A DNA stretch of 64,000 bases from a virus, in the IMG/VR virus record IMGVR_UViG_3300029914_000002, positions 152,922-216,921 of that record. One strand, 5' to 3'. A model generated the notes under the pieces. It was not told where the DNA came from, made no database searches, and saw only the letters and a list, made by a program, of their open reading frames with translations. Numbering within the stretch: position 1 is the first letter of the stretch; every line of letters starts with the position of its first letter. Position numbers and translations under genes: made by a program. Shown piece by piece: positions 1 through 64,000 of the stretch.

Positions 1-528
1 GAAGTTGAAAAAGAAGTGATGAATCATTTTTCTAAATTTAATCCTGATGATAAAATTAATGAATTTATAAAAAATATTTTTTCATTAAAATATGATGATA
101 GAGGTAAACCTCCTGAAAATAACTGTGAAAGTATAAATACTGTCATTGATTGGTTCAAATTCAAAAATAAATATAATCTTATTGATAAAGATTTCAAATT
201 CAATAAAAATTATCTAAATGTAGATGTTTATAATTTAGATAAAAACTCAATAAAAATAAATTTTAAAGATGATTATGATAATTTTGAAAGTTTTTACGAA
301 TTAATATTTAATGAAAAATGTATTGAGATAAAACATAGAACTGGCGATTGGCAGAATATTGGTAAAATAGAAATAAAATTATTTCTAAATAATACAGCTA
401 GTATTAGAGGAGATTTAACTAAAATTAAAGACTATTATTATAAAGATTTAATGAAAAATTTTTATTTTAATAATGCATATATTATATACTATAAAAATAA
501 AATTGAAAAAATAAATCCAAAAGTGTAG
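1..528 (+). CDS. Hypothetical protein, N-terminus cut by window edge
   Basis: The frame is open from base 1 (EVEKEVMNHF...), so the gene probably begins upstream; GTG at 16 and ATG at 19 are the only starts visible inside the window. The visible part is about 175 residues, rich in K, N, D and aromatic residues, with no membrane segment and no motif I recognise. It ends with a TAG inside the stem of a bidirectional terminator shared with the leftward gene that follows. Function unknown. Confidence 0.7.
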   Translation, partial: EVEKEVMNHFSKFNPDDKINEFIKNIFSLKYDDRGKPPENNCESINTVIDWFKFKNKYNLIDKDFKFNKNYLNVDVYNLDKNSIKINFKDDYDNFESFYELIFNEKCIEIKHRTGDWQNIGKIEIKLFLNNTASIRGDLTKIKDYYYKDLMKNFYFNNAYIIYYKNKIEKINPKV

Positions 529-546
529 AAATTTCTACACTTTTTT
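520..546. terminator. Bidirectional rho-independent terminator
   Basis: The inverted repeat AAGTGTAGAAATTTCTACACTT is flanked by A-tract and T-tract, so it works in both directions. It separates a rightward gene ending at 528 from a leftward gene ending at 535. Confidence 0.85.
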
Positions 547-1662
547 ATTTTTATAATAACTTATAATATTATTATCAATATCATTTAATAATTTTTCAAG
601 ATTCTTAATAATTTCTTTATGTTTTTCTGCAGCAGAAATAATATCAAAATTTAAAAATTTTTTATAAATTAATATATCATTTTTATATTCTGAATATAGA
701 TTTCTATTACAAATTTTAACTCCTAATTTAAATATTTTTTCTTCAATTTTGCTTGTTAGATTAATTATGTCTTTACTATTAGATTTAATATAATTATTAC
801 TATTATTATAATCTTTTAATAAATTTATTACGCAATTAAATGATTTATTTAATAAAGACATACATGTTACATAATTACCATAATATAATATAGCATTATC
901 AAAATCTTCATCATTTAATAATTTTAAACTACTATTCAAATCATTTTTCATTTTATCAGCATAATAATCAAGATTTATATTACTAAGATTATGATATCTA
1001 TTACCAACTTTAGCATGTTCTAATATTTTTTTATCATTATAGCATATGATATCTATTTTCGTTAATTCATCAATTTTTTTATTAATGTTTTGATAATCTA
1101 TAACAATATTATTAATTTTAACAATTTTAGTTAAAGATTTATTCAATTTATTATCTAATAAGTTTTTTTCTTTAATTAACTTCTTCATTCTATTAATTGT
1201 ATACTCATTATCATTCATATTAATATCTACGGTAAGATTATTTAATTCAGATTTGATATATTTTTCACAATTTGGATAATTAGTTTGCATATAAATTTCA
1301 ATATCAGATTTACTTTTTGATATTAAATATATTGAATCATCTATACTATTAACAATTTGTTTATATTCAATTAATGATTTATACATATTTTTCAATTTGA
1401 TATAAACATTTATATTCACATCAATCTTAGTTATTTTATCATAGATTGAATCATTATATTTTATTAATAATTCATCAGGTAATTCATTTATTTTATTTTT
1501 TAATTTTTTTATTCTTTTATTTAATATTACAATATTTTTTTTTAGAATTATAAAATTCCTTCTTTTTATATATTCAAAATATACTATATTTATTAAAAAA
1601 TATAATAATGATATTATAAATAAAAAAGAAATTAGCAATGATAGCACAATTAAAATTTTCAT
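535..1662 (-). CDS. Membrane-anchored coiled-coil protein, unknown function
   Basis: A 375-residue protein. Residues about 4-30 form one strongly hydrophobic segment (ILIVLSLLISFLFIISLLYF), followed at once by a basic stretch (KRRN). This suggests an N-terminal membrane anchor with the rest on the cytoplasmic side. Residues about 40-330 are a long K/N/I/L-rich region with heptad-like spacing, probably coiled coil. No catalytic motif is seen. It is a lone leftward gene between a bidirectional terminator and the rightward operon starting at 1753. It could be an early host-membrane protein; no family is recognised. Confidence 0.7.
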   Translation of the reverse strand: MKILIVLSLLISFLFIISLLYFLINIVYFEYIKRRNFIILKKNIVILNKRIKKLKNKINELPDELLIKYNDSIYDKITKIDVNINVYIKLKNMYKSLIEYKQIVNSIDDSIYLISKSKSDIEIYMQTNYPNCEKYIKSELNNLTVDINMNDNEYTINRMKKLIKEKNLLDNKLNKSLTKIVKINNIVIDYQNINKKIDELTKIDIICYNDKKILEHAKVGNRYHNLSNINLDYYADKMKNDLNSSLKLLNDEDFDNAILYYGNYVTCMSLLNKSFNCVINLLKDYNNSNNYIKSNSKDIINLTSKIEEKIFKLGVKICNRNLYSEYKNDILIYKKFLNFDIISAAEKHKEIIKNLEKLLNDIDNNIISYYKNKKV

Positions 1663-1723
1663 ATTTTCATATAACGTTATTTTATTAGATGTTCTATTAT
1701 AAAAATAGTTTTAAGTTTTTTTT

Positions 1724-1737
1724 TATTTATATATAAA
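1724..1737 (+). promoter_or_regulatory. Late-promoter-like TTTATATATAA motif
   Basis: The sequence TTATTTATATATAA lies 16 nt upstream of the ATG at 1753. The same element precedes many genes in the window; it resembles the T4 late box TATAAATA in composition and position. Confidence 0.45.
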
Positions 1738-1752
1738 GAAAAAACATCTATT

Positions 1753-2112
1753 ATGATAGATACAAGAAATGAAGATTTAGTAAAAAAATATTTTGATTTA
1801 GTTCAAGAAGAAATCAAAAGATTAATTTCTCAAGATAAAGAAATAAAGAAAAGTGATGTGCAAACATTTAATGATGAAATTTTCAATCAATCTGATGAAA
1901 TTAAAAGTGAGATAAGTAATTACATCGATCAAGCAACAATGAATGATTTAGATATTAATAAAATTGCTAAAATTCTTTATGATAAATTTAAAGTTCAAAC
2001 TAAAAATAATGTATTCAATCAAACGGATTCACAGAATGTGCCTAATACTTTAATGGGCGAGAATAAACACATAAAAACATTTGAACAATTTAATTATGAT
2101 AACAAATTTTAA
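1753..2112 (+). CDS. Acidic helical protein with cargo-like motif at its C-terminus
   Basis: A 119-residue acidic, mostly helical protein of unknown function; the start is ATG after a TATATATAAA box. Its last 16 residues (NKHIKTFEQFNYDNKF) contain HIKTFE and FN...KF. These look like the N-terminal (MKYIKTFE) and C-terminal (KFNL) tags of the small cargo-like proteins elsewhere in the window, here run together at one end. The reading frame overlaps the next gene by 17 bp, suggesting translational coupling. Confidence 0.65.
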   Translation: MIDTRNEDLVKKYFDLVQEEIKRLISQDKEIKKSDVQTFNDEIFNQSDEIKSEISNYIDQATMNDLDINKIAKILYDKFKVQTKNNVFNQTDSQNVPNTLMGENKHIKTFEQFNYDNKF

Positions 2113-2794
2113 AAAATATACATTAAATGAAACATATGAATTATCTGGAAAGAATTCATTTTTAACTTATTTGCAGATAGTTTCAAATCATGATTATCAT
2201 TTTATTTCGAATGATACATATAGAAAATTATACAAATATCATGTATTTTTTTCAACTGAAACTATAACAGGAATAGAAGATTATGTAGATATTTTTAAAT
2301 ATAAACACTCATTAGCATCAGCATATGAAATATTATTACAAATAAAAGATAATAAATTAGCATTCTTTTTTGGTATAAAAGAAAATTCTACATTAAGATA
2401 TGGATTTTTAGATTTAGATACACAAAGGAGTTATGTTGTTGGAGAATTTATATTTACTAAAGAATTTTTTGGATCAATATCTAAATATAAATCTATGCAG
2501 TTTGTTAATAAAATAATACAGAATACTGATGCTAAAAAATTACCAATACTATCAAAGATAAAACAAGATTGTGAACAATTTTACAAAGGTAAGAAGAAAA
2601 CAAAAGTAGAAATATCAGACAATAAAGTGATTATTTATATAACAAGAGATCAATTCACTGATGATGATATAAATATGAATCGTCCATTCAGATCATTAGA
2701 TAATTGGGCTTCTAAAAAAATGTGGAGAAACAAAGTTGAATGTAGCGTTGATGATGAAGGCGATCCAATAAAATTTATATTGATAGTGAAATGA
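2096..2794 (+). CDS. Hypothetical protein, first cistron of small-gene operon
   Basis: A 232-residue protein. I prefer ATG 2096 (MITNFKKYTLNETYEL) to the in-frame ATG at 2081, because it leaves a shorter overlap with the upstream gene and gives an N-terminus ending in LNE, similar to the I-x-E tags of neighbouring genes. No family is recognised; the middle is rich in aromatic residues and beta-type sequence. Its stop overlaps the ATG of the next gene (ATGA at 2791), so it heads a translationally coupled run through 4512. Confidence 0.65.
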   Translation: MITNFKKYTLNETYELSGKNSFLTYLQIVSNHDYHFISNDTYRKLYKYHVFFSTETITGIEDYVDIFKYKHSLASAYEILLQIKDNKLAFFFGIKENSTLRYGFLDLDTQRSYVVGEFIFTKEFFGSISKYKSMQFVNKIIQNTDAKKLPILSKIKQDCEQFYKGKKKTKVEISDNKVIIYITRDQFTDDDINMNRPFRSLDNWASKKMWRNKVECSVDDEGDPIKFILIVK

Positions 2795-3054
2795 AATACT
2801 TAAAAAGATTTGAAAATAAGGAAAAAGAATATAATATTGATGATTATATAATTGTTCATAATAATATATATGTAGGAACTAGTAAAATATTTAAAATTGT
2901 TGATATTGTAAAAAATGCATATTATCCATATAACGTTATTGGAGTAAATGGAGATATTCATTTTTTAGAATATAAGGACATAAAAAGAAAATTATCTAAA
3001 AAAGAAATTGAAAAATATGAATTAGATAATATATCAAATAAATTTAACATATGA
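2791..3054 (+). CDS. Small cargo-type protein (MKYLKRFEN...NKFNI), SH3-like core
   Basis: 87 residues. It starts with MKYLKRFEN and ends with NKFNI, the paired end-tags described in the findings. The core (DDYIIVHN...IFKIVDIV...YNVIGVNG) has the alternating pattern of a small beta-barrel, and its C-terminal segment (RKLSKKEIEKYE) matches that of the leftward gene at 19813-20085 (RYLTTDEIDEFE), so the two are paralogues. Coupled by ATGA to genes on both sides. Function unknown. Confidence 0.75.
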   Translation: MKYLKRFENKEKEYNIDDYIIVHNNIYVGTSKIFKIVDIVKNAYYPYNVIGVNGDIHFLEYKDIKRKLSKKEIEKYELDNISNKFNI

Positions 3055-3389
3055 AATATTTAAAAAGATTTGAAAATATTAATAATAATCCTGAAATTGG
3101 GGATTATATTATTATAGATAAACTTAATAATATACTAGGTCCAAGTTATGATGATATTTTTTATTTTTTGAATAATAATATTGGCAAAGTTGTTGGATTT
3201 GGAAATGTATATAACGGAAAAGGTATTAAAATCAAATTTTTTAATATACCAAAGAATCTAAATACTCATTTTAATCCTGATCATATAAAGATTTTTCCAA
3301 TGAATTCTATTTTAGCATTTGGTAAAAACAAAGAAACTGTGAAAGAAGAAGCTGAAATACAACGTAATATAAAGAAATTTAACTTATGA
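3051..3389 (+). CDS. Small cargo-type protein (MKYLKRFEN...KKFNL), SH3-like core
   Basis: 112 residues with N-terminal MKYLKRFEN and C-terminal IKKFNL. The core begins GDYIIID and continues with IGKVVGFG, IKIKFFNIP and DHIKIFP, a pattern suggesting a small beta-barrel like that of the upstream neighbour, although the loops differ. The ATG overlaps the upstream stop and its own TGA overlaps the next ATG. The tags are almost identical to those of the neighbour while the middle is not. Function unknown. Confidence 0.75.
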   Translation: MKYLKRFENINNNPEIGDYIIIDKLNNILGPSYDDIFYFLNNNIGKVVGFGNVYNGKGIKIKFFNIPKNLNTHFNPDHIKIFPMNSILAFGKNKETVKEEAEIQRNIKKFNL

Positions 3390-3733
3390 AATATATTAAA
3401 ACATTTGAATCAATATCAAAAGGAATCAATAATATAACTACTATTGATTGCTCTGGAGATAATTTAACTGAATTACCTGAATTACCAGATAGTTTAATTA
3501 CTTTATATTGTAATAATAATTTTTTAACTAAAATTAAAAAATTACCTCCTAATTTGAAACATTTAAAATGTTCTCATAATCATAATTTATCTGAGTTACC
3601 TATATTACCAGAAACTATGACTGAATTACGTTGCTATAACACTAAATTACCTTATAATAATCTAATTGAATATAAAAAATGGTTAGATAAAGAGCATCCT
3701 GAAATATCAAAATCTAAACAATTTAATTTATGA
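3386..3733 (+). CDS. Leucine-rich-repeat cargo-type protein (MKYIKTFES...KQFNL)
   Basis: 115 residues. Between the N-terminal MKYIKTFES and C-terminal KQFNL lie about three to four short leucine-rich repeats of the LPX type: LTELPELPDSLITLYCNNN, then IKKLPPNLKHLKCSHNH, then LSELPILPETMTELRCYN. This 20-22-residue repeat with paired LP motifs is the type found in the YopM and IpaH/SspH bacterial effectors, which bind host proteins. No E3-ligase domain follows; the protein ends after a short helical cap. Coupled by ATGA on both sides. A protein-binding role is a reasonable guess; the target is unknown. Confidence 0.8.
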   Translation: MKYIKTFESISKGINNITTIDCSGDNLTELPELPDSLITLYCNNNFLTKIKKLPPNLKHLKCSHNHNLSELPILPETMTELRCYNTKLPYNNLIEYKKWLDKEHPEISKSKQFNL

Positions 3734-4512
3734 AATACTTAAAATATTTTGAAACAAAATTAGAAGTTGAATATCATTGTCTTGAATGTGGATGGATAGG
3801 CTGGTTACCTATGACCAAAATAGTTAAATGTCCAAATTGTGGAAATATTAATGATATATGGAAAGAAGGCGAATCAATACCTGAAAGACATAAAAAAATG
3901 AATTATTTATCTGAAAATATTAATATTATTAAACAACAACCTTTTTATTTAAGTGGAGATATATTATACATATCAGATGATATGGCAAAATTAATGACTC
4001 CAACATATGCAAAATTAAATAAACTTTATAAAAATAAAGGAGTTCGTGATTATATCAATCAAGAACAAATTGATTTTTATAATAATGAAAAAGATGATAA
4101 AGGTTATTATAAATCTAGAAATATTAATACTAATATAACTGTAAGATATGAAAGGATGTATGCTATGACAATACTTATAAAAAGACTTGGTGGAGTTCTT
4201 GAAAATAAATATGGAGAATTTCAATATTTTATAGGAGGAACATCAGGAGATCACGATATGCATGGTAAAAACATGGTGAGAGATACAAAAGAATGTAATT
4301 ATAATCTAATGATAAAATATTATCCTATTATTGAACATATAAAAAATTTTTACAAAAGATTAAAATCTAAAGACGAAGGATTTTTTGATATAATTAAAGA
4401 TTCATTAGATAAAGATATAATGTTAGCTCAATACGGGGTACCAAAAGAACTAAAAAAATATTTCAAAAATGCTGAAGATGTGGCAATAAATGTTAATAAA
4501 TTTAATATATAA
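3730..4512 (+). CDS. Zinc-ribbon cargo-type protein (MKYLKYFET...NKFNI)
   Basis: 260 residues. After the tag MKYLKYFET comes a zinc ribbon with CLEC (about residues 17-20) and CPNC (about 34-37). The remaining ~200 residues (containing RYERMYAMTILIKRLGG and GGTSGDHDMHGKNMVRDT) are not recognised; the several His and Asp residues could be catalytic or metal-binding. The C-terminus is VNKFNI. It is the last gene of the coupled set, followed by 93 nt of noncoding sequence and a TATATA box for the structural gene at 4606. Confidence 0.75.
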   Translation: MKYLKYFETKLEVEYHCLECGWIGWLPMTKIVKCPNCGNINDIWKEGESIPERHKKMNYLSENINIIKQQPFYLSGDILYISDDMAKLMTPTYAKLNKLYKNKGVRDYINQEQIDFYNNEKDDKGYYKSRNINTNITVRYERMYAMTILIKRLGGVLENKYGEFQYFIGGTSGDHDMHGKNMVRDTKECNYNLMIKYYPIIEHIKNFYKRLKSKDEGFFDIIKDSLDKDIMLAQYGVPKELKKYFKNAEDVAINVNKFNI

Positions 4513-4572
4513 TATTATATATAGTATATATCATGATCTTGCATGAATTTTATTTCGAATGAAATAGATTTT

Positions 4573-4584
4573 TTTTATATATAG
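4573..4584 (+). promoter_or_regulatory. Late-promoter-like TTTTATATATAG motif
   Basis: The element lies about 22 nt upstream of the ATG at 4606, the first large structural gene. It belongs to the TTTATATATAA class seen throughout the window. Confidence 0.5.
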
Positions 4585-4605
4585 ATAAAAATTAAATTAT
4601 TAAAC

Positions 4606-7600
4606 ATGATAAATCAACAAAATAGTTTTGTATCATTAGCTGAACAACTAGCTGTATTAAATAAAAATTCTACGGAAGTTATGACAAAATTAAATGATGT
4701 CGTAACTAGTAGAAATTCTGTTATTAACGTTAACTTAATGAATTCTGATGGTACAACATCATCATATCAATTTCCAACTGTTGGACAATTGAAAAATGAA
4801 TTAGATATTGCGAATAGAAATATTCAAAAATTAGCAGGATTAGCTGATAGTACAGCCTATGTATCTGATGGTACAACAATGAGAAGAATATATGTTGATG
4901 ATTTAAATAGTGAACCTAGTCCTATTGATAGTTTAGATACAATTAATAATTTTACTTCTATAAATAATTCTTTTTTTGAATCATTATGTGATCCTATATT
5001 AGCTATTGAACTTGATTTAACTGATAAAATAGATCAAAAAGTAAAAAAAGTATTATCACGTAGATATATTATTGAATTTCAGAAAGATCAATATGGAAAT
5101 TTAACATCTGATGGAGCAAATTCTAAATCTGATTTTGAAAATAATTTCTTAAATAGAAATGATATTTTTATTGATGATTTAACTGCATGGTATACAAACA
5201 CTAAAAATAACGGAGTTTTTCAGAGAAATGAACCATATGATGAACAAATATTTGATTTGGATTATGATAGCCTTCAATACTATGGTATATTTGATGTTGT
5301 TGGTATTGATAATGATACAATAAATAATAAAATGTGGTATGTATTAGGTTCAATTACATATTACGATTATACTGGGAATACCAAACAATTATCAGTTGGA
5401 GATGAATTGATAATAAATAAAAAAGATTCATCAACATTATGGACAATTAACGAAGTTAGTACTGCTAAAAGTAATTATAGAGTTATTTTAGAGAGGGTGG
5501 AAGGCTTAGATCCTGTGCCTATACTATCACAAGGATTAAAGATTTATAGTCCTGTATTACCAGCGAGAACAATAAAAATATCTATTGGTTATGACGAGTA
5601 TAATGTTATATTTATTAAACCGATTAATACTGATTCAAATGTAATTTCGTCAACATGGTCTTATGGTACATCTTTCTATACCAACAATTTAGTATTGGAT
5701 ACTAATAGTACTGTCTCTATGACAAGATATTATAGTGATAATGTATTTGATTATGGCGCTATATTAAAAGATTTGATTGCTAAAAATATACCTAGTCAAT
5801 TTGGAGTTATTCCAAATGTACCAAATTTAACAGCTACTAATTTTAAAGTTTTACAAACAAATACTCATTTAACAAATACTGCGGATTCCGCAAAAATTCA
5901 AAGTTTAAATGTACAAAAAGTATCTATAAATTCTCAATTAGAACAATTAAATGATGCTATTATTGAACAAAATAAAGAACTTAGTACTAAACAATATAAA
6001 TCAACATCTGATAAACAAGCTAGTCAAACAACATTAAATAATTTAATAAATCAACAATCTTCTTTGACTAAATCTTATACATCAATAGTTAATCAAATAA
6101 CAGCACAAAATACTGGAGCAATTTCAGATGTTGAGGCAGAATTTAGTGTAAGAGGATTTTGGAGTGTTCCAGAACCTATTATAATAAATACAGTAGGAGA
6201 AAATCAAAAGCAAGAGGTTGTTCAATTTATTGTTCAATATAGATATAGTGCAACAGGTGGATCTGCTCCGACTACTGTTGGATTTGATCTAAATTTAACT
6301 GAAAATATATATACTAACTATATTTCAACTGGTGATATTGTAGATCAAACAAAAGCATATCAAAATCCAAGTGTATCAACTCAAAGTGTAACAGAAACTG
6401 GATATTTTTCAAATTGGTATCAATTTACAACAGATGCTAGAACAAGAACTTATAATTCAGCATTAAATGTATGGACATGGGATATTGAAGATGTTACTGA
6501 TGCAAATATAAAAAAAGTAAATCAATTGGATATTCCATTACATCCTAACGAAACAGTTGATATTAGAATTAAATCAATATCAGAAGTTGGATATCCTGAT
6601 GCACTTATTACATCTGATTGGAGTAATATTATGACTATTGATTTTCCAGATGATCTTGCACAAGTAGGTAATGAAAATGCTACAATTTTACAATCTGCTC
6701 AAAATGATCAAATATATAATCAAATAGAAAGTGATTTTAATTCAAAAGGACTAACTGCACATTTACAACAATCATATTATGTTAACGATTTATATGTTGC
6801 TCATACAGATATAAACTTAGGTACATCTTTTAAAGATAGTTCAGGCAATATGATTATGTTGAGTGATTATCTAACATCATTAACTAATAGAATTTTAGCA
6901 CTTGAACAAATTGTTTCTAATGCTAAAGGTGAACTTTCAATTAGTTTATATCAAAATACTAATAGTGTTATTATACAAAATGGCGCATCTATAACACAAA
7001 AAATAGTATGTGAAAAATATGCTGAATTGTCTGGTACAACTACAAGAACGTATTATAATAGTACATATTCAACTAATGATTATTATTTAGAATTTGATAA
7101 TTTATCTCAATCTTCACAATTAGGCTTACTTTCATATAGAAAATATGTACCTACTATTTCTGGTGATAATAGATTTTATAATCCAATATATTCAAATGGA
7201 TCATTAGCAACATATGTAGATTCAAATGATAATTTACAAACACAAGTTGATAATCAATTTGTTTGGATTTCTGATACATCAGGAAATAATGCTATATATA
7301 ATTCAGGAGTAACATATGATGCTAATGGATTAGGACAGGTATTATATTCTAAAAATTGGAATATTGGATTAACTGGTACAACAGTACCAAATTCTGGCGG
7401 TACATATTCAACACCAATCAATATTTTTAATGATATTAACTGGACTGGAGGTACTTGGATAGCAGATAATAATTATGAAACAGATTTTCCTGTTACTATT
7501 CATCCATATATTGATAATATTAACGATTATGTTTATGCTGATAAAAGTGGAGTTGAATTAATTAACGCAAATAGTAAATTTATATTACCTATTAAAATAT

Positions 7601-7791
7601 TTTTTAAATTATCTGGTGGAACAAATGATTCTATAACATTTCCAACTAATTTATCTACATCTCCATATGTAATAAGGAAATTAAGAATATTTATTGAATC
7701 TGAAAGCTTAACTAGACCATTTGAATTCGAAATTATATTTAAAATATTTAGAAATAATACATCATCAAATAGAAGTAGTACAGCATCTTAA
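4606..7791 (+). CDS. Large structural protein, probably baseplate/tail component
   Basis: 1061 residues without signal peptide or membrane segment, rich in N, S, T and Y, as phage structural proteins are. The N-terminus (about 1-90) is helical; residues about 430-500 are predicted coiled coil (SQLEQLNDAIIEQNKELSTKQ). The next stretch (WSVPEPIIIN...VVQFIVQYRY) looks like a fibronectin-type or other Ig-like beta-sandwich, and the C-terminal third is beta-rich. It precedes another ~1100-residue structural gene with only a 20-bp gap and lies upstream of the uvsY/uvsW-like genes. In T4 that neighbourhood holds baseplate-wedge genes, so a wedge role is inferred from synteny and not from a recognised domain. 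Confidence 0.7.
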   Translation: MINQQNSFVSLAEQLAVLNKNSTEVMTKLNDVVTSRNSVINVNLMNSDGTTSSYQFPTVGQLKNELDIANRNIQKLAGLADSTAYVSDGTTMRRIYVDDLNSEPSPIDSLDTINNFTSINNSFFESLCDPILAIELDLTDKIDQKVKKVLSRRYIIEFQKDQYGNLTSDGANSKSDFENNFLNRNDIFIDDLTAWYTNTKNNGVFQRNEPYDEQIFDLDYDSLQYYGIFDVVGIDNDTINNKMWYVLGSITYYDYTGNTKQLSVGDELIINKKDSSTLWTINEVSTAKSNYRVILERVEGLDPVPILSQGLKIYSPVLPARTIKISIGYDEYNVIFIKPINTDSNVISSTWSYGTSFYTNNLVLDTNSTVSMTRYYSDNVFDYGAILKDLIAKNIPSQFGVIPNVPNLTATNFKVLQTNTHLTNTADSAKIQSLNVQKVSINSQLEQLNDAIIEQNKELSTKQYKSTSDKQASQTTLNNLINQQSSLTKSYTSIVNQITAQNTGAISDVEAEFSVRGFWSVPEPIIINTVGENQKQEVVQFIVQYRYSATGGSAPTTVGFDLNLTENIYTNYISTGDIVDQTKAYQNPSVSTQSVTETGYFSNWYQFTTDARTRTYNSALNVWTWDIEDVTDANIKKVNQLDIPLHPNETVDIRIKSISEVGYPDALITSDWSNIMTIDFPDDLAQVGNENATILQSAQNDQIYNQIESDFNSKGLTAHLQQSYYVNDLYVAHTDINLGTSFKDSSGNMIMLSDYLTSLTNRILALEQIVSNAKGELSISLYQNTNSVIIQNGASITQKIVCEKYAELSGTTTRTYYNSTYSTNDYYLEFDNLSQSSQLGLLSYRKYVPTISGDNRFYNPIYSNGSLATYVDSNDNLQTQVDNQFVWISDTSGNNAIYNSGVTYDANGLGQVLYSKNWNIGLTGTTVPNSGGTYSTPINIFNDINWTGGTWIADNNYETDFPVTIHPYIDNINDYVYADKSGVELINANSKFILPIKIFFKLSGGTNDSITFPTNLSTSPYVIRKLRIFIESESLTRPFEFEIIFKIFRNNTSSNRSSTAS

Positions 7792-7811
7792 ATATAAAAT
7801 ATTAAAAAATT

Positions 7812-10800
7812 ATGATAAATAATAGCTTTCAATTATTAAGAACAAATCCAGCACTAACAACTAATGTTAAATTAGTTGTTAGTTCTGATTATAAGTTCTA
7901 TTTAGAATCATTTGATACAAATTCTCAATTATCTAATCAAAAATATAAACATTTTTCAATATCAAAAAATAATTTATATGAAAATCAAATTGTTAAATTT
8001 TATGATGGACTATCATCACAATTGGCATTTGATGTTAAATATGATTCTGATGATTCTACTGTATTTTCTAAATACGAACAACAATTTGATGATATTTATT
8101 GGAGTGGTGCTAAATCAGTTGAAGATACATGGTATAATGAAACATATGAATATTTTGCGCCATTATTTATAAGAAAAAATAATATACCAGATGGATTTGT
8201 TATATTAAGAGTAGATGATTCCGCTCCTTATGATATCCAAGATGATGATTTAGGTGCTGGTAAAATTACAAAAGATAATTTTAATTCTCAAATTGTTAAT
8301 AATTGGAAATGCGTATCTTTTGTTGATATGAGATATAATACAGATTTAGGATTATTTTTAAATACAAATATTACAAATAATACATCATATCCAGAAAGAT
8401 CATTTGATTTGGATTTTAGATCATATGAATATTCTAAATTTTACGGAATAGATTATAATAATGGAGGATATGTTAATATTTCTAATTTTTTACAATCAAC
8501 ATTGCAATATGAACAACCACATTTTAAACTTGAATCTGATATTATAGAGTCATTTAAAACAAATAATTTAATATATCCTCATATTTTAAATTTTAAATTT
8601 TTATTTAATGATGTACCAGCAGATCCTGTTAATATACATAATTATTCATTAAATAGATATTATGGTTTTTATGCTGATAAATTAGAATTGATTACTAATT
8701 TAACTTCATATATAACTCCAGAATTGATAAGTGGATTTACATTGAAGAATAATATATTTGGCTATATGTCAGGAAGTACTTTCATACCAACTAATGAATC
8801 TCCATTTGTAGAAGGTTTCTTTTTAGATAAAACTTATTGGATACAACTTACGTCATCTGAGACTGATAATGAATTTTATCAAGTAGTACTAGTGTATAAT
8901 AACGGTGTTAATACATATAGAGTTATTAGTGATTTTGATATGAGTGGTTCTACTTTTAATGTTTCAAATGATAGAACGTGCTTTATTAATTATACTGATG
9001 GCTATATTTATAATTGTCAAACTATTAATAATCCATCAGGTATTACTAATTATATATCTGGATATACTTCTAACTTTAATATTGATCCATATTACTCAGG
9101 AAATACTATTAAATCAATGTATGGTGATTTATATTTAATACTAATTGATGGTATATATCATGTACTAAAATGTAAAAATGATAGCTATTTTATACAAAGT
9201 GATTACGCAATAAATTCTTACACAACAGGACTAGAATATTGGAAAGGTGGTAAAAATAGTAATTATTATACTACAAAACAAATTTATACATATGGAAATA
9301 AACCATTAATCTATCCTGTGTATAGAATAAAATTTAATGATATTAAAGATTTTGATTTTAATAGAGTAAATACACATTTTGCTGATTTTGACTATGAAAA
9401 AGATATTTATACTGCAACTGATGAACAAAAATTATATGCTATAGATTATACTGATACTTCAGTATTAAGTCAAAATTATATGACATATCCAAGAGGTGAA
9501 GATGGACAATATCAAATAATGAATGTATCTTCTGAATATATCGCAGATGACGAACTTTATGAAATATCATTTAACGATTTAACAGAAATATGGAGAAAAA
9601 ATCCATCAGTTGTAAAATGGGGGTTCGCTGGCTCAAATTCTAATTGCGATTATCCATATAAATTAAATAATTCAATTAGTATAGGAGACGTATTTAATGC
9701 AACTGCAGATGTATTTAGCTTGCTACCAACAGAAGTAGAAAAAAATTTAGATTACTGCTACAGAATAGGTAATTTTTTCTCAGGTAATACAAATAATATT
9801 ATTAAATATTTAAATCAAACTACTAACATAGAAGTAGATTTTATGGAAAATTATAGTAAAAAATTTAATTTAGATTTATATCTAAATTCAAATGTTGATT
9901 ATTTTGATTATTTTTTTAAAAATAAAACATATTTTACTATAGATGATATTAATTATACAAAACAAACATTAAAATATTCAACTTTTCAAGCAGGCGATAT
10001 ATATACAGCATCTAGTACATTATTTAAAGGTTTAAATATTAACGCATTAAATGTTACAAGTGTATCAAGAGATATTAATGGATCAATTACAAGTATAGTT
10101 GCTGATAATAGTAAAAATTTTAATGATTATAAATTTGCAATAATTCTTAATGATGTTTATCAATATTATACTGGTAATACATATGATTCAACATATGAAG
10201 GTGGATTATCAGGAAATACGATAATTGATATATCATCAAATGCAATACACGCATTTTTAAATGAAGAATTTAAAAATATTTTAGTTGTTGTTAATGTTAA
10301 AATACCAATTCAAAAAAATTATATTAGTTTAAATAATGTCGCCTTTTTTGGTGAAAAATTTGGATTATATAATTCAAAAACATTAGACGGTAATAGTTTA
10401 GTCTATCCAGCAAATGTTAAAGAATTCGATCCATCATTAATAGTTGCATCAAATATATTTAACGCATTTTATGATATGAATTCATTATCAGAATTTGATT
10501 CTGGTATAACATATTATTATATCAATTCAATTGGACAATCTGGATATACAGCACCTATGAATACAACTGGAGGTACCATGGCATTAATACCTGATTGGGT
10601 TAAAAATGATACTCCATTTATTTTAAATTTAAATGATCCAGCAGTTTTAACAACTAAACAAAATTCATATATTAAAACTGCAATAAAAGGACCATTAACT
10701 AATATTTATGATAAATATCAAGTGTATTACGATACAAATCAAAAAACTAAATATAATGTTTCTGAACCGTTAGCTAGATCTATGTCATTAAATATACAAC

Positions 10801-11246
10801 AAAATATAATGAATACTTCAAACGGCGTATCATCAGATAATTCTATTTATAGATATAACGGCTCTTATGAACCAATATTTAATACAATACCAGTATTTAA
10901 TAATACATTTTTATATGAATCAGGAAATACTATAAGTCAATTTGAATCAAACTATAAATTCGATACTTCATTTGAAAACTTCGGTATGATTGAAGAATTA
11001 ATTTATTCAAAAATTAATCCTGTAATATCTCCATTAAAATTAAGTAATACTAATACTGATGTATCTGTGTATCCAATAGTTGACGAATTTGGATATCAGT
11101 TTTCTTCAAGATTTATATTTAGCTCATCTTGGGATAACGATTTTTATGTAATAACAAATAATACTCAAAATATGAATAATAATGTCTTTTCAAATTTTTC
11201 TAACTATGAATATATAATTGATCCAATAAAAAATATAAATGATTAA
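7812..11246 (+). CDS. Large structural protein, probably baseplate/tail component
   Basis: 1144 residues, very rich in N, Y, F, S and D, with many SGNT and YTSG-type turns typical of tail and baseplate proteins. There is no membrane segment or enzyme motif. It follows the 1061-residue structural gene after 20 bp and is probably cotranscribed with it; its TAA overlaps the ATG of a small cargo-type gene (TAATG at 11244-11248). It is too large for a standard T4 wedge protein, so a specific T4 equivalent is not proposed. Confidence 0.7.
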   Translation: MINNSFQLLRTNPALTTNVKLVVSSDYKFYLESFDTNSQLSNQKYKHFSISKNNLYENQIVKFYDGLSSQLAFDVKYDSDDSTVFSKYEQQFDDIYWSGAKSVEDTWYNETYEYFAPLFIRKNNIPDGFVILRVDDSAPYDIQDDDLGAGKITKDNFNSQIVNNWKCVSFVDMRYNTDLGLFLNTNITNNTSYPERSFDLDFRSYEYSKFYGIDYNNGGYVNISNFLQSTLQYEQPHFKLESDIIESFKTNNLIYPHILNFKFLFNDVPADPVNIHNYSLNRYYGFYADKLELITNLTSYITPELISGFTLKNNIFGYMSGSTFIPTNESPFVEGFFLDKTYWIQLTSSETDNEFYQVVLVYNNGVNTYRVISDFDMSGSTFNVSNDRTCFINYTDGYIYNCQTINNPSGITNYISGYTSNFNIDPYYSGNTIKSMYGDLYLILIDGIYHVLKCKNDSYFIQSDYAINSYTTGLEYWKGGKNSNYYTTKQIYTYGNKPLIYPVYRIKFNDIKDFDFNRVNTHFADFDYEKDIYTATDEQKLYAIDYTDTSVLSQNYMTYPRGEDGQYQIMNVSSEYIADDELYEISFNDLTEIWRKNPSVVKWGFAGSNSNCDYPYKLNNSISIGDVFNATADVFSLLPTEVEKNLDYCYRIGNFFSGNTNNIIKYLNQTTNIEVDFMENYSKKFNLDLYLNSNVDYFDYFFKNKTYFTIDDINYTKQTLKYSTFQAGDIYTASSTLFKGLNINALNVTSVSRDINGSITSIVADNSKNFNDYKFAIILNDVYQYYTGNTYDSTYEGGLSGNTIIDISSNAIHAFLNEEFKNILVVVNVKIPIQKNYISLNNVAFFGEKFGLYNSKTLDGNSLVYPANVKEFDPSLIVASNIFNAFYDMNSLSEFDSGITYYYINSIGQSGYTAPMNTTGGTMALIPDWVKNDTPFILNLNDPAVLTTKQNSYIKTAIKGPLTNIYDKYQVYYDTNQKTKYNVSEPLARSMSLNIQQNIMNTSNGVSSDNSIYRYNGSYEPIFNTIPVFNNTFLYESGNTISQFESNYKFDTSFENFGMIEELIYSKINPVISPLKLSNTNTDVSVYPIVDEFGYQFSSRFIFSSSWDNDFYVITNNTQNMNNNVFSNFSNYEYIIDPIKNIND

Positions 11247-11563
11247 TGAAATATATTAAAACTTTTGAAAATGAATTATATAATGAACCAACATATTGGT
11301 TATTGCCGACTGATGATAGATTTGAAAAATCTTTAAAACAAATAAAATGTCCTAATAATAATATTAAATTTTTTTTAAATAATAATAGAATTAAAAATAT
11401 TAAATATGTATTCATTTGTTATTCACCATATAATAAACAATGGGAATGGAATTCATATAAAGGTAAATTACTTGACGATTATCTTGAAGAAAATAATTAT
11501 AAATTTGGTGGACATATAAATATGAATGAATTAGAATTAATTGCTGATAAATTTAACATATAA
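11246..11563 (+). CDS. Small cargo-type protein (MKYIKTFEN...DKFNI)
   Basis: 105 residues, N-terminal MKYIKTFEN and C-terminal ADKFNI. The core starts YWLLPTDDRFEKSLKQIKCP, includes YVFICYSP and ends with a tyrosine/asparagine-rich segment. The next gene carries the same YWLLPTDDRFE.SLKQIKCP block and the same layout, so the two are tandem paralogues. The start overlaps the stop of the structural gene upstream (TAATG). It is a small nonstructural-looking gene embedded in a structural operon, which would suit expression late with head and tail proteins. Confidence 0.75.
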   Translation: MKYIKTFENELYNEPTYWLLPTDDRFEKSLKQIKCPNNNIKFFLNNNRIKNIKYVFICYSPYNKQWEWNSYKGKLLDDYLEENNYKFGGHINMNELELIADKFNI

Positions 11564-11567
11564 CTAT

Positions 11568-11960
11568 ATGAAATATATAAAAATGTTTGAAGAAAATATA
11601 TATGAAAATATATATGAAAATATATATGAAAATATATATGAAAATATATATGATAGTAGATGCTATTGGTTATTACCAACTGATGATAGATTTGAAGATT
11701 CTTTAAAACAAATAAAATGTCCTGATTTTAAAATAGAACAATTTTTAGGTAATAAAAATATGAGACAATATAATTATGTATTTGTTGGATATAATCCAAC
11801 TAAAACTGTAGATGACGATGTTAGTCTTTGTTGGGGCTGGAACTATAAAGTTAATTGGAATAAAAATACTGAAGATTTTTATGAAAAAAAAGGATATAAA
11901 TTTATGGGAAATATAAATATACCTGATTTCGAATTTGATGTAAATAAATTTAATATATAA
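11568..11960 (+). CDS. Small cargo-type protein with ENIY tandem repeat
   Basis: 130 residues; I chose ATG 11568 (MKYIKMFEE) over the upstream in-frame start at 11541 because it matches the family N-terminus and begins 4 nt after the preceding stop. Directly after the tag come five exact ENIY units encoded by a 12-bp tandem repeat, then the paralogous core YWLLPTDDRFEDSLKQIKCP and YVFVGYNP, and the C-terminal VNKFNI. The repeat sits just behind the likely cleavage point of the tag, where length variation would be tolerated. Function unknown. Confidence 0.75.
   Translation: MKYIKMFEENIYENIYENIYENIYENIYDSRCYWLLPTDDRFEDSLKQIKCPDFKIEQFLGNKNMRQYNYVFVGYNPTKTVDDDVSLCWGWNYKVNWNKNTEDFYEKKGYKFMGNINIPDFEFDVNKFNI
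11592..11651 (+). repeat. 12-bp in-frame tandem repeat, five copies
   Basis: GAAAATATATAT is repeated five times without error, encoding (ENIY)x5. Such perfect short repeats are prone to slippage, but 12-bp units keep the frame, so only the length of the linker would change. Confidence 0.9.
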
Positions 11961-11975
11961 AAAAAATAATAAATA

Positions 11976-12710
11976 GTGAAAAGTAATTTAATATTAAAAA
12001 AATTTTCTGTAAACTCTGTGCCAGGTACAATGAATCAAACAGAATTAAGAACTTTTTTTGGAGGTAAAATAATATATACCGAAGATGAAATCTATATTAA
12101 CGACGACGCTATAAAATTTAGTCAAATTGTTAACAATACTATCAATGGTAATAACGGATACCAATACTATGATATAACTACAATACCCGATGATTGGGAA
12201 ATTACATTCAATGAAAATTTATCAGATTTAAAACAAAATAATCAAGTAATTTCACAATATAGTCAAACACAATCAGATAAAAATAATAATACCAGATGGC
12301 TAATAAATATTAACGGAGCACAAATATTAAAAGATTATTTATTCTTTAAAATTAAAGAACAAAGAGTATTTAAAATAATAAGACAAAATGATATATATTC
12401 TAATGATATTAATAACGCAATATATGAATATATAAATCAGAATATTTTTAATAGATATAAATTAGATTCTATACAATTTTATGTAAACTACTATAGCATT
12501 ACAGATCAAACTATTTATAATAATATTGTTCTACAATATAATCCAATATTTAATCCAGATGTATATCAAACAGCAAATTTGACAAATATAAGTATACAAA
12601 ATTATGATCCTTATAATTTTAATTCTGTGTCAATATTATATAATCAAAGTAAACCATCTAATCAATATAATTTTAACTATTATTTTGATATTAATTTTGC
12701 AAAAATTTAA
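11976..12710 (+). CDS. Hypothetical protein, probable baseplate/tail component
   Basis: 244 residues with a GTG start (GTGAAAAGTAAT), 15 nt after the previous stop; no ATG lies close by in frame. The N-terminal part (SVPGTMNQTELRTFFGG) and the N/Y/Q-rich C-terminus look like a phage structural protein. No enzyme motif is visible. It lies between the structural block and the uvsY-like gene, where T4-like phages carry small baseplate-wedge proteins; the assignment is by position only. Confidence 0.6.
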   Translation: MKSNLILKKFSVNSVPGTMNQTELRTFFGGKIIYTEDEIYINDDAIKFSQIVNNTINGNNGYQYYDITTIPDDWEITFNENLSDLKQNNQVISQYSQTQSDKNNNTRWLININGAQILKDYLFFKIKEQRVFKIIRQNDIYSNDINNAIYEYINQNIFNRYKLDSIQFYVNYYSITDQTIYNNIVLQYNPIFNPDVYQTANLTNISIQNYDPYNFNSVSILYNQSKPSNQYNFNYYFDINFAKI

Positions 12711-12723
12711 ACTAACTTCTATT

Positions 12724-12738
12724 TATATTATATATAAA
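12724..12738 (+). promoter_or_regulatory. Late-promoter-like TATATTATATATAAA motif
   Basis: The element lies about 20 nt before the ATG at 12758 in a short intergenic gap and belongs to the TTTATATATAA class. Confidence 0.45.
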
Positions 12739-12757
12739 ATAAACTCATTCTACAACT

Positions 12758-13216
12758 ATGTCAGAAAACATTGAACTAGACTCAAGACAAAAATTTCAAA
12801 AAAAAATGATAGAATCTACAAAACAATGGATCGCTATTGTTAATAAATTAACTAATAGATTAATTAACGACGATCTAAAAAATATTGCAGATATTCAGGC
12901 AGAAGCTATAAGTCAACGACAAATTGTAGTCGAAGAAATTAAAAATTATAGCGTTAAAATACATAAACTGGTTCAAAAAACAAAAGTTCTAACAAAAGAA
13001 AGATTTGAATTCTATGCAACATCATATCAAGTTAAAACGTCTGGAACAGAAAAATTAAGACTTATCGAAGCAGATTTATCAGAACATCAATGCTTTATAA
13101 ATGAACTAGATGAACATGTAAATTTTTTAAGAGATACTTCTAAAAATCTAGAATCTATAAACTATTCAGTTAAATCTAAAATTGAACTGGCTAATATATT
13201 AGGAGGTTACAAATAA
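12758..13216 (+). CDS. uvsY: UvsY-like recombination mediator (tentative)
   Basis: 152 residues, almost wholly helical. T4 UvsY (137 aa) loads the UvsX recombinase on gp32-coated single strands. The support here is layout: a helical N-terminal half with regularly spaced K/E residues, a central segment ending KERFEFYATSYQVK comparable to the ALKARLDYY region of UvsY, and a C-terminal helical half. The gene lies just upstream of uvsW, the same order as in T4. Sequence identity is low, so an unrelated coiled-coil protein cannot be excluded. The stop (TAATG) overlaps the next start. Confidence 0.5.
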   Translation: MSENIELDSRQKFQKKMIESTKQWIAIVNKLTNRLINDDLKNIADIQAEAISQRQIVVEEIKNYSVKIHKLVQKTKVLTKERFEFYATSYQVKTSGTEKLRLIEADLSEHQCFINELDEHVNFLRDTSKNLESINYSVKSKIELANILGGYK

Positions 13217-13449
13217 TGATAACTAATAATTATATTAAAAAATTTGAAATAAAATCAGATTTTATAATAGCAGAAGGAATGAATAGCCCAAAAATTACAA
13301 TAATACATTTCGATGACTCAAAATATATTTATAATTCTGACAAACTATCATTTGATTTATTAGATAATACTATTAAAAACCATATAAATATTGTTTGTTT
13401 AAAACAAATTAGAAAAAAGAAATTATTTTTATTAAATGAAATTAGATGA
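13216..13449 (+). CDS. Small hypothetical protein
   Basis: 77 residues, starting in the TAATG overlap with the uvsY-like gene and overlapping the next gene by 14 bp. The N-terminus contains YIKKFEIK, similar to the cargo N-terminal motif but preceded by MITNN and without a KFNL end. The rest is a beta-rich pattern ending in a basic segment (RKKKLF). It sits in the uvsY-uvsW operon; function unknown. Confidence 0.65.
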   Translation: MITNNYIKKFEIKSDFIIAEGMNSPKITIIHFDDSKYIYNSDKLSFDLLDNTIKNHINIVCLKQIRKKKLFLLNEIR

Positions 13450-13618
13450 TTTGGCATATAAATTATTTATAGAAAAATTTGGATTTATTTCAATTCAGGA
13501 TTTTAAAATTAATATTTTTATGAAAAATAAAAATAGATATAAATCATATTACGATAAAGCAAATAAAATTCTAAGAAAAGAAAAATTAAAGACATTAAAA
13601 TCATATGGAACTAAATAA
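13436..13618 (+). CDS. Small basic protein, copy 1 of tandem paralogues
   Basis: 60 residues, basic and helical: MKLDDLAYKLFIEKFGF... then YKSYYDKANKILRKEKLK. The next ORF at 13605 repeats the same plan with an almost identical C-terminal half, so this is a tandem duplication. It overlaps neighbours on both sides. In T4 the uvsY-uvsW gap also holds tiny unknown genes (uvsY.-1, uvsY.-2), so position rather than sequence links them. A nucleic-acid-binding role would fit the charge. Confidence 0.65.
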   Translation: MKLDDLAYKLFIEKFGFISIQDFKINIFMKNKNRYKSYYDKANKILRKEKLKTLKSYGTK

Positions 13619-13778
13619 TTTAGCATATAAATTATTAATAAACTACTTAGGATTTACTCCAAAGTATTATTGTAAAAAAGATTTTTTTATTAAAAATAAA
13701 AATAATTTTAAATCATATTACGATAAAGCAAATAAAATTTTAAGAAAAGAAAAATTAAAGGCATTACATGAAATTTAA
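13605..13778 (+). CDS. Small basic protein, copy 2 of tandem paralogues
   Basis: 57 residues from ATG 13605: MELNNLAYKLLINYLGF, then a divergent middle, then FKSYYDKANKILRKEKLKAL. The last third is nearly identical to the gene just upstream, including at DNA level, while the middle (TPKYYCKKDFFIKN) has drifted. It overlaps the upstream gene by 14 bp and the uvsW start by 11 bp, so the whole stretch 12758-15330 is one tightly packed operon. Confidence 0.7.
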   Translation: MELNNLAYKLLINYLGFTPKYYCKKDFFIKNKNNFKSYYDKANKILRKEKLKALHEI

Positions 13779-15330
13779 ATTAAATAAAGACAATTCAAAG
13801 TTAATTTTAACAGAATCAACCAAAGGAGAATATAACCAACTTAAACTATATCTAACCAGAAAAGTTCATAACTACCGTTTTATGAAAAGGTTCAAGCTTG
13901 GTGTATGGGATGGAAGTATAAGTTATTTTGGAAATCCAGGTGGATCAATTGACTTTGGATTATGGCAAGAAATATATAAATGTTGTAAAGAGTATGGTTA
14001 TAAATTTATAATTGAAAATCAAGAACAATTTCCACGTAATAAAGATATATTAAGAGAAAATGTACAAGATTTTGTGACTGAATTTTATAAAGATCATAAA
14101 ACTCCTGATGGTAAACCTTTTATGCCATATGAACATCAAGTAGATGCAATATTTCAATTATTAAAACATCAATATGGATTAATTGAAATTGCTACTGCTG
14201 GAGGTAAATCATTGGTATTTGGCACATTACTATTTTATTATTTAAAAAATATAAATACAAATGCTAAATTTTTATTGATTGTCCCAAGTATAAGTTTAGT
14301 TACTCAATTTTATAATGATCTTAATGATTATAATTACGGTTTTAATAATGATAATAAAAACCCTATTGATATTAGAATTGATGAAGTTATGAGTGATAAA
14401 CCAAGAAAATATAGAGATGGTGAAAAAATACCAAATATATACATTGGAACTTATCAATCATTAGAAAAATATCCTAAAACATTTTTTGACCAATTTGAAG
14501 TTGTAGCATGTGATGAAGCACATACTGCAAAAGCTATTACCATTCAAACTATTTTAACAAAAACGTTTGGAGTTGCAAAATTACGATTCGGAATGAGTGG
14601 ATCTTATCCTTCGGATTCTTCAATAGAAATATTAACAATTCAATCTTTAATGGGTCCTAAATTAATAAATATTAGTGCTAGAAAATTAATAGATAAAGGA
14701 TTAATATCAGATCTTAAAATAAAAGTTATCATGTTACATCATGATAATCATAAATTTGCAGAAGGAGTTAATAATATAAAAAAAACTGACGGTCAACGTG
14801 CATGGATTTTAGAACGTGAATACGTACATAATTCAGCAAAAAGAAAAACATTTATTAAAAATTTAACAGATAAATTTAAATCTAATTCTCTTATATTATT
14901 TCATACTATTACTTATGGAACAGAATTATATAATTATATCAAAGATAATTGCATTGGTAAAGATGTGTTCTATATTGACGGTACAACATCTACAGAAAAA
15001 AGAGAATATATCAAGAAAAAATTAGAAGATACTTCAGGTAATCCTAAAATACTTTTAGCATCTTTCGGAGTATTTTCTGTCGGCGTAAGTGTTAAAGCAA
15101 TAACAAATATTATCTTTGCGGATTCTTATAAAGAGCCTAAAATAATAAGGCAAGCAATAGGGAGAGGTCTAAGATTACACAAAGAAAAAACAAAATTAAT
15201 CGTATTTGATTTGGTAGACATTTTTCATCCTGACTATAAAACAATATTATGGAAACAATATGAATCTAGAAGAGATGAAGTATATAAAAAACAACAATAT
15301 CCTTATGATGAATTAAAGGTCAAATTATAA
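13768..15330 (+). CDS. uvsW: UvsW-like SF2 helicase
   Basis: 520 residues, close to T4 UvsW (503 aa). The N-terminal ~110 residues form the small UvsW substrate-binding domain (FKLGVWDGSISYF is typical). RecA-like domain 1 has the Walker A ATAGGKS at 143-149 and DEAH at 249-252; domain 2 includes FHTITYG, LLASFGVFSVGVSVK and the motif VI region RQAIGRGLRL. UvsW unwinds branched DNA and R-loops and switches replication to recombination-dependent initiation. The ATG overlaps the preceding small gene. The enzyme appears intact. Confidence 0.95.
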   Translation: MKFKLNKDNSKLILTESTKGEYNQLKLYLTRKVHNYRFMKRFKLGVWDGSISYFGNPGGSIDFGLWQEIYKCCKEYGYKFIIENQEQFPRNKDILRENVQDFVTEFYKDHKTPDGKPFMPYEHQVDAIFQLLKHQYGLIEIATAGGKSLVFGTLLFYYLKNINTNAKFLLIVPSISLVTQFYNDLNDYNYGFNNDNKNPIDIRIDEVMSDKPRKYRDGEKIPNIYIGTYQSLEKYPKTFFDQFEVVACDEAHTAKAITIQTILTKTFGVAKLRFGMSGSYPSDSSIEILTIQSLMGPKLINISARKLIDKGLISDLKIKVIMLHHDNHKFAEGVNNIKKTDGQRAWILEREYVHNSAKRKTFIKNLTDKFKSNSLILFHTITYGTELYNYIKDNCIGKDVFYIDGTTSTEKREYIKKKLEDTSGNPKILLASFGVFSVGVSVKAITNIIFADSYKEPKIIRQAIGRGLRLHKEKTKLIVFDLVDIFHPDYKTILWKQYESRRDEVYKKQQYPYDELKVKL

Positions 15331-16299
15331 TTAATCTTTAATTCTTATAAATTTGCAATTTAAAAAATTTTCAATTTCTTTTTGCCTATCAAGATCTTTT
15401 TGTCTTAATTCACCTTTTATAAAATGATGTTTTTCGTCATACTCATATACTACATTATTTATAGCATCATATCCATCTATCCAATAACCAAGTTCTTCAA
15501 TATGATATTCTCCCTCATTCATTGCATGTTGAATATGAATATTTTCATTCTTTGATATTTCATCAAAAATATCACAACCTTTTTTATTATATGATGGAAA
15601 TACTTGATTTCCATCAAATTTATCATCACTTAATCTTTTTAATCTTTTTAATCTTTTACTTGTATTACTACATTTTTGACAACCACACAATAATAAATGA
15701 TGAGATGAAGTTTGTTTAAAATCGCCATGTATAGGACAACTAATTACTAGCTTCGTGCTTGAGTCAATATAATTAGAATCTGAATAATTTGGATAAGTAT
15801 ATTTATTGTTGTGTAATATTTTTGCTTCAGAAACGAATTTTTTATATCTTTTTTCTATTCTTTTTTCTTTATTACATTTTATGCAGCCTCTTCCGTCAAT
15901 TAAATCTTTCGGTAACATTTTAAATTCTCCGTGTTTTTCGCATTCTACAATAACACAAGTATGATTATTAACATATACACTCTTTGAAAAATCAAGATTA
16001 TTTTTATATACTTCATTTAATTGTGCAATAAATGTTTCCTGACTTTTAGCGAAATACAATTTTGCAGCGCATTTATAACTACATGAAAATATAGATTTTC
16101 TCATATAAACATCATATCTAATTTGAGTTTTTCTATGACAAACATCGCATTCTACATCAATAATAACTTTTGAATTCGGTTTTAAATGACAAACGTTAAC
16201 TTCAATATATTCATTTAATTTTACTTTATATCCTAATTTTTCAAAATGATCTTTGTTGCTTGTACTAATTCTAATATTAACAGTTTTACTTATTATCAT
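15331..16299 (-). CDS. Zinc-finger/Vsr-like homing endonuclease
   Basis: 322 residues, leftward, its stop abutting the uvsW stop. The N-terminal part has CDVCH...CSYKC (about 50-76). Two CxKHGEF/CPIHGDF-type modules follow, each ending in a CxKC pair (GCIKCNK, GCQKC); these repeats occur in phage homing endonucleases. The C-terminal ~90 residues look like a Vsr-type nuclease fold: DGYDAINNVVYEYDEKHHF, then DRQKEIENFLNCKFIRI, with acidic and His residues suited to metal catalysis. It is a free-standing gene on the opposite strand next to a conserved replication gene, the usual setting for homing endonucleases. Confidence 0.75.
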   Translation of the reverse strand: MIISKTVNIRISTSNKDHFEKLGYKVKLNEYIEVNVCHLKPNSKVIIDVECDVCHRKTQIRYDVYMRKSIFSCSYKCAAKLYFAKSQETFIAQLNEVYKNNLDFSKSVYVNNHTCVIVECEKHGEFKMLPKDLIDGRGCIKCNKEKRIEKRYKKFVSEAKILHNNKYTYPNYSDSNYIDSSTKLVISCPIHGDFKQTSSHHLLLCGCQKCSNTSKRLKRLKRLSDDKFDGNQVFPSYNKKGCDIFDEISKNENIHIQHAMNEGEYHIEELGYWIDGYDAINNVVYEYDEKHHFIKGELRQKDLDRQKEIENFLNCKFIRIKD

Positions 16300-16318
16300 T
16301 TATTATTTTATTTTATTA

Positions 16319-16336
16319 TCATATATTTATATAAAA
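16319..16336 (-). promoter_or_regulatory. TATATAAATATA motif upstream of endonuclease gene
   Basis: On the minus strand TTTTATATAAATATATG lies about 20 nt before the ATG at 16299. It is a weaker member of the TATA-type motif class. Confidence 0.3.
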
Positions 16337-16376
16337 ATAATTAAGTTTTGTTTATTTTAATTATAATCACTAATAT

Positions 16377-16391
16377 TTAATATATAAATAA
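16377..16391 (+). promoter_or_regulatory. Late-promoter-like TTAATATATAAATAA motif
   Basis: The element lies about 10-20 nt upstream of the ATG at 16401 in the divergent intergenic region. Confidence 0.4.
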
Positions 16392-16400
16392 AAAATTAAA

Positions 16401-16712
16401 ATGGAAATAAATAAATTTAATGAATTTATTAATAATGATTTATTAGTTATAGAAAAATTAATTGATGATTTAGAAAATCAAAAAGGTAATTGTTCAGTAT
16501 TAGAAAAAATATATTCTCATCCATCATATATTAAAATTATAGAATATGGTGAAAAATCAATACCTTCATTATTAAATAGAATAGATGAGAGTATGTTTTG
16601 GTTTGAAGCATTACGTAGAATAACTGGGGACGAGCCTGACAAAGAATCAATTAAATCAATTGATATTATGAATTCTTGGAAAAAATGGGGTATAGAAAAT
16701 GGATATAAATAA
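16401..16712 (+). CDS. Small HEAT-like protein
   Basis: 103 residues starting MEINKFNEFINND. The pattern HPSYIKIIEYGEKSIPSLLNRI, then WFEALRRITG, then SWKKWGIENGY is that of short HEAT-like bacterial proteins in which a Gly-rich turn precedes an IP-LL helix and the end is W-x-x-W-G. In bacteria such proteins often lie beside toxins or as orphan immunity-type genes. It overlaps the next gene by 14 bp. A chaperone or antitoxin role for the neighbour is possible but unproven. Confidence 0.6.
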   Translation: MEINKFNEFINNDLLVIEKLIDDLENQKGNCSVLEKIYSHPSYIKIIEYGEKSIPSLLNRIDESMFWFEALRRITGDEPDKESIKSIDIMNSWKKWGIENGYK

Positions 16713-17145
16713 TATTGAAATTTGGCATCCTAAATTGATAGGTAAAAATTATAAAATTATAAATATAAATTATAATTTAATTGTTTTTAATTGTTTTGCA
16801 TATAGTTTAGATATATTTGATGAATGGTGTGGCGCATCAGAAAAATCTTGGCCTTATAATATATTACCGCGTAGTTCAAAATTAAATAATTATATTAAAT
16901 ATTATAATTTATATGGATATAATATATGTGATAATGATGAGTATGAATTTGAATATGAAAAAGTAGCACTTTATGTTGATAATTCTAATAATGTAAATCA
17001 TGCATCTAAACAGTATGAAAATATATGGAGAAGTAAATTAGGAAAATATGTTATAATTGAGCATGAATTAGAATGGTTAACTGGATTTGATGCTGAAAAT
17101 TATGGTAATATTGGTGTGATTTTAAAAAGAAAGAGAAAGGCATAA
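16699..17145 (+). CDS. Putative papain-like-fold protein (uncharacterised NCFA...HAS family)
   Basis: 148 residues. The conserved-looking core is NCFAYSLDIFDEW (about residues 31-43), then EKVALYVD, VNHASKQ, then IWRSKLGKYVIIEHELEWLTG and YGNIGVILKR. The spacing of Cys 31 and the His of NHAS, followed by W-S-K-L-G and H-x-L-E-x-L, is what I would expect from an NlpC/P60 or related papain-like fold in an uncharacterised bacterial family. The catalytic Cys-His assignment is inferred. It overlaps the HEAT-like gene, so the two are probably coexpressed. Confidence 0.6.
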   Translation: MDINNIEIWHPKLIGKNYKIININYNLIVFNCFAYSLDIFDEWCGASEKSWPYNILPRSSKLNNYIKYYNLYGYNICDNDEYEFEYEKVALYVDNSNNVNHASKQYENIWRSKLGKYVIIEHELEWLTGFDAENYGNIGVILKRKRKA

Positions 17146-17160
17146 AAACTTTTTATATTT

Positions 17161-17176
17161 TTTTATATATAATAAA
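17161..17176 (+). promoter_or_regulatory. Late-promoter-like TTTTATATATAATAAA motif
   Basis: The motif lies about 10-25 nt before the ATG of the M15 peptidase at 17186, a typical late-expressed lysis function, which supports reading it as a late promoter. Confidence 0.5.
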
Positions 17177-17185
17177 AAAGAAAAT

Positions 17186-17602
17186 ATGAAACTTGGAAAA
17201 TATTTTAGTTTATCGGAATTAACTGTAACTTCAACAGGATTAAATAATTTACCAATGAAGCCAGAGCAAGATAATTTAGTATTATTAGTTAAGAATATAC
17301 TTGATCCATTAAGGGAATTATATGGTAATCAAATTCATATAAATAGTGGATATCGTTCTCCGATAGTTAATAGAGAAATTAAAGGGTTCATCAATAGTCA
17401 GCATGTATTTGGTCAAGCAGCAGATATTACAGGTGGTAGTCCAGAAGAAAATGAAAAACTTTTTAATTTAATAGTTAGCAATTTCAAATTTGATCAGATT
17501 ATAAATGAAAAAAATTTCGAATGGGTACATGTTAGTTACTCAAATGTTAAAAATAGAAATGAAAAATTAAAATTTACTGGTAAAGGTTATATAAAAATAT
17601 AA
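17186..17602 (+). CDS. M15 peptidase, probable endolysin
   Basis: 138 residues of peptidase M15A type (D-Ala-D-Ala carboxypeptidase / L-Ala-D-Glu endopeptidase fold). The zinc-site motif is SQHVFGQAADI with His73 and Asp80, and the third ligand is His115 in WVHVSY; INSGYRSP earlier in the chain is also typical. It has no signal peptide, so release would need a holin or another route. Length is normal for a single-domain phage M15 enzyme. It has its own TATATATAA box and ends in a strong terminator. It most likely cleaves peptidoglycan stem peptides at lysis. Confidence 0.85.
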   Translation: MKLGKYFSLSELTVTSTGLNNLPMKPEQDNLVLLVKNILDPLRELYGNQIHINSGYRSPIVNREIKGFINSQHVFGQAADITGGSPEENEKLFNLIVSNFKFDQIINEKNFEWVHVSYSNVKNRNEKLKFTGKGYIKI

Positions 17603-17633
17603 AAAAAGACTGTCATAATGACAGTCTTTTTAA
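17602..17633. terminator. Bidirectional rho-independent terminator
   Basis: AAAAGACTGTCATAATGACAGTCTTTT forms a strong stem flanked by A and T tracts, between the converging genes ending at 17602 and 17634. Confidence 0.9.
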
Positions 17634-18344
17634 TTATATATTGAAATTATTTGACTTTAATATGTAGTCATATTCTATTCTTATATTATCATCTAATATT
17701 TCATCAGGAATATTATTAATTAGAAATGAATTATTCTTTAAATATTGTTTTTGAAAATTATATGTCATAAAAATATTTATAATATTTTTTGCTGAAATTT
17801 TATTTGAAACATCTATATCTTTTGATGGAGTCCACTTTTTAGTATTTAAATCTAATTTATATCCATTATAATAAAATATCATTTTATCTAAAAATAATAT
17901 ATTACTTAATGATGGTAATTTATTTTTAAAATTATCATTTATAAATTTAATTGTATATTTTGCATAATCTGTATCCCAATTTAACCAAAAATTAGTAGAT
18001 AAAGAATATATAGAATTTATTATTAATAAATCTTCATATGATAAATTAGATTTAATTATTTGTTTTTTATTTGTCATTATTTGATTAGATTTTGTGATAT
18101 CACTTGTGATACTATTAACATAATCAATTATATTACCTAAAAGTTTCATTGGATTATTAATTATTGTGTTACTTTCAAGATAATCTATAATCTCACTATA
18201 TGCTTCATGCCAATAAAATGAATATAATTCATTATTATGAAGTATATTTAATGTTCCACGTCTAGGGGAGAAATCAAACCCAAAGGATTTGTTTTTACCT
18301 ATATCAGATATATTGAATTCATTTAATTTTTTGATGTATTTCAT
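17634..18344 (-). CDS. Cargo-type protein (MKYIKKLNEF...NNFNI)
   Basis: 236 residues on the minus strand. The N-terminus MKYIKKLNEFN and C-terminus SNNFNI match the end-tags of the small cargo-type proteins; the F codon of the tail is TTC here instead of TTT, so the amino acid rather than the exact DNA is kept. The interior (FDFSPRRGTLNILHNNELYSFYWHEA, helical afterwards) matches no family I know. It follows the 18348 gene by 3 nt and runs into the terminator at 17602-17633. Confidence 0.7.
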   Translation of the reverse strand: MKYIKKLNEFNISDIGKNKSFGFDFSPRRGTLNILHNNELYSFYWHEAYSEIIDYLESNTIINNPMKLLGNIIDYVNSITSDITKSNQIMTNKKQIIKSNLSYEDLLIINSIYSLSTNFWLNWDTDYAKYTIKFINDNFKNKLPSLSNILFLDKMIFYYNGYKLDLNTKKWTPSKDIDVSNKISAKNIINIFMTYNFQKQYLKNNSFLINNIPDEILDDNIRIEYDYILKSNNFNI

Positions 18345-18347
18345 AAT

Positions 18348-19169
18348 TTACATATTAAAATTTGCTGCATCTTTTTCTAAATTAAAAACATTAGATATTT
18401 TACAATAATATATAACTGTAAATTTAATACCTACTATTTCTTTATGATCTTTAACTTTTGCTGTCATATATATAGTATCACCTTTTTCTACTATTCTACC
18501 AATATTATAAGTCATATATCTATTACCTTCTTCATCTATTAATTTACAAGTATATTGAGTGCCAAATTCAGTGTTTTGGATTTTAAAATTATAAACATCA
18601 GCTTTTATTGTAATTTTACTTCCAATCTCACCAACATATTTACTTATACTTTCTTCTTGATTTTTTTTGGTTAATGTTTCAAAGAATAGATTTTTATATT
18701 TTTCAATTTCATTCGCCATATCTTCATTTCCTTGAAATCCTTTAGATAACCAAACAACATATTGAGGATCATCTACGAATACTTCACCTATTGTTTCTCC
18801 ACGATGTTTTCCAAATTTTAATATTTTATTTTTTTCTGCTTGAAATAATCCAGCATATGTACCAAATCTATCTATAATAACTGGAATTTGACCAGAAGCT
18901 TTAGCAGCTTTTTTAACTGCTGTCGTAAAGTCAGTACTTAAATTACAAATATAATAGCATGATGCACTTCTTGGATTCCATCTCCAAAAAGTATAATAAA
19001 CGGAGTATTTTCCAGATACATCTATATAAAAGCAGCCTACATCTCTAATTGTCAATTTTTTATCTTTTCCTTCTTCTAATATTTTTTCAGCTTCTAAAAC
19101 ATCTTCATCACTTGGTTGTATGAGTTGATTCATTTTAGCTTCTTTGATATATTGCAAGTATGTTTTCAT
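18348..19169 (-). CDS. Cargo-type protein with ExoX-C-like segment (MKTYLQYIKEA...)
   Basis: 273 residues. The first residues MKTYLQYIKEAK are strikingly like the T4 capsid-targeting sequence MKTYQEFIAEA, with a possible I-x-E cut after residue 10. The middle contains ILKFGKHRGETIGEVF and DPQYVVWL, the short F-G-K-H-x-G...P-x-Y-x-x-W-L motif of the ExoX C-terminal/DUF3820 type, often linked to nucleases. The C-terminal ~100 residues look like an OB-type beta domain (ITIKADVYNFKIQ...GDTIYMTAKV). It ends AANFNM. Expression is leftward together with the 17634 gene. Confidence 0.7.
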   Translation of the reverse strand: MKTYLQYIKEAKMNQLIQPSDEDVLEAEKILEEGKDKKLTIRDVGCFYIDVSGKYSVYYTFWRWNPRSASCYYICNLSTDFTTAVKKAAKASGQIPVIIDRFGTYAGLFQAEKNKILKFGKHRGETIGEVFVDDPQYVVWLSKGFQGNEDMANEIEKYKNLFFETLTKKNQEESISKYVGEIGSKITIKADVYNFKIQNTEFGTQYTCKLIDEEGNRYMTYNIGRIVEKGDTIYMTAKVKDHKEIVGIKFTVIYYCKISNVFNLEKDAANFNM

Positions 19170-19189
19170 ATTATGAATGATTTATTTTT

Positions 19190-19208
19190 TAATTATATAT
19201 TAAAAAAA
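19190..19208 (-). promoter_or_regulatory. Late-promoter-like TTAATATATAATTAA motif
   Basis: On the minus strand the motif lies about 25-35 nt upstream of the ATG at 19169, within the divergent region between 19169 and 19267. Confidence 0.35.
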
Positions 19209-19266
19209 ATAAACAAAAAATAATAATTATCATATAACTTAATAATAAAAAAAATATAAATATAAT

Positions 19267-19752
19267 ATGATAATAACATTAACGATTGATGATATTTTTA
19301 GACGTTGCTTATGGAGTGACTACAAAAGATTTGTACTTAAAGATAAAAATGAGCAAGAGATTCAAGAAATTGTAAAAGAAAATAAGCCAATCGTCATTTC
19401 AGAAAATGATGCATATGCAATAGGATTACTAAAAACAATAGAGACAGATAATTTAGTACATAGGTTTATTGTTCATATGAAAGAGATGATAAGTATAAAA
19501 TCAAATATTTTTGATAAAAATGTTTATTTATCTGTTAGAATAGTAGAAAATGAATTAGAAAGTTATAAGAAAAGATTTCCTGATTATTGGGATTCAGATC
19601 CAGTGTTTACTGATGCTATAGTAGATTTGAATAATTTCATTAATAATGCGTTACAGCAAATTAAAAAATTTGAAGTTTACGAATTTAAAATTAAAGATAA
19701 AAAAATTAGATATTATTTATCTAAAGATATTAAAAAAATGATTGAAAATTAA
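19267..19752 (+). CDS. Hypothetical protein
   Basis: 161 residues starting MIITLTIDDIFRRCLWSDYKRFVL. It is soluble, charged and mostly helical after residue 40. No recognisable motif. It stands alone between two leftward operons, with a TATCTTTG sequence and a hairpin terminator just behind its stop. Function unknown. Confidence 0.65.
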   Translation: MIITLTIDDIFRRCLWSDYKRFVLKDKNEQEIQEIVKENKPIVISENDAYAIGLLKTIETDNLVHRFIVHMKEMISIKSNIFDKNVYLSVRIVENELESYKKRFPDYWDSDPVFTDAIVDLNNFINNALQQIKKFEVYEFKIKDKKIRYYLSKDIKKMIEN

Positions 19753-19783
19753 AAATAATTTTGTATCTTTGTAATATAATATT

Positions 19784-19815
19784 AAAAAGAACCTTATATT
19801 GAGGTTCTTTTTTTA
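19784..19815. terminator. Bidirectional rho-independent terminator
   Basis: AAGAACCTTATATTGAGGTTCTT forms a stem flanked by A-rich and T-rich tracts; it lies between the converging genes ending at 19752 and 19813. Confidence 0.85.
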
Positions 19816-20085
19816 TAAATTAAATTTAATTGCATTTATATTAGATTCAAATTCATCTATTTCATCTGTAGTTAAATATCTAATTATTTTATAAAAAAGA
19901 ACAGTATCAGTTTTATTATCATCATATAATATTTTATATGATGTTGTAGAGTCAAAGTTATTTTTTATTATTTTTGATTTTTTATCAACTCTATGATGTG
20001 GATCAAAATAAATATTAACTAAAATATATTCACCTTCTTTATAATTTTTATTTTCAATCATTTCAAATTTCTTAATATATTTCAT
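19813..20085 (-). CDS. Small cargo-type protein (MKYIKKFEM...IKFNL), SH3-like core
   Basis: 90 residues, N-terminal MKYIKKFEM and C-terminal AIKFNL. The core (EGEYILVNIYFDP...YKILYDDN) looks like a small beta-barrel, and RYLTTDEIDEFE matches the C-terminal block of the gene at 2791-3054, so these are dispersed paralogues. The C-terminal tag is kept although no gene start overlaps it here, only a terminator. The start ATG overlaps the upstream stop (ATGA at 20082-20085). Confidence 0.75.
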   Translation of the reverse strand: MKYIKKFEMIENKNYKEGEYILVNIYFDPHHRVDKKSKIIKNNFDSTTSYKILYDDNKTDTVLFYKIIRYLTTDEIDEFESNINAIKFNL

Positions 20086-20465
20086 AAATTAAATTTGTTT
20101 ATATCTGTTTCAAGTTTATTAAGTTTATTATAAATATTTTTTATAACAGTTAAATTAGATTTATTATCATTTTTATATATATCTAATGAAAATCTAATAT
20201 TATTTGATGATTCACTATAATTAAAACTTACTTCATATTTATCACCGTTATATTCAAATTTATAATCTGGATAATTTCTGGTAAAATGAATTTCATTATT
20301 CGTCCTTTGTTTAGAATTTGATGCGCTATGCCAAAAATAACATTTCTTATATTTTTCAGCGCAATCTATTGTATATTTAAGTTTTTTTGTCAATTCTGGA
20401 TCATATAAAAAATCATCTTCTATCTTCTTTTTAGATTCATTTATAAATTCAATAAAATTTTTCAT
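20082..20465 (-). CDS. Cargo-type protein (MKNFIEFINES...NKFNL)
   Basis: 127 residues. The N-terminus MKNFIEFINESKKK is of the T4-like capsid-targeting form, with a possible cleavage after FINE, and the C-terminus is INKFNL. The interior includes CAEKYKKCYFWHSASN and a beta-rich YKFEYNGDKYEVSFNY block; no family is recognised. The start overlaps the stop of the acetyltransferase fragment (ATGA), so it was the second cistron of the operon that the IS element now interrupts. Confidence 0.75.
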   Translation of the reverse strand: MKNFIEFINESKKKIEDDFLYDPELTKKLKYTIDCAEKYKKCYFWHSASNSKQRTNNEIHFTRNYPDYKFEYNGDKYEVSFNYSESSNNIRFSLDIYKNDNKSNLTVIKNIYNKLNKLETDINKFNL

Positions 20466-20833
20466 ATTTTTAATTTTTTTATAAGTATAAAAGATTGATT
20501 TTTATTATCATCATAATCTTGATATATTTCAAATCCGCATTTTAAATATAAATTTACTGCTTTATAATTATTTTTATAAACAAGTAAAGTAATAATATTA
20601 ATTTTAAGTTCATTTTTAACATAATTAAATATCTGTTCTAATAGATATTTAGCATACCCTTTTCCTTGAAAATTTTTAACCGTTTTTAAATCATGAATAG
20701 TTACATATTTTTCATTAAACCATTTATCTGGATGTTCTATTCTAAAACTAGATTCAGATACTAAAATATCATCTAAAAACAACTTAAATTTATAATTCTT
20801 TTTATCAATTACAATTTTTTTTTCTGCTGTTAT
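20462..20833 (-). pseudogene. GNAT acetyltransferase, 3' part (split by IS607 element)
   Basis: This is the larger part of a GNAT N-acetyltransferase. The acetyl-CoA-binding motif A is LKTVKNFQGKGYAKYLLEQ (Q-G-K-G-Y-A), and the C-terminal strand contains NYKAVNLYLKCGFEIY, as usual for the family. An ATG-less frame continues rightward into tnpB. The true 5' end lies beyond the element at 23190-23228; joining the two at the shared ATA codon restores an uninterrupted 135-residue frame beginning MKKYIEFITENVITAEKK. The fragment may still be translated from a start inside the element, giving an aberrant N-terminus. Its TGA overlaps the next ATG. Confidence 0.8.
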
Positions 20834-20834
20834 A

Positions 20835-20848
20835 TACAAAAACAATAA
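20835..20848 (+). repeat. IS left terminal inverted repeat
   Basis: TACAAAAACAATAA is the reverse complement of the right end (TTATTATTTTTGTA at 23178-23191) with one mismatch. Confidence 0.6.
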
Positions 20849-20855
20849 AGTACAA

Positions 20856-22457
20856 TTAAAAAGTATACACTTTCCAATGGTTTCTTTTAGTATTTTTGCT
20901 AGAACAGTCAACTGGCTTTATATCGGTTAGCTGCCAACGGTATATAATTCCCGCCTTTTTGAATAGTTTATAAAGGCTTACCCAGTTTTCACAATCTTTA
21001 ACAACTGAAACATCAGGAAAAGAATTAATAAATCTTTCAACCACTGTGTTCAGCATTGTACTTGTAAATTTTGGATAAAAACCATTCTTATCATATTTAT
21101 AAGCTCCTCTTCTTCCGATTTCAGTTGCTGCTGCAACAGGGTCGAATACTGAGTAATTTATATTTCCGATAAAACTTGAATAACAAGGATTAACTTTTAT
21201 TAATATTAATCCATTATTATCACAATGTTTATTTATTAAATTTGTTTGGAAGCCTAAGTTCCAACAATTATTTATTTTACGACGAACTTCTTTTGACATT
21301 TCATCCTGACTATTTGATTTAAAGTTTAAGTCTTCCATCACAAAATAACCACACTTGTAGTGAGTTATTATATCAAATATCTTAACGTAAATGTTACCGA
21401 TTTCATGTTTTCTTTTTCTGGTTAGATAAAGACTTTCGTCTACGGTAACATCTTTACCTGATTTTTTCATCAACTCACTTAAGTCATAACATTTACTATC
21501 AATTACTTTAACTTCATCATTTGATGTTTTATCTAAGATTACTAAACCAATATAATCAGGATTTAAATCAACTGCAGCAAATCTATTTTGATTTTTGCCT
21601 ACAAGTTTTCGTGATGTTTGTTCTTGTTTATGTTTAATGTAAATGTTTTTGTCGTACTTACCATTATTCTTTTCTTTGATTTCCTTGATGTAAGTTTTAT
21701 AATCAAAAGGTTCACCATTAATCATTTCATTATCAACTGTAATACAAAGATATTCATGATCTAACTTGACTGAAATAGGTAATATATTTAAGTCTTTAAT
21801 TAATTGAAGATCCTTCAATTGTTTCTTATAATTACCTTTAACTACATAATTGATATAAATTTTATTCTCGCTGTTCATTTTATAAATGATTTGATTATTA
21901 GTAAAATCAAATTCAAAAAATCTATTAGAATTAGGATCACATTTAGATCCGTAAAGACTCAAAGGAAGGATTCTATTCGAATGATATTCATCTGTTTTAG
22001 TAATTATAGTGTTTTTATTTTCCTTTTTATCATTATTTAAGTAGGATATTTCTTTTAGTAGTTTTCTTGTACCGAAAGTAATATCCTTTGATAAATTTCT
22101 ATTTTTATAACTTAAGTTTTTCTGATATTTAAATAGATTCCTTGTTTCTTTTTTGGTTAATTTTATTTTTGATTGTAATTCTTTTATATCATCTTGTAAA
22201 TCAAGTATTTCCTGTGATAATTTATCTTTATTTGTTTGAATTTGCTTAAATTTTGTCTTAACATCAATTATTAAACAGTTAGACTCGTAAACACTCAAAC
22301 CATATATTTTAGTTAATTTAGTAATATATTCTTTATCATTAATTTTATCATAATGTTTATAAAGTTTACGAAAGAAATATGAAAACTGTTTCTGACGATT
22401 TAATATTTTAAGTTTACCCTCTTCACTAACGTTAAATCCAACTTTTATTGATATCAT
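20856..22457 (-). CDS. tnpB: TnpB RNA-guided nuclease of IS607 element
   Basis: 533 residues. The RuvC catalytic residues are visible: Asp297 (AAVDLNPDYIGLVIL), Glu375 (FVMEDLNFKS) and Asp439 (SVFDPVAAATEIGRRG). The N-terminal half is a basic helical RNA/DNA-binding region with a long coiled stretch (about 70-125). TnpB normally has a four-Cys zinc ribbon between RuvC II and III; here no CxxC pair is visible, so it belongs to a ribbon-less branch or has lost it. The start codon lies inside a 28-bp duplicated sequence that also encodes the end of tnpA. TnpB supports retention of the element by guided cleavage of empty sites. Confidence 0.9.
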   Translation of the reverse strand: MISIKVGFNVSEEGKLKILNRQKQFSYFFRKLYKHYDKINDKEYITKLTKIYGLSVYESNCLIIDVKTKFKQIQTNKDKLSQEILDLQDDIKELQSKIKLTKKETRNLFKYQKNLSYKNRNLSKDITFGTRKLLKEISYLNNDKKENKNTIITKTDEYHSNRILPLSLYGSKCDPNSNRFFEFDFTNNQIIYKMNSENKIYINYVVKGNYKKQLKDLQLIKDLNILPISVKLDHEYLCITVDNEMINGEPFDYKTYIKEIKEKNNGKYDKNIYIKHKQEQTSRKLVGKNQNRFAAVDLNPDYIGLVILDKTSNDEVKVIDSKCYDLSELMKKSGKDVTVDESLYLTRKRKHEIGNIYVKIFDIITHYKCGYFVMEDLNFKSNSQDEMSKEVRRKINNCWNLGFQTNLINKHCDNNGLILIKVNPCYSSFIGNINYSVFDPVAAATEIGRRGAYKYDKNGFYPKFTSTMLNTVVERFINSFPDVSVVKDCENWVSLYKLFKKAGIIYRWQLTDIKPVDCSSKNTKRNHWKVYTF

Positions 22458-22460
22458 ATA

Positions 22461-22524
22461 TTATCTTGTAGTTCTTTTTTAATTTTATATCATTTATTAT
22501 CTTGTAGTTCTTTTTTAATTTTAT
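22461..22524. repeat. 28-bp direct repeat at tnpA/tnpB junction
   Basis: Two identical 28-bp copies (22461-22488 and 22497-22524), spaced by 8 bp, contain TTATCTTGTAGTTC. One copy encodes the last codons of tnpA (KKELQDNK) and the other is the tnpB leader, so the intergenic gap was produced by a local duplication. Confidence 0.9.
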
Positions 22525-23092
22525 TTAATTTTCTTCTATTTGAATATGATTTCATAGAGAAATAATGAATAATAGAAATCAAATCATCTGTTAATTCTTG
22601 TTCATAACTTTTGTTTTGTATGTTATCACTTATGACTATAATTTTAGTACCAAAATATTTAAATACTTCAGTAATAAGGTCGAATCCAAATCTACATAAT
22701 CTATCTTTATTTTCAACTATAACGCATTCAATTTTACCTTCAATAACAAGTTTAATTAATTTATTTAAACCATCTCTTTCAAATGACATACCTGACTTAA
22801 TATCTTCAAATTGCTGTTCAATTACTATATCATTTAATATAGAGAATTCATAAATTCTATTAGATTGTTCTTTTAAATCATTTTTTCTTGGTTGGTTTGA
22901 AACTCTGGCATAACTAACATTAATTCTTTTATGTTTTATTTTTTTAACTCCAATTAATTTATATACATCTTCGTCATTATAAATATATGAATAATTATTT
23001 ATTTTATTAATTTTTATTAATCCTTTTTTAATATATTTACTTAATGTAACTTGGGTTATACCCAATATTTCTTTTACTTCTTTTGCTTTCAT
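22490..23092 (-). CDS. tnpA: IS607-type serine recombinase TnpA
   Basis: 200 residues. The N-terminal MerR-type helix-turn-helix (KEVKEILGITQVTLSKYIKKG) is followed by a short resolvase catalytic domain with the nucleophile Ser65 in YARVSNQ, then FEDIKSGMSFERDGL and CVIVENKDRLCRFG. The order (HTH first, catalysis second) distinguishes IS607 TnpA from ordinary resolvases. Length is normal and the gene looks intact. It would catalyse excision and insertion through double-strand exchange without target duplication. Confidence 0.92.
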   Translation of the reverse strand: MKAKEVKEILGITQVTLSKYIKKGLIKINKINNYSYIYNDEDVYKLIGVKKIKHKRINVSYARVSNQPRKNDLKEQSNRIYEFSILNDIVIEQQFEDIKSGMSFERDGLNKLIKLVIEGKIECVIVENKDRLCRFGFDLITEVFKYFGTKIIVISDNIQNKSYEQELTDDLISIIHYFSMKSYSNRRKLNKIKKELQDNK

Positions 23093-23177
23093 AATTATAT
23101 ATATTAAATAAAAAATACCGTTTTTTGCTAAAATAATATAATTTATATAACGTTATATAATTATAATTAATAGTCTT

Positions 23178-23191
23178 TTATTATTTTTGTA
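23178..23191 (-). repeat. IS right terminal inverted repeat
   Basis: TTATTATTTTTGTA mirrors the left end with one mismatch and directly abuts the acetyltransferase 5' fragment. Confidence 0.6.
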
Positions 23192-23228
23192 TTACATTTT
23201 CAGTTATAAATTCAATATATTTTTTCAT
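23190..23228 (-). pseudogene. GNAT acetyltransferase, 5' fragment with capsid-targeting-like start
   Basis: The 13 codons MKKYIEFITENVI start at ATG 23228, then the sequence enters the IS element and meets a stop two codons later. They fit in frame with the acetyltransferase fragment 2.36 kb to the left. The N-terminus MKKYIEFITE is of the T4 capsid-targeting type found on several other genes here, so the original enzyme was probably a tagged cargo protein. Confidence 0.75.
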
Positions 23229-23233
23229 ATTTT

Positions 23234-25717
23234 TTATTCCCATCTATTATTATAAATATTTGATGTATACAATTCTTTAGTTGCATTATCAGCTAATATT
23301 AAATTATTAGAATCTTGCACTACTCGTTGTAATAATAAATTAGATTTAGATTCATCAGGAATAACATCATCATATATCCTTATATTTGTCAATTTTATAT
23401 TAGATGAATTTATTATTATATTTTGATCAACATTAAATGTATTTAATGGTACAGTTACTCCTTCATATTCATCAATATATTTTATTGACGCTATATTATA
23501 TAAACTTGTGTCAGTTAATTTATCAGCAATTTCAGTATTTTTAACTGGTCTATATCCATTTGATGTATAATACGATATGTCATTTATATTTGTATTATCT
23601 AATATAACACTTTTATAATTAGGTGTAAACATTGTTATTTTATAATTATATCTTCTTTTAAATAAATCTAAACTTATTGTTCTTTGTCTATTATCTAAAT
23701 TTACAGTTAAACCATACCACATATTTGTTGTTAATCCTGTTATTGGTAAACTATAATTTATGTTATTTATAGTCAATGTTATATTATTATTTGCGTAAGA
23801 TAATTTATATCCTTTATTATTAATTGAATCATAGTTGTTTATAAATTCAAAATAACTTTTATTACTAACATAATAAGAATTAAATATATTTTCATCAATT
23901 GCCTTATTTGGATCAAAACTATTATTAAAATTAAACCACACATTAAATGCTCTATTATCACTAAAATTCAAATTTGAATCTTTATATGTATAAGTAACTG
24001 CGGTTGTACCAGAAGATAATGATGATAAATTATAATAGCTATCTGCTATTTTTATATCTTTTAATGAATTATAGATATCTTTTTTAATTATCTCTAATTT
24101 TGGATTAACAATTAATCTATAAACTTCGTGTGTTATAGGTTTTAATTGTTTATTTGCAATTTTATCTTCTTGTTCTCTTATTTCTCCGCCAAATAAAGAA
24201 TCTATAGTATTATTATTTGTTAATGATTCAATAAGATTTTTTGATGCATTAGAAACATTAGTTTCATTTGCAAGTTTTTCATATTTTTCAAGAACAACAT
24301 TATAATAAACACCCATATACATAATATCTCTTTTTACTTGAGCATGTTTAATTCTATACATACGATTTGCTTGACAAAAATATATAATATCTTTTTGGAA
24401 TGGTCTTTTTTCTATTCCAAATGCATTATGAAATTCGTCTTTTAATATAATAACTTGAAATGTATCCATCATATCTAACATATATTCATTTATTTGAACT
24501 TGATTATCTGGAAAATTATTTTCAGGTACAATTATTTTTATTTTTTGTGTATCTACTATATTAAATAATTGATATTCATGTAATATACTATCTATTCCTT
24601 TACCGTCAGGATCTGTTAAATGATAATCAACTGTCCATCCAAATATTTTACCTACTGTATTTGATAAATATGTATACCAATCTCCTATTTTTTGTCCAGC
24701 ATAAGGATTAAATATGCCTTGTGATGCTGCTGTTTGAGTTGAATCTAATCCAGTTGTATTACTTTGTGAACTTAGACTTGGTATAACATTACCTGATATA
24801 TAACAACTTAATCCTTTTGTCACCCAATCTTTACTATAATCTAATGGAGTTTTACTATCACCTTTATATGATGTTATACCATTTAAACAAACTGAATTTG
24901 TACCACTATCTGTTGAATTTGAAATTGTAGTTCCAGTATTTACTGCAGGATAAGAAACTGCACAATCCTCTCTAACTCCATATCTATTAGTTTTAAGATA
25001 ATTATTATTAATATTTTGAAAATCTCCTAATAATATAATATCATAAATTTTAGATGTTGTTCCAGTATTTATTTTAGAAACTGAATACTCAACTTGTGCA
25101 AATCTAATTGGATTTATTTTTACAGTTGATATATTTTCTGTTGTTAAATTTTCCCAAGGCGTATATGTTCTACCATTATCTTGAGTGAATCTATATTTAA
25201 TTTGTAAATTATTAGTATTTGATCCATATATTTCATAACCAGTTAATTTGAAAACTTTATAAATATCTTTTGGGGTAAATAATATAAATTCATTATCTGG
25301 TATATTAACAATTGTATCTGTTTGTTCAATATCATAAGTTCCTTCGATTACAATTGTATTTATTGTAAGTGCTGGTATTGTAGTAGTATCAGCATCAATT
25401 CTATAATAAGCTAAATTTAAATATAAGTTATTTAATGAGCAATAATCTTGTGTAATTCCTGTAATAGGAGAATACTCACTATAACTTATACCACTTCTTG
25501 TATTGCTATAAGAAAAATATTTTTTGAAATAATGATCATTAGTTTCTCCTTTTACAATATCTGTAAATTTTGTAATTGATGATATGCTTTTTAATGGAAC
25601 GATAGAAAAATTTTTAATATCACGAATTTGAGTAGATATTTCATCTGTATACGTTGGAGTACCTAACCAACTCATTGTAAAAGTACCATCAAATTTAGGA
25701 GTGTAAATATATCTCAT
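23234..25717 (-). CDS. Large structural/tail protein with LamG-like domain
   Basis: 827 residues, leftward, N/T/S/Y-rich like other phage structural proteins. Residues about 600-760 resemble a concanavalin/LamG-type jelly roll: FNVWFNFNNSFD..., GYKLSYANNNITLTIN, LTTNMWYGLTVNLDNRQRTISL and, near the end, KLTNIRIYDDVIPDES. Such domains occur in tail adhesins and in fibre-attachment proteins. The middle part (YFCQANRMYRIKHAQVKRDIMYMGVYYNV) is unusual and may form the attachment domain. It has a TATATATAA box upstream on its own strand. A specific role is not assigned. Confidence 0.7.
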   Translation of the reverse strand: MRYIYTPKFDGTFTMSWLGTPTYTDEISTQIRDIKNFSIVPLKSISSITKFTDIVKGETNDHYFKKYFSYSNTRSGISYSEYSPITGITQDYCSLNNLYLNLAYYRIDADTTTIPALTINTIVIEGTYDIEQTDTIVNIPDNEFILFTPKDIYKVFKLTGYEIYGSNTNNLQIKYRFTQDNGRTYTPWENLTTENISTVKINPIRFAQVEYSVSKINTGTTSKIYDIILLGDFQNINNNYLKTNRYGVREDCAVSYPAVNTGTTISNSTDSGTNSVCLNGITSYKGDSKTPLDYSKDWVTKGLSCYISGNVIPSLSSQSNTTGLDSTQTAASQGIFNPYAGQKIGDWYTYLSNTVGKIFGWTVDYHLTDPDGKGIDSILHEYQLFNIVDTQKIKIIVPENNFPDNQVQINEYMLDMMDTFQVIILKDEFHNAFGIEKRPFQKDIIYFCQANRMYRIKHAQVKRDIMYMGVYYNVVLEKYEKLANETNVSNASKNLIESLTNNNTIDSLFGGEIREQEDKIANKQLKPITHEVYRLIVNPKLEIIKKDIYNSLKDIKIADSYYNLSSLSSGTTAVTYTYKDSNLNFSDNRAFNVWFNFNNSFDPNKAIDENIFNSYYVSNKSYFEFINNYDSINNKGYKLSYANNNITLTINNINYSLPITGLTTNMWYGLTVNLDNRQRTISLDLFKRRYNYKITMFTPNYKSVILDNTNINDISYYTSNGYRPVKNTEIADKLTDTSLYNIASIKYIDEYEGVTVPLNTFNVDQNIIINSSNIKLTNIRIYDDVIPDESKSNLLLQRVVQDSNNLILADNATKELYTSNIYNNRWE

Positions 25718-25738
25718 TTTTAATTATTTTATATTTCT

Positions 25739-25750
25739 CTTATATATAAA
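25739..25750 (-). promoter_or_regulatory. Late-promoter-like TTTATATATAAG motif
   Basis: On the minus strand TTTATATATAAG lies about 22 nt before the ATG at 25717, the same spacing as for rightward structural genes. Confidence 0.5.
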
Positions 25751-25772
25751 AAATTTAATTATAATATATTTT

Positions 25773-26519
25773 TTAAAAATTAACTCTTTCTTTTACTCTT
25801 ATTGCATAACTTAATATTGATTCATATGTATAATAAGAATTTTTCATTTTAGGGTCTTTATATAATTTAAAATCAGGAATAGAAGAAATATCAACTTCTA
25901 ATATTACCCATTCGTCGATATTCATATTGAATAATTCTGTCTTATCATATTTATTTTTAAAAAATTTTCTTTTTTCTGCACAAAATTCTTTAGCATCTGA
26001 CAAATTGTCAGTTAAATATACTCTATCTACATCATTAGATATCATATTTTGAGATTTAGGAACTAATCCTATTTTTTTAATTTTTTCGTAATAATATTTT
26101 GTTGTTGCATGATATAATATATCAGGTGTTCCATCAGGTACATCAAATCTTTTTTGAAATGTTATATTAAATATTGTATCTTTTGATATCATTATACTTT
26201 TTATTTCTAATCCATTATTATCAATTATACTAGGTTTAAAATATCCCATATTATGCATAAAACTAGTCAATTCTTTATTAAATTGTTTTTTATTTACATT
26301 TGAAATATCAATTGATAATGAAATATATCCTTCTAATTTTTTTATTTCATATTTAATATTATATGATTTTATTAAATTATCTAATTTTTCACAAAAAAAG
26401 TCATAATCAACAGAATGAATTAATCCCTCCTTCATAGCTAAATAAAAATGATTGTGAAAATAATCTGCTTCTTCATTAAAATTTCTATATTTTTCAAAAT
26501 TTTTAAACCTATCTAGCAT
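25773..26519 (-). CDS. Putative ADP-ribosyltransferase (ART, H-Y-E type)
   Basis: 248 residues. The C-terminal ~120 residues follow the ART pattern: ILYHATTKYYYEKIKKIGLVP with His137, DRVYLTDNLSDAKEFC with Tyr168, WVILEVDISSIP..KLYKD, and YYTYESI with Glu233. This H-Y-E order is that of Tpt1/KptA-like and related ARTs which use NAD+. The N-terminal half (MLDRFKNFEKYRNFNEE...) has no known fold. T4 packages an ART, Alt, to modify host RNA polymerase on entry; a similar role here is inference. The gene is alone and leftward among structural genes. Confidence 0.65.
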   Translation of the reverse strand: MLDRFKNFEKYRNFNEEADYFHNHFYLAMKEGLIHSVDYDFFCEKLDNLIKSYNIKYEIKKLEGYISLSIDISNVNKKQFNKELTSFMHNMGYFKPSIIDNNGLEIKSIMISKDTIFNITFQKRFDVPDGTPDILYHATTKYYYEKIKKIGLVPKSQNMISNDVDRVYLTDNLSDAKEFCAEKRKFFKNKYDKTELFNMNIDEWVILEVDISSIPDFKLYKDPKMKNSYYTYESILSYAIRVKERVNF

Positions 26520-26580
26520 ATTTTTTATTTATTATAGTTAATATAATTATATAAGTTTATATAAAATTTTGAATGATAAA

Positions 26581-26592
26581 TTTTATATATAA
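26581..26592 (+). promoter_or_regulatory. Late-promoter-like TTTTATATATAA motif
   Basis: The motif lies 17 nt before the chosen ATG at 26609. Confidence 0.5.
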
Positions 26593-26608
26593 GAGAAAAC
26601 ATTTTTTT

Positions 26609-27382
26609 ATGGCTATAATCACCCCTAATGATCTTATTAATCCAACAGAAAAAACAATAAAGAACTGGAATTGCTCATTTATTGCAGTTGAAGGTCCAAA
26701 TATAATTGAAAAATTAAGCTTAGAAGATTTGGCTATTCCATATGAATCTCAATATAGATCGAGAATAGTTTTAAAAGCTGGTGAATCTAATAAAATGCTT
26801 TACGGATTTATTGGTAAGGCTGTTACATTCTTAATGATAAAAGTAACTTATGATAGTTTATCTGATCCATATTATACATATGAACAAGAAAAATATAATA
26901 TAAATTATTATTTTGAAAATGATCCTATTCTTAGACCATTAAATAGATTATTAATAATGACAGGTTCTTCTGATGAAAGAATACCACAAATTTATGTGAC
27001 AAATCCATTAGATTATGACGTAACATTAGATGTATTAGAAGCAACAGTTGATTCTGAATTTGATGAAGATGATGATATACCTGCTGATTATCAAATACAT
27101 TATGCTATAACAAATATATCAAGTACATATTCTGGAAAAACAGATGATGAATATATAAGATGTTCTGGTACAACAGAATCAGGTTCTACATATTCATTAT
27201 ATTTACCGTTAGCAACTGGTACAGGAAATGTATTAACAATCAAAAATATATTAAACGGAGTTATAACTATTTTAACACAAGATACAGATTTGATTGATGG
27301 TTTAAATTCATATGTATTAAATACTCAATATGAAGTAGTCGTGCTAATTGATGCAGGTACTGGTATCTGGGATAAAATATAA
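26609..27382 (+). CDS. Structural protein, paralogue of next gene
   Basis: 257 residues from ATG 26609 (MAIITPNDLINPTEK); the longer frame from 26573 would run through the TATATATAA box. The region KTIKNWNCSFIAVEGPNI..LSLEDLAIPYESQYRSRIVL is shared with the next gene (EIKNWGRDFRTSDGPQ..MSLSDIAIPYDSCYTSRIVL), as is IYVTNPLDYDVTLDVLEA. The conserved N-terminal half is thus duplicated while C-termini differ. It opens a rightward run of tail-type genes to 30043; probably a fibre- or baseplate-attached structural protein. Confidence 0.7.
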   Translation: MAIITPNDLINPTEKTIKNWNCSFIAVEGPNIIEKLSLEDLAIPYESQYRSRIVLKAGESNKMLYGFIGKAVTFLMIKVTYDSLSDPYYTYEQEKYNINYYFENDPILRPLNRLLIMTGSSDERIPQIYVTNPLDYDVTLDVLEATVDSEFDEDDDIPADYQIHYAITNISSTYSGKTDDEYIRCSGTTESGSTYSLYLPLATGTGNVLTIKNILNGVITILTQDTDLIDGLNSYVLNTQYEVVVLIDAGTGIWDKI

Positions 27383-27389
27383 TATAAAT

Positions 27390-28265
27390 ATGGCAAAAAT
27401 AACAAGTAATAGTCTTTATGGTAAAACAAAAAGAGAAATAAAAAATTGGGGTAGAGATTTTAGAACATCAGATGGACCTCAAACATCTTCTGTTATGAGT
27501 CTCAGTGATATTGCAATACCGTATGATTCATGTTATACATCAAGAATAGTATTACCTTCTTATACTGAAGATTTTTTATTAAATTATGGTATAATTGAAG
27601 AATCTACTTTTTTATTATTAAAAGTTACATATAATGGTAATTATGATAATGAGAATGAAGATGCGTATGATCCATATTATTATTATGAACCAAGTACATA
27701 TAATATTAATTACTATTATGATTCTAATTCAGGTATAACATATCCAATTGGAAGATTATTGCTTTTAAATGGCTCATTTCCAAATAAATTAGGACAAATT
27801 TATTTGAATAATCCATTAGATTATGATGTAGTTTTAGATGTAATGCAAGCTAATATTGAAGCTCCAATAGTTCAACCACCAAGTAGTGCAGTAACGATAT
27901 CAAATTTGTATTATAGTGACATTATAACAAATCAAGTTGAATGTTATTCTTATACTGGATTAACAACAGGATCTACTGAATTTATTATTACTGGAATTAC
28001 ATCTTCAATAATAAGTACAGGTTATACAATTACACAATATATAATTCCATATAATACTATTATATCAATAAATTCAGATACATCATTATATTACATTTAC
28101 ATAAACACTACATCAACTTATTATACTATTAAATTTTTAACTCAATCTGATTATGAACAAGCATATTTTAGAATAATATTCGCGTATTCATCATATACAG
28201 ATGGTAATTGTAGATATTTAACTACAACAGAAACATACGATAGTGGTAATAATATAAATTGTTAA
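27390..28265 (+). CDS. Structural protein, paralogue of previous gene
   Basis: 291 residues from ATG 27390 (MAKITSNSLYGKT), 7 nt after the preceding stop. The N-terminal ~160 residues align with the previous gene by eye (IKNWGRDF, AIPYDSCYTSRIVL, NPLDYDVVLDVMQA). The C-terminal ~130 residues (SSAVTISNLYYSDI onward) are S/T/I-rich beta sequence absent from the paralogue. It has no catalytic motif. Tail or fibre-associated role by context. Confidence 0.7.
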   Translation: MAKITSNSLYGKTKREIKNWGRDFRTSDGPQTSSVMSLSDIAIPYDSCYTSRIVLPSYTEDFLLNYGIIEESTFLLLKVTYNGNYDNENEDAYDPYYYYEPSTYNINYYYDSNSGITYPIGRLLLLNGSFPNKLGQIYLNNPLDYDVVLDVMQANIEAPIVQPPSSAVTISNLYYSDIITNQVECYSYTGLTTGSTEFIITGITSSIISTGYTITQYIIPYNTIISINSDTSLYYIYINTTSTYYTIKFLTQSDYEQAYFRIIFAYSSYTDGNCRYLTTTETYDSGNNINC

Positions 28266-28284
28266 AAATAAAAATTAATTATAA

Positions 28285-29025
28285 ATGACTATTATATATT
28301 ATAATTCTCCTATAAGTGGAACTACTTGGATTGGTAGTGGAACTACTGTACCACATAATGCATATTTGCATTTATATCATGATAGTGTTACAGGTTGGAC
28401 ATTAAATAGTTTAAAACATCTATTCATTAGTGGAATAACTGGTTGCATTTCAGTGAATATACCATTAGATAATATAACTTTTGAGTTATATGAGAAAGGT
28501 ACAAATATACAATTATATGAATTAACAAAATATGGACAATATTTTATATATATTTCAATTTCAGATTCTGTTGGAAATATAACTACATCATATATTTATA
28601 ATATTGTTGTAAATGATAGTTCTCCTGAAATAATATTTAATTGTAATATTTTTAATTCAGGATTGACAGGAAATACTATTGATTTTTCTGGAGCAACTGG
28701 TATAACATCAGGAATTAATATTTATTCTGGCGTAACATTTAATCTTTTTGAATTTGATAAAAATATAATTAATAAAGTTGATATAATTTATAATTGTATA
28801 TGCTATGTGATTGATAATATTGATTATTGTATCAATAAATATATGATAAATGTTTTAATTATAGGATCAAATTTATTAAATAATAATGAGTATCAAGAAA
28901 TTTCTATACCAGGTTATTATTGCATAAAATTATCTTTAATAAATAGTACAAATTATGAGATTGTTTATTATTTTCTTGTAGATGCTGTTTATGATCCAAA
29001 TAATTATAATTCTAATATTTATTAA
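28285..29025 (+). CDS. Ig-like beta-rich structural protein
   Basis: 246 residues, starting MTIIYYNSPISGTTWIG. The segment KYGQYFIYISISDSVGNITTSYIYNIVVND is typical of Ig-like/cadherin-type beta domains, and the rest is T/S/I/N-rich with no enzyme motif. It lies 19 nt after the previous structural gene in the same orientation. Probably a tail or fibre protein; no family recognised. Confidence 0.65.
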   Translation: MTIIYYNSPISGTTWIGSGTTVPHNAYLHLYHDSVTGWTLNSLKHLFISGITGCISVNIPLDNITFELYEKGTNIQLYELTKYGQYFIYISISDSVGNITTSYIYNIVVNDSSPEIIFNCNIFNSGLTGNTIDFSGATGITSGINIYSGVTFNLFEFDKNIINKVDIIYNCICYVIDNIDYCINKYMINVLIIGSNLLNNNEYQEISIPGYYCIKLSLINSTNYEIVYYFLVDAVYDPNNYNSNIY

Positions 29026-29044
29026 TATTATTGACCTAATAAAA

Positions 29045-29059
29045 TAAATATATAAATTA
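29045..29059 (+). promoter_or_regulatory. Late-promoter-like TAAATATATAAATTA motif
   Basis: The motif lies about 20 nt before the ATG at 29079. Confidence 0.4.
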
Positions 29060-29078
29060 GTAAAAATTAAATAAATAA

Positions 29079-29696
29079 ATGAGTAAAGTAACTTTTGATG
29101 GATCAGCAAAAATAATAACTATAAATAGTGGAGTAACAAGTATTGATGTTAAAACTGATTTATATTTAGAATGGAAGCAATGGGTATTAGAAGGAGATAA
29201 TTCTAAATGGCTAGCTGCATTCAGATCATTTGGTGGTGATCCAACTACATTAAATCAAAATGCTCCAAGCTACTTTTTTTTAACTAATAATTGGATAGTT
29301 AAAATAGAAAATTTAAATGTAGCAATACAAGATAATTTATATTCAGATGATTATGATATTCCTTATCTAAATATAAATTCTACAATATTATCAAAAAATT
29401 CTGATATACCTAGTATTGATAGTTTAACTGGTATTACAGAAACATTATCAGATATGAATAATACTATCATAGATATTTCATTTGATGTTAAACATATATT
29501 AGGATTATCACAGCAAAATTATAGATTAAGTAATCATGTTTATGATGATGATTTTAGATTGACATCAGTTACAATAAAATTATTTAATACTAAAACTGAT
29601 TGTAATAATAATGTTAATAGTTTTGCTAATTATACAATGAATGCGGCTTATGATGATAATGGATTATTAATTGATTATAAAGTAGTTAAAAATTAA
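29079..29696 (+). CDS. Phage tail-associated protein (WKxWV...GDN family)
   Basis: 205 residues. The N-terminal pattern VTFDGSAKIITIN, DLYLEWKQWVLEGDNSKWL, AFRSFGGDPT and YFFLTNNWIVKI is one I have seen in many tail-cluster proteins of Bacteroidota and other phages, of unknown biochemical role. The remainder contains a short helical segment (ITETLSDMNNTIIDIS) and a beta C-terminus. Located among structural genes with its own TATA-type box. Confidence 0.65.
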   Translation: MSKVTFDGSAKIITINSGVTSIDVKTDLYLEWKQWVLEGDNSKWLAAFRSFGGDPTTLNQNAPSYFFLTNNWIVKIENLNVAIQDNLYSDDYDIPYLNINSTILSKNSDIPSIDSLTGITETLSDMNNTIIDISFDVKHILGLSQQNYRLSNHVYDDDFRLTSVTIKLFNTKTDCNNNVNSFANYTMNAAYDDNGLLIDYKVVKN

Positions 29697-29704
29697 TTCT
29701 TATT

Positions 29705-30043
29705 ATGATTAATCACATAACAACAAATTTAGTAACTAAAGGTTTATTGAATATTTCTAATATTACAAAAGGAATGATACAAATTAAGTATCAAATAATA
29801 TTTAGAAAAAGAGGAGGATCGAGTGCTAATGTTGTTCATTCATATGATAATGATGAAGCATTCTATGATGAACTTAGAAAGCATAAAGAAGAAGAAATTG
29901 ACTACATAAAAGTGTTTGTTGATTGGAAAGGAGCAAAATTAAAAGCATTTAAAAAAATTGAAGTTAAATTATTAAAAGAACATATTGAAGCAGAAATATT
30001 ATTAAAAACAAATAAAAAATTCACAGTAGAAATAATAAAATAA
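29705..30043 (+). CDS. Hypothetical protein in tail cluster
   Basis: 112 residues, beta-type N-terminus (MIQIKYQIIFRKRGG) and helical, lysine-rich C-terminal half (KEEEIDYIKVFVDWKGAKLK). It follows the previous gene by 8 nt and ends in a terminator. No family recognised. Confidence 0.6.
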   Translation: MINHITTNLVTKGLLNISNITKGMIQIKYQIIFRKRGGSSANVVHSYDNDEAFYDELRKHKEEEIDYIKVFVDWKGAKLKAFKKIEVKLLKEHIEAEILLKTNKKFTVEIIK

Positions 30044-30074
30044 AAAAGATGTAATTTATATTACATCTTTTTTT
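30043..30074. terminator. Bidirectional rho-independent terminator
   Basis: AAAGATGTAATTTATATTACATCTTT forms a stem flanked by A and T tracts between the converging genes ending at 30043 and 30088. Confidence 0.88.
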
Positions 30075-30087
30075 ATAAATATTTAAG

Positions 30088-30648
30088 TTATTTAAATGAA
30101 TCAAATTTCATTATACTGGAAACTACTTTTTCTTCTTTTTTAGATTTTTCTGTTTCTTCATCAACATCTTCTTCAACAATTTCTATTTTTTTCTCAAAAG
30201 CTGCTTCCAATTTTGAGATTGTGTCATTTTTCTCGACTACTTTTTCAACTTTTTTTTCAACTTTTTTTTCAACAATTGGTTTATTTTCAAATTTTGTTTC
30301 TGATACAGATATTCTTGGTTTATTTGAAGGTTTTTGAATTTCAGATACCATTTCTTCTATTTTAATAGAAGCTTTACTTTTTATTTCAAAATTATCTTGC
30401 CACACTGGAAAATATAAATCTTCTGATATAATTTCAAATTTTATTTTTCCATTATCACCTTTTTCATATAGACTCAATTTAGGAATTTCAAATCTACAAA
30501 TATCATTTTCAATCTTACCTATTAAAAGAACATTTTTATTTTCTTTTGTCATTAATATTAATCTTGGCTCAACATCATTTACGTTAATGCCATCACTATT
30601 TATTTTAAATTTTAAAATATCATTCTCTTTATTGTTAAATAAATCCAT
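30088..30648 (-). CDS. Hypothetical protein with beta domain and charged tail
   Basis: 186 residues. Residues 1-95 look like a beta-sandwich (LKFKINSDGINV, PRLILMTKENKNVLLIG, GKIKFEIISED). Residues about 105-175 are low-complexity, highly charged K/E/V sequence (VEKKVEKKVEKVVEKN), probably extended or coiled coil, ending SSIMKFDSFK. The charge pattern recalls head-core or scaffold-type proteins, but nothing proves this. A TATA-type box lies upstream on its own strand. Confidence 0.6.
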   Translation of the reverse strand: MDLFNNKENDILKFKINSDGINVNDVEPRLILMTKENKNVLLIGKIENDICRFEIPKLSLYEKGDNGKIKFEIISEDLYFPVWQDNFEIKSKASIKIEEMVSEIQKPSNKPRISVSETKFENKPIVEKKVEKKVEKVVEKNDTISKLEAAFEKKIEIVEEDVDEETEKSKKEEKVVSSIMKFDSFK

Positions 30649-30669
30649 ATTAATTATTTATTTTTTATA

Positions 30670-30690
30670 TTCTATATATTAATAAAAAAA
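30670..30690 (-). promoter_or_regulatory. TTAATATATAGAATA motif
   Basis: On the minus strand this TATA-type element lies about 25 nt before the ATG at 30648. Confidence 0.3.
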
Positions 30691-30724
30691 TATAGAATTA
30701 TATATTAAAATTTTGATCTTCTTT

Positions 30725-30741
30725 TTTTAATATATAATAAA
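30725..30741 (+). promoter_or_regulatory. Late-promoter-like TTTTAATATATAATAAA motif
   Basis: It lies about 13-29 nt before the ATG at 30754 and belongs to the same class as other late-promoter candidates. Confidence 0.45.
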
Positions 30742-30753
30742 AAATTAAGTTTA

Positions 30754-32112
30754 ATGTCAACTGGAGTAATACTTCCAAATAATTCGTTAATAGCAGATTT
30801 GACCAGTAAATATTGGCTTTATTTTTCAGATAATTTTGGAAGTATAAATGCTACACTTATTAATGATTCTAATGGACATCCAATAACAGGATATATATCT
30901 GGAAGAACCTCAATTTATTATGATTTTGATTATTCTGGTAATACTCAAGAAGGTAGAATACCAAACACTGATGTAGATTTTACTGCTGTTGCCATTGGGC
31001 AAAATATCGCTAGATATTCTATAATTAAAGGTGTAATCACAAGTGGTTTAACAAATATAATTTTAACTTCGGATACAGATTGGAATTATTCTGGTAATAC
31101 TCAAGGAACAAGTGGCACATCAGGAATAGATGGAGAAAATGGTACATCAGGAGCTTCTGGTAGTGAAACTCTTGAACTTACAATTACTGGAGTTCAAGAT
31201 GGTATAAATAAGAATTTTATATTATCTAGCGGAGTCAGTTATATCCACATGTTTTATGTTGATGGTCAATTACAAACATATAATAACGATTATTATGTTT
31301 CTGGATTAACTTTAACATTTATTAAAATACCACCTAAAGAAAGTGATATTTTAAGATTATTCATCACACAGCATGGCGGTGTTTTTGGTACATCAGGAAC
31401 AGATGGAACATCAGGAACAGATGGAACATCAGGAGCTTCTGGTAGTGAGTCTCTTGAAATTACAATTACTGGAATTCAAGATGGTATAAATAAGAATTTT
31501 ATATCATCAAGTGGTATTAGTGAAAATCATATGTTTTATGTTGATGGTCAATTACAAACATATAATAACGATTATTATGTTTCTGGATTAACTTTAACAT
31601 TTATTAAAAATCCTCCTAAAGAGAGTGATATTTTAAGATTGTTTATTACTCAGCATGGCGGTGTTTTTGGTACATCAGGAACAAACGGTACAAGCGGATC
31701 ATCAGGGTCATCAGGTAGTTCAGGGTCATCAGGTAGTTCAGGTTCATCAGGTAGTTCTGGAACAAATGGTACATCAGGTATAAATGGAGATATTATAAAC
31801 GAAATTGATATTTCTGGAATTCAAGATGGAGTAAATAAAAATTTTATATTATCAAATGAAATTGTAAGTGAAAATCATATGTTTTATGTAGATGGACAAT
31901 TACAAACATATAATAATGACTATTATATCTCTGGATTAACTTTAACATTTATTAAAATTCCGCCTAAATATAATTATATTTTAAGATTGTTTGGTAGTAT
32001 AGGCACAAATTATCATAATGGAATTACTATTAATCAAAATATTGTTGTTGATAATTATGGAACAATAAAAACATTAAATATTGTTAATGGTTTGATAATA
32101 TCAATAACATAA
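30754..32112 (+). CDS. Tail fibre with collagen-like GTSG linkers
   Basis: 452 residues. After an N-terminal domain of about 115 residues come three copies of a ~65-residue module (GIQDGINKNFI..., HMFYVDGQLQTYNNDYY, SGLTLTFIK.PPK, ILRLF). The modules are joined by Gly-Thr-Ser/Gly-Ser-Ser repeats of the collagen-like type (GTSGTDGTSG; SGSSGSSGSSG). The first two modules are nearly identical in DNA, which points to recent duplication. Such Gly-x-x linkers form trimeric stalks in phage fibres. It lies just upstream of the giant fibre gene. Confidence 0.85.
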   Translation: MSTGVILPNNSLIADLTSKYWLYFSDNFGSINATLINDSNGHPITGYISGRTSIYYDFDYSGNTQEGRIPNTDVDFTAVAIGQNIARYSIIKGVITSGLTNIILTSDTDWNYSGNTQGTSGTSGIDGENGTSGASGSETLELTITGVQDGINKNFILSSGVSYIHMFYVDGQLQTYNNDYYVSGLTLTFIKIPPKESDILRLFITQHGGVFGTSGTDGTSGTDGTSGASGSESLEITITGIQDGINKNFISSSGISENHMFYVDGQLQTYNNDYYVSGLTLTFIKNPPKESDILRLFITQHGGVFGTSGTNGTSGSSGSSGSSGSSGSSGSSGSSGTNGTSGINGDIINEIDISGIQDGVNKNFILSNEIVSENHMFYVDGQLQTYNNDYYISGLTLTFIKIPPKYNYILRLFGSIGTNYHNGITINQNIVVDNYGTIKTLNIVNGLIISIT

Positions 32113-32160
32113 ATTATCAATAACATAAATTATCAATAACATAAATTATCAATAACATAA
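32101..32160 (+). repeat. 16-bp tandem repeat, 3.75 copies
   Basis: The unit TCAATAACATAAATTA is repeated without error from the last codons of the preceding fibre gene through the intergenic region to the TATATA box. The stop codon of the fibre gene is inside the first unit, so each unit carries a further in-frame or near-frame stop. Probably a slippage product. Confidence 0.95.
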
Positions 32161-32174
32161 TTTTATATATAATA
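32161..32174 (+). promoter_or_regulatory. Late-promoter-like TTTTATATATAATA motif
   Basis: It lies about 24 nt upstream of the ATG of the giant tail-fibre gene at 32198, directly behind the 16-bp tandem repeats. Confidence 0.5.
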
Positions 32175-32197
32175 TAAATAAAAATAAATTAAAAATA

Positions 32198-35100
32198 ATG
32201 AGTACAAGATTAGATGCGAATGATAGATTAAAAGGATTAAGTTTTAAAAAACCTTGTATCGTTGCGACATTAGAAAATGTAAATTTAACAGGGTCAACTA
32301 ATGTAATTGATGGAGTATCTTTAAATTTAAATGATAGAATATTAGTCATAAATCAGATAGATCAGATAGATAATGGTATTTATATTGTTTCAAATGTTGG
32401 TACAGGTTCTGATGGCGTTTTATTACGAGCAAATGATTTTTCTACAAGTGATGATATATTTGCTGGAATTAACATTTATATTTTATCAGGAGATACATAT
32501 AATGATAGTTATTTCATATTAAATACCGAAAATCCTATATTAGATATTACTCCGTTATTTTTCTCTAATAAAAAAATGTTAGATACTCAAAATGTAAGTA
32601 ATAATCAAGTATTATTATATAATAATAATTCAATAATTGGTTATACAGGACTAACATATGATGGTAATACATTAGATATAAATGGTAATGTTAATATAAC
32701 AGGTAATACAACAGTAATTGGAAATATTATTTCAAATACAATATCTGTAACAGGAGGAACTTCAACTCAATTTTTAAAAGCTGATGGATCTATTGATTCA
32801 ACATCATATACTGATTTTAATTTATTTACTGGTGAAACATTTGATAGAATAAGTGGTGATACATATTTGAATAATTTATTAACAGGTGAAACATTTGATA
32901 GATTATCAGGTGATACATTTTTAAATGAATTATTAACAGGTGAAACATTTGATAGAATTTCAGGAGATACATTTTTAACTGAATTATTAACTGGTGAAAC
33001 ATTTGATAGAATTTCTGGAGACACAGTATTAAATGATTTAATTACAGGATTAACTTCAACAGTTAATAATAATTATAATTTATTAACAGGTGAAACATTT
33101 AATAGAATAAGTGGAGATACAGTATTAAATGATTTAATTGAAGAGTTATCAATAAATGCTCAAAATCAAATGAATAATGAAATTAATAATAGAATTTCAG
33201 GAGATACATTATTGAATAATTTACTAACTGGTGAAACATTTGATAGAATAAGCGGAGACACTTTTTTAAATGAATTATTAACAGGTGAAACATTTGATAG
33301 AATAAGCGGAGACACAATATTAAATAATTTAATTACTGGATTGACATCAACAGTTACGGATAATTATAATTTATTAACAGGTGAAACATTTAATAGAATT
33401 TCAGGAGACACATTTTTAAATAATTTAATTACAGGATTAACACAGAATATTATAAATAATTATGTACCTTATACTGGATCTACATCAAATATAGACTTAG
33501 GATATAATAATTTAACAGCTAGTTCAATTATTAAATCTGGTGGTACATCTAATCAATTTTTAAAGGCTGATGGAACTATTGATATAACTACATATTCAAA
33601 TACTGGTCATAGTCATTATCAATTATTTCAACCAAATGGTACAACTCCTTTTGTCTATACAGATAATGGTGGGTCATTTCATATTGATGGAAATATTATT
33701 CAATCAGGATCAACATATGAAACTCATACAGAACAAATATACACTACTAAAGATTATATTTATTTGAGAAGTGGAGCAACTTCTGGATTACCTGATGGAC
33801 AATATGCAGGATTTACAGCTAAATTATATGACGGATCTAATGATGGTCAATTAGTCTTTGATAATAAAGGCTTTGCAAGAGTTGGAGACGTAGGTAGTTT
33901 ATTGAAATTAGCAGCTATTCAAGAAACACCTACAGATACACAATTTACTTACTATGATGCTGCAACTTATTCATTAAAAACACGTGCTTTTTTAAGTGGT
34001 GATATTACAACGGCTTTAGGATTTACTCCTTATAACGCAACTAACCCATCTAATTATATAACAATTGGATCAGTTCCTGTTGTAGCTACAACAACTCCTT
34101 TAATAAATGGAATTGCTGCAATTGGAGCAAGTGGTAAATGGGCTGATGGAGCACATGTTCATCCAGTTGATACTTCAAGACAAGTTGCATTAAGCGGAAC
34201 TGGATTTGTAAAAAGCACATCAGGAACTATTAGTTATGACACTTCTACTTATATTCCAGTCACAGGAAATACAAATACAATAAACTTAGGTGTTAATAAT
34301 TTAACAGTAGATACAAATACTCTGTTTGTTGATTCTGTTCATCACTATTTAGGTATTACTACAAATAATCCTAATGCGTCAGTTGATATTGGAGGTTTTG
34401 GTACACCTTCTGATTATGGAGGAGGAACTGGTACGGCTAAAGTTTTAATTGCTGATAACGCGACAGGGTCATCTGGTGTTCAAATGTATAATTCTAATTC
34501 AGGAACAGCCTCTGATTTTAGATTTGCCATTTTTAATAATAATAAAAATGAATATATGGCATTTTCAACGCCAGCCGATACTAATACTAATACTTTATTT
34601 GGATTTGCAAGAAGTACATCTAATTATTTATTTAATAATTTAAATGGAGTAGGTGGCACTCTTAGAAATTTAACTATTGGTACGGTTGGAAGTTCTGACC
34701 TTATATTTGGAACTAACAATGTAGAAAATTTAAGAATAAAATCTGGAGGTAATGTCGGGATTGGAACTACTACTCCAGGAACGTTATTAGAAATAAGTAA
34801 CTCTGCAAATATATCTATTAATTCAATTTTAAGGATTAGAGACATTAATACTGGTGGTTCATATTTTGATATCGGTTCTGCTAATGGTAGTAGTGGATTA
34901 TTCATTAATCAAGGCTCTACTAAGATAATGCAAATTAGAAGTAGTGGAAATGTAGGATTTGGAACTTCATCAACCCCTAACGCAAGATTTAATATTTATA
35001 AAAGTGGAATAATTGATTATTTCAATATTACAAGTTCAGTTGATGGTGATGTGATGGTTATCTTAAATAATGGCAACGTCGGGATTGGAGCTACCACTCC

Positions 35101-38100
35101 AGACCAAAAATTATCAGTTTGGGGTGGTTCACAAAATATTATTGATCCAACAACTTTAGGTTCTGAAAGCTTAACTAATGGTACGTTATCTGGTGGAACT
35201 TCTTGGACTGCAACAAATGATTGTACTTTAGTATCTAATAACGCAACTTGGACTTTTTCTGGTGGAACTGCTTCAACTCTTACACAAACGAATGCTAATT
35301 TAACAGTTGCAGGAGTAGGATATAGATGGTATAAATTTGTTTATACAGTATCAGCTATTTCTGGAACTCCATCTGCATCAATAACAACATCTTTTGGCGG
35401 ATCAACAACTTCTCTTACTATAACAGCTGGAGCACAAACTACTTATTTTAAAGCAGCTACTACACCTACTGATTTTGTTATTACTTCTACTTTGGTATCA
35501 GGACAGACATTCACATTGGGTACGTTTTCGTTAAAAGAAGTTCAAGGTGGAAATTTAATAACTGGTGGATTGTTAACTGGTGGAGGTACAACTGGTATTA
35601 AAGTTTTAGCAAATGGAAATGTTGGAATTGGAACAACTACTCCTGGACAATTACTTGAAGTAAATAATGGGCACATAAATGTTTTAAATACCAATTATGG
35701 ACTTCTATTAGCTTCTAATCAAGCTCTAACTAGGAATGGAGCAAAACTTGTACTTGCTAACTCAAGTGCATTTACTTCTATGGGGTTGAGTACCGTAGGA
35801 GTTGAAAGAATTTCTATTGATAGTTCAGGGAACGTAGGTATTGGAGTAACTCCAACGTCTATGCTTACTCAAAAATCTACAACCGCATTAGAATCTGCTA
35901 CGTTAGGAACTGAATTAACAGCTTCTGGAGATACTTGGGGATTAGCAACAACTAAAAGCATAACTGCTTTTGCAAATTATGGATCTACTGTTGCTGGAAC
36001 AGTTGAAGTAACTTCAAATGCTCATGGATTTCCAGCTGGAACAACAACTAATGTTGTAATATCAGGAACTACTAATTATAATGGTACATACACAATAACA
36101 TATATTGATGTTAATAACTTTTATATTACGGCAACTTGGGTATCGAACGATGCAACTGGAACTGCAACTCAAACTGGTTGGTCTGGAACTTATGCTGGTG
36201 GATACACACACTCAACTGGAAATACAACAGCATTAACTGATTCTACATTGGTTCCAGTGGTTGGTAATTTATACCAAATAACTTATACAGTAACAAATAG
36301 GACGACAGGAACATTTACGATTACATTCGGCGGAGTTACATCTTATACTTATTCAGCAACAGGCTCATATGGTCCTAAAGCTGCAACAGTAGGAACATTA
36401 ACTATTGCTCCAACGACTGATTTTAATGGCACAATAATACTTTCAATTAAATTAATTGCATCATATTCTCCTATTTATGTTATTCAAGATAGTTCTTCTG
36501 CTAATACATTAGAAATTCGTAGTTCTTTAAATACTTCAGTAAATTTATTCATAGGTAAAAACTCTGGAAGATATAATACAACAGGTATTAATAATACTTC
36601 ACTTGGATCTGGAGCGTTACCGATAAATTCAACTGGATTTAATAATGTTGCAATTGGTGGTAGTGCTATGCAAGCGAATACAGCTGGATTTTCTAATATC
36701 TCTATAGGTTTTAATTCCCTTTTAAGCAATACTGTCGGTTATGCCAATACATCAATTGGTAATGCAACTCTACAAAATAATTCTATTGGTTATTATAACA
36801 CAGCAGTTGGTATAAGTGTTCTTGTCACTAACACAGCTGGGTATTATAATACAGGCATTGGAGCAAGCGCGCTTAGTTCAAATTCTACTGGATATTATAA
36901 CACTGCGATAGGAATTAATTCTATTAATTTAAATACTACTGGTTTTTATAATACTGCATTAGGTGGTAATTCTCTTAGTTCAAATTCAGTTGGATCATAC
37001 AATACTGCTGTTGGCTATTCATCGATAAGTAATATTGTATCTTCATATAATACTGCTATTGGTTATATATCTGGTCGTTATATAACTGGAGGGGTAACAA
37101 CTAATATCAATTCTTATAATTCTGTCTATATTGGAGCAAATACAATGGCATCTGCTGATGGCAATTCAAATGAAATAGTAATTGGATATAACGCAACTGG
37201 TAATGGAAGTAACTCAGTAACATTAGGTAATACATTAATTACTAAAACTATTTTACAGGGTAATACTGGTATTGGCGGATATACAACTCCTTTACATTTC
37301 TTAGATAATACTCAAACTCAGAATCAACGCACTGTTTATGGATTAAACGTGGTGATGAATGCTACTAATCTTCAACAAGATATAGTATCTACAGGTAATG
37401 ATGAACCACTTTTAAATCAATACTATGCCTGGAAATTTACCGCAAGTGCTGCAAACACAATGGGTTCGTTATCAGTTAGATTGAAGAAAATAGGTACTGT
37501 TACAAATACAACAGATTATATTAGACTTAAATTATATTCAGATACAGGTACAGCCCCAAATGCTTTATTATACACTTCTGATCAGGTTAAAATGGGCACA
37601 TTAACGACTTCTTATGTTGAATACTTGTTTGGTGGAGACTATACGATGGTTAATGGTACTTCATATTGGTTAGTAGTTGAAAGAAGTGCATCGGTAACAG
37701 GAGGAGGTTCAATTACAGTTGATAGAAATTCTAATTCTTTAAGTACGACAAATGTTGTAACTCCTGCGAGTGGAGATTGGACAATAAATACAGGTTTAGG
37801 AAGATATATTATTTATGGACAGACTCCAAGGGGTATTTATGTAACCTCTACAAATTATGTTGGAGTTTATGGAAGCTCTACAAATAGTTATGGAGTTCAA
37901 GGAATCTCTACAAATAGTGGTGGAGTTTATGGAATCTCTACAAATAGTTATGGAGTTTACGGAAACTCTACAAATAGTACTGGAGTTAATGGAAACTCTA
38001 CAAATAGTTATGGAGTTCAAGGAATCTCTACAAATAGTGCTGGAGTTAATGGAAACTCTACAAATAATTATGGAGTTTATGGACAATCAAGTAGTTCTTA

Positions 38101-38656
38101 TGGATTAGGCGGTATATCAACAACTGGAGTTGGATTTATTGGTATATCAACAAATTCATCTGGTGGAGCAATGTATATAGGTGATGGGGTAGATAAATTA
38201 ACCCAAAACAATACTGGTTCTGTACTTATAATGTCAAGACGTGTTGATGGTAACTCCACATATGCAGTAAGTGGTAATTTATTAAATATAACTGATAACC
38301 CAACCAACTGTACATCAGTTTCAGGAGCATTAATTTCAGGTACAATAGTATCTACTGAAAGATTTAGAATTGATCCTCGTGTAGTTGATGGAGCGAGTGC
38401 AGTAGGAGCATTTACAGATACATCAAGTGCTTTAGCAAATGCAACAGCTAAGTTATTTTCATTCAGAAATAATGGGGTTGAAAAAGCGTATGTTGGAGCA
38501 ACTGGTAGTTTAGTAGTTCAGGGAGTAATAATGCCACAACAAGCAACTACTGCAGCAGCACCAGCATATGTTAAAGGTGGAATGTATTTCGATACTACCT
38601 TGAATAAGATGAGAATTGGTGGTGCAACAGGTTGGGAGACGATTACGAGCGTATAA
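32198..38656 (+). CDS. Giant tail fibre/adhesin, 2152 residues
   Basis: The N-terminal ~120 residues (PCIVATLENVNLTGSTNVIDG...LNDRILVINQ) match the virion-attachment head domain of many phage fibres. Residues about 205-420 are repeats of LLTGETFDRISGDTFLN, helical stalk-like. Several GNVGIGTTTPG modules (about residue 850 onward) alternate with Ig-like inserts. Residues about 1450-1630 are a YadA-type left-handed beta-roll (NNTSLGSGAL, NNVAIGGSAM, YNTAIG). Residues 1884-1963 are eight 10-residue STNSYGVYGN units. The C-terminus (VKGGMYFDTTLNKMRIGG..GWETI) is a common fibre tip. Base composition and codon use look richer in G+C than neighbours, suggesting mosaic acquisition. It probably recognises the host surface. 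Confidence 0.92.
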   Translation: MSTRLDANDRLKGLSFKKPCIVATLENVNLTGSTNVIDGVSLNLNDRILVINQIDQIDNGIYIVSNVGTGSDGVLLRANDFSTSDDIFAGINIYILSGDTYNDSYFILNTENPILDITPLFFSNKKMLDTQNVSNNQVLLYNNNSIIGYTGLTYDGNTLDINGNVNITGNTTVIGNIISNTISVTGGTSTQFLKADGSIDSTSYTDFNLFTGETFDRISGDTYLNNLLTGETFDRLSGDTFLNELLTGETFDRISGDTFLTELLTGETFDRISGDTVLNDLITGLTSTVNNNYNLLTGETFNRISGDTVLNDLIEELSINAQNQMNNEINNRISGDTLLNNLLTGETFDRISGDTFLNELLTGETFDRISGDTILNNLITGLTSTVTDNYNLLTGETFNRISGDTFLNNLITGLTQNIINNYVPYTGSTSNIDLGYNNLTASSIIKSGGTSNQFLKADGTIDITTYSNTGHSHYQLFQPNGTTPFVYTDNGGSFHIDGNIIQSGSTYETHTEQIYTTKDYIYLRSGATSGLPDGQYAGFTAKLYDGSNDGQLVFDNKGFARVGDVGSLLKLAAIQETPTDTQFTYYDAATYSLKTRAFLSGDITTALGFTPYNATNPSNYITIGSVPVVATTTPLINGIAAIGASGKWADGAHVHPVDTSRQVALSGTGFVKSTSGTISYDTSTYIPVTGNTNTINLGVNNLTVDTNTLFVDSVHHYLGITTNNPNASVDIGGFGTPSDYGGGTGTAKVLIADNATGSSGVQMYNSNSGTASDFRFAIFNNNKNEYMAFSTPADTNTNTLFGFARSTSNYLFNNLNGVGGTLRNLTIGTVGSSDLIFGTNNVENLRIKSGGNVGIGTTTPGTLLEISNSANISINSILRIRDINTGGSYFDIGSANGSSGLFINQGSTKIMQIRSSGNVGFGTSSTPNARFNIYKSGIIDYFNITSSVDGDVMVILNNGNVGIGATTPDQKLSVWGGSQNIIDPTTLGSESLTNGTLSGGTSWTATNDCTLVSNNATWTFSGGTASTLTQTNANLTVAGVGYRWYKFVYTVSAISGTPSASITTSFGGSTTSLTITAGAQTTYFKAATTPTDFVITSTLVSGQTFTLGTFSLKEVQGGNLITGGLLTGGGTTGIKVLANGNVGIGTTTPGQLLEVNNGHINVLNTNYGLLLASNQALTRNGAKLVLANSSAFTSMGLSTVGVERISIDSSGNVGIGVTPTSMLTQKSTTALESATLGTELTASGDTWGLATTKSITAFANYGSTVAGTVEVTSNAHGFPAGTTTNVVISGTTNYNGTYTITYIDVNNFYITATWVSNDATGTATQTGWSGTYAGGYTHSTGNTTALTDSTLVPVVGNLYQITYTVTNRTTGTFTITFGGVTSYTYSATGSYGPKAATVGTLTIAPTTDFNGTIILSIKLIASYSPIYVIQDSSSANTLEIRSSLNTSVNLFIGKNSGRYNTTGINNTSLGSGALPINSTGFNNVAIGGSAMQANTAGFSNISIGFNSLLSNTVGYANTSIGNATLQNNSIGYYNTAVGISVLVTNTAGYYNTGIGASALSSNSTGYYNTAIGINSINLNTTGFYNTALGGNSLSSNSVGSYNTAVGYSSISNIVSSYNTAIGYISGRYITGGVTTNINSYNSVYIGANTMASADGNSNEIVIGYNATGNGSNSVTLGNTLITKTILQGNTGIGGYTTPLHFLDNTQTQNQRTVYGLNVVMNATNLQQDIVSTGNDEPLLNQYYAWKFTASAANTMGSLSVRLKKIGTVTNTTDYIRLKLYSDTGTAPNALLYTSDQVKMGTLTTSYVEYLFGGDYTMVNGTSYWLVVERSASVTGGGSITVDRNSNSLSTTNVVTPASGDWTINTGLGRYIIYGQTPRGIYVTSTNYVGVYGSSTNSYGVQGISTNSGGVYGISTNSYGVYGNSTNSTGVNGNSTNSYGVQGISTNSAGVNGNSTNNYGVYGQSSSSYGLGGISTTGVGFIGISTNSSGGAMYIGDGVDKLTQNNTGSVLIMSRRVDGNSTYAVSGNLLNITDNPTNCTSVSGALISGTIVSTERFRIDPRVVDGASAVGAFTDTSSALANATAKLFSFRNNGVEKAYVGATGSLVVQGVIMPQQATTAAAPAYVKGGMYFDTTLNKMRIGGATGWETITSV
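37847..38086 (+). repeat. 30-bp in-frame repeats in fibre gene, eight copies
   Basis: Eight 30-bp units encode STN-x-x-GV-x-G-x decapeptides (for example STNSYGVYGN, STNSTGVNGN, STNSYGVQGI). Units are similar but not identical, and some DNA blocks are shared between non-adjacent units, consistent with recombination or slippage within the array. Confidence 0.9.
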
Positions 38657-38672
38657 AAAACAATAATATATT

Positions 38673-39173
38673 ATGTGGATAACAATGATTTCAGTTTTTG
38701 TACTTTACAATTTATTCATTCTTTTAAAATATGGATGGTTAAATTCGATATCAGCAAGCTACTACAGTTTACCTGATGAATATATAAAAATAAAATGGAA
38801 TAATAATGTAGTATTAACTTTACCTATTAAATATAATTCATTATTTCTTTTATTTTGCTTAGGATATGCAATACCAACCTTATTCTTAGTAACCGATGGA
38901 TTTATGTTTTTTGCTTGTGGGTTAATTTGTTTTGTAGGCATAGCGTCAGCATTCAGACTTGATAGTTTTACAGCAAATATGCATCAATATAGTGCGTTAG
39001 GAGCAGTAGTATTAAGTCAACTATCATTAATATTTTTCTATCATTTATATTATTTAGTTATTATTACCGCAGTAAGTGCAGTAATATTATACTTACTTAA
39101 TAAAAAATTACCTCAATGGATGTATATACTAGAATGGATTGCGTTTTGGACGGTTGCAATAGCTTTATTATAA
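38673..39173 (+). CDS. Multi-pass membrane protein
   Basis: 166 residues with about five hydrophobic segments (starting MWITMISVFVLYNLFILL; then LFLLFCLGYAIPTLFLV, FFACGLICFVGIASA, SLIFFYHLYYLVIITAVSAV and WIAFWTVAIALL). It follows the giant fibre gene by 16 nt and is rightward, so probably coexpressed late. Position after a fibre gene and the membrane nature would suit a holin-like or superinfection-related role, but five segments is more than in typical holins. Function unknown. Confidence 0.7.
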   Translation: MWITMISVFVLYNLFILLKYGWLNSISASYYSLPDEYIKIKWNNNVVLTLPIKYNSLFLLFCLGYAIPTLFLVTDGFMFFACGLICFVGIASAFRLDSFTANMHQYSALGAVVLSQLSLIFFYHLYYLVIITAVSAVILYLLNKKLPQWMYILEWIAFWTVAIALL

Positions 39174-39180
39174 ATAATTT

Positions 39181-40962
39181 TTAATCTAATGATATATTAT
39201 TAATAGATTTATATTTATTGATTAATGTTTCACGATTACTAAATCCTCTACTACGTGGACTAATAATAACAATTGGTGAACTTTGAGCAGCTTTATAAAC
39301 TGAAATTTTCATTTTATTAACTGCAAAATTGACTTGCTCATCCCATTGTTTAATGTCATATTTATATACTTCATCCATTTTAGGAAAATAATCAATATTC
39401 AAAGATTTATTTTTATAATCTAAAATTAAATCATCTCTTGTTTTTCTATCACGTATTAATGAAGCACATATACCACTTTGTACCCAATAATCAATTGGAT
39501 CTTCATTTGCATCAGGTAATTCTGCAGCGGGTTTAAATTTACCATTATATAAATCATATGGTACTATTTCATCATTATATAATTCTTTATTAATATATTC
39601 AGATAATTCATATAATTCAACTTTAGTTAAATCTCCAATAATAGCATGAACGCCAATACTTCCAATGTCATGAAAGGAAGACCAAGAAAGCACTATTTCT
39701 GTTTGATTGCCTGTTGAAACGATACCACTTTTAAATCTATGAGTATCTTCTAAACCTAATACAGTTCTTAATACTGCATGTATTGAAGCTTTACCCGTAT
39801 CACTTAGTTTAGGCGCATTTTTCATATGTACATCATCTACATTTAATATTTCATCAACTGTTGATTGAATAGGTTGCCAATATGTAATCATTCCTAATTT
39901 TTCATCTAATTGATTTACATAACTTTTAGATTTAGTATTCAATGAAGATGGATTTGAAATGAATATAGTGTGTTCTTTGCCCATAGCACGATAAACCAAT
40001 GCTGCTACAATAGACGAATCAAGTCCGCCAGATACATGAACCTGAGCATTTTCAATACCTGATAATTTAAAAAATTCTTTCTGCTCAAATATAATAGCTT
40101 CAGTTATTTCTTTATATTTACTATCATTACTGCCTAATATTGGTTCACAATCTTTTAATCTGAATGTTTCAGTTTTTTCTTCAAATTTAGGAAGTTCTTT
40201 AACTAATCTTCCATAACTATTATATACAAGAGAAGCACCATCATAAATTATAATATTTTTAACTATATCACCGCAACCAACTGAATTTACTGAAATAACT
40301 GGAACCATATTATTTTTGGCAATTTTAGAAAATAAATTTTTTCTAATTTTTTGCTTTCCATAATAAAAATAAGATTGATTAGGTATAATCAAAATTTCAG
40401 CACCCATATCAACCATTTCTCGTGAAATATCTCTACTATGATTCATAAACCAAGCATCTTCACAAATTGGTGTACCTATAATGGTTTTACCAATACTTGG
40501 TAAATTAACTTCGAACACTTTAGTTTCAGTTCCTTCTGTAAAATATTTTCTATCTTCATGATGGTCTGTATCAGCTAATAATTGTTTATCATATGTACGA
40601 ATTCCATTATCATCAATTACAGCTACTGAATTTTTTAAAATTGGAAATCCATTTCTATTTATACCATGAGATGATACAAATCCAATTACAATTATTCCAC
40701 ACAATCCTAATTCTTTTCTATATTCTTCAATTTTTTTCAACCTTGAAATTTGGTCACGAATAAAATCCTCTCTATCCCAAAGAGAACCACAGCAATATCC
40801 ACTAATAGCTGTTTCTGGAAACACTGATATATCTACATTATCATCATAACTAGCATGATTTTTATCCAACTTTAAACAATTTAAAATTTTTCTGGTATTA
40901 CCGATTAAATCTCCTGTAACTGTATTAATTTGGTGTACTGAAATATTTGCATTTTCAATCAT
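39181..40962 (-). CDS. nadE: Glutamine-dependent NAD+ synthetase
   Basis: 593 residues from ATG 40962 (MIENANISVHQINTVTGD); the frame extends upstream to 41007 but that part overlaps the promoter. The N-terminal nitrilase/glutaminase domain has the Glu-Lys-Cys triad (FPETAISGY, YDKQLLAD, GTPICEDAWF). The C-terminal synthetase domain has the ATP loop VHVSGGLDSSIVAAL and STGNQTEI. It makes NAD+ from NaAD using glutamine. In a phage it may maintain NAD+ against host NADase defence or supply the ADP-ribosyltransferase; this is inference. A Bacteroidota-type promoter precedes it. Confidence 0.95.
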   Translation of the reverse strand: MIENANISVHQINTVTGDLIGNTRKILNCLKLDKNHASYDDNVDISVFPETAISGYCCGSLWDREDFIRDQISRLKKIEEYRKELGLCGIIVIGFVSSHGINRNGFPILKNSVAVIDDNGIRTYDKQLLADTDHHEDRKYFTEGTETKVFEVNLPSIGKTIIGTPICEDAWFMNHSRDISREMVDMGAEILIIPNQSYFYYGKQKIRKNLFSKIAKNNMVPVISVNSVGCGDIVKNIIIYDGASLVYNSYGRLVKELPKFEEKTETFRLKDCEPILGSNDSKYKEITEAIIFEQKEFFKLSGIENAQVHVSGGLDSSIVAALVYRAMGKEHTIFISNPSSLNTKSKSYVNQLDEKLGMITYWQPIQSTVDEILNVDDVHMKNAPKLSDTGKASIHAVLRTVLGLEDTHRFKSGIVSTGNQTEIVLSWSSFHDIGSIGVHAIIGDLTKVELYELSEYINKELYNDEIVPYDLYNGKFKPAAELPDANEDPIDYWVQSGICASLIRDRKTRDDLILDYKNKSLNIDYFPKMDEVYKYDIKQWDEQVNFAVNKMKISVYKAAQSSPIVIISPRSRGFSNRETLINKYKSINNISLD

Positions 40963-40989
40963 AATATATAAATGTTTTAAATTTGAGTA

Positions 40990-40997
40990 CAAAGATA
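40990..40997 (-). promoter_or_regulatory. Bacteroidota-type -7 box TATCTTTG
   Basis: On the minus strand TATCTTTG matches TAnnTTTG, the -7 element of the Bacteroidota primary sigma factor. A TTTG (TTTTTTTG) sits about 20 nt further upstream as a -33 element. It lies 28 nt before the nadE ATG, giving a transcript start about 20 nt upstream of the gene; nadE is therefore probably transcribed early by host polymerase. Confidence 0.7.
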
Positions 40998-41020
40998 CAT
41001 ATAACAATTGATATAAACAA

Positions 41021-41051
41021 AAAAACTCATAAAAATATTTATGAGTTTTTT
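41021..41051. terminator. Rho-independent terminator
   Basis: AAAACTCATAAAAATATTTATGAGTTTT forms a stem with T tract on both sides. It terminates the small leftward gene at 41103-41282 just upstream of the nadE promoter, insulating the two. Confidence 0.85.
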
Positions 41052-41102
41052 AAAATTAAAAAATTTGGTCATCTTATCAATAAAACGATCAAAATTTTTT
41101 AA

Positions 41103-41282
41103 TTATTGAATTGAAGCTTGTTCTTTTGGTGCATTAGCAATGTTTTGTGCGTTTACTTGATCATTAGCTTCCTTAGTAACTTTTAATAAAAGAGTATTTA
41201 CTACTTTATAAGGCATTTCAGATAATGCACCCAATATTAAATTTACTTCTTCTACTGTGAATTCAAATTTCAAATTTTCCAT
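41103..41282 (-). CDS. Small conserved-looking phage protein
   Basis: 59 residues: MENLKFEFTVEEVNLILGAL, then SEMPYKVVNTLLLKVTKEA and a Q/A-rich tail ending EQASIQ. The motif TVEEVNLIL.AL...PY..V..L recalls a family of very short proteins frequent in phages and prophages, of unknown function. The start is the only ATG in the frame; the gene ends 50 nt before a terminator. It is shorter than most gene-finders keep, but codon use and the alternating helix pattern look real. Confidence 0.7.
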   Translation of the reverse strand: MENLKFEFTVEEVNLILGALSEMPYKVVNTLLLKVTKEANDQVNAQNIANAPKEQASIQ

Positions 41283-41461
41283 AACTATATTTTTTTGTTT
41301 ATATCTATAACAAAATAAATAAAAAGTTTAAACTTATTATAAAAAATATAATAAAAAATTACATAAAAAATAAATAATTTATAATATGAGAATATAATGT
41401 AAATCTAACTACCAATTTCACGACGGGCGGTTCATTTTTTATATATATTAATAAAAAAATT
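41283..41461. other. Intergenic region with GC-rich islet
   Basis: 179 bp between the small leftward gene and a GIY-YIG gene. It is A/T-rich apart from CACGACGGGCGG at 41419-41430, which stands out sharply. A TTTTTTATATATATTAATAAA box at 41435-41455 precedes the endonuclease gene. No ORF or hairpin of note was seen. Confidence 0.6.
41435..41455 (+). promoter_or_regulatory. Late-promoter-like TTTTTATATATATTAATA motif
   Basis: It lies within 30 nt of the ATG at 41462 and belongs to the TTTATATATAA class. Confidence 0.45.
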
Positions 41462-42385
41462 ATGATAATATATAAAACTACAAATCTCATTAATAATAAA
41501 TTTTATATTGGGCAAGATTTTAATGATAATCCTAAATATTATGGTTCTGGTAAATTAATTACATTTGCAATAAAAAAATATGGTAAAGAAAATTTTAAAA
41601 AAGAGATAATAGAATATTGTACTGATGAAAAACATATGGATGAAAGAGAAATATTTTGGATAAAAGAACTTAATGCAACAAATAAAAAAATAGCTTATAA
41701 TATTTGTGAAGGAGGAAAAACATATAGAACAATGAAAGGTGAAAATCATCCATTTTTTGGTAAACATCATACAGAAGAAACTAGAGCTATAATTAAAGAA
41801 AAAAGAAAACTTCAAAAAATGTCTAATTTTGAAAAAGAAAGACTTAGAAAATTATGGAAAACTAATGCTAATCCAGGCAAAAATAAATCAAATGAAACAA
41901 TAGAAAAAATAAAAAATGCAGCAAAAGAATTAGATAGATATGGGGAAAAATCTACTTTTTACGGTAAAACTCATTCAGAAGAAACTAAAAAACATTGGAG
42001 TGAAATAAGAAAAGGTAAAAATGTAGGTATTAATAATCCTGCTGCAACTAGATATTATATTGAAACACCAGATAAAAAAGAATTAATATTTAATAGTAGA
42101 AAAGAAGTAATTGAATATATTGGATGTAGCATGGGATTTTTTACATTAAAAAAATATAAAGGATATAAACTTATAAGAAAAGAAATAATAAATAAAAAAG
42201 AAATAATAATAAATAAAGAAGATGATGAATATTATATTTATACTATTGAATCTCCTAATGGAGAAATATTAATATTTAATAAAAAAAGTGAAATAATAAA
42301 AAAATTAGATTGCAGTTTATATTTCTTTATATGTAAACATTTTTTGGGATATAAACTTATAAAAAGAGAAAAAAATAATTTATAA
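41462..42385 (+). CDS. GIY-YIG homing endonuclease with NUMOD3 motifs
   Basis: 307 residues. The GIY-YIG domain occupies about residues 1-90: MIIYKTTNLINNKFYIGQ replaces the canonical GIY...YIG with IIY...YIG, followed by KYYGSGKLITFAIKKYGKENF and the catalytic-type Glu in MDEREIFWI. NUMOD3 DNA-binding motifs follow (ENHPFFGKHHTEETRA; KSTFYGKTHSEETKKH). The C-terminal ~120 residues contain two NUMOD1-like stretches (SRKEVIEYIGCSMGFF; KKSEIIKKLDCSLYFF). Free-standing; its stop overlaps the start of the glycosyltransferase gene (TAATG). Confidence 0.9.
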   Translation: MIIYKTTNLINNKFYIGQDFNDNPKYYGSGKLITFAIKKYGKENFKKEIIEYCTDEKHMDEREIFWIKELNATNKKIAYNICEGGKTYRTMKGENHPFFGKHHTEETRAIIKEKRKLQKMSNFEKERLRKLWKTNANPGKNKSNETIEKIKNAAKELDRYGEKSTFYGKTHSEETKKHWSEIRKGKNVGINNPAATRYYIETPDKKELIFNSRKEVIEYIGCSMGFFTLKKYKGYKLIRKEIINKKEIIINKEDDEYYIYTIESPNGEILIFNKKSEIIKKLDCSLYFFICKHFLGYKLIKREKNNL

Positions 42386-44856
42386 TGAGAATATTGTTAA
42401 TTTTACCTCATGTTAGTACTGGAGGAATGCCTTCTGTATCTTTAAAAAGAGTTGAATATTTAATAAAAAATAATGAAGTATATCTTATAGAATATAGACA
42501 AATTTCTTGGAGTTTTGTTGTACAACGAAATAAAATAATAGAATTATTAGGAGATAGATTTATATCATTAGGTAATACATGGGATAAAGATGAAAGTGTT
42601 AGAGACAAATTTCAAGAAATAATTGAAAATATTAATCCTGATATCATTCATATGGAAGAAATTCCTGAACTGTTCAATGATGGAATGAGGGAAGAACATT
42701 CAGATTGGTTATATAGGAATGATAGACCATATAAAATTATTGAAACTACTCACACATCAACATTTGATGTAAATAAGAAAGTATATTTTCCTGATAAATT
42801 TTTATTCGTATCTAAATTTTCACAATTACAATATGAAAAATTTAATATTCCTTCATCTGTGGTTGAATATCCAATGAATAAATTAAAAAAAAATCAAGGA
42901 TATGCTATTAAAAAATTAAATTTTGATCCTGAATATTTTCATGTTTTGAATGTTGGATTATTCACATCAGGTAAAAATCAAGGTTATGTATTTGAAATAG
43001 CAAGAAGATTAGAAAAATATAAAATACAATTTCATTTTGTAGGTAATCAAGCTGATAATTTTTCAGATTATTGGAAACCTTTATTAGAAAATAAACCAAA
43101 TAATTGTATTATTCACGGTGAAAGAGATGATATTGATTTATTTTATCAGGCATCAAATTTACTTATACATTCATCTATAAATGAATTAAATCCGTTAGCA
43201 GTAAAAGAAGCAACATCTTATGATTTACCGATATATTTAAATAATCTTAGTACATATTTAGATACTTATGATTCTTATAAAAATATAAAATATCTTACAA
43301 GAGATGTTGATAAAGATGCTAAAAGAATATTAGATAATTTTAATATAAAACTTATAGATGATAATGATACATTTGAAGATATATTAATAAATGAATATAA
43401 AGAAGTACTTAATATAGATAAAATAAAACAAAATTCAATTGATGCTCAATATGAATATAATATTGATTTTATTGAAGGTGCAAAAGTTGAAATTCTTGGT
43501 ACAAAAAAATCAGAATTTTATGTTGAGATATTAGATAAAAATACCAAAGAAGTCATATATAAAAATTTAATAAATAATAATAATTGGTGTAAAACAAATA
43601 ATGAATGTTATAAAGAATATAAAATTAACATTTATCATAATAATAAATTAGTAATTAATCATAATTTTGATTTAACAAATAGAAATGTATTAATAACATT
43701 AGAAAGTAAATCTATTGGTGATACATTAGCGTGGTTTCCATATATAGAAGAATTTAGAAAAATTCATAACTGTAAAGTTTATTGTTCTACATTTTGGAAT
43801 AATTGGTTTATAAATCAATATCCTGAAATTACATTTTTAAAGCCTGGTCAATCAAATATTAACGATTTATATGCTAAATATAAAATAGGATGGTATTTAC
43901 CATTTGATAGAAATAAAAATCCAATTGATTATAAAACTATTCCTTTGCAAAAAACAGCATGTGATATTCTTGGATTAGAATATAAAGAAATTGTACCAAA
44001 AATTGAAATTCCTGAAGGAGTTAGACCAATTAAAGAAAAATATGTTTGTATTGGACAATTTTCTACTGCGAATGCAAAACACTGGCATTACCCTTGTAAA
44101 GATAGCAACAAAGGCTGGCAAATTTTAGTTGATTGGCTTAATGTTCAAGGTTATAAAGTTATGGTAATAAGTAAGCAGTCAACTACTCTTAAAAATATAA
44201 TAAATAAAACTGGTGATTTTCCTATTGAGCAAAGAATAAATGAATTAAAATGGTGTGAATTTTATATTGGAGTTGGTTCTGGATTAAGTTGGTTAGCTTG
44301 GGCTGTTGGTAAAAAAGTAGTAATGATGTCTGGATTTTCTAATCCTTTCTGTGAATTTAAATCTAATAATATAAATGTTCATAATTTTAATGTTTGTAAT
44401 GGTTGTTTTAATACTCATCAATTTGATCCAGGAGATTGGAATTGGTGTCCTATACATAAAAATACAGATAATCAATTTGAATGTTCAACTAATATTACGC
44501 CAAAAATGATAACTGATAAAATTATTAAATGTAAACTCATTGAAAATCCTAATAATTTCAATTTTACTAAATATAATTTAAAATATAATTTAAATAAAAA
44601 TGATATTTTCTTTAAATATGATAAAAATGAAAATAAATTTACAATAATTTATAAAGGTGATGATGTTGAACCTTTAAATATTGATATTAGAGATTATAAT
44701 TCAGATATGATATATTATACATTATCTGACACATCATTAAGTAAAAATAATATAATTTGGAGTATACCAGAGAAAAAAATGTTTGAAGAAACAAATAAGT
44801 TACTTATAGTATTTTACGAAAAAAATAAAATATTAGAATTGCAATATGATATTTAA
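42385..44856 (+). CDS. Two-domain glycosyltransferase with BAHT-type iron finger
   Basis: 823 residues. Residues 1-~320 are a GT-B fold of the GT4 type (LPHVSTGGMPSVSLKRV; FVSKFSQLQYEKF; LNVGLFTSGKNQGY; ASNLLIHSSINELNPLAVKEA). Residues ~440-710 are a GT9-like domain (ESKSIGDTLAWFPYIEEF; FSTANAKHWHYP; FYIGVGSGLSWLAWAVGKKVVM) ending in a four-cysteine finger with Cys671, 674, 688 and 700 (CNGCF, DWNWCP, QFECS). That finger plus GW..LVDWL is the hallmark of the TibC/BAHT O-heptosyltransferases that modify autotransporter adhesins. The last ~110 residues are beta-type. The likely target is a beta-helical or Ig-like fibre encoded nearby. Confidence 0.8.
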   Translation: MRILLILPHVSTGGMPSVSLKRVEYLIKNNEVYLIEYRQISWSFVVQRNKIIELLGDRFISLGNTWDKDESVRDKFQEIIENINPDIIHMEEIPELFNDGMREEHSDWLYRNDRPYKIIETTHTSTFDVNKKVYFPDKFLFVSKFSQLQYEKFNIPSSVVEYPMNKLKKNQGYAIKKLNFDPEYFHVLNVGLFTSGKNQGYVFEIARRLEKYKIQFHFVGNQADNFSDYWKPLLENKPNNCIIHGERDDIDLFYQASNLLIHSSINELNPLAVKEATSYDLPIYLNNLSTYLDTYDSYKNIKYLTRDVDKDAKRILDNFNIKLIDDNDTFEDILINEYKEVLNIDKIKQNSIDAQYEYNIDFIEGAKVEILGTKKSEFYVEILDKNTKEVIYKNLINNNNWCKTNNECYKEYKINIYHNNKLVINHNFDLTNRNVLITLESKSIGDTLAWFPYIEEFRKIHNCKVYCSTFWNNWFINQYPEITFLKPGQSNINDLYAKYKIGWYLPFDRNKNPIDYKTIPLQKTACDILGLEYKEIVPKIEIPEGVRPIKEKYVCIGQFSTANAKHWHYPCKDSNKGWQILVDWLNVQGYKVMVISKQSTTLKNIINKTGDFPIEQRINELKWCEFYIGVGSGLSWLAWAVGKKVVMMSGFSNPFCEFKSNNINVHNFNVCNGCFNTHQFDPGDWNWCPIHKNTDNQFECSTNITPKMITDKIIKCKLIENPNNFNFTKYNLKYNLNKNDIFFKYDKNENKFTIIYKGDDVEPLNIDIRDYNSDMIYYTLSDTSLSKNNIIWSIPEKKMFEETNKLLIVFYEKNKILELQYDI

Positions 44857-44858
44857 AA

Positions 44859-44871
44859 ATTTATATATAAC
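44859..44871 (+). promoter_or_regulatory. Late-promoter-like AATTTATATATAAC motif
   Basis: It lies about 22 nt before the ATG at 44892, overlapping the end of the glycosyltransferase gene. Confidence 0.5.
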
Positions 44872-44891
44872 GAAAAGAAAAATCGTTACAT

Positions 44892-46922
44892 ATGAGCTAT
44901 ATAAAAATTCAAAAAATACTTAAAGAAGAAGTTGAAACACCTGAAGAAGGTTATATTTATTTTGGTTATGATGATTCAACAGTTGGTAGTGGAGTAACTA
45001 GTGGAGTAACTGGTGGATTTTGGATGAAAGATGATACTGGTAGCGGAGCAACATATTTATTTGCAGGTTATTCAAATGCGCCAAATATTATATCTTTTAA
45101 TCCAACATCATCAGCATTTAATGGTGATACTATAACAATATATGGTATAAATTTCTTTGGTGCTGTAGTGGCGTCATTTAGTGGAATTACAGGAATAACA
45201 ACAGTAGTGAATTCAAATCAATTGACCGTAATAATACCTAATTTACCTAATTATGATAATGAAGTTGATGTTGTAATAACTTCTTCATTAGGAACAGGAA
45301 CTTCCGTAAAATATAAAGTATATCAGCAAATAAATAAGCCTGTAATTACTAGTTATCCATCAATTGCTAATATAAATTCTACAATAACTATTAATGGATT
45401 ATATTTTATCGCTGGACAAACTTCTGTATATTTTAATCCAGCATCTACTATTTCAACAACAACGGTAATTAATTCAACTACGTTAACAGCAGTAGTTCCA
45501 ATAATTCCAACTGGATCAACACAATTTTATATTCAAACAACTTTTGGACAAAGTTTACTTTCAAATATTAATATTAATGGCGGAACAATTCCAATAGTTA
45601 CTAATTTTTACCCAACATATGCAAATTTAGGAGATACTATTAATATATTTGGCGAAAATTTTATAGATATTAATAATTTATTAGTACGTTTTGGACCTAA
45701 TCAATCATCAAATATTAGCATAATAAATTCAGGACAGTTAACAGTTACAATATCAGGAGATACTCCAATTGGAGATACATTAATTAGCGTTAATGATATG
45801 ACATTTTCAGGATTTACAGTTTGTGGCTCTACTTCTACATTAATTCCAACAGTATCAAGTATATCGACATCAGTATATCCAGGGAATACTGTAATTATGA
45901 CAGGGACAAATTTAGATTCACCATTAACAGTTACTTTTAGTAGCGTTATATGTAATACTTTACCTATAGATTCAGGTAGTTGCTATATTTATATAGGAAC
46001 TAATGTAATTCCAGGTATAAATACAGTAATTGTTATAAATAAATATGGATCATCATTACCTTATTCTTATACAGTATTAAATCCTGGTAGTTTGACTATA
46101 ACAAGTTTTAGTATTAATCATATGCAAAGAGGAAATAATTCAATTGGATTATATGGTAGTGGGTTTATTAATAGTCCATCAATGAGTGTTTATATTGGAA
46201 ATGTATTATCAAGATTTTCTTATAATAATCAATCAGGATTAACTGTTCAAATATTAAATGCTTCATCAACAAGTGATTTAATTCCGACTGGACCAGTTGA
46301 TATTAGAGTAGAAAGTATAAATTCAAGTTATACATTAAATGGATTTACAGTTGATCCTAATACAGGTTTAAATCCACCAATAATTTCAAAAATAAGTCCT
46401 ATATATGGTCAATATGATGATATTATTGATATCTATGGTACATATTTATCAGGAGGTACCATTAGTTTTGGAACTTCGTATCCAGGAACTTATGCAGAAA
46501 CAACTACAATAGATGATACTCATTTAAGTGTTTATGTACCATCTGGATTTACAATAGATTCTAATGAAATTATAAATATTTATGCTACAACAATAGCTGG
46601 ATCTTGTACATATTCTCCTTTTGAAATTTATGTAGAAGCATCATCATCTCCAATAATAAATAAATTAGATAGTCCTGTAAATGTATCAGGAGGAACATTA
46701 ATTACTATTCTTGGAAGTAATTTTGTTAAATATTATACTGATGTTTATGTAAGTATAATTACAGGAAGTACAGTTCAATATTTAGTATTAGATTCTCAAA
46801 AATTTATATCTAGTACTGAAATACAAGGAATTATACCTAATACTACATATATTGGACTTTCTATGATTAAAGTAGTAACCTCCGCTGGTGTTGATCAAGA
46901 AACAAATTTAAATTTTATATAA
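44892..46922 (+). CDS. IPT/TIG-repeat fibre protein
   Basis: 676 residues. After an N-terminal ~60-residue attachment segment (EGYIYFGYDDSTVGSGV) come about seven IPT/TIG Ig-like domains of ~80 residues. Each starts with a P-x-I-x-x-x-x-P..A..G..I.I.G..F pattern (NIISFNPTSSAFNGDTITIYG; PVITSYPSIANINSTITING; PIVTNFYPTYANLGDTINIFG; PIINKLDSPVNVSGGTLITILG). Such domains decorate phage tails and bind carbohydrate. It lies just behind the BAHT-type glycosyltransferase, has its own TATATATAA box and is followed by a terminator, so it is a candidate acceptor for glycosylation. Confidence 0.85.
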   Translation: MSYIKIQKILKEEVETPEEGYIYFGYDDSTVGSGVTSGVTGGFWMKDDTGSGATYLFAGYSNAPNIISFNPTSSAFNGDTITIYGINFFGAVVASFSGITGITTVVNSNQLTVIIPNLPNYDNEVDVVITSSLGTGTSVKYKVYQQINKPVITSYPSIANINSTITINGLYFIAGQTSVYFNPASTISTTTVINSTTLTAVVPIIPTGSTQFYIQTTFGQSLLSNININGGTIPIVTNFYPTYANLGDTINIFGENFIDINNLLVRFGPNQSSNISIINSGQLTVTISGDTPIGDTLISVNDMTFSGFTVCGSTSTLIPTVSSISTSVYPGNTVIMTGTNLDSPLTVTFSSVICNTLPIDSGSCYIYIGTNVIPGINTVIVINKYGSSLPYSYTVLNPGSLTITSFSINHMQRGNNSIGLYGSGFINSPSMSVYIGNVLSRFSYNNQSGLTVQILNASSTSDLIPTGPVDIRVESINSSYTLNGFTVDPNTGLNPPIISKISPIYGQYDDIIDIYGTYLSGGTISFGTSYPGTYAETTTIDDTHLSVYVPSGFTIDSNEIINIYATTIAGSCTYSPFEIYVEASSSPIINKLDSPVNVSGGTLITILGSNFVKYYTDVYVSIITGSTVQYLVLDSQKFISSTEIQGIIPNTTYIGLSMIKVVTSAGVDQETNLNFI

Positions 46923-46928
46923 ATTATT

Positions 46929-46958
46929 AAAATGACTGATTAATCAGTCATTTTTTTT
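46929..46958. terminator. Rho-independent terminator
   Basis: AAAATGACTGATTAATCAGTCATTTT followed by a T tract ends the IPT/TIG gene transcript. Confidence 0.9.
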
Positions 46959-46966
46959 ATAAAATA

Positions 46967-46984
46967 TAAACCTATTTATATATT
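46967..46984 (+). promoter_or_regulatory. TATTTATATATTTT motif
   Basis: This TATA-type element lies after the terminator and about 30 nt before the ATG at 47015. Confidence 0.35.
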
Positions 46985-47014
46985 TTGCCTACAATAAAAA
47001 AAACAAATAAATCA

Positions 47015-47926
47015 ATGAAAATATTAGTAGCAACTTTTGATCACAATTATTATTTATGGCAAGTTCTTGTACAAATAAATAATTTTATGAAATATGGATA
47101 TGATGAAGACACTATTTATGTAGTATCATCTTCAAATCCTAGTCCAATTTTAAAATCATTAATGAATAATGAAAAAATTAAATCTAAATTTTTTATTTAT
47201 AAAGATGAAAGAGTAAATCCAATATATCCATCTTCATTAAGACCTCATATATTAGAAAAATTCTTTAATGAACATCCTGAATATAATGATGAAACTTTAT
47301 TTTATTGTGATCCAGATATGGTTTTCACAAAAAAATTAGATTTCACTGAAATGATAAATGATAAAAAATGGCATTTAAGTGATACAAAATCGTATATTGA
47401 TACAGTGTATATTAAAAGTAAAAGTGAACAATTATTTAATGAGATGTGTGAAATATCTAAAGTAAAACCAGAAGATATTGTAGCAATTGATGAAAATGCA
47501 GGAGGAGCACAATATTTAATGAAAGGAATAAATTCTGATTATTGGAAAAAGGTGTATGATGATAGTGAAAATTTATATTCTCATATGAAAAAAACAGAAA
47601 GTATATATAATCCTGAACATCCTATTCAATCATGGACATCTGATATGTGGGCAGTTCTATGGAATGCAGTTTATTATAATCATGAAGTTGAGATTAATAA
47701 AGAATTGGATTTTTGTTGGGCTACTGATTCAATAAATAGATGGAATGAAACTTATATTTTTCATAATGCAGGTATTGCTGGAAAAAGTGATACACATTTT
47801 AGTAAAATAGAATATCAAGTTTCTCCATTTAATAAAGAACTCAACGGTGATGATGATAATTGTACATATAATTATGTAAAAGAAATAAAAGAGACAGAAG
47901 AAAATTTCAAAGATATAATCTGGTAA
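47015..47926 (+). CDS. Glycosyltransferase with DPD motif
   Basis: 303 residues from ATG 47015 (MKILVATFDHNYYLWQ); the in-frame TTG at 46985 is less likely. The fold is GT-A type: a nucleotide-sugar motif ETLFYCDPDMVF has DxD at 99-101, and downstream features (AGGAQYLMKGI, SDMWAVLWNAVYY, THFSK) are those of the plant-type hydroxyproline/peptidyl-Ser glycosyltransferase relatives found in phages and bacteria. It is 15 nt upstream of a GT6 gene, in a cluster of sugar-transfer genes next to fibre genes. Donor and acceptor are unknown. Confidence 0.75.
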   Translation: MKILVATFDHNYYLWQVLVQINNFMKYGYDEDTIYVVSSSNPSPILKSLMNNEKIKSKFFIYKDERVNPIYPSSLRPHILEKFFNEHPEYNDETLFYCDPDMVFTKKLDFTEMINDKKWHLSDTKSYIDTVYIKSKSEQLFNEMCEISKVKPEDIVAIDENAGGAQYLMKGINSDYWKKVYDDSENLYSHMKKTESIYNPEHPIQSWTSDMWAVLWNAVYYNHEVEINKELDFCWATDSINRWNETYIFHNAGIAGKSDTHFSKIEYQVSPFNKELNGDDDNCTYNYVKEIKETEENFKDIIW

Positions 47927-47941
47927 AAAATAAAAAATTAA

Positions 47942-48697
47942 ATGAATATAGGAATAGTTGTATTAGCTACAAATGCTTATTTTGTGTTAGGAATAAGATT
48001 TATTAAAAGATTTATGAAATTTTACAAAGGTGATAAAAATATCACATTCTATTTTTTCTCGGATAATGATCCAAAAAATTATATACCTGATAATATTGAT
48101 GTTGAATATTTTCATGTGACTAATAGTAATTGGGTAGATGGAACAAACTTAAAATTTACATCTATATTATCAATTAAAGATAAATTAAAAAGTGATTATC
48201 TATTTTATTTTGATGCTGATACTAATGTAAATAAAGATTTTATTGAAGATTGGTTTATTGGAGATTTAGTTGGAGGCCAGCATTATGCAGATCAAGATTG
48301 GATGAAAAATGAAAAAGGATTTGATAGAAATCCGTTATCAAAAGCATATGTACCATTTGATACTAAATTACATCAAATGTATTTTTATGGTGCTTTTTTT
48401 GGTGGTACATCTGAAAATATGATTGAATTTTGTAAAACTATGAGATATTATCAATTGGAAGATAAAAAAATACCATATGAACCTGGGGTAAACGATGAAA
48501 GTTACATTAATTGCTACTTACACTTTAATCCACCAACAAAAGTAGTTTTATGTAAAGACTTTGCTTTTGCTATTAGTGATAAAGGTGGAATAGGAGAAAC
48601 TAGATATCCAGATCTAAATGTAGATGAACTTAAAAAAGAATTATTAATATATAAGAATGAATTTATTAATATTCAAAATAATAAACTAATAAACTAA
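47942..48697 (+). CDS. Family GT6 glycosyltransferase
   Basis: 251 residues with the family-6 (ABO/alpha-1,3-galactosyltransferase) pattern: NSNWVDGTNLKFTSIL, DYLFYFDADTNV with D91-x-D93, LVGGQHYADQDW, FDRNPLSKAYVPFD, YFYGAFFGGTSENMIEF and NDESYINCYLHFNPP. The enzyme has the metal-binding DxD. As I recall, most bacterial GT6 proteins have NxN at this place, while vertebrate enzymes and the cyanophage P-SSM2 member have DxD. It would add GalNAc/Gal-type sugars to a terminal hexose. It appears complete; a remnant of a second copy follows the inserted endonuclease. Confidence 0.85.
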   Translation: MNIGIVVLATNAYFVLGIRFIKRFMKFYKGDKNITFYFFSDNDPKNYIPDNIDVEYFHVTNSNWVDGTNLKFTSILSIKDKLKSDYLFYFDADTNVNKDFIEDWFIGDLVGGQHYADQDWMKNEKGFDRNPLSKAYVPFDTKLHQMYFYGAFFGGTSENMIEFCKTMRYYQLEDKKIPYEPGVNDESYINCYLHFNPPTKVVLCKDFAFAISDKGGIGETRYPDLNVDELKKELLIYKNEFINIQNNKLIN

Positions 48698-48714
48698 TAA
48701 ACTAATATATAATT

Positions 48715-49446
48715 ATGAACATAGGAATATATAAAATTATTAGTCCATCAGGAAAAATATATATCGGACAAAGTTGGGATTTAAAAAAAAGATTTAATAA
48801 ATATAAAAATCTAAATTGTGAAAAACAAAGAAAATTATTTAATTCATTAGTTAAATATGGTTTTGAAAACCATATTGTAGAAATAATATGTGAATTTAAT
48901 GATGATATTACACAAGATATATTAGATCAAAAAGAAATATATTATATTAATGAATATAAAAATAACGGATTTGATATGTTAAATTTGGCATCAGGTGGTA
49001 GTAGAGGAAAGCATAGTGAAGAATCAAAAGAAAAAATGAGAAATAGAAAAGGGGTATTGCATCCTTCTTATGGTAAAAAAAGAACTAAAGAATTTTGTGA
49101 AAAAATAAAAGGAGAAGGTAATGCGAATTTTGGTAATAAAGGAGAAAAAAATCCGAATTTTGGAAAAAAACAAACAATTGAAAGAATATTAAAAACTAGT
49201 GGAGAAAATAATTATTGGTATGGTAAAACAGGAAGTACTTCTCCGTTTTTTGGTATAAAACAAACCATTGAACAAATAGAAAAAAAATCCGGTAAAAATC
49301 ACAAAAAATCAAAAAAAGTTATTGATACATTAACTAATAAAATTTATGATACCATAGGACAAGCAGCAAAGGATTTAAATTTAACATATTCTACTTTGGT
49401 GACTAATATAAGATTAAATAAATCTAGATTGAAATATTATAAATAA
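48715..49446 (+). CDS. GIY-YIG homing endonuclease with NUMOD motifs
   Basis: 243 residues. GIY-YIG domain about 1-90: NIGIYKIISPSGKIYIGQSWDLKKRFNKY, with the catalytic Glu in ILDQKEIYYINEY. Then several NUMOD3 units (GKHSEESKEKM; GKKRTKEFCEKI; FGKKQTIERI; WYGKTGST; FFGIKQTIEQ) and a C-terminal NUMOD1-like helix-turn-helix (TIGQAAKDLNLTYSTLVTNI). Free-standing. It is inserted between an intact GT6 gene and the C-terminal remnant of a second GT6 copy, so it has probably replaced most of that copy. Confidence 0.9.
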   Translation: MNIGIYKIISPSGKIYIGQSWDLKKRFNKYKNLNCEKQRKLFNSLVKYGFENHIVEIICEFNDDITQDILDQKEIYYINEYKNNGFDMLNLASGGSRGKHSEESKEKMRNRKGVLHPSYGKKRTKEFCEKIKGEGNANFGNKGEKNPNFGKKQTIERILKTSGENNYWYGKTGSTSPFFGIKQTIEQIEKKSGKNHKKSKKVIDTLTNKIYDTIGQAAKDLNLTYSTLVTNIRLNKSRLKYYK

Positions 49447-49462
49447 TTATTTAATTAATATA

Positions 49463-49556
49463 CAAATTTAGATATTCAAAATATTAAAAATGAATTATTA
49501 ATATATAAGAATGAATTTATTAATATTCAAAATAATAAACTAATATATAATTTATG
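49463..49556 (+). pseudogene. C-terminal remnant of a second GT6 gene
   Basis: The frame NLDIQNIKNELLIYKNEF, INIQNNKLIYNL* repeats the end of the intact GT6 protein (NVDELKKELLIYKNEF, INIQNNKLIN*). The last ~55 bp of the coding part are nearly identical in DNA, the part upstream has diverged. No start or catalytic region remains; the GIY-YIG gene lies in their place. Confidence 0.75.
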
Positions 49557-50149
49557 ATAACAGTATATTCTATTCATTATAATAAATTAGATCATCTATA
49601 TTTACAATATTTTCAATTAATGAAATATTGTAAAAAAAATAAATTATGTTATTGTAAATAATGGAATTGATGATGATTTTAGAAAAACAATAAGAGATTT
49701 TTGTGATATATTAAATATTAAAGAAATAGTTATACAAAATAACGATAAGATTAATATGACAGCAATGCATCATAAAACTGCTCTTCAATATTGTTATGAT
49801 AATTATATATCAAAAGATTTAAGTGATATTAGGGTTGTTATGAATTCTTATATTATACATTTTTGATTATTTTTCTTTTTCTGATATGATAGGTGATTTT
49901 CAACTTTGTGGATTAAAGATGGAGGTGATTGGAATGGAAATGTATATTGTGGTTATATTAATGCAGTAACTACTTTTGAATTAAATTATTTTACAGTAGA
50001 TACAGATTGGGGAGTCGAAGTTATAAAAAAATAAGGAAAACATAAATTTTAGTTCAAAAAAATATAATTTACAAACAGATTGGAATTATTTTAATTATAA
50101 TAGAAAAGAATTACTTAAATTAGTCAGTGTTGATGAATTATTTATATAA
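49554..50149 (+). pseudogene. Decayed glycosyltransferase gene with frameshifts
   Basis: An ATG at 49554 starts MITVYSIHYNKLDHLYLQYF, but the frame shifts near 49645, where YVIVNNGIDDDFRKTIRDFC continues in another frame up to RVVMNSYIIHF. A stop at 49863 and further shifts follow; pieces GDFQLCG, KDGGDWNGNVYCGYIN and NYFTVDTDWGVEVIKK remain. Read together this is a GT-A-type glycosyltransferase whose acidic metal-binding site (expected in place of MNSYIIHF) is lost. The 3' end is near 50149. Clearly non-functional. Confidence 0.75.
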
Positions 50150-50204
50150 TAGAATTATATCCTAATTTTAAAATAGATTATTACTCTCAACTTCCTTGAA
50201 AATA

Positions 50205-50236
50205 AAAAATGTAGATATTAATATCTACATTTTTTA
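50205..50236. terminator. Bidirectional rho-independent terminator
   Basis: AAATGTAGATATTAATATCTACATTT forms a stem with flanking A and T tracts between the rightward remnant and the leftward metallopeptidase-like gene ending at 50234. Confidence 0.88.
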
Positions 50237-51166
50237 TTTTATTAAATTTTCATTCTTTAATTCTTCCAAGATTAAACTATATAATTTAGATAATTTATTT
50301 TTAATAGTTTTTGATGCACTTTTAAATCTTTTATCATATATTTCTAATATCTCATCTAAATTCTCAATTTTAATGTTTTTATCTATTCTACTATAATACC
50401 AACTCATATAATATTTATCATTAAATAAATTTATAATATTCAATAAAAATTTTTTAAATTTTCCACTTTTTTTTGATATTATTAATAAATTTTTTTTATC
50501 ATTTAAAACATTAAAAAATACAACCAGCATATCAGAATTATATTTTTTTAATATTTTAAAATTATAATTATATAATACATCAGACATTTTATATATGTAA
50601 GTATCTTTGTGAAATGAATTAAAATATTTATTAAATTCTATATTAGTTATAACTCTACCAATTTTTTTAAAATTTTCCATAATTTCATAATATGCTTCAC
50701 TAATGAAAGAATCAACTTCTTCTAAATCAGAATAATAAACCAAATCTATAAAATCTTCAATATCTGGGTTTTTAATAAAAGTTCTACTCATTTTATAACT
50801 TTTTAATTCACGAGTTTTATCTATATATTTTTCTTTACCTATCATATAAAATTTTAAAGCATGATTTAATTCGTGATGTATAACTTTAGTTTCTATATCA
50901 TTCTTATTTATATTCAATATAATATCAAATCCTTTTTCAGTTAATGTTGAAGATGATGCATCAAATGAAGAATCATTGTTTGATATAAATATCAGTATTG
51001 AATTAATGTGCATAATTCTAACATCAAATAACTTACCATCAAATTTATAATATAATTTTTTATCATTTATAATCAATTTATAAATTTGATCACTTAAATC
51101 TTTAATATCCAACTCAATTCCAACTTTCTCTACTATTAAATTAAATATTTTATTTTTTATTATCAT
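50234..51166 (-). CDS. HExxH metallopeptidase-like protein 1
   Basis: 310 residues. The zinc-binding motif is HHELNHALKFY with H98-E99-x-x-H102. A later acidic block LEEVDSFISEAYYEIM corresponds to the conserved E-x-x-A..Y.F block of the three sibling proteins and may supply the third ligand. The C-terminal ~130 residues (VVFFNVLNDKKNLL, KSGKFKKFLLNI, YDKRFKSASKTIKNKLSKLY) recur in the chimeric nuclease at 52608-53822. Unlike its siblings it lacks a clear targeting-type N-terminus (MIIKNKIFNLIVE). Substrate unknown. Confidence 0.75.
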   Translation of the reverse strand: MIIKNKIFNLIVEKVGIELDIKDLSDQIYKLIINDKKLYYKFDGKLFDVRIMHINSILIFISNNDSSFDASSSTLTEKGFDIILNINKNDIETKVIHHELNHALKFYMIGKEKYIDKTRELKSYKMSRTFIKNPDIEDFIDLVYYSDLEEVDSFISEAYYEIMENFKKIGRVITNIEFNKYFNSFHKDTYIYKMSDVLYNYNFKILKKYNSDMLVVFFNVLNDKKNLLIISKKSGKFKKFLLNIINLFNDKYYMSWYYSRIDKNIKIENLDEILEIYDKRFKSASKTIKNKLSKLYSLILEELKNENLIK

Positions 51167-51206
51167 TATTTTATTTATAATTCAATTTATTTTTTAATTA
51201 TATAAT

Positions 51207-52151
51207 TTATTCTAATAATCTATTTTTATAACTCTCATCAATTTCAAAATTATCACACCATTTTTTATTATCTTTAACATCGGATATAACTTCTTTGATA
51301 ATCAAATTTATTTTTTTTATGTGTTTTTTATTTTTATTCTTAAATAAATTTTTCCAATTGTTTAAATATGCTTCAACATTATCTATATCAACAATTTTTA
51401 TAAATTTATAACCATTAAGTTTGTTTACACCACTATTTATTAATTCCTGATTCAATCTATTAATTTCCGATATTAATGTATTTTCTCCAATATTCATTTT
51501 TAATTTTATCAAAAATAGTTCTGCATTAAATTCATCTAAATAACTGTAACATTTATAAGTTTCACTATTTAAAAATTTATTCATTAAAAAATCACTATCT
51601 TTTGAATTAAAATCTATTAAAAATTGATAAAGTTGTGCAATCCTTGCGTTATATTCAGTATCTAAAGATAAATAAATCAGAGTTTTAAAACTATTCCACT
51701 CATTATCAAAATTAATATAGTTTATAGATTTACGAACTGAAATATAGTTCGGATCAACGTTAATATTTAAATTTAATTTTACATCATTTTGTTTTATTCT
51801 AAAATATTCTAAAATGTGAGTCAATTCGTGAGTTATTATTTCCTTTATTTTTACGTCGTTGAATTTATTTTGATCTATTTCAATTCTAATTATAACATTA
51901 TATAATATATCATCTTTAAATATAATATGAGATGAATCAAATAATCCATAATTTCTATTAGATAATTTATAATCAATTAACATATTTTTTAAAATAAAAT
52001 CATTCTGAGCATCTAAATCTAATATTATTTCATCTGAAATATTATCTTCTATATTTTTTTTAATTTCTATAAATATTATATCTGTATATTGTTTTATAAT
52101 ATTTGATATTCCTCTATTTTCTAATATATATTCATCGTAATTATTTATCAT
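51207..52151 (-). CDS. HExxH metallopeptidase-like protein 2 with targeting-like N-terminus
   Basis: 314 residues. The N-terminus MINNYDEYILENRGISNIIKQ contains an I-L-E site like the capsid-targeting sequences (Y..YI.E), and GISNIIK.Y.DII is shared with the sibling at 58807. The zinc motif is ITHELTHILEYF (H108-E109-x-x-H112), and LSLDTEYNARIAQLYQFL (Glu166) matches LSLDNELNARVSEAYHFL of the sibling. So it is a gluzincin-like metallopeptidase by motif. It lies 40 nt upstream of the 50234 gene on the same strand. Confidence 0.8.
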   Translation of the reverse strand: MINNYDEYILENRGISNIIKQYTDIIFIEIKKNIEDNISDEIILDLDAQNDFILKNMLIDYKLSNRNYGLFDSSHIIFKDDILYNVIIRIEIDQNKFNDVKIKEIITHELTHILEYFRIKQNDVKLNLNINVDPNYISVRKSINYINFDNEWNSFKTLIYLSLDTEYNARIAQLYQFLIDFNSKDSDFLMNKFLNSETYKCYSYLDEFNAELFLIKLKMNIGENTLISEINRLNQELINSGVNKLNGYKFIKIVDIDNVEAYLNNWKNLFKNKNKKHIKKINLIIKEVISDVKDNKKWCDNFEIDESYKNRLLE

Positions 52152-52163
52152 ATATTTAATTTT

Positions 52164-52550
52164 TTATTTATATAATAACTGTATTAAATTCTCTGTTAAA
52201 AACGTTATCATTTTTTTACCTGGTAAAATTTCTACATCAGGAATAGCTGTAATTATACTAAATTTATCATTACCTTCAATTTTAAGCTCATTAATATATT
52301 TCTGAATGTTCTCATCCTTTTCATAATAATTCTTCATTCCTTCTATTAATAAAGTTAAATTAACACCCATTTTATTATTATATTTAATACATTGTAACTT
52401 ATTCTCATCTTTTTCAATAAGAATATACCACAATTTACTTTTTGAAACTTTTATGTTTTCTAAAAAATTGTATGCATTTTTTGCTTTAGTGTTTTTTGGC
52501 ATTTTAACCACTTTACCGATAAATTCTAGTTTTTTATCTTTATCTTCCAT
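52164..52550 (-). CDS. Hypothetical protein (KVVKMPKNTKAKNAYNFL)
   Basis: 128 residues, soluble, with a well-ordered alternation: VVKMPKNTKAKNAYNFLE, KSKLWYILIEKDENKL, KYNNKMGVNLTLLIEGM, DKFSIITAIPDVEILPGKKMITFLTENLIQLL. The regular sequence suggests a conserved phage protein, but I cannot name it. It lies 12 nt upstream of the metallopeptidase gene 2 and is leftward. Function unknown. Confidence 0.65.
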   Translation of the reverse strand: MEDKDKKLEFIGKVVKMPKNTKAKNAYNFLENIKVSKSKLWYILIEKDENKLQCIKYNNKMGVNLTLLIEGMKNYYEKDENIQKYINELKIEGNDKFSIITAIPDVEILPGKKMITFLTENLIQLLYK

Positions 52551-52607
52551 TTTTAATTTAAATTTTTATACTTTTATATATTAATATTAAAAGATTCAAT
52601 TTTATAA

Positions 52608-53822
52608 TTAATTTTTTATTAAATTTTCATGTTTTAATTCATCTAATATTAAACTATATAATTTAGATAACTTATTTTTAATAGTTTTTGATGCATTCTT
52701 AAATCTTTTATCATAAATTTCTAATATATTATCCAAATTTTCTATTTTAATACTCTTATCTATTTTTTTATAATAATAATCATTAAAATAACGGTTAGTT
52801 AACACATCATAAATATCTAATAAAAATTTTTTAAATTTTCCACTTTTTTGATGTATTTTCAATAAATTCTTTTTATCATTTAAAACATTAAAAAATATAA
52901 CCAAATTATTAGAATTTAATCTACTAAAATTTTTTAAATTAAATTTATCTAACATTATAGAAGCATCATATATGTAACATTGTTTATAATATTTTTTAAA
53001 TAATTTATTAAATTCATTCTCAGTTATATTATTATTATCTAAATAATTTCTGATTTCTTTTTCACCTTTAGATTCTGAACAGTTTGGACAATCACTACCA
53101 TTTAAATGAAATCTACTAATCTGTTCAAACATACCATGTATTGGACATATTATTTTTACAGTATTCATAACACCATTATATTTAACTAAACTATAATCAT
53201 ATTTATTATTATGATTTAATTTTGATAATTCTATAAATTTAGAAGTAGATAATGTATTTATGCCGCATTTTGGACATCCGTGACCATTGTTATGAGCATA
53301 TGCAATTTTTTCGAATTCTCCGTGAATTGGACATATTATTTTAATTATAGAATGTTTATCTTTATAATTATTAACTAAACTATAATCATATTTATAATCA
53401 TATATTTTATTAAAATCATCAATTATTTCAGATATATTTTTATTTTTTCCACTACATTTTGAACATCCTATTCCAAGTAAATGATTATTCGCCCTTATGA
53501 TAAATTCTCCGTGAATCGGACATATTATTTTAATCTTATTTCTACTATTTATATAATTCGTTAAACTATAGTCATATTTATTATGTACAATATTAGCTTT
53601 TTCAATAAATTCTATTTTAGAATATATATAATGACCAGAACATTTCGTACATTCATGCCCATTTAAATGAGATTGAGCATTTTGAGTAAATTTTCCGTGT
53701 ATTGAACAAATTATTTCGACATCATTTTTACAACCAGTATAAATAGTATTTGAATAATCATATCTATTATTATGTATCTCATTTGATTTTTCTATAAATT
53801 CATTTGTAGTTAATTTTCTCAT
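52608..53822 (-). CDS. Chimera: zinc-finger endonuclease modules fused to metallopeptidase C-terminus
   Basis: 404 residues. The first ~270 residues hold four repeats of a Cys-rich module (NKYDYSLVNY..., IICPIHGEF, then a GCPKCG/GCSKC pair), the DNA-binding part of Vsr-type homing endonucleases. The following SESKGEKEIRNYLDNNNI is the start of the nuclease domain. It breaks off and is replaced by ~130 residues nearly identical to the end of the metallopeptidase-like protein at 50234 (FFNVLNDKKNLL, SGKFKKFLL, YDKRFKNASKTIKNKLSKLY). The catalytic nuclease residues are therefore missing. It looks like the product of an endonuclease insertion and recombination at a metallopeptidase gene. Confidence 0.8.
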   Translation of the reverse strand: MRKLTTNEFIEKSNEIHNNRYDYSNTIYTGCKNDVEIICSIHGKFTQNAQSHLNGHECTKCSGHYIYSKIEFIEKANIVHNKYDYSLTNYINSRNKIKIICPIHGEFIIRANNHLLGIGCSKCSGKNKNISEIIDDFNKIYDYKYDYSLVNNYKDKHSIIKIICPIHGEFEKIAYAHNNGHGCPKCGINTLSTSKFIELSKLNHNNKYDYSLVKYNGVMNTVKIICPIHGMFEQISRFHLNGSDCPNCSESKGEKEIRNYLDNNNITENEFNKLFKKYYKQCYIYDASIMLDKFNLKNFSRLNSNNLVIFFNVLNDKKNLLKIHQKSGKFKKFLLDIYDVLTNRYFNDYYYKKIDKSIKIENLDNILEIYDKRFKNASKTIKNKLSKLYSLILDELKHENLIKN

Positions 53823-53824
53823 TA

Positions 53825-53989
53825 TTATAATTTTATTTTTGATACATCTTCTCCTAATTTATTAAAATATTCTAATAATAAATTATCTACATAATTAGAT
53901 CTATTAGATGTTTTATCATCTAATAATATAAGTATGTCAGGACTTAATGTTATTGTTATTTTCCTCTTTTTTTCTTCAACTTTTTTCAT
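53825..53989 (-). CDS. Ribbon-helix-helix-type small protein
   Basis: 54 residues from ATG 53989 (MKKVEEKKRKITITLSPDIL); the longer frame from 54037 passes through a TATA-type box. KITITLSPDILILLDDKTSN and YVDNLLLEYF fit a ribbon-helix-helix DNA-binding domain (one strand, two helices). It ends EDVSKIKL 2 nt before the chimeric gene. It is divergently placed relative to a second RHH gene across 105 bp. Probably a small repressor or a regulator of its own operon. Confidence 0.7.
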   Translation of the reverse strand: MKKVEEKKRKITITLSPDILILLDDKTSNRSNYVDNLLLEYFNKLGEDVSKIKL

Positions 53990-54000
53990 AACTTTTATTT

Positions 54001-54020
54001 TTATTCTATATATAAATAAT
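54001..54020 (-). promoter_or_regulatory. Late-promoter-like ATTTATATATAGAA motif
   Basis: On the minus strand the motif lies about 12-30 nt before the ATG at 53989. Confidence 0.4.
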
Positions 54021-54094
54021 TTCAAGTCATAACACAAGAATATATCTTATTTATAAAATAACAAACAAATAATATAAAAACATATATAAATTAT

Positions 54095-54247
54095 ATGAAG
54101 AAAAAAATGTTAGATAGTGAAAAAAAAATTACAGTGAGTTTTTCACTAAATCCATATATTTATGAATTATTAGATAAATATATTAAAAAATCTAAATCAA
54201 AATTCATTGAAACTTTATTAAAAAATAAATTAAAAAATAATATATGA
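54095..54247 (+). CDS. Ribbon-helix-helix-type small protein
   Basis: 50 residues: MKKKMLDSEKKITVSFSLNP, then YIYELLDKYIKKSKSKFIET and LLKNKLKNNI. One predicted strand (KITVSFSL) followed by two helices fits the ribbon-helix-helix fold, and it resembles the divergent gene at 53825-53989. Its TGA overlaps the polymerase ATG (ATGA at 54244-54247), so the two are translationally coupled. A role in regulating replication-gene expression is possible. Confidence 0.65.
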   Translation: MKKKMLDSEKKITVSFSLNPYIYELLDKYIKKSKSKFIETLLKNKLKNNI

Positions 54248-55728
54248 TTGTAGATACTGAATATAAAAATAATAACCTAATTATCTCATATATAGATAGT
54301 TCTGGTCAGATCAAACTAAAATATAAAAATTGGAGTCGCCCAACAAAATTTATAAAAACTACTGATGATGATAAAGAAAAAAGTGGTAGATTTGTCACAT
54401 GGTCAGGAGAAAATGTTAAAGAGATTTATACAAAATACCCAAATCGGTATTCCATTTATGATTTCATAGATAGTTTTGATAAAGAAGAACGAGATGAAAT
54501 ATATTCATATGCAGAACCAGATATATTCTTCGTTGATATTGAGAACGAGATTCTTAATACTGGTAAACCACAACCACAACTTGCTGAGGGTGAGATACAA
54601 ACAATATCAATAGTAAATAAAGATAAAGTGTTGGTAATTGGAACTCAGTTTTTAGATGCTGCACAAATTGAATCAATTGGTAATGATATCAATACTCATT
54701 TTCAAAAATTTGGAACAAATTATAAATTTAAATATGTTCAGTACAAAACTGAATATGATATGCTTCATAGTTTTTTTAACAAATTAGTTCCTAAAATGCC
54801 AGTAATAACTGGTTGGAATTTCATTAATTATGACTGGACATATTTAGTTGCAAGAGCAAGAAGAATTGGACTTGAACCTGAGGTTGCCTCATTCACAAAA
54901 AAACTTAATAAACCATTTAATCCTCCTAATGCTATTAATCCAAGTTACGCAGAAATGCCAGCGCATAGGGTTATAGTTGATTATATGGAATTATTTAAAA
55001 AATGGGATCAATCAGTTAAAGTAAAGGAAAGTTTATCTTTAGATTTCGCTTCTGAAAAATTACTAGGAAAAGAAATTAAGAAAATTAATTACGATGGAGA
55101 TTTAAAAAAATTGCATAAAGAGGACTATAAGAAATTTGTATTCTATAATGCTGTAGATAGTTGCTTAGTTCAACAGATACATAAAAAAATGAAATATGTA
55201 GACATACTTTATGGCATGGCTGTATTGGGTAAAATTAAGATTAAAGATGCAATTTCAACTCTTGCATTAACAGAAGGAATTTTAAGAGAAAAATTAAGAG
55301 ATCAAAAAAATATTGTTCTTGTTAGAAATGAAGATAGTGAATACGGAGATACTGAAACTGAATCTATAAAAGGAGGATGGGTTAAAGAACCTGTAAGAGG
55401 TATGGCAGAATGGACATGCTGTTTTGACTTTAGTTCCTTGTATCCTACTACTATGAGAGAATTTAACATATCTGCAGATTCATATAAAGGTCAAAAAGTA
55501 AAAGGTAAAGATTATTCCATATTTAATGGACATCAATTAACAATTGAGCCTGATGATATCATAACTTTAAATGGATCAGTATTTAAGAATGAGGAAGGAG
55601 TTGTTAGTAGTGTAATGAGAGAAGTATATTCTGATAGAAAAAAGTGGAAAAACGTGATGATGGAAAAACATGAAGAACTTGATAAATTACAAAATGAGCT
55701 TAAAAAATTAGAGGGAACTCCTTTATGA
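54244..55728 (+). CDS. 43: Family-B DNA polymerase, N-terminal half (split gene 43)
   Basis: 494 residues. The 3'-5' exonuclease has Exo I FVDIE (Asp98, Glu100), Exo II WNFINYDWTYL (Asp197) and Exo III YNAVDSCLV (Asp305). Polymerase motif A is present: CFDFSSLYPTTMREFNIS (Asp395). The protein stops (KKLEGTPL*) in the fingers region, before motif B (KxxxNSxYG) and motif C (DTDS), which are nowhere in the window. A homing endonuclease gene follows at once. T4-like phages with gene 43 split into two polypeptides at such endonuclease sites are known. The C-terminal half should be encoded elsewhere in the genome. Confidence 0.9.
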   Translation: MIVDTEYKNNNLIISYIDSSGQIKLKYKNWSRPTKFIKTTDDDKEKSGRFVTWSGENVKEIYTKYPNRYSIYDFIDSFDKEERDEIYSYAEPDIFFVDIENEILNTGKPQPQLAEGEIQTISIVNKDKVLVIGTQFLDAAQIESIGNDINTHFQKFGTNYKFKYVQYKTEYDMLHSFFNKLVPKMPVITGWNFINYDWTYLVARARRIGLEPEVASFTKKLNKPFNPPNAINPSYAEMPAHRVIVDYMELFKKWDQSVKVKESLSLDFASEKLLGKEIKKINYDGDLKKLHKEDYKKFVFYNAVDSCLVQQIHKKMKYVDILYGMAVLGKIKIKDAISTLALTEGILREKLRDQKNIVLVRNEDSEYGDTETESIKGGWVKEPVRGMAEWTCCFDFSSLYPTTMREFNISADSYKGQKVKGKDYSIFNGHQLTIEPDDIITLNGSVFKNEEGVVSSVMREVYSDRKKWKNVMMEKHEELDKLQNELKKLEGTPL

Positions 55729-55765
55729 AATAATAAATAAAAATATAATTTTTTTATATTTTTAT

Positions 55766-55780
55766 TTTTATATATAAAAT
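55766..55780 (+). promoter_or_regulatory. Late-promoter-like TTTTTATATATAAAA motif
   Basis: It lies about 11-25 nt before the ATG at 55791. Confidence 0.5.
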
Positions 55781-55790
55781 AAAAAATGTT

Positions 55791-57392
55791 ATGATTTTGA
55801 CAAAGTATGTCGATGTAAAAATATCTAATAATCAAATTAAATATTATAAAGAAAAAGGGTATGAAGTAAAAGGAGGAAATGAAATTATTTCTATACTTGC
55901 AATAGATTTACCTACAAGAAGTGTATCAAAAATTAAAGCAAAATGTGATGTTTGTGGCGAAGAAACTATTATTTCATATAGTAGATATAATTATAACACA
56001 AAAAATTCAACAACATATTATGCTTGTAGTAGAAAATGTTCTGAACAAAAATCAAAAAATACAAATTTAGAAAAATATGGAGTAGAAAATGTTTCAAATT
56101 CTCAAATTATTAAAGATAAAAAAGTAGAAACTTGTTTAAAAAATTTTGGTGTCGAATATCCTCAGCAATCTAAAGAAATTAACAAAAAAGGACATGTAAG
56201 TAAATTAGAAAAATATGGAGATGCTAACTATACAAATCCATATAAAATGAAATCAACGAATTTAGAAAGATATGGAGTAGAATATGCTAGTCAAAATGCA
56301 GAAATATCTATTAAAATGAGAGAAAATCAATTTATTAGTTTTAAGAAAAATTTTGATAAAGGATTATATAAATCTGAAATTATTAGAGATAGAAAAGATA
56401 TATTTGTTGGATATTTATCAAATGGTCAATATGAATTTAAATGTGATTTACATAAAGATCATCATTTTAATATTGATTATAAATTATTGTGGAATAGGAT
56501 AAATAATAAAACAATATTATGTACAGAATGCAATCCAATTTCAAAAAATGTTAGTGGGTTAGAGTTACAATTATTAGGTTTTATTAAAGAAAATTATAAT
56601 GATGAGATAATTTTGAATGATAGAAAAATTTTAAATCCTTTAGAATTAGATATTTATTTACCTAATTTGAAATTAGCATTTGAATTTAATGGTTTATGGT
56701 GGCACAATGAATTAAATAAAGATAAAGATTATCATTTAAATAAAACTGAAGAATGTGAAAAACAAGGCATTCAATTGATTCATATTTATGAAGATGACTG
56801 GATTTATAATAATGAAATTATAAAATCTATAATATTAAGTAAATTAAATATTTTTGAAAACGTAATTGATTCAAAAGATTGTGAAATAAGAGAAGTTTTA
56901 GATATAAATTTAATTAAAAGTTATTTAGAAAAAAATGATATACATGGATATATTAAATCTAATATAAAAATTGGTTTATATTTAGGTAATGAATTAATTA
57001 GTTTAATGACATTTAATATTAAGAATAATAATTATGAGATGATAAGTTTTAGTAATAAAATAAATACTAATATTATTGATAGTGAAATTACGTTATTAAA
57101 TTATTTTATAAATAAATATAGTGCGAAAGAAATAGTATGTTATTTTGATAGAAGTTTTAGTCAAATTAATTTATATAAAAAAATAGGATTTGATTTTGTC
57201 GATAAAGTTAAGCCAGATTATCAATATATTATTGATAATATTAGGCATAATAAATGTAATTTTCGTAAAAATAAATTAGTAACAGAAGGATTTGATATAA
57301 ATAAAACAGAGCATGAAATTATGTTAGAACGGAAGGTATATCGCATATATGATTCTGGATTTTTAAAATTTATATATACTTTAAAAAAATAA
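55791..57392 (+). CDS. EDxHD/Vsr-like homing endonuclease
   Basis: 533 residues. The N-terminal part has a Cys-rich finger (AKCDVCGEETII, YYACSRKCSE), followed by repeated short motifs (NLEKYGVENVSNSQI; KNFGVEYPQQS; LEKYGDANYTNP; NLERYGVEYASQ) of DNA-reading type. The catalytic domain is Vsr-like of the EDxHD class (as in I-Bth0305I): GLELQLLGFI, LNPLELDIYLPNLKLAFEFNGLWWHNE and QLIHIYEDDWIY. The last ~200 residues are an extra domain. It stands right behind the DNA polymerase fragment, in the place where the polymerase reading frame breaks off. Confidence 0.85.
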   Translation: MILTKYVDVKISNNQIKYYKEKGYEVKGGNEIISILAIDLPTRSVSKIKAKCDVCGEETIISYSRYNYNTKNSTTYYACSRKCSEQKSKNTNLEKYGVENVSNSQIIKDKKVETCLKNFGVEYPQQSKEINKKGHVSKLEKYGDANYTNPYKMKSTNLERYGVEYASQNAEISIKMRENQFISFKKNFDKGLYKSEIIRDRKDIFVGYLSNGQYEFKCDLHKDHHFNIDYKLLWNRINNKTILCTECNPISKNVSGLELQLLGFIKENYNDEIILNDRKILNPLELDIYLPNLKLAFEFNGLWWHNELNKDKDYHLNKTEECEKQGIQLIHIYEDDWIYNNEIIKSIILSKLNIFENVIDSKDCEIREVLDINLIKSYLEKNDIHGYIKSNIKIGLYLGNELISLMTFNIKNNNYEMISFSNKINTNIIDSEITLLNYFINKYSAKEIVCYFDRSFSQINLYKKIGFDFVDKVKPDYQYIIDNIRHNKCNFRKNKLVTEGFDINKTEHEIMLERKVYRIYDSGFLKFIYTLKK

Positions 57393-57393
57393 T

Positions 57394-57720
57394 ATGAAGC
57401 ATTTAAAATTATTTGAAAATAATACTGGAACAATAATTTATCTTTGTACTATATCAGATTGTGGTATAAATGATATGTATTCATTTGATGATAAATTAAG
57501 CAGAAATAATTTTACTATAAATCATATTTGCAATGAATATAAAGACAATGATATAGATTATGAAATTGAAGATATTTTTGATATTGATACATTAATTGAG
57601 AATTTTAATGTATGTGATTTAGATAAAAAAATTTATTTAGATACTGCTAAGGTTTTAAATGATGTAAAATTAGATCCAGAAATACAAATAAAATATGATA
57701 TTAAAAAATTTAATTTATAA
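57394..57720 (+). CDS. Cargo-type protein (MKHLKLFEN...KKFNL)
   Basis: 108 residues, starting MKHLKLFENN 1 nt after the endonuclease stop and ending DIKKFNL. The middle is acidic (DNDIDYEIEDIFDIDTLIEN) and unrelated to other tagged proteins. The C-terminal KFNL is retained although no gene start overlaps it; a tRNA-like sequence follows 34 nt later. Function unknown. Confidence 0.75.
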   Translation: MKHLKLFENNTGTIIYLCTISDCGINDMYSFDDKLSRNNFTINHICNEYKDNDIDYEIEDIFDIDTLIENFNVCDLDKKIYLDTAKVLNDVKLDPEIQIKYDIKKFNL

Positions 57721-57741
57721 ACTTTTTAATATTTAATTACT

Positions 57742-57829
57742 ATATTATTAAAATGCAGTGGTAGCATATGTTAATGCGTTTAGCTTCCAGTTAAAGGATT
57801 CTGTTCAAATCAGACCACTTGCTCAAATT
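57742..57829 (+). repeat. 88-bp direct repeat, left copy (tRNA-like)
   Basis: This 88-bp segment is identical to 59655-59742. It contains the tRNA-like sequence described separately. The two copies bound a 1.9-kb cassette holding two metallopeptidase-like genes, an arrangement like attachment sites or a duplication produced by recombination. Confidence 0.95.
57755..57823 (+). tRNA. tRNA-Gly(UCC)-like sequence, copy 1
   Basis: Folding by eye gives: acceptor GCAGTGG paired with CCACTTGC (one bulged T), D arm GCAT-ATGTTA-ATGC, anticodon arm TTTAG-CTTCCAG-TTAAA with anticodon TCC, and T arm TCTG-TTCAAAT-CAGA. The T loop fits the consensus TTCRANN; the D loop lacks the usual GG and the T stem has 4 good pairs, so it is divergent. 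No CCA is encoded, as in Bacteroidota. A functional tRNA is plausible but not certain; it could also be a tRNA-like remnant. Confidence 0.5.
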
Positions 57830-57835
57830 TATATT

Positions 57836-58810
57836 ATGGATTATTTAAACAATTACAACACATATTTATTAGAAAGAAAATCGATATCTGATTCTTGTGA
57901 AATTTTACAGGAGACTATATCAAAAGATTTGCATAATATATTAATTAATTTTAATAATATTAATTTAAGTAATGAGTTTACTTATGAATTATCTGAAAAT
58001 GACTTAAAATTAGATAATATTAAAGTAATATTTAATTTATATAAATATAAAGAAAATGTTTGCAACTCTGTTGCTAGATTTAATAACTCTAAAATGAGTA
58101 ATGATATTTTATCTAATATTGAAATAGTTTTAGATATTTATATTTCTGATAAAGATGAGATATATTTTAATGATTATATAGATTCTGTCATTTTACATGA
58201 ATGTTTACACATTTTTCAATATTACAATATTTCTAAAAATAATAAATTTAGGTCATCTTCTTGGTCTATCGGAGTTATTTTGAGTCAATTTAGAAACAAT
58301 TTTAAATCAGATTATATTAATAATATAATTGAATTATTATATAAAACTTTAAGTCATGAAATCGATGCTCAAATACATCAATATTATTATTTTAGTAAGA
58401 TTGGTAAAAAATACAATAAAATATTTGATAATATTAAAGATATTGAAAAATTTAATATAAAAAAGCTTAGTAATATAGAAGAAATTGAATTAAATTTATT
58501 AAAAGATAAAATATATCAGAGTATTTATTATTATTCAAAAAATAAGAAATATATTAAGAAATTAAATAAATCTATATGGAAAGAAACTAATAATGATAAA
58601 TTTTTAATTGATCTTAAAGAATTATTTGATATTAGGTTAAAATATATAAAAAGTAAAATATCAAGTGTTGATAATAGGATTAATGAGGGTAATTTAGAGT
58701 TCTCATCGATACCATCTGCAATATTTCATAAAGATTTTAATAGAATGTATTTATATGATCCTATATTTTTTAAAAATTTATTAAATGAAAATTTTAATAT
58801 ACCAATATGA
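57836..58810 (+). CDS. HExxH metallopeptidase-like protein 3
   Basis: 324 residues from ATG 57836 (MDYLNNYNTYLLERKSISDS), 12 nt after the tRNA-like sequence; the GTG at 57758 lies inside that sequence and is not used here. The N-terminus has an L-L-E site like the capsid-targeting type. The zinc motif is VILHECLHIFQYY (H121-E122-x-x-H125), and LSHEIDAQIHQYYYF corresponds to the E..A block of the siblings. The C-terminus is NENFNIPI. Its TGA overlaps the next ATG. It belongs to a four-member paralogous set. Confidence 0.75.
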   Translation: MDYLNNYNTYLLERKSISDSCEILQETISKDLHNILINFNNINLSNEFTYELSENDLKLDNIKVIFNLYKYKENVCNSVARFNNSKMSNDILSNIEIVLDIYISDKDEIYFNDYIDSVILHECLHIFQYYNISKNNKFRSSSWSIGVILSQFRNNFKSDYINNIIELLYKTLSHEIDAQIHQYYYFSKIGKKYNKIFDNIKDIEKFNIKKLSNIEEIELNLLKDKIYQSIYYYSKNKKYIKKLNKSIWKETNNDKFLIDLKELFDIRLKYIKSKISSVDNRINEGNLEFSSIPSAIFHKDFNRMYLYDPIFFKNLLNENFNIPI

Positions 58811-59664
58811 AAAAGTATTTAAATTTTATCAATGAAGGTAATGGTATTTCTAACATTATTAAAACATATTCTGATATTATTTATACTAATTTTTTAGACT
58901 ATGAAGATAAGATTATTTTTTTAGATTTAAAAGATATTTTATTTCCTTTATATAATATTAAATTGACTATTAATTTTGAAAAAAGATTAGATTGTTATGC
59001 TAAATTTGATCCTATAAATTATACTTTTTCAAATAATATATTAAAAAATATAAATTTATACTTTTTTGTTCCTATTGGAACTGATGATTACATCATAAAA
59101 AGTAAAATATCTCATGAATTGACTCATGTTTTAGAATTTTATAATTTGGTTAAGAATCAAAGAGATTTACCTACTCATGTTAATTTACAAAAAATTATAA
59201 CAAATTTTAACAAAATCGAGACACCTTTAAATGATTTTACATATTTTATTTATTTATCTTTGGATAATGAATTAAACGCTAGAGTTTCAGAAGCGTATCA
59301 TTTTTTAATGAAATTTAATAGCATAGATAAAAATATTTTATTAGAAAAAATTAAAGAATGTGAATCATGGAAAAAATATGAAGAATTGGATAGTTTTAAT
59401 GCTGAAAAATTTTATAATTATATGTTAGAAAAAATATCAGAGCCAGCGTTAATAGTTTTAATTAATCATTTAAATGAACAAATTATTAAAAATAATTACA
59501 ATTTAGATTTTATAGATTCAAATTTACCATTAATAGATTATTTTAAAAAATGGGAAAATATATTTAAAAATAAATGTATTAAAAATAAAAAAAAGTTATT
59601 ATCTATAATTAATGAAGTTATTAAGGATCAAGGAAATATGAATGAAAAATATAGATATTATTAA
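58807..59664 (+). CDS. HExxH metallopeptidase-like protein 4 with targeting-like N-terminus
   Basis: 285 residues. The N-terminus MKKYLNFINEGNGISNIIKT has the T4-like capsid-targeting form with a possible cut after FINE. The zinc motif is SHELTHVLEFY (H103-E104-x-x-H107), and LSLDNELNARVSEAYHFL contains Glu155, the likely third ligand. It is closest to the leftward protein at 51207. It is coupled by ATGA to the previous gene; the second 88-bp repeat begins just before its stop codon. Confidence 0.8.
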   Translation: MKKYLNFINEGNGISNIIKTYSDIIYTNFLDYEDKIIFLDLKDILFPLYNIKLTINFEKRLDCYAKFDPINYTFSNNILKNINLYFFVPIGTDDYIIKSKISHELTHVLEFYNLVKNQRDLPTHVNLQKIITNFNKIETPLNDFTYFIYLSLDNELNARVSEAYHFLMKFNSIDKNILLEKIKECESWKKYEELDSFNAEKFYNYMLEKISEPALIVLINHLNEQIIKNNYNLDFIDSNLPLIDYFKKWENIFKNKCIKNKKKLLSIINEVIKDQGNMNEKYRYY

Positions 59665-59742
59665 AATGCAGTGGTAGCATATGTTAATGCGTTTAGCTTC
59701 CAGTTAAAGGATTCTGTTCAAATCAGACCACTTGCTCAAATT
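59655..59742 (+). repeat. 88-bp direct repeat, right copy (tRNA-like)
   Basis: Identical to 57742-57829 and overlapping the last codons of the metallopeptidase gene 4. Confidence 0.95.
59668..59736 (+). tRNA. tRNA-Gly(UCC)-like sequence, copy 2
   Basis: Identical in all 69 nt to copy 1. A rho-independent terminator follows directly, as expected for a transcribed RNA gene. Same reservations about the D loop and T stem. Confidence 0.5.
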
Positions 59743-59771
59743 AAAAAGTCTCTTTATGGGACTTTTTTTAT
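59743..59771 (+). terminator. Rho-independent terminator
   Basis: AAAGTCTCTTTATGGGACTTT plus a T tract lies immediately after the second tRNA-like copy and ends the 57394-59736 transcript. Confidence 0.8.
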
Positions 59772-59813
59772 ATAAATATTTTTAAAATAGTAGGTAATTC
59801 AATTTTTTTTTAT

Positions 59814-59821
59814 TATCTTTG
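59814..59821 (+). promoter_or_regulatory. Bacteroidota-type -7 box TATCTTTG
   Basis: TATCTTTG (TAnnTTTG) lies 13 nt before the ATG at 59835, so transcription would start almost at the gene. It opens a run of small genes ending at 60534. Confidence 0.65.
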
Positions 59822-59834
59822 AAAAAAATATAAT

Positions 59835-60317
59835 ATGGTAATTCCAATTTATTTAAATCCAGAATTTAAAGTAAGAGATATAATTGTATCATTAACTGAA
59901 ATAACTTTAAGTTATTGTAAATTTAGTTGTTATCATGAATTCACAATAATTGATTATGATTCAATAACGGGATACACCATAAGAGATAATGAGGCTGAAA
60001 TAGAATTAACTATATCATCAAGTGCATTAAAAACTTTCACAATAAAAACAGATATAAAAACATCAAAGAATAGATATATTAATATTGAAAATAAGAAAAA
60101 ATTTATTAATTTTATTGATGAAAATTGTCCGAATAAAAGAATTGAATGGGATTCTTATGATAAATATGATGCATGTAAATTAAAAAATTGTTACAATAAT
60201 TATTGTGAAGTAGAAGAAAATTGTATTCGTTATATTAGTAATGATATAATTAATAAAAATTCTAATATTGTTAAATATATAAGAAGCAAAAAATTAAAAA
60301 AATTAAATGTCGATTAA
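59835..60317 (+). CDS. Hypothetical cysteine-rich protein
   Basis: 160 residues, starting MVIPIYLNPEFKVRDIIV. Eight Cys residues, grouped as YCKFSCYHEF, then NCPNKR, then DACKLKNCYNNYCEVEENC, might bind zinc or form an Fe-S site. No family recognised. It has its own host-type promoter, so early expression is likely; it overlaps the next gene by 11 bp. Confidence 0.65.
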   Translation: MVIPIYLNPEFKVRDIIVSLTEITLSYCKFSCYHEFTIIDYDSITGYTIRDNEAEIELTISSSALKTFTIKTDIKTSKNRYINIENKKKFINFIDENCPNKRIEWDSYDKYDACKLKNCYNNYCEVEENCIRYISNDIINKNSNIVKYIRSKKLKKLNVD

Positions 60318-60534
60318 TAATGAACTTTATCAAAAATTATTAGATGCATCTAATCTGATACATAATAAAAAACTTTCAGGATCAGGAGATTTTATAATTA
60401 TTAATTTTAAAACTGCAGAAATATTAAAAAAATACGAAAACAAAAGAAAGAAAAAGGAAGAAAGAATTAAAAAATTAAAAAATCTTGAAAAAATATCTAA
60501 TTCAAAAAACATTAAAAAAAAATTAAATAAATAA
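60307..60534 (+). CDS. Small basic protein
   Basis: 75 residues, starting MSINNELYQKLLDASNLIHN, with a lysine-rich second half (KRKKKEERIKKLKN). The first half is helical; the basic tail would bind nucleic acid. No family recognised. It overlaps the upstream gene. Confidence 0.55.
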   Translation: MSINNELYQKLLDASNLIHNKKLSGSGDFIIINFKTAEILKKYENKRKKKEERIKKLKNLEKISNSKNIKKKLNK

Positions 60535-60564
60535 AAAATGTAATGAACTACATATTATTTTTAT

Positions 60565-60572
60565 TATCTTTG
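60565..60572 (+). promoter_or_regulatory. Bacteroidota-type -7 box TATCTTTG
   Basis: TATCTTTG lies 29 nt before the ATG at 60602, giving a leader of about 20 nt for the small-gene run that follows. Confidence 0.7.
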
Positions 60573-60601
60573 TACATTATTAATTAAACAAACAAATGTA
60601 A

Positions 60602-60934
60602 ATGGAAATGAAATCAGACTATAGTTTTAATTTAGAAAATTCTTGGATAAATGATAATAATATTGATAATTATAAATCTTTCAACAAATTAATGGAAACA
60701 TTTGATTTGATTGGAGTTTTTTCTGACAAAATGGTCGAAAAAGTATTTAGTTTATCAAATAGAATGATTGATATTAAAAATTATGTACTTGATAATAAAA
60801 TGAGTCAAGAAGATGCAGATATAAAATTTAAAGAATTGATTAGCGAATTTACTATATTTTTAAATATGTATTCTATTTTCTCAAATAAATTTAAAAGTAA
60901 TTGTTTGATATTATTCATAAGCATAGGTTTATAA
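60602..60934 (+). CDS. Hypothetical helical protein
   Basis: 110 residues, helical (FNKLMETFDLIGVFSDKMVEKVFSL; MSQEDADIKFKELISEF), with a hydrophobic C-terminus (CLILFISIGL). ATG at 60602 or 60608 could start it. First gene after a TAnnTTTG promoter. Unknown function. Confidence 0.6.
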   Translation: MEMKSDYSFNLENSWINDNNIDNYKSFNKLMETFDLIGVFSDKMVEKVFSLSNRMIDIKNYVLDNKMSQEDADIKFKELISEFTIFLNMYSIFSNKFKSNCLILFISIGL

Positions 60935-60967
60935 ACTTTTTAGTATTTACATTTAAAAAATAAAATT

Positions 60968-61072
60968 ATGAAAGCAATAAATAATTTTTTTAGTAAATAT
61001 TATTTGTTAATTATTTTTATTATATTAGTTTTATCATGGTTAATTCTATATTATTTCAGTTTAAAAAAATAA
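60968..61072 (+). CDS. 34-residue single-span membrane peptide
   Basis: MKAINNFFSKYYLLIIFIIL followed by VLSWLILYYFSLKK: a short amphipathic head, one membrane span and a basic end. The head MKAI(N/T)xFFSK is nearly the same as that of the next gene, 4 nt downstream, so this is probably a truncated or minimal paralogue. Function unknown. Confidence 0.6.
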   Translation: MKAINNFFSKYYLLIIFIILVLSWLILYYFSLKK

Positions 61073-61076
61073 AATT

Positions 61077-61487
61077 ATGAAAGCAATAACTAAATTTTTT
61101 AGTAAATGTTCTTTATGGATTATTTTTGGTATATCATTCGTGATATATTTTATTATTATTTATTCGATGGTTTATTTTATTACTATAGATAAAGATATTT
61201 CAGTTAATATTATGCTTAAATTGGCGCTTTATATATCTTTTTTATTTTCTTCATTAATAATAATTACTACTAATTCTACAAGGAAAAATAAAATTTTTTG
61301 GAATGATAGTACAGAACTTGAAACTTTGATAAATAATTCTGATACAATTACCATATTAGAAGATTTATATAATATAAATATTCAATATTTAATTAAAATA
61401 TCACAGGGTGGCATTCATTCTCAAGAAATAAATAGATTGATATCAATGATAGATATAAAAATTAAAACAATTAAGAAATTAAAATAA
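61077..61487 (+). CDS. Two-span membrane protein
   Basis: 136 residues: head MKAITKFFSKCS, spans at about 13-36 (LWIIFGISFVIYFIIIYSMVYF) and 43-63 (IMLKLALYISFLFSSLIIIT), then a soluble helical C-terminal ~70 residues. It is a tandem paralogue of the preceding short gene through the head sequence. The stop overlaps the next ATG (TAATG). Function unknown; likely acts in the host membrane. Confidence 0.65.
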   Translation: MKAITKFFSKCSLWIIFGISFVIYFIIIYSMVYFITIDKDISVNIMLKLALYISFLFSSLIIITTNSTRKNKIFWNDSTELETLINNSDTITILEDLYNINIQYLIKISQGGIHSQEINRLISMIDIKIKTIKKLK

Positions 61488-61726
61488 TGAAAAATACATC
61501 AGTTAAAAATTATTTAAAATCTATAAATTCATTAGGTGAAAATATAATAAAAGATATAAAATTATCTACGTATACTGATGATTTAGCTTGTTATTCAGTA
61601 AAATATTTTGATATAGAACTTGCAAAAAATAGAATGAAATTAATTACTATTAGATTAATAGATTATCATCATTTTTGTAAACAAGATATTCGTAAGCAAA
61701 AACTTGAACAATTAAAAATATATTAA
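61487..61726 (+). CDS. Hypothetical small protein
   Basis: 79 residues, starting MKNTSVKNYLKSINSLGENI in the TAATG overlap with the membrane protein gene; helical and basic. No family recognised. Confidence 0.55.
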   Translation: MKNTSVKNYLKSINSLGENIIKDIKLSTYTDDLACYSVKYFDIELAKNRMKLITIRLIDYHHFCKQDIRKQKLEQLKIY

Positions 61727-61729
61727 ATT

Positions 61730-61936
61730 ATGATAACATATTATTTAAATGAAAAAGAAGAAAAATCTGCAAATGAATGGATCAAAAAACAAGAGAAAAA
61801 GAAAAAATCACCGAAAACAGCAATAGGCGGTAGATTTAGTTATAGATTTACTCCAACAGGAATAGGAACTGCAGTAATTATAATTGATAATCTTTTAAAA
61901 AAAGAAGAAAATATAACTGATTATGATTGTTGGTAA
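61730..61936 (+). CDS. Hypothetical small protein
   Basis: 68 residues. The first half is charged (NEKEEKSANEWIKKQEKKKK); the second half (TAIGGRFSYRFTPTGIGTAVIIID) is a Gly-rich turn-strand pattern. It is 3 nt behind the previous gene. No family recognised, but the pattern looks like a conserved small protein. Confidence 0.55.
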   Translation: MITYYLNEKEEKSANEWIKKQEKKKKSPKTAIGGRFSYRFTPTGIGTAVIIIDNLLKKEENITDYDCW

Positions 61937-61937
61937 A

Positions 61938-62450
61938 ATGACAAATATGACAAAAGAAGAATGGATAGGAAAAAATAATAATATTAAAAATCCAATAATT
62001 GAAAAATATGGTATAATGGAATACTATGTCATAAATGATGTATTTAATATTAATTTTATGGAAGATATATGTATATCACTTGGATATACAACAAAGCGTT
62101 GTAACATAGAGTTCACTATTTATTCTAAATTATTTGATGAAAATTCTAAAGAGATTGGTATTATTAGTAATCAAGGATGTCCTTCGATTGAAATTTATAA
62201 AAGAAATAAAAAACATGCTATTAAAATATCAAAAAATGAAAATGTAATTTCACATATAGAAGGAATTCACAGAATTTTAGATTGGCATACTGTTGAAGGT
62301 AAATTACACAAATTAGCAGGAGGTGAAATAGTTTTACATTTTAAACCATTAGAAATTTCTGATAAAGAAATTCAAACATTTAATGAAAAAACAAAAATTC
62401 TTGAATTAATAAAAATAATGGAAAAGAAAAATGATAATGTTGTGAATTAA
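61938..62450 (+). CDS. Hypothetical protein
   Basis: 170 residues from ATG 61938 (MTNMTKEEWIGKNN), directly behind the previous stop; a start at 61923 would overlap it by 14 bp. The middle (FTIYSKLFDENSKEIGIISN..SIEIYKRNKK) is beta-type. No family recognised. It ends inside a terminator stem. Confidence 0.6.
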   Translation: MTNMTKEEWIGKNNNIKNPIIEKYGIMEYYVINDVFNINFMEDICISLGYTTKRCNIEFTIYSKLFDENSKEIGIISNQGCPSIEIYKRNKKHAIKISKNENVISHIEGIHRILDWHTVEGKLHKLAGGEIVLHFKPLEISDKEIQTFNEKTKILELIKIMEKKNDNVVN

Positions 62451-62468
62451 TTTTCACAACATTTTTTT
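62436..62468 (+). terminator. Rho-independent terminator
   Basis: AATGTTGTGAATTAATTTTCACAACATT plus a T tract; the stop codon of the preceding gene is in the loop. Confidence 0.85.
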
Positions 62469-62487
62469 ATAAAAAAACGGAAAACGG

Positions 62488-62506
62488 TTTTTAATATATA
62501 CATAAA
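62488..62506 (+). promoter_or_regulatory. Late-promoter-like TTTTTAATATATACATAAA motif
   Basis: It lies about 16-34 nt before the ATG at 62522. Confidence 0.45.
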
Positions 62507-62521
62507 AAATAACAACTTAAT

Positions 62522-63373
62522 ATGTTACCAAGAGAAACTAGTATTCGACAATTAAAAAAATTAAGAGCAGAGACCAAAGGAAAAGATATCGGAGATTTAA
62601 CAACCAATGATAGAATGAATAAAGGCATTCCAAATCTTCAATATATAGGTAATGCAGTTGATCATCATATAGAAAGCTGGGATGAATTTGCTGCAAAGGA
62701 TAGTAAACTACAAACAATTGCGTTCAAATCTAAATTAGTAAATCAATCAATAAAAGAAAATAATTATAGTAATATGAAAAATATTGAAAATGTATTAAAA
62801 TTTAAAGATTTTGATGATAATTGGAAAGAAGAAAATGTAACAAAGACAAAAAGAACTGATGTAGCAAAAGATGTAATAAAAGAATATTATAGTAGAGATT
62901 CTGTAGAAGCTAAACCTGCATATGACGAATATAGTGAATATATTGAAACTTTAAAAAAAGAAATACTTAATAGTAACTCAGATATTGATGAAGATGCATT
63001 AAATTCAATTAGTGATAAAGAAGTTGAAGATTTGTATGATTATTTAAAAATTGATGAAATAACAGAATCAAATGAAATGCCTAAATATACTATGTTAGGT
63101 CAAGAAGAAGAACCTAAATCTGATCCAAACTTCGGCATAGGTGCAGTAAAAGCACAATGGGTTAAAAAAATATCAGACTTTAATGTTATCGATCCACAAA
63201 CACCAAAAGAAAGATCAATTCTTAATGCTGGTGTATACATAGATAATGATATTATGAATGGACGTGTGAATAGAATTGACGGTAAAGATGTTTATATTGA
63301 ATCTCCTGATGATCCTCTAGTAATTAAAAAATTTAGTATTAAAGATGCTGTTAAACTTAAAAAAGAAAAATAA
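62522..63373 (+). CDS. Hypothetical acidic protein
   Basis: 283 residues. Helical N-terminal part (RQLKKLRAETKGKD; KNIENVLKFKDFDDNW), an acidic middle (SNSDIDEDALNSISDKEVEDLYDYL) and a C-terminal SH3/KOW-like block (GVYIDNDIMNGRVNRIDGKDVYIES). It has a late-type box and stands alone before a terminator. A capsid-assembly or portal-vertex role would fit its charge, but nothing specific is recognised. Confidence 0.6.
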   Translation: MLPRETSIRQLKKLRAETKGKDIGDLTTNDRMNKGIPNLQYIGNAVDHHIESWDEFAAKDSKLQTIAFKSKLVNQSIKENNYSNMKNIENVLKFKDFDDNWKEENVTKTKRTDVAKDVIKEYYSRDSVEAKPAYDEYSEYIETLKKEILNSNSDIDEDALNSISDKEVEDLYDYLKIDEITESNEMPKYTMLGQEEEPKSDPNFGIGAVKAQWVKKISDFNVIDPQTPKERSILNAGVYIDNDIMNGRVNRIDGKDVYIESPDDPLVIKKFSIKDAVKLKKEK

Positions 63374-63405
63374 AAAAAAGCTACTCAAATGAGTAGCTTT
63401 TTTAT
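63372..63405. terminator. Bidirectional rho-independent terminator
   Basis: AAAGCTACTCAAATGAGTAGCTTT flanked by A and T tracts, between the converging genes ending at 63373 and 63406. Confidence 0.92.
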
Positions 63406-64000
63406 TTATAATAATTCATTTGCGATATTTGCTAATTCGGATCTTTCTCCTTTTACCAATGTTACGTGAGAATAAATAGGTTGTCCTTTTATTTTAGCAA
63501 TCATATGTGATAATCCATTACTTTGTGCATCTAAATAAGGAGTATCAATTTGATTTATATCTCCAGTGAATACTATTTTAGTTCCTTCTCCTGCTCTAGT
63601 TATAATAGTCTTAATTTCGTGAGGAGTTAGATTTTGGGATTCGTCTACTATAAAAAATACATTTGAAATACTACGTCCACGAATATATGCTAACGGAGTA
63701 ATTACTAATTTTTCTTCTTTAACACAATCTTGAATAAATTTATATTCTTTATCAGTATCTTTAAACTGACTTTGTATAAATTTTAAGTTATCGAACAATG
63801 CAAGCATATATGGGGATATTTTTTCCGACACATCGCCAGGTAAATAGCCTATTGATGAGTTACTTAGAGGTATAATTGGTCTTGCCAAAAATATTTGTTT
63901 AAAATTTCTTTTTTGCTGAAGTGCTGCAGCCAATGCTAGCAATGTTTTACCTGTACCGGCGACTCCTTGTAATGAAACTAATTTAACATCAGGATTTAAT
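63406..64000 (-). CDS. phoH: PhoH-like ATPase, cut by window edge
   Basis: The frame stays open to the right edge, so the N-terminus is missing; 198 residues are visible. It shows Walker [17 protein letters not shown], then [20 protein letters not shown], then Walker [20 protein letters not shown] with [14 protein letters not shown], and ends with [20 protein letters not shown]. These are all typical of the PhoH ATPase family, common in large phages. Biochemical role in phages is not established; a helicase or RNA-related activity is suspected. Confidence 0.92.

Follow-up and report, generated by a model that had tools for sequence, protein, structure and literature searches.

Unrelated accessory proteins of a huge phage share short N- and C-terminal motifs: candidate tags of head cargo

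Many accessory proteins of the phage described here have unrelated cores and share short N- and C-terminal motifs, which are under protein-level selection. The motifs were noticed in a window of 64,000 nucleotides of the virus record IMGVR_UViG_3300029914_000002, probably a T4-related huge phage with a Bacteroidota host. Judged from sequence comparisons, the tagged genes probably encode head cargo, whichever role the tail has. The C-terminal tail, KFN(I/L), is an undescribed second tag on what is probably a variant of the known T4 internal-protein kind.

Tagged genes, their ends and their cores

The original prediction listed 11 genes of the window (Table 1). All 11 are open at the positions given, have the expected ends and contain no internal stop. 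They are a small part of the record's tagged set. The strict N-terminal motif, MKxφKx(F/Y)(E/D), fits eight of them; the other starts are those of the 18348 and 20082 genes, both T4-like, and that of the 17634 gene.

Table 1. Tagged genes and related features of the window
Feature	Position	Strand	Start	End	Length (aa)	Remarks
Tagged gene	2791..3054	+	MKYLKRFEN	NKFNI	87	overlaps next gene by 4 bases
Tagged gene	3051..3389	+	MKYLKRFEN	KKFNL	112	core weakly SH3/Tudor-like in predicted model
Tagged gene	3386..3733	+	MKYIKTFES	KQFNL	115	LRR core
Tagged gene	3730..4512	+	MKYLKYFET	NKFNI	260	possible zinc ribbon
Tagged gene	11246..11563	+	MKYIKTFEN	DKFNI	105	YWLLPTDDRF family
Tagged gene	11568..11960	+	MKYIKMFEE	NKFNI	130	paralogue of 11246..11563 gene
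Tagged gene, variant N tag	17634..18344	-	MKYIKKLNEF	NNFNI	236	
Tagged gene, T4-like start	18348..19169	-	MKTYLQYIKEAK	ANFNM	273	ExoX-like_C
Late-like upstream motif of 18348 gene	19196..19204	-				TTTAATATA
Tagged gene	19813..20085	-	MKYIKKFEM	IKFNL	90	
Tagged gene, T4-like start	20082..20465	-	MKNFIEFINESK	NKFNL	127	
Tagged gene	57394..57720	+	MKHLKLFEN	KKFNL	108	
N-tag-like start only	2096..2794	+	MITNFKKYTLNET		232	no KFN end; 94% identical in L218
T4-like start only	58807..59664	+	MKKYLNFINEGN		285	no KFN end

The folds proposed for the interiors fared unequally. The leucine-rich repeats at 3386 (LRR_4, 1.3e-6) and the ExoX-C-like segment at 18348 (ExoX-like_C, 6e-8) scored above the cut-off; a zinc ribbon at 3730 is at most suggested (Zn_ribbon_8, E 0.037, below the cut-off), and the best Foldseek match of the model predicted for the 3051 protein (E 0.08) points weakly to an SH3-like barrel. 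At E 0.001 Foldseek gave no match for either of two predicted models, in which the first core element starts at residue 16-19. An SH3-family protein, used as query, found nothing in the annotated phages. The 273-aa protein found no relative among bacterial genomes, and in nine phage records partial matches alone, covering 30-51% of the query. Ankyrin is a further core fold among the tagged proteins, and in the 11568 protein NIYE repeats come after the N tag. PADLOC yielded single matches, the best being PDC-M72A (4e-20) in one tagged-family member.

The two ends occur together. Among 246 ORFs (>=60 aa) taken from 166 of the 217 kb of the record, 50 had the strict N motif, 64 the C motif, defined as terminal (K/N/Q)(F/Y)N(I/L/M/V), and 45 had both (Fisher 2.5e-28). 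In the window alone the numbers were 8, 11 and 8 of 66 ORFs (Fisher 2.9e-8). A loose N regex matched 102 of the 246 ORFs and about one third of the ORFs in several outgroups, and was discarded. Co-occurrence was calculated from the phage's own record only because the relatives had been selected by tags: loci L051-L165 were retrieved, among the matches listed, by a pattern containing both tags, and the relatives' protein set retained only ORFs with an N or a C tag.

The search of the whole record that the original prediction had called for bore out the recurrence of both ends. Searched as a DNA pattern, MKx(hydrophobic)KxFE had 39 exact matches in 216,921 bases vs 0 for the reversed control, and KFN-x-stop had 65 vs 2. 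Inside tagged proteins the tail motif filled 5 of 7,867 four-residue places. A chance origin of the ends is ruled out by the reversed-pattern controls and this internal match rate.

At least 411 distinct tagged proteins were collected when relatives were included; after trimming, their cores formed 152 BLAST groups among the matches listed, the mature parts being mutually unrelated as in T4-type internal proteins. Conserved replication and structural genes lacked the tags in the seven loci compared, which had been found independently of tags, and a random spread of the ends over every protein class, replication enzymes included, was not seen in these genes. Between the conserved backbone genes the cargo slots change fast. 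Alignments A2 and A3 came partly from tag-selected loci, which inflates tag conservation in them.

The N-terminal tag and the T4 capsid-targeting sequence

The T4 internal proteins IPII and IPIII start with MKTYQEFIAEA and IPI with MKTFKEFTST. According to PMC9026906, residues 4 and 7 of the T4 tag serve targeting, and residues 8 and 10 processing. The N tag matches the targeting positions: residue 4 is hydrophobic and residue 7 is F or Y. Position 4 of 253 strict tags is I in 156 and L in 92, and position 7 is F in 209 and Y in 44; as the regex had restricted both positions beforehand (I/L/V/M/Y and F/Y), the support lies in recurrence against the control, not in these counts. Orthologues of group F17 alternate between the starts MKYIKEYE, MKTYQQFNE and MKTFIQFNE. 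The residue following E8 is enriched for N and S, and variant tags end in FNE-N/S or FINE-N/S, resembling the NE-N site predicted for the capsid protein of the clade. The T4 processing motif, (L/I)xE, is present in variants (YIKE, FINE), nearly so in FNE, and absent from MKYIKxFE. The reading that suits these sequences best is that the N tag is a T4 capsid-targeting sequence in a dialect of its own.

Head genes of the T4 type were found in the clade. G003, a close relative with both tags, encodes a T4-type portal, head protease and capsid protein, and one further contig carries both the capsid gene and a tag junction. The search for a gp21-like protease proposed earlier was successful in G003, but neither a capsid nor a protease gene was detected in the window's record, which is a fragment. 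Pfam S77 and Gp23 had no match in this fragmentary record, the control being likewise silent everywhere. The predicted NE-N site was present in 45 of the 47 capsid rows listed; these required an ORF of >500 aa with GMG at residues 31-110, and some rows duplicate one contig. L211 is a wrong ORF, and L212 reads HE-N. The PHROG 'internal head protein' gave one match (E 5.8e-5), outside the 29 members scanned singly of alignment A1, which consists of 122 of 137 family representatives and 4 others.

Between portal and protease lies a gene for a 150-aa protein (L210, 8076-8528), present in 21 of 28 rows at capsid identity >=71% and in 0 of 32 below. It is a candidate tag receptor, a weak lead because its range exceeds that of the tail.

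Upstream motifs were compared between tagged and untagged operon heads. A late-like motif preceded 14/16 tagged vs 21/94 untagged operon heads of the phage's own record, which had been viewed before the regex was fixed. The difference was weaker in the relatives (34/91 vs 72/318). In G003 (L210) the motif was present upstream of the portal gene (6285) and absent upstream of the capsid (11097) and protease (8640) genes. The host-type TAnnTTTG preceded 1/16 tagged vs 18/94 untagged operon heads of the own record, which is not significant, and 4/91 vs 53/318 in the relatives. These counts, in own record and relatives, do not support an early-gene identity of the tagged genes.

Could the tags address a target other than the head, such as an intracellular body made by the phage or a host partner? 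The ankyrin, LRR and weakly SH3-like cores have folds that serve binding in general, and MKYIKxFE lacks the T4 processing motif. However, orthologues exchange these starts for T4-like tags, the preference for N/S after E agrees with the predicted capsid site, and the host-type motif is not enriched at tagged operon heads. We regard a non-head target as unlikely.

The N-terminal half of the predicted head address is thus supported by indirect tests: the T4 positions, the swaps between orthologues, the residue after E, the protease of the relative, the late-like motif and the absence from conserved genes. The predicted cut after FE was not established, because MKYIKxFE keeps the T4 targeting positions but not (L/I)xE.

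The C-terminal tail

As predicted, the tail accompanies the N tag, and it is a genuine motif at the protein level; nothing computed showed the packaging signal that had been proposed, and what we say of its role is inference. The tag is strong in one sub-clade only. Three related huge phages share the N pattern (pattern/control: LR745206 26/3, LR756504 22/0, LR756500 23/2), with recurring starts such as MKYILEYEEFLLE and MKYLKLYENF, but their tail numbers are 11/7, 15/10 and 16/7, as against 65/2 in the window's record. G015 has 16/1 for the N pattern and 15/16 for the tail. Weak tail excesses in the distant contigs G017 (8/2), G018 (6/1) and G021 (6/1), as well as in LR756501 (13/5) and LR756500, argue against a sharp boundary.

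Some observations would suit head cargo whose N tag does the targeting while the tail does another job, for instance by controlling stability or degradation, by engaging a chaperone or by ensuring that only full-length protein is used. The four relatives with the N pattern and little or no tail excess indicate that the N tag is used independently of the tail; N-tagged families without tail exist (groups F7, F24 and F49), and the T4 internal proteins have no KFN(I/L) tail. On the other hand, the tail in the own record is nearly confined to N-tagged or variant proteins (45/64 strict), and the eight tails missing even the loose N pattern mostly belong to variant starts. A separate job of the tail seems to us somewhat unlikely.

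It is very improbable that the ends are mainly DNA-level features, a junction repeat for translational coupling and cassette exchange with the peptide ends as by-products. Such a repeat would be in line with the overlap of 36/63 tails with the next start, with the use of ATA for the last Ile in all 104 TGA cases, with the enrichment of AAC at -2 and with the turnover of cargo slots. Against it, the tag codons vary synonymously, 188/382 tails (among the matches listed) end in TAA or TAG, and the tail takes the form KYN(I/L) in G003, an amino-acid-conservative change. The stops and the codon use also reject the overlapping start as the whole story of the tail. Exchange at tag junctions may additionally happen.

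A clipped propeptide is likewise unsupported: (I/L/M)xE is not enriched near the tail (0.0176 per residue in tails vs 0.0180 in cores). A literature search, with most subscription papers outside its reach, turned up no paper describing either the tail or these starts.

Comparison with known head proteins and a possible loading route

Like T4 IPI, IPII and IPIII, the proteins carry a short N-terminal MKx(hydrophobic)xx(F/Y) on unrelated, fast-changing small proteins, and T4-type head genes occur, here in the close relative G003. Unlike T4, which has three internal-protein genes, there are tens of tagged genes per record; the main dialect, MKYIKxFE, is without the (L/I)xE motif, and a C-terminal tag is added. 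T4 Alt is a head protein trimmed at both termini, where an LTE site marks the loss of 63 residues from the C terminus (PMC5694885); by comparison, the tail here is four terminal residues with no (I/L/M)xE excess before it. The SPN3US/phiKZ ejection proteins are loaded in large number in a giant-phage head and cut after E (PMC5694885, PMC9026906), and several have propeptides of >100 residues (PMC5694885). In contrast to the phiKZ type, the N tag has about 8 residues and no long propeptide.

In the explanation we propose for the tagged proteins as head cargo, the N tag would act as a capsid-targeting sequence, docking the protein on the prohead core via hydrophobic residue 4 and F/Y 7, and would be clipped after E where the site permits (FNE-N/S, FINE-N/S, perhaps FE-N/S). 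The tail, gained in one sub-clade, would bind a further partner. That this partner belongs to the same loading or ejection route is a conceivable reading, which we favour tentatively. By analogy with T4 internal proteins, the cargo may reach the host together with the DNA. We put forward with more reserve a two-ended address, in which one component of the head or core reads the N terminus and a different one the free C terminus. Such recognition might restrict loading to full-length cargo, or order the placement and ejection of the cargo.

If the two-ended address is true, one phage could load about 60 different proteins. If the proposed explanation is right, two short motifs would mark the cargo of a huge-phage clade, and hundreds of unnamed genes would become candidate injected anti-defence proteins. 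It would also show how the signals for capsid targeting differ from one phage lineage to another, and the tag at the free C terminus would provide a further, distinct means of loading phage heads with proteins.

A two-ended tag on many unrelated accessory proteins

The window, with a G+C content of 23.4%, is the closing 64 kb of a virus record that is 216,921 bases long, and all eleven genes for which shared N- and C-terminal ends had been claimed are present as described. As DNA patterns, the N-tag start (typically MKYIKxFE) had 39 exact matches in the whole record against 0 in the reversed control, and the tail, or C tag (typically KFN(I/L)), had 65 against 2. Of the 246 ORFs with 60 aa or more in 166 of the record's 217 kb, 50 carried the strict N tag, 64 carried the C tag and 45 had the two together (Fisher 2.5e-28). 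Tagged genes use both strands and often stand in runs; the TGA stop and the following ATG overlap at 36 of 63 tails.

Many accessory proteins that are unrelated to one another carry this two-ended, protein-level tag. With the ends removed, 411 tagged proteins fell into 152 BLAST groups, 100 being singletons; the largest four are a weakly SH3-like group (102 proteins), ankyrin (29), the YWLLPTDDRF family (28) and LRR (27). Alignments of two core families that are not related to each other place the tags among their best-conserved columns; this conservation is inflated, as the alignments draw partly on loci fetched with the both-tag pattern. Synonymous alternatives occur in the tag codons at or above background frequency: TAT/TAC at Y3 is 0.79/0.21 (background 0.92/0.08), TTT/TTC for the F at -3 of TGA-ended tails is 0.89/0.11, and TAA or TAG follows 188 of 382 tails. 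The tail has an additional DNA-level component, with AAC for the Asn at -2 (0.53 versus 0.11 in the background) and ATA for the terminal Ile in 104 of 104 TGA cases. This codon oddity, with terminal Ile nearly always ATA, belongs to the tails in general (for example window 3043-3054 and 3378-3389) and extends to those without an overlapping start.

Confidence at the N tag stays below 50 in both AlphaFold2 models (residues 1-9 and 1-5). The C tag is the frayed end of the last helix; in one model confidence is low over the last five residues, in the other over the last two alone. Because model termini commonly have low confidence, this fits short binding motifs but does not prove them.

Relatives and head genes

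For the UvsW-like helicase and for the structural protein of 1,061 aa, the nearest records were huge phages of 462-735 kb, Lak and Tenacibaculum phages and Sphingomonas phage PAU. At loci located independently of the tags, neither strict tag occurs on the backbone genes (UvsW and the proteins of 1,060, 1,145, 226, 152, 161 and about 830 aa), and tagged genes occupy the slots between them; no scatter of the ends over every protein class, replication enzymes included, was seen in the conserved genes of the seven loci compared. Backbone genes recovered in four of these loci were 61-95% identical to those of the window, and C-tagged genes were either 33-79% identical or absent; several untagged accessory genes were likewise absent.

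The N pattern exceeded its reversed control in LR745206 (26/3), LR756504 (22/0) and LR756500 (23/2), and did not in LR756501 (1/3), PAU, Lak-A1, pT24, PTm5, T4 and phiM12. The pattern demands E at position 8, and T4's own tag therefore falls outside it; LR756501 has MIKKFxxFE starts rather than the N pattern. Within the window's clade the KFN tail stands well above its control (65/2, 103/7, 40/2); elsewhere among the records compared it is weak or missing. On G003, a contig of a close relative, the usual form is KYN(I/L): counting F alone gives 3/2, and allowing F or Y gives 30/5. The relative G015 has the N pattern (16/1) and no tail excess (15/16). Judged from this distribution, the N tag looks the wider of the two, and the C tag looks to have been added later.

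G003, which bears both tags, encodes three T4-type head proteins: a portal (3.8e-61), a capsid protein (7.1e-25) and a head maturation protease (phrog_207 at 5.4e-32; of the Pfam families, S80 scores above cut-off and S77 below it). A related capsid gene and a tag junction occur together on contig IMGVR_UViG_3300029983_000023. In the clade's capsid proteins (53 loci), NE-N follows L, M, I or V at the position of FLTE-A in T4 gp23 in 45 of the 47 rows listed, and may be the cut site. The lysine- and glutamate-rich protein beside the G003 portal has a match in 21 of 28 rows at capsid identity of at least 71% and in 0 of 32 below.

Features of the window, its record and a relative
Feature	Position	Strand	Observation
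Tagged gene	window 11568-11960	+	five near-perfect NIYE repeats immediately after the N tag; adjoining paralogue without them
GNAT acetyltransferase-like ORF	window 20462-20911	-	Acetyltransf_1 2.4e-10; just upstream of tagged pair 19813-20465
Resolvase with MerR-type head	window 22490-23092	-	Resolvase 1.6e-15
Resolvase and adjoining 533-aa protein	window 20856-23092	-	533-aa protein without Pfam match; by reading, pair looks like an IS607/TnpB-type element; N-tagged, tail-less protein (BLAST group F7) close to this site in four relatives
Overlapping ORF pair	record 67716-68205 (stretch L040 3717-4206)		one with N tag only, other with C tag only; look like one gene broken by a frameshift; intact relatives in BLAST group F10
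Second array, outside the window	stretches L182 16390-19448 and L183 221-791 (record about 128.4-132.3 kb)	-	about 14 consecutive ORFs, mostly 83-116 aa; starts like MKKQNINVGDKLLCKK, ends like RKIKLEKLYEE; neither KFN tail nor strict N tag; neighbouring genes that differ in length also end in RKxKLxKL-like stretches
150-aa lysine- and glutamate-rich protein	G003 head locus L210 8076-8528	+	portal on one side, head protease on the other

Likeness to T4, timing and function

T4 IPII and IPIII start MKTYQEFIAEA and IPI starts MKTFKEFTST; according to a review (PMC9026906), targeting depends mainly on residues 4 and 7 and processing on 8 and 10. The N tag retains positions 4 and 7 but departs at 8 and 10. 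Fuller T4-like variants exist within the clade (MKTYLQYIKEA, MKKYNQFINEN, MKNFIEFINES), and one orthologous group mixes MKYIKEYE, MKTYQQFNE and MKTFIQFNE. The E of MKYIKxFE is followed by N in 62 of 252 cases and by S in 43 (background 9.3% and 5.6%), and L, I, Y and F are scarce there; after FNE or (I/L)xE, 39 of 48 residues are S, N, A or G. That the N tag behaves as a T4 capsid-targeting sequence is supported indirectly; we infer that the tag is cut and that the proteins are loaded into heads and injected, as we do any function given to the tail.

Two motif classes precede the first genes of operons, a T-run with ATATA and the Bacteroidota-type TAnnTTTG. The former also precedes structural genes at 4606, 23234, 30754 and 32198. 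In the window's own record, TTT(A/T)ATATA lies within 70 bases of 14 of 16 tagged first genes versus 21 of 94 untagged (Fisher 9.6e-7; shuffles 6%), and TAnnTTTG precedes 1 of 16 versus 18 of 94 (p 0.3). Because the TTT(A/T)ATATA expression was set after viewing this record, the relatives, counted without proteins identical to those of the window's phage, are the fairer test: 34 of 91 versus 72 of 318 (p 0.0065), and for TAnnTTTG 4 of 91 versus 53 of 318 (p 0.0018). TTT(A/T)ATATA had no match upstream of the capsid or protease gene of G003. These counts lean towards late expression of the tagged genes.

We consider it fairly probable that the tagged proteins are head cargo, whatever the role of the tail; that the tail acts in the same route is a more doubtful proposal. 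T4 Ip1-3 are injected anti-restriction proteins whose sole shared part is the N-terminal leader, according to PMC12373910, and PMC9391042 likewise places IPIII among them. By this analogy, the likeliest job of the tagged cores would be defence inhibition.
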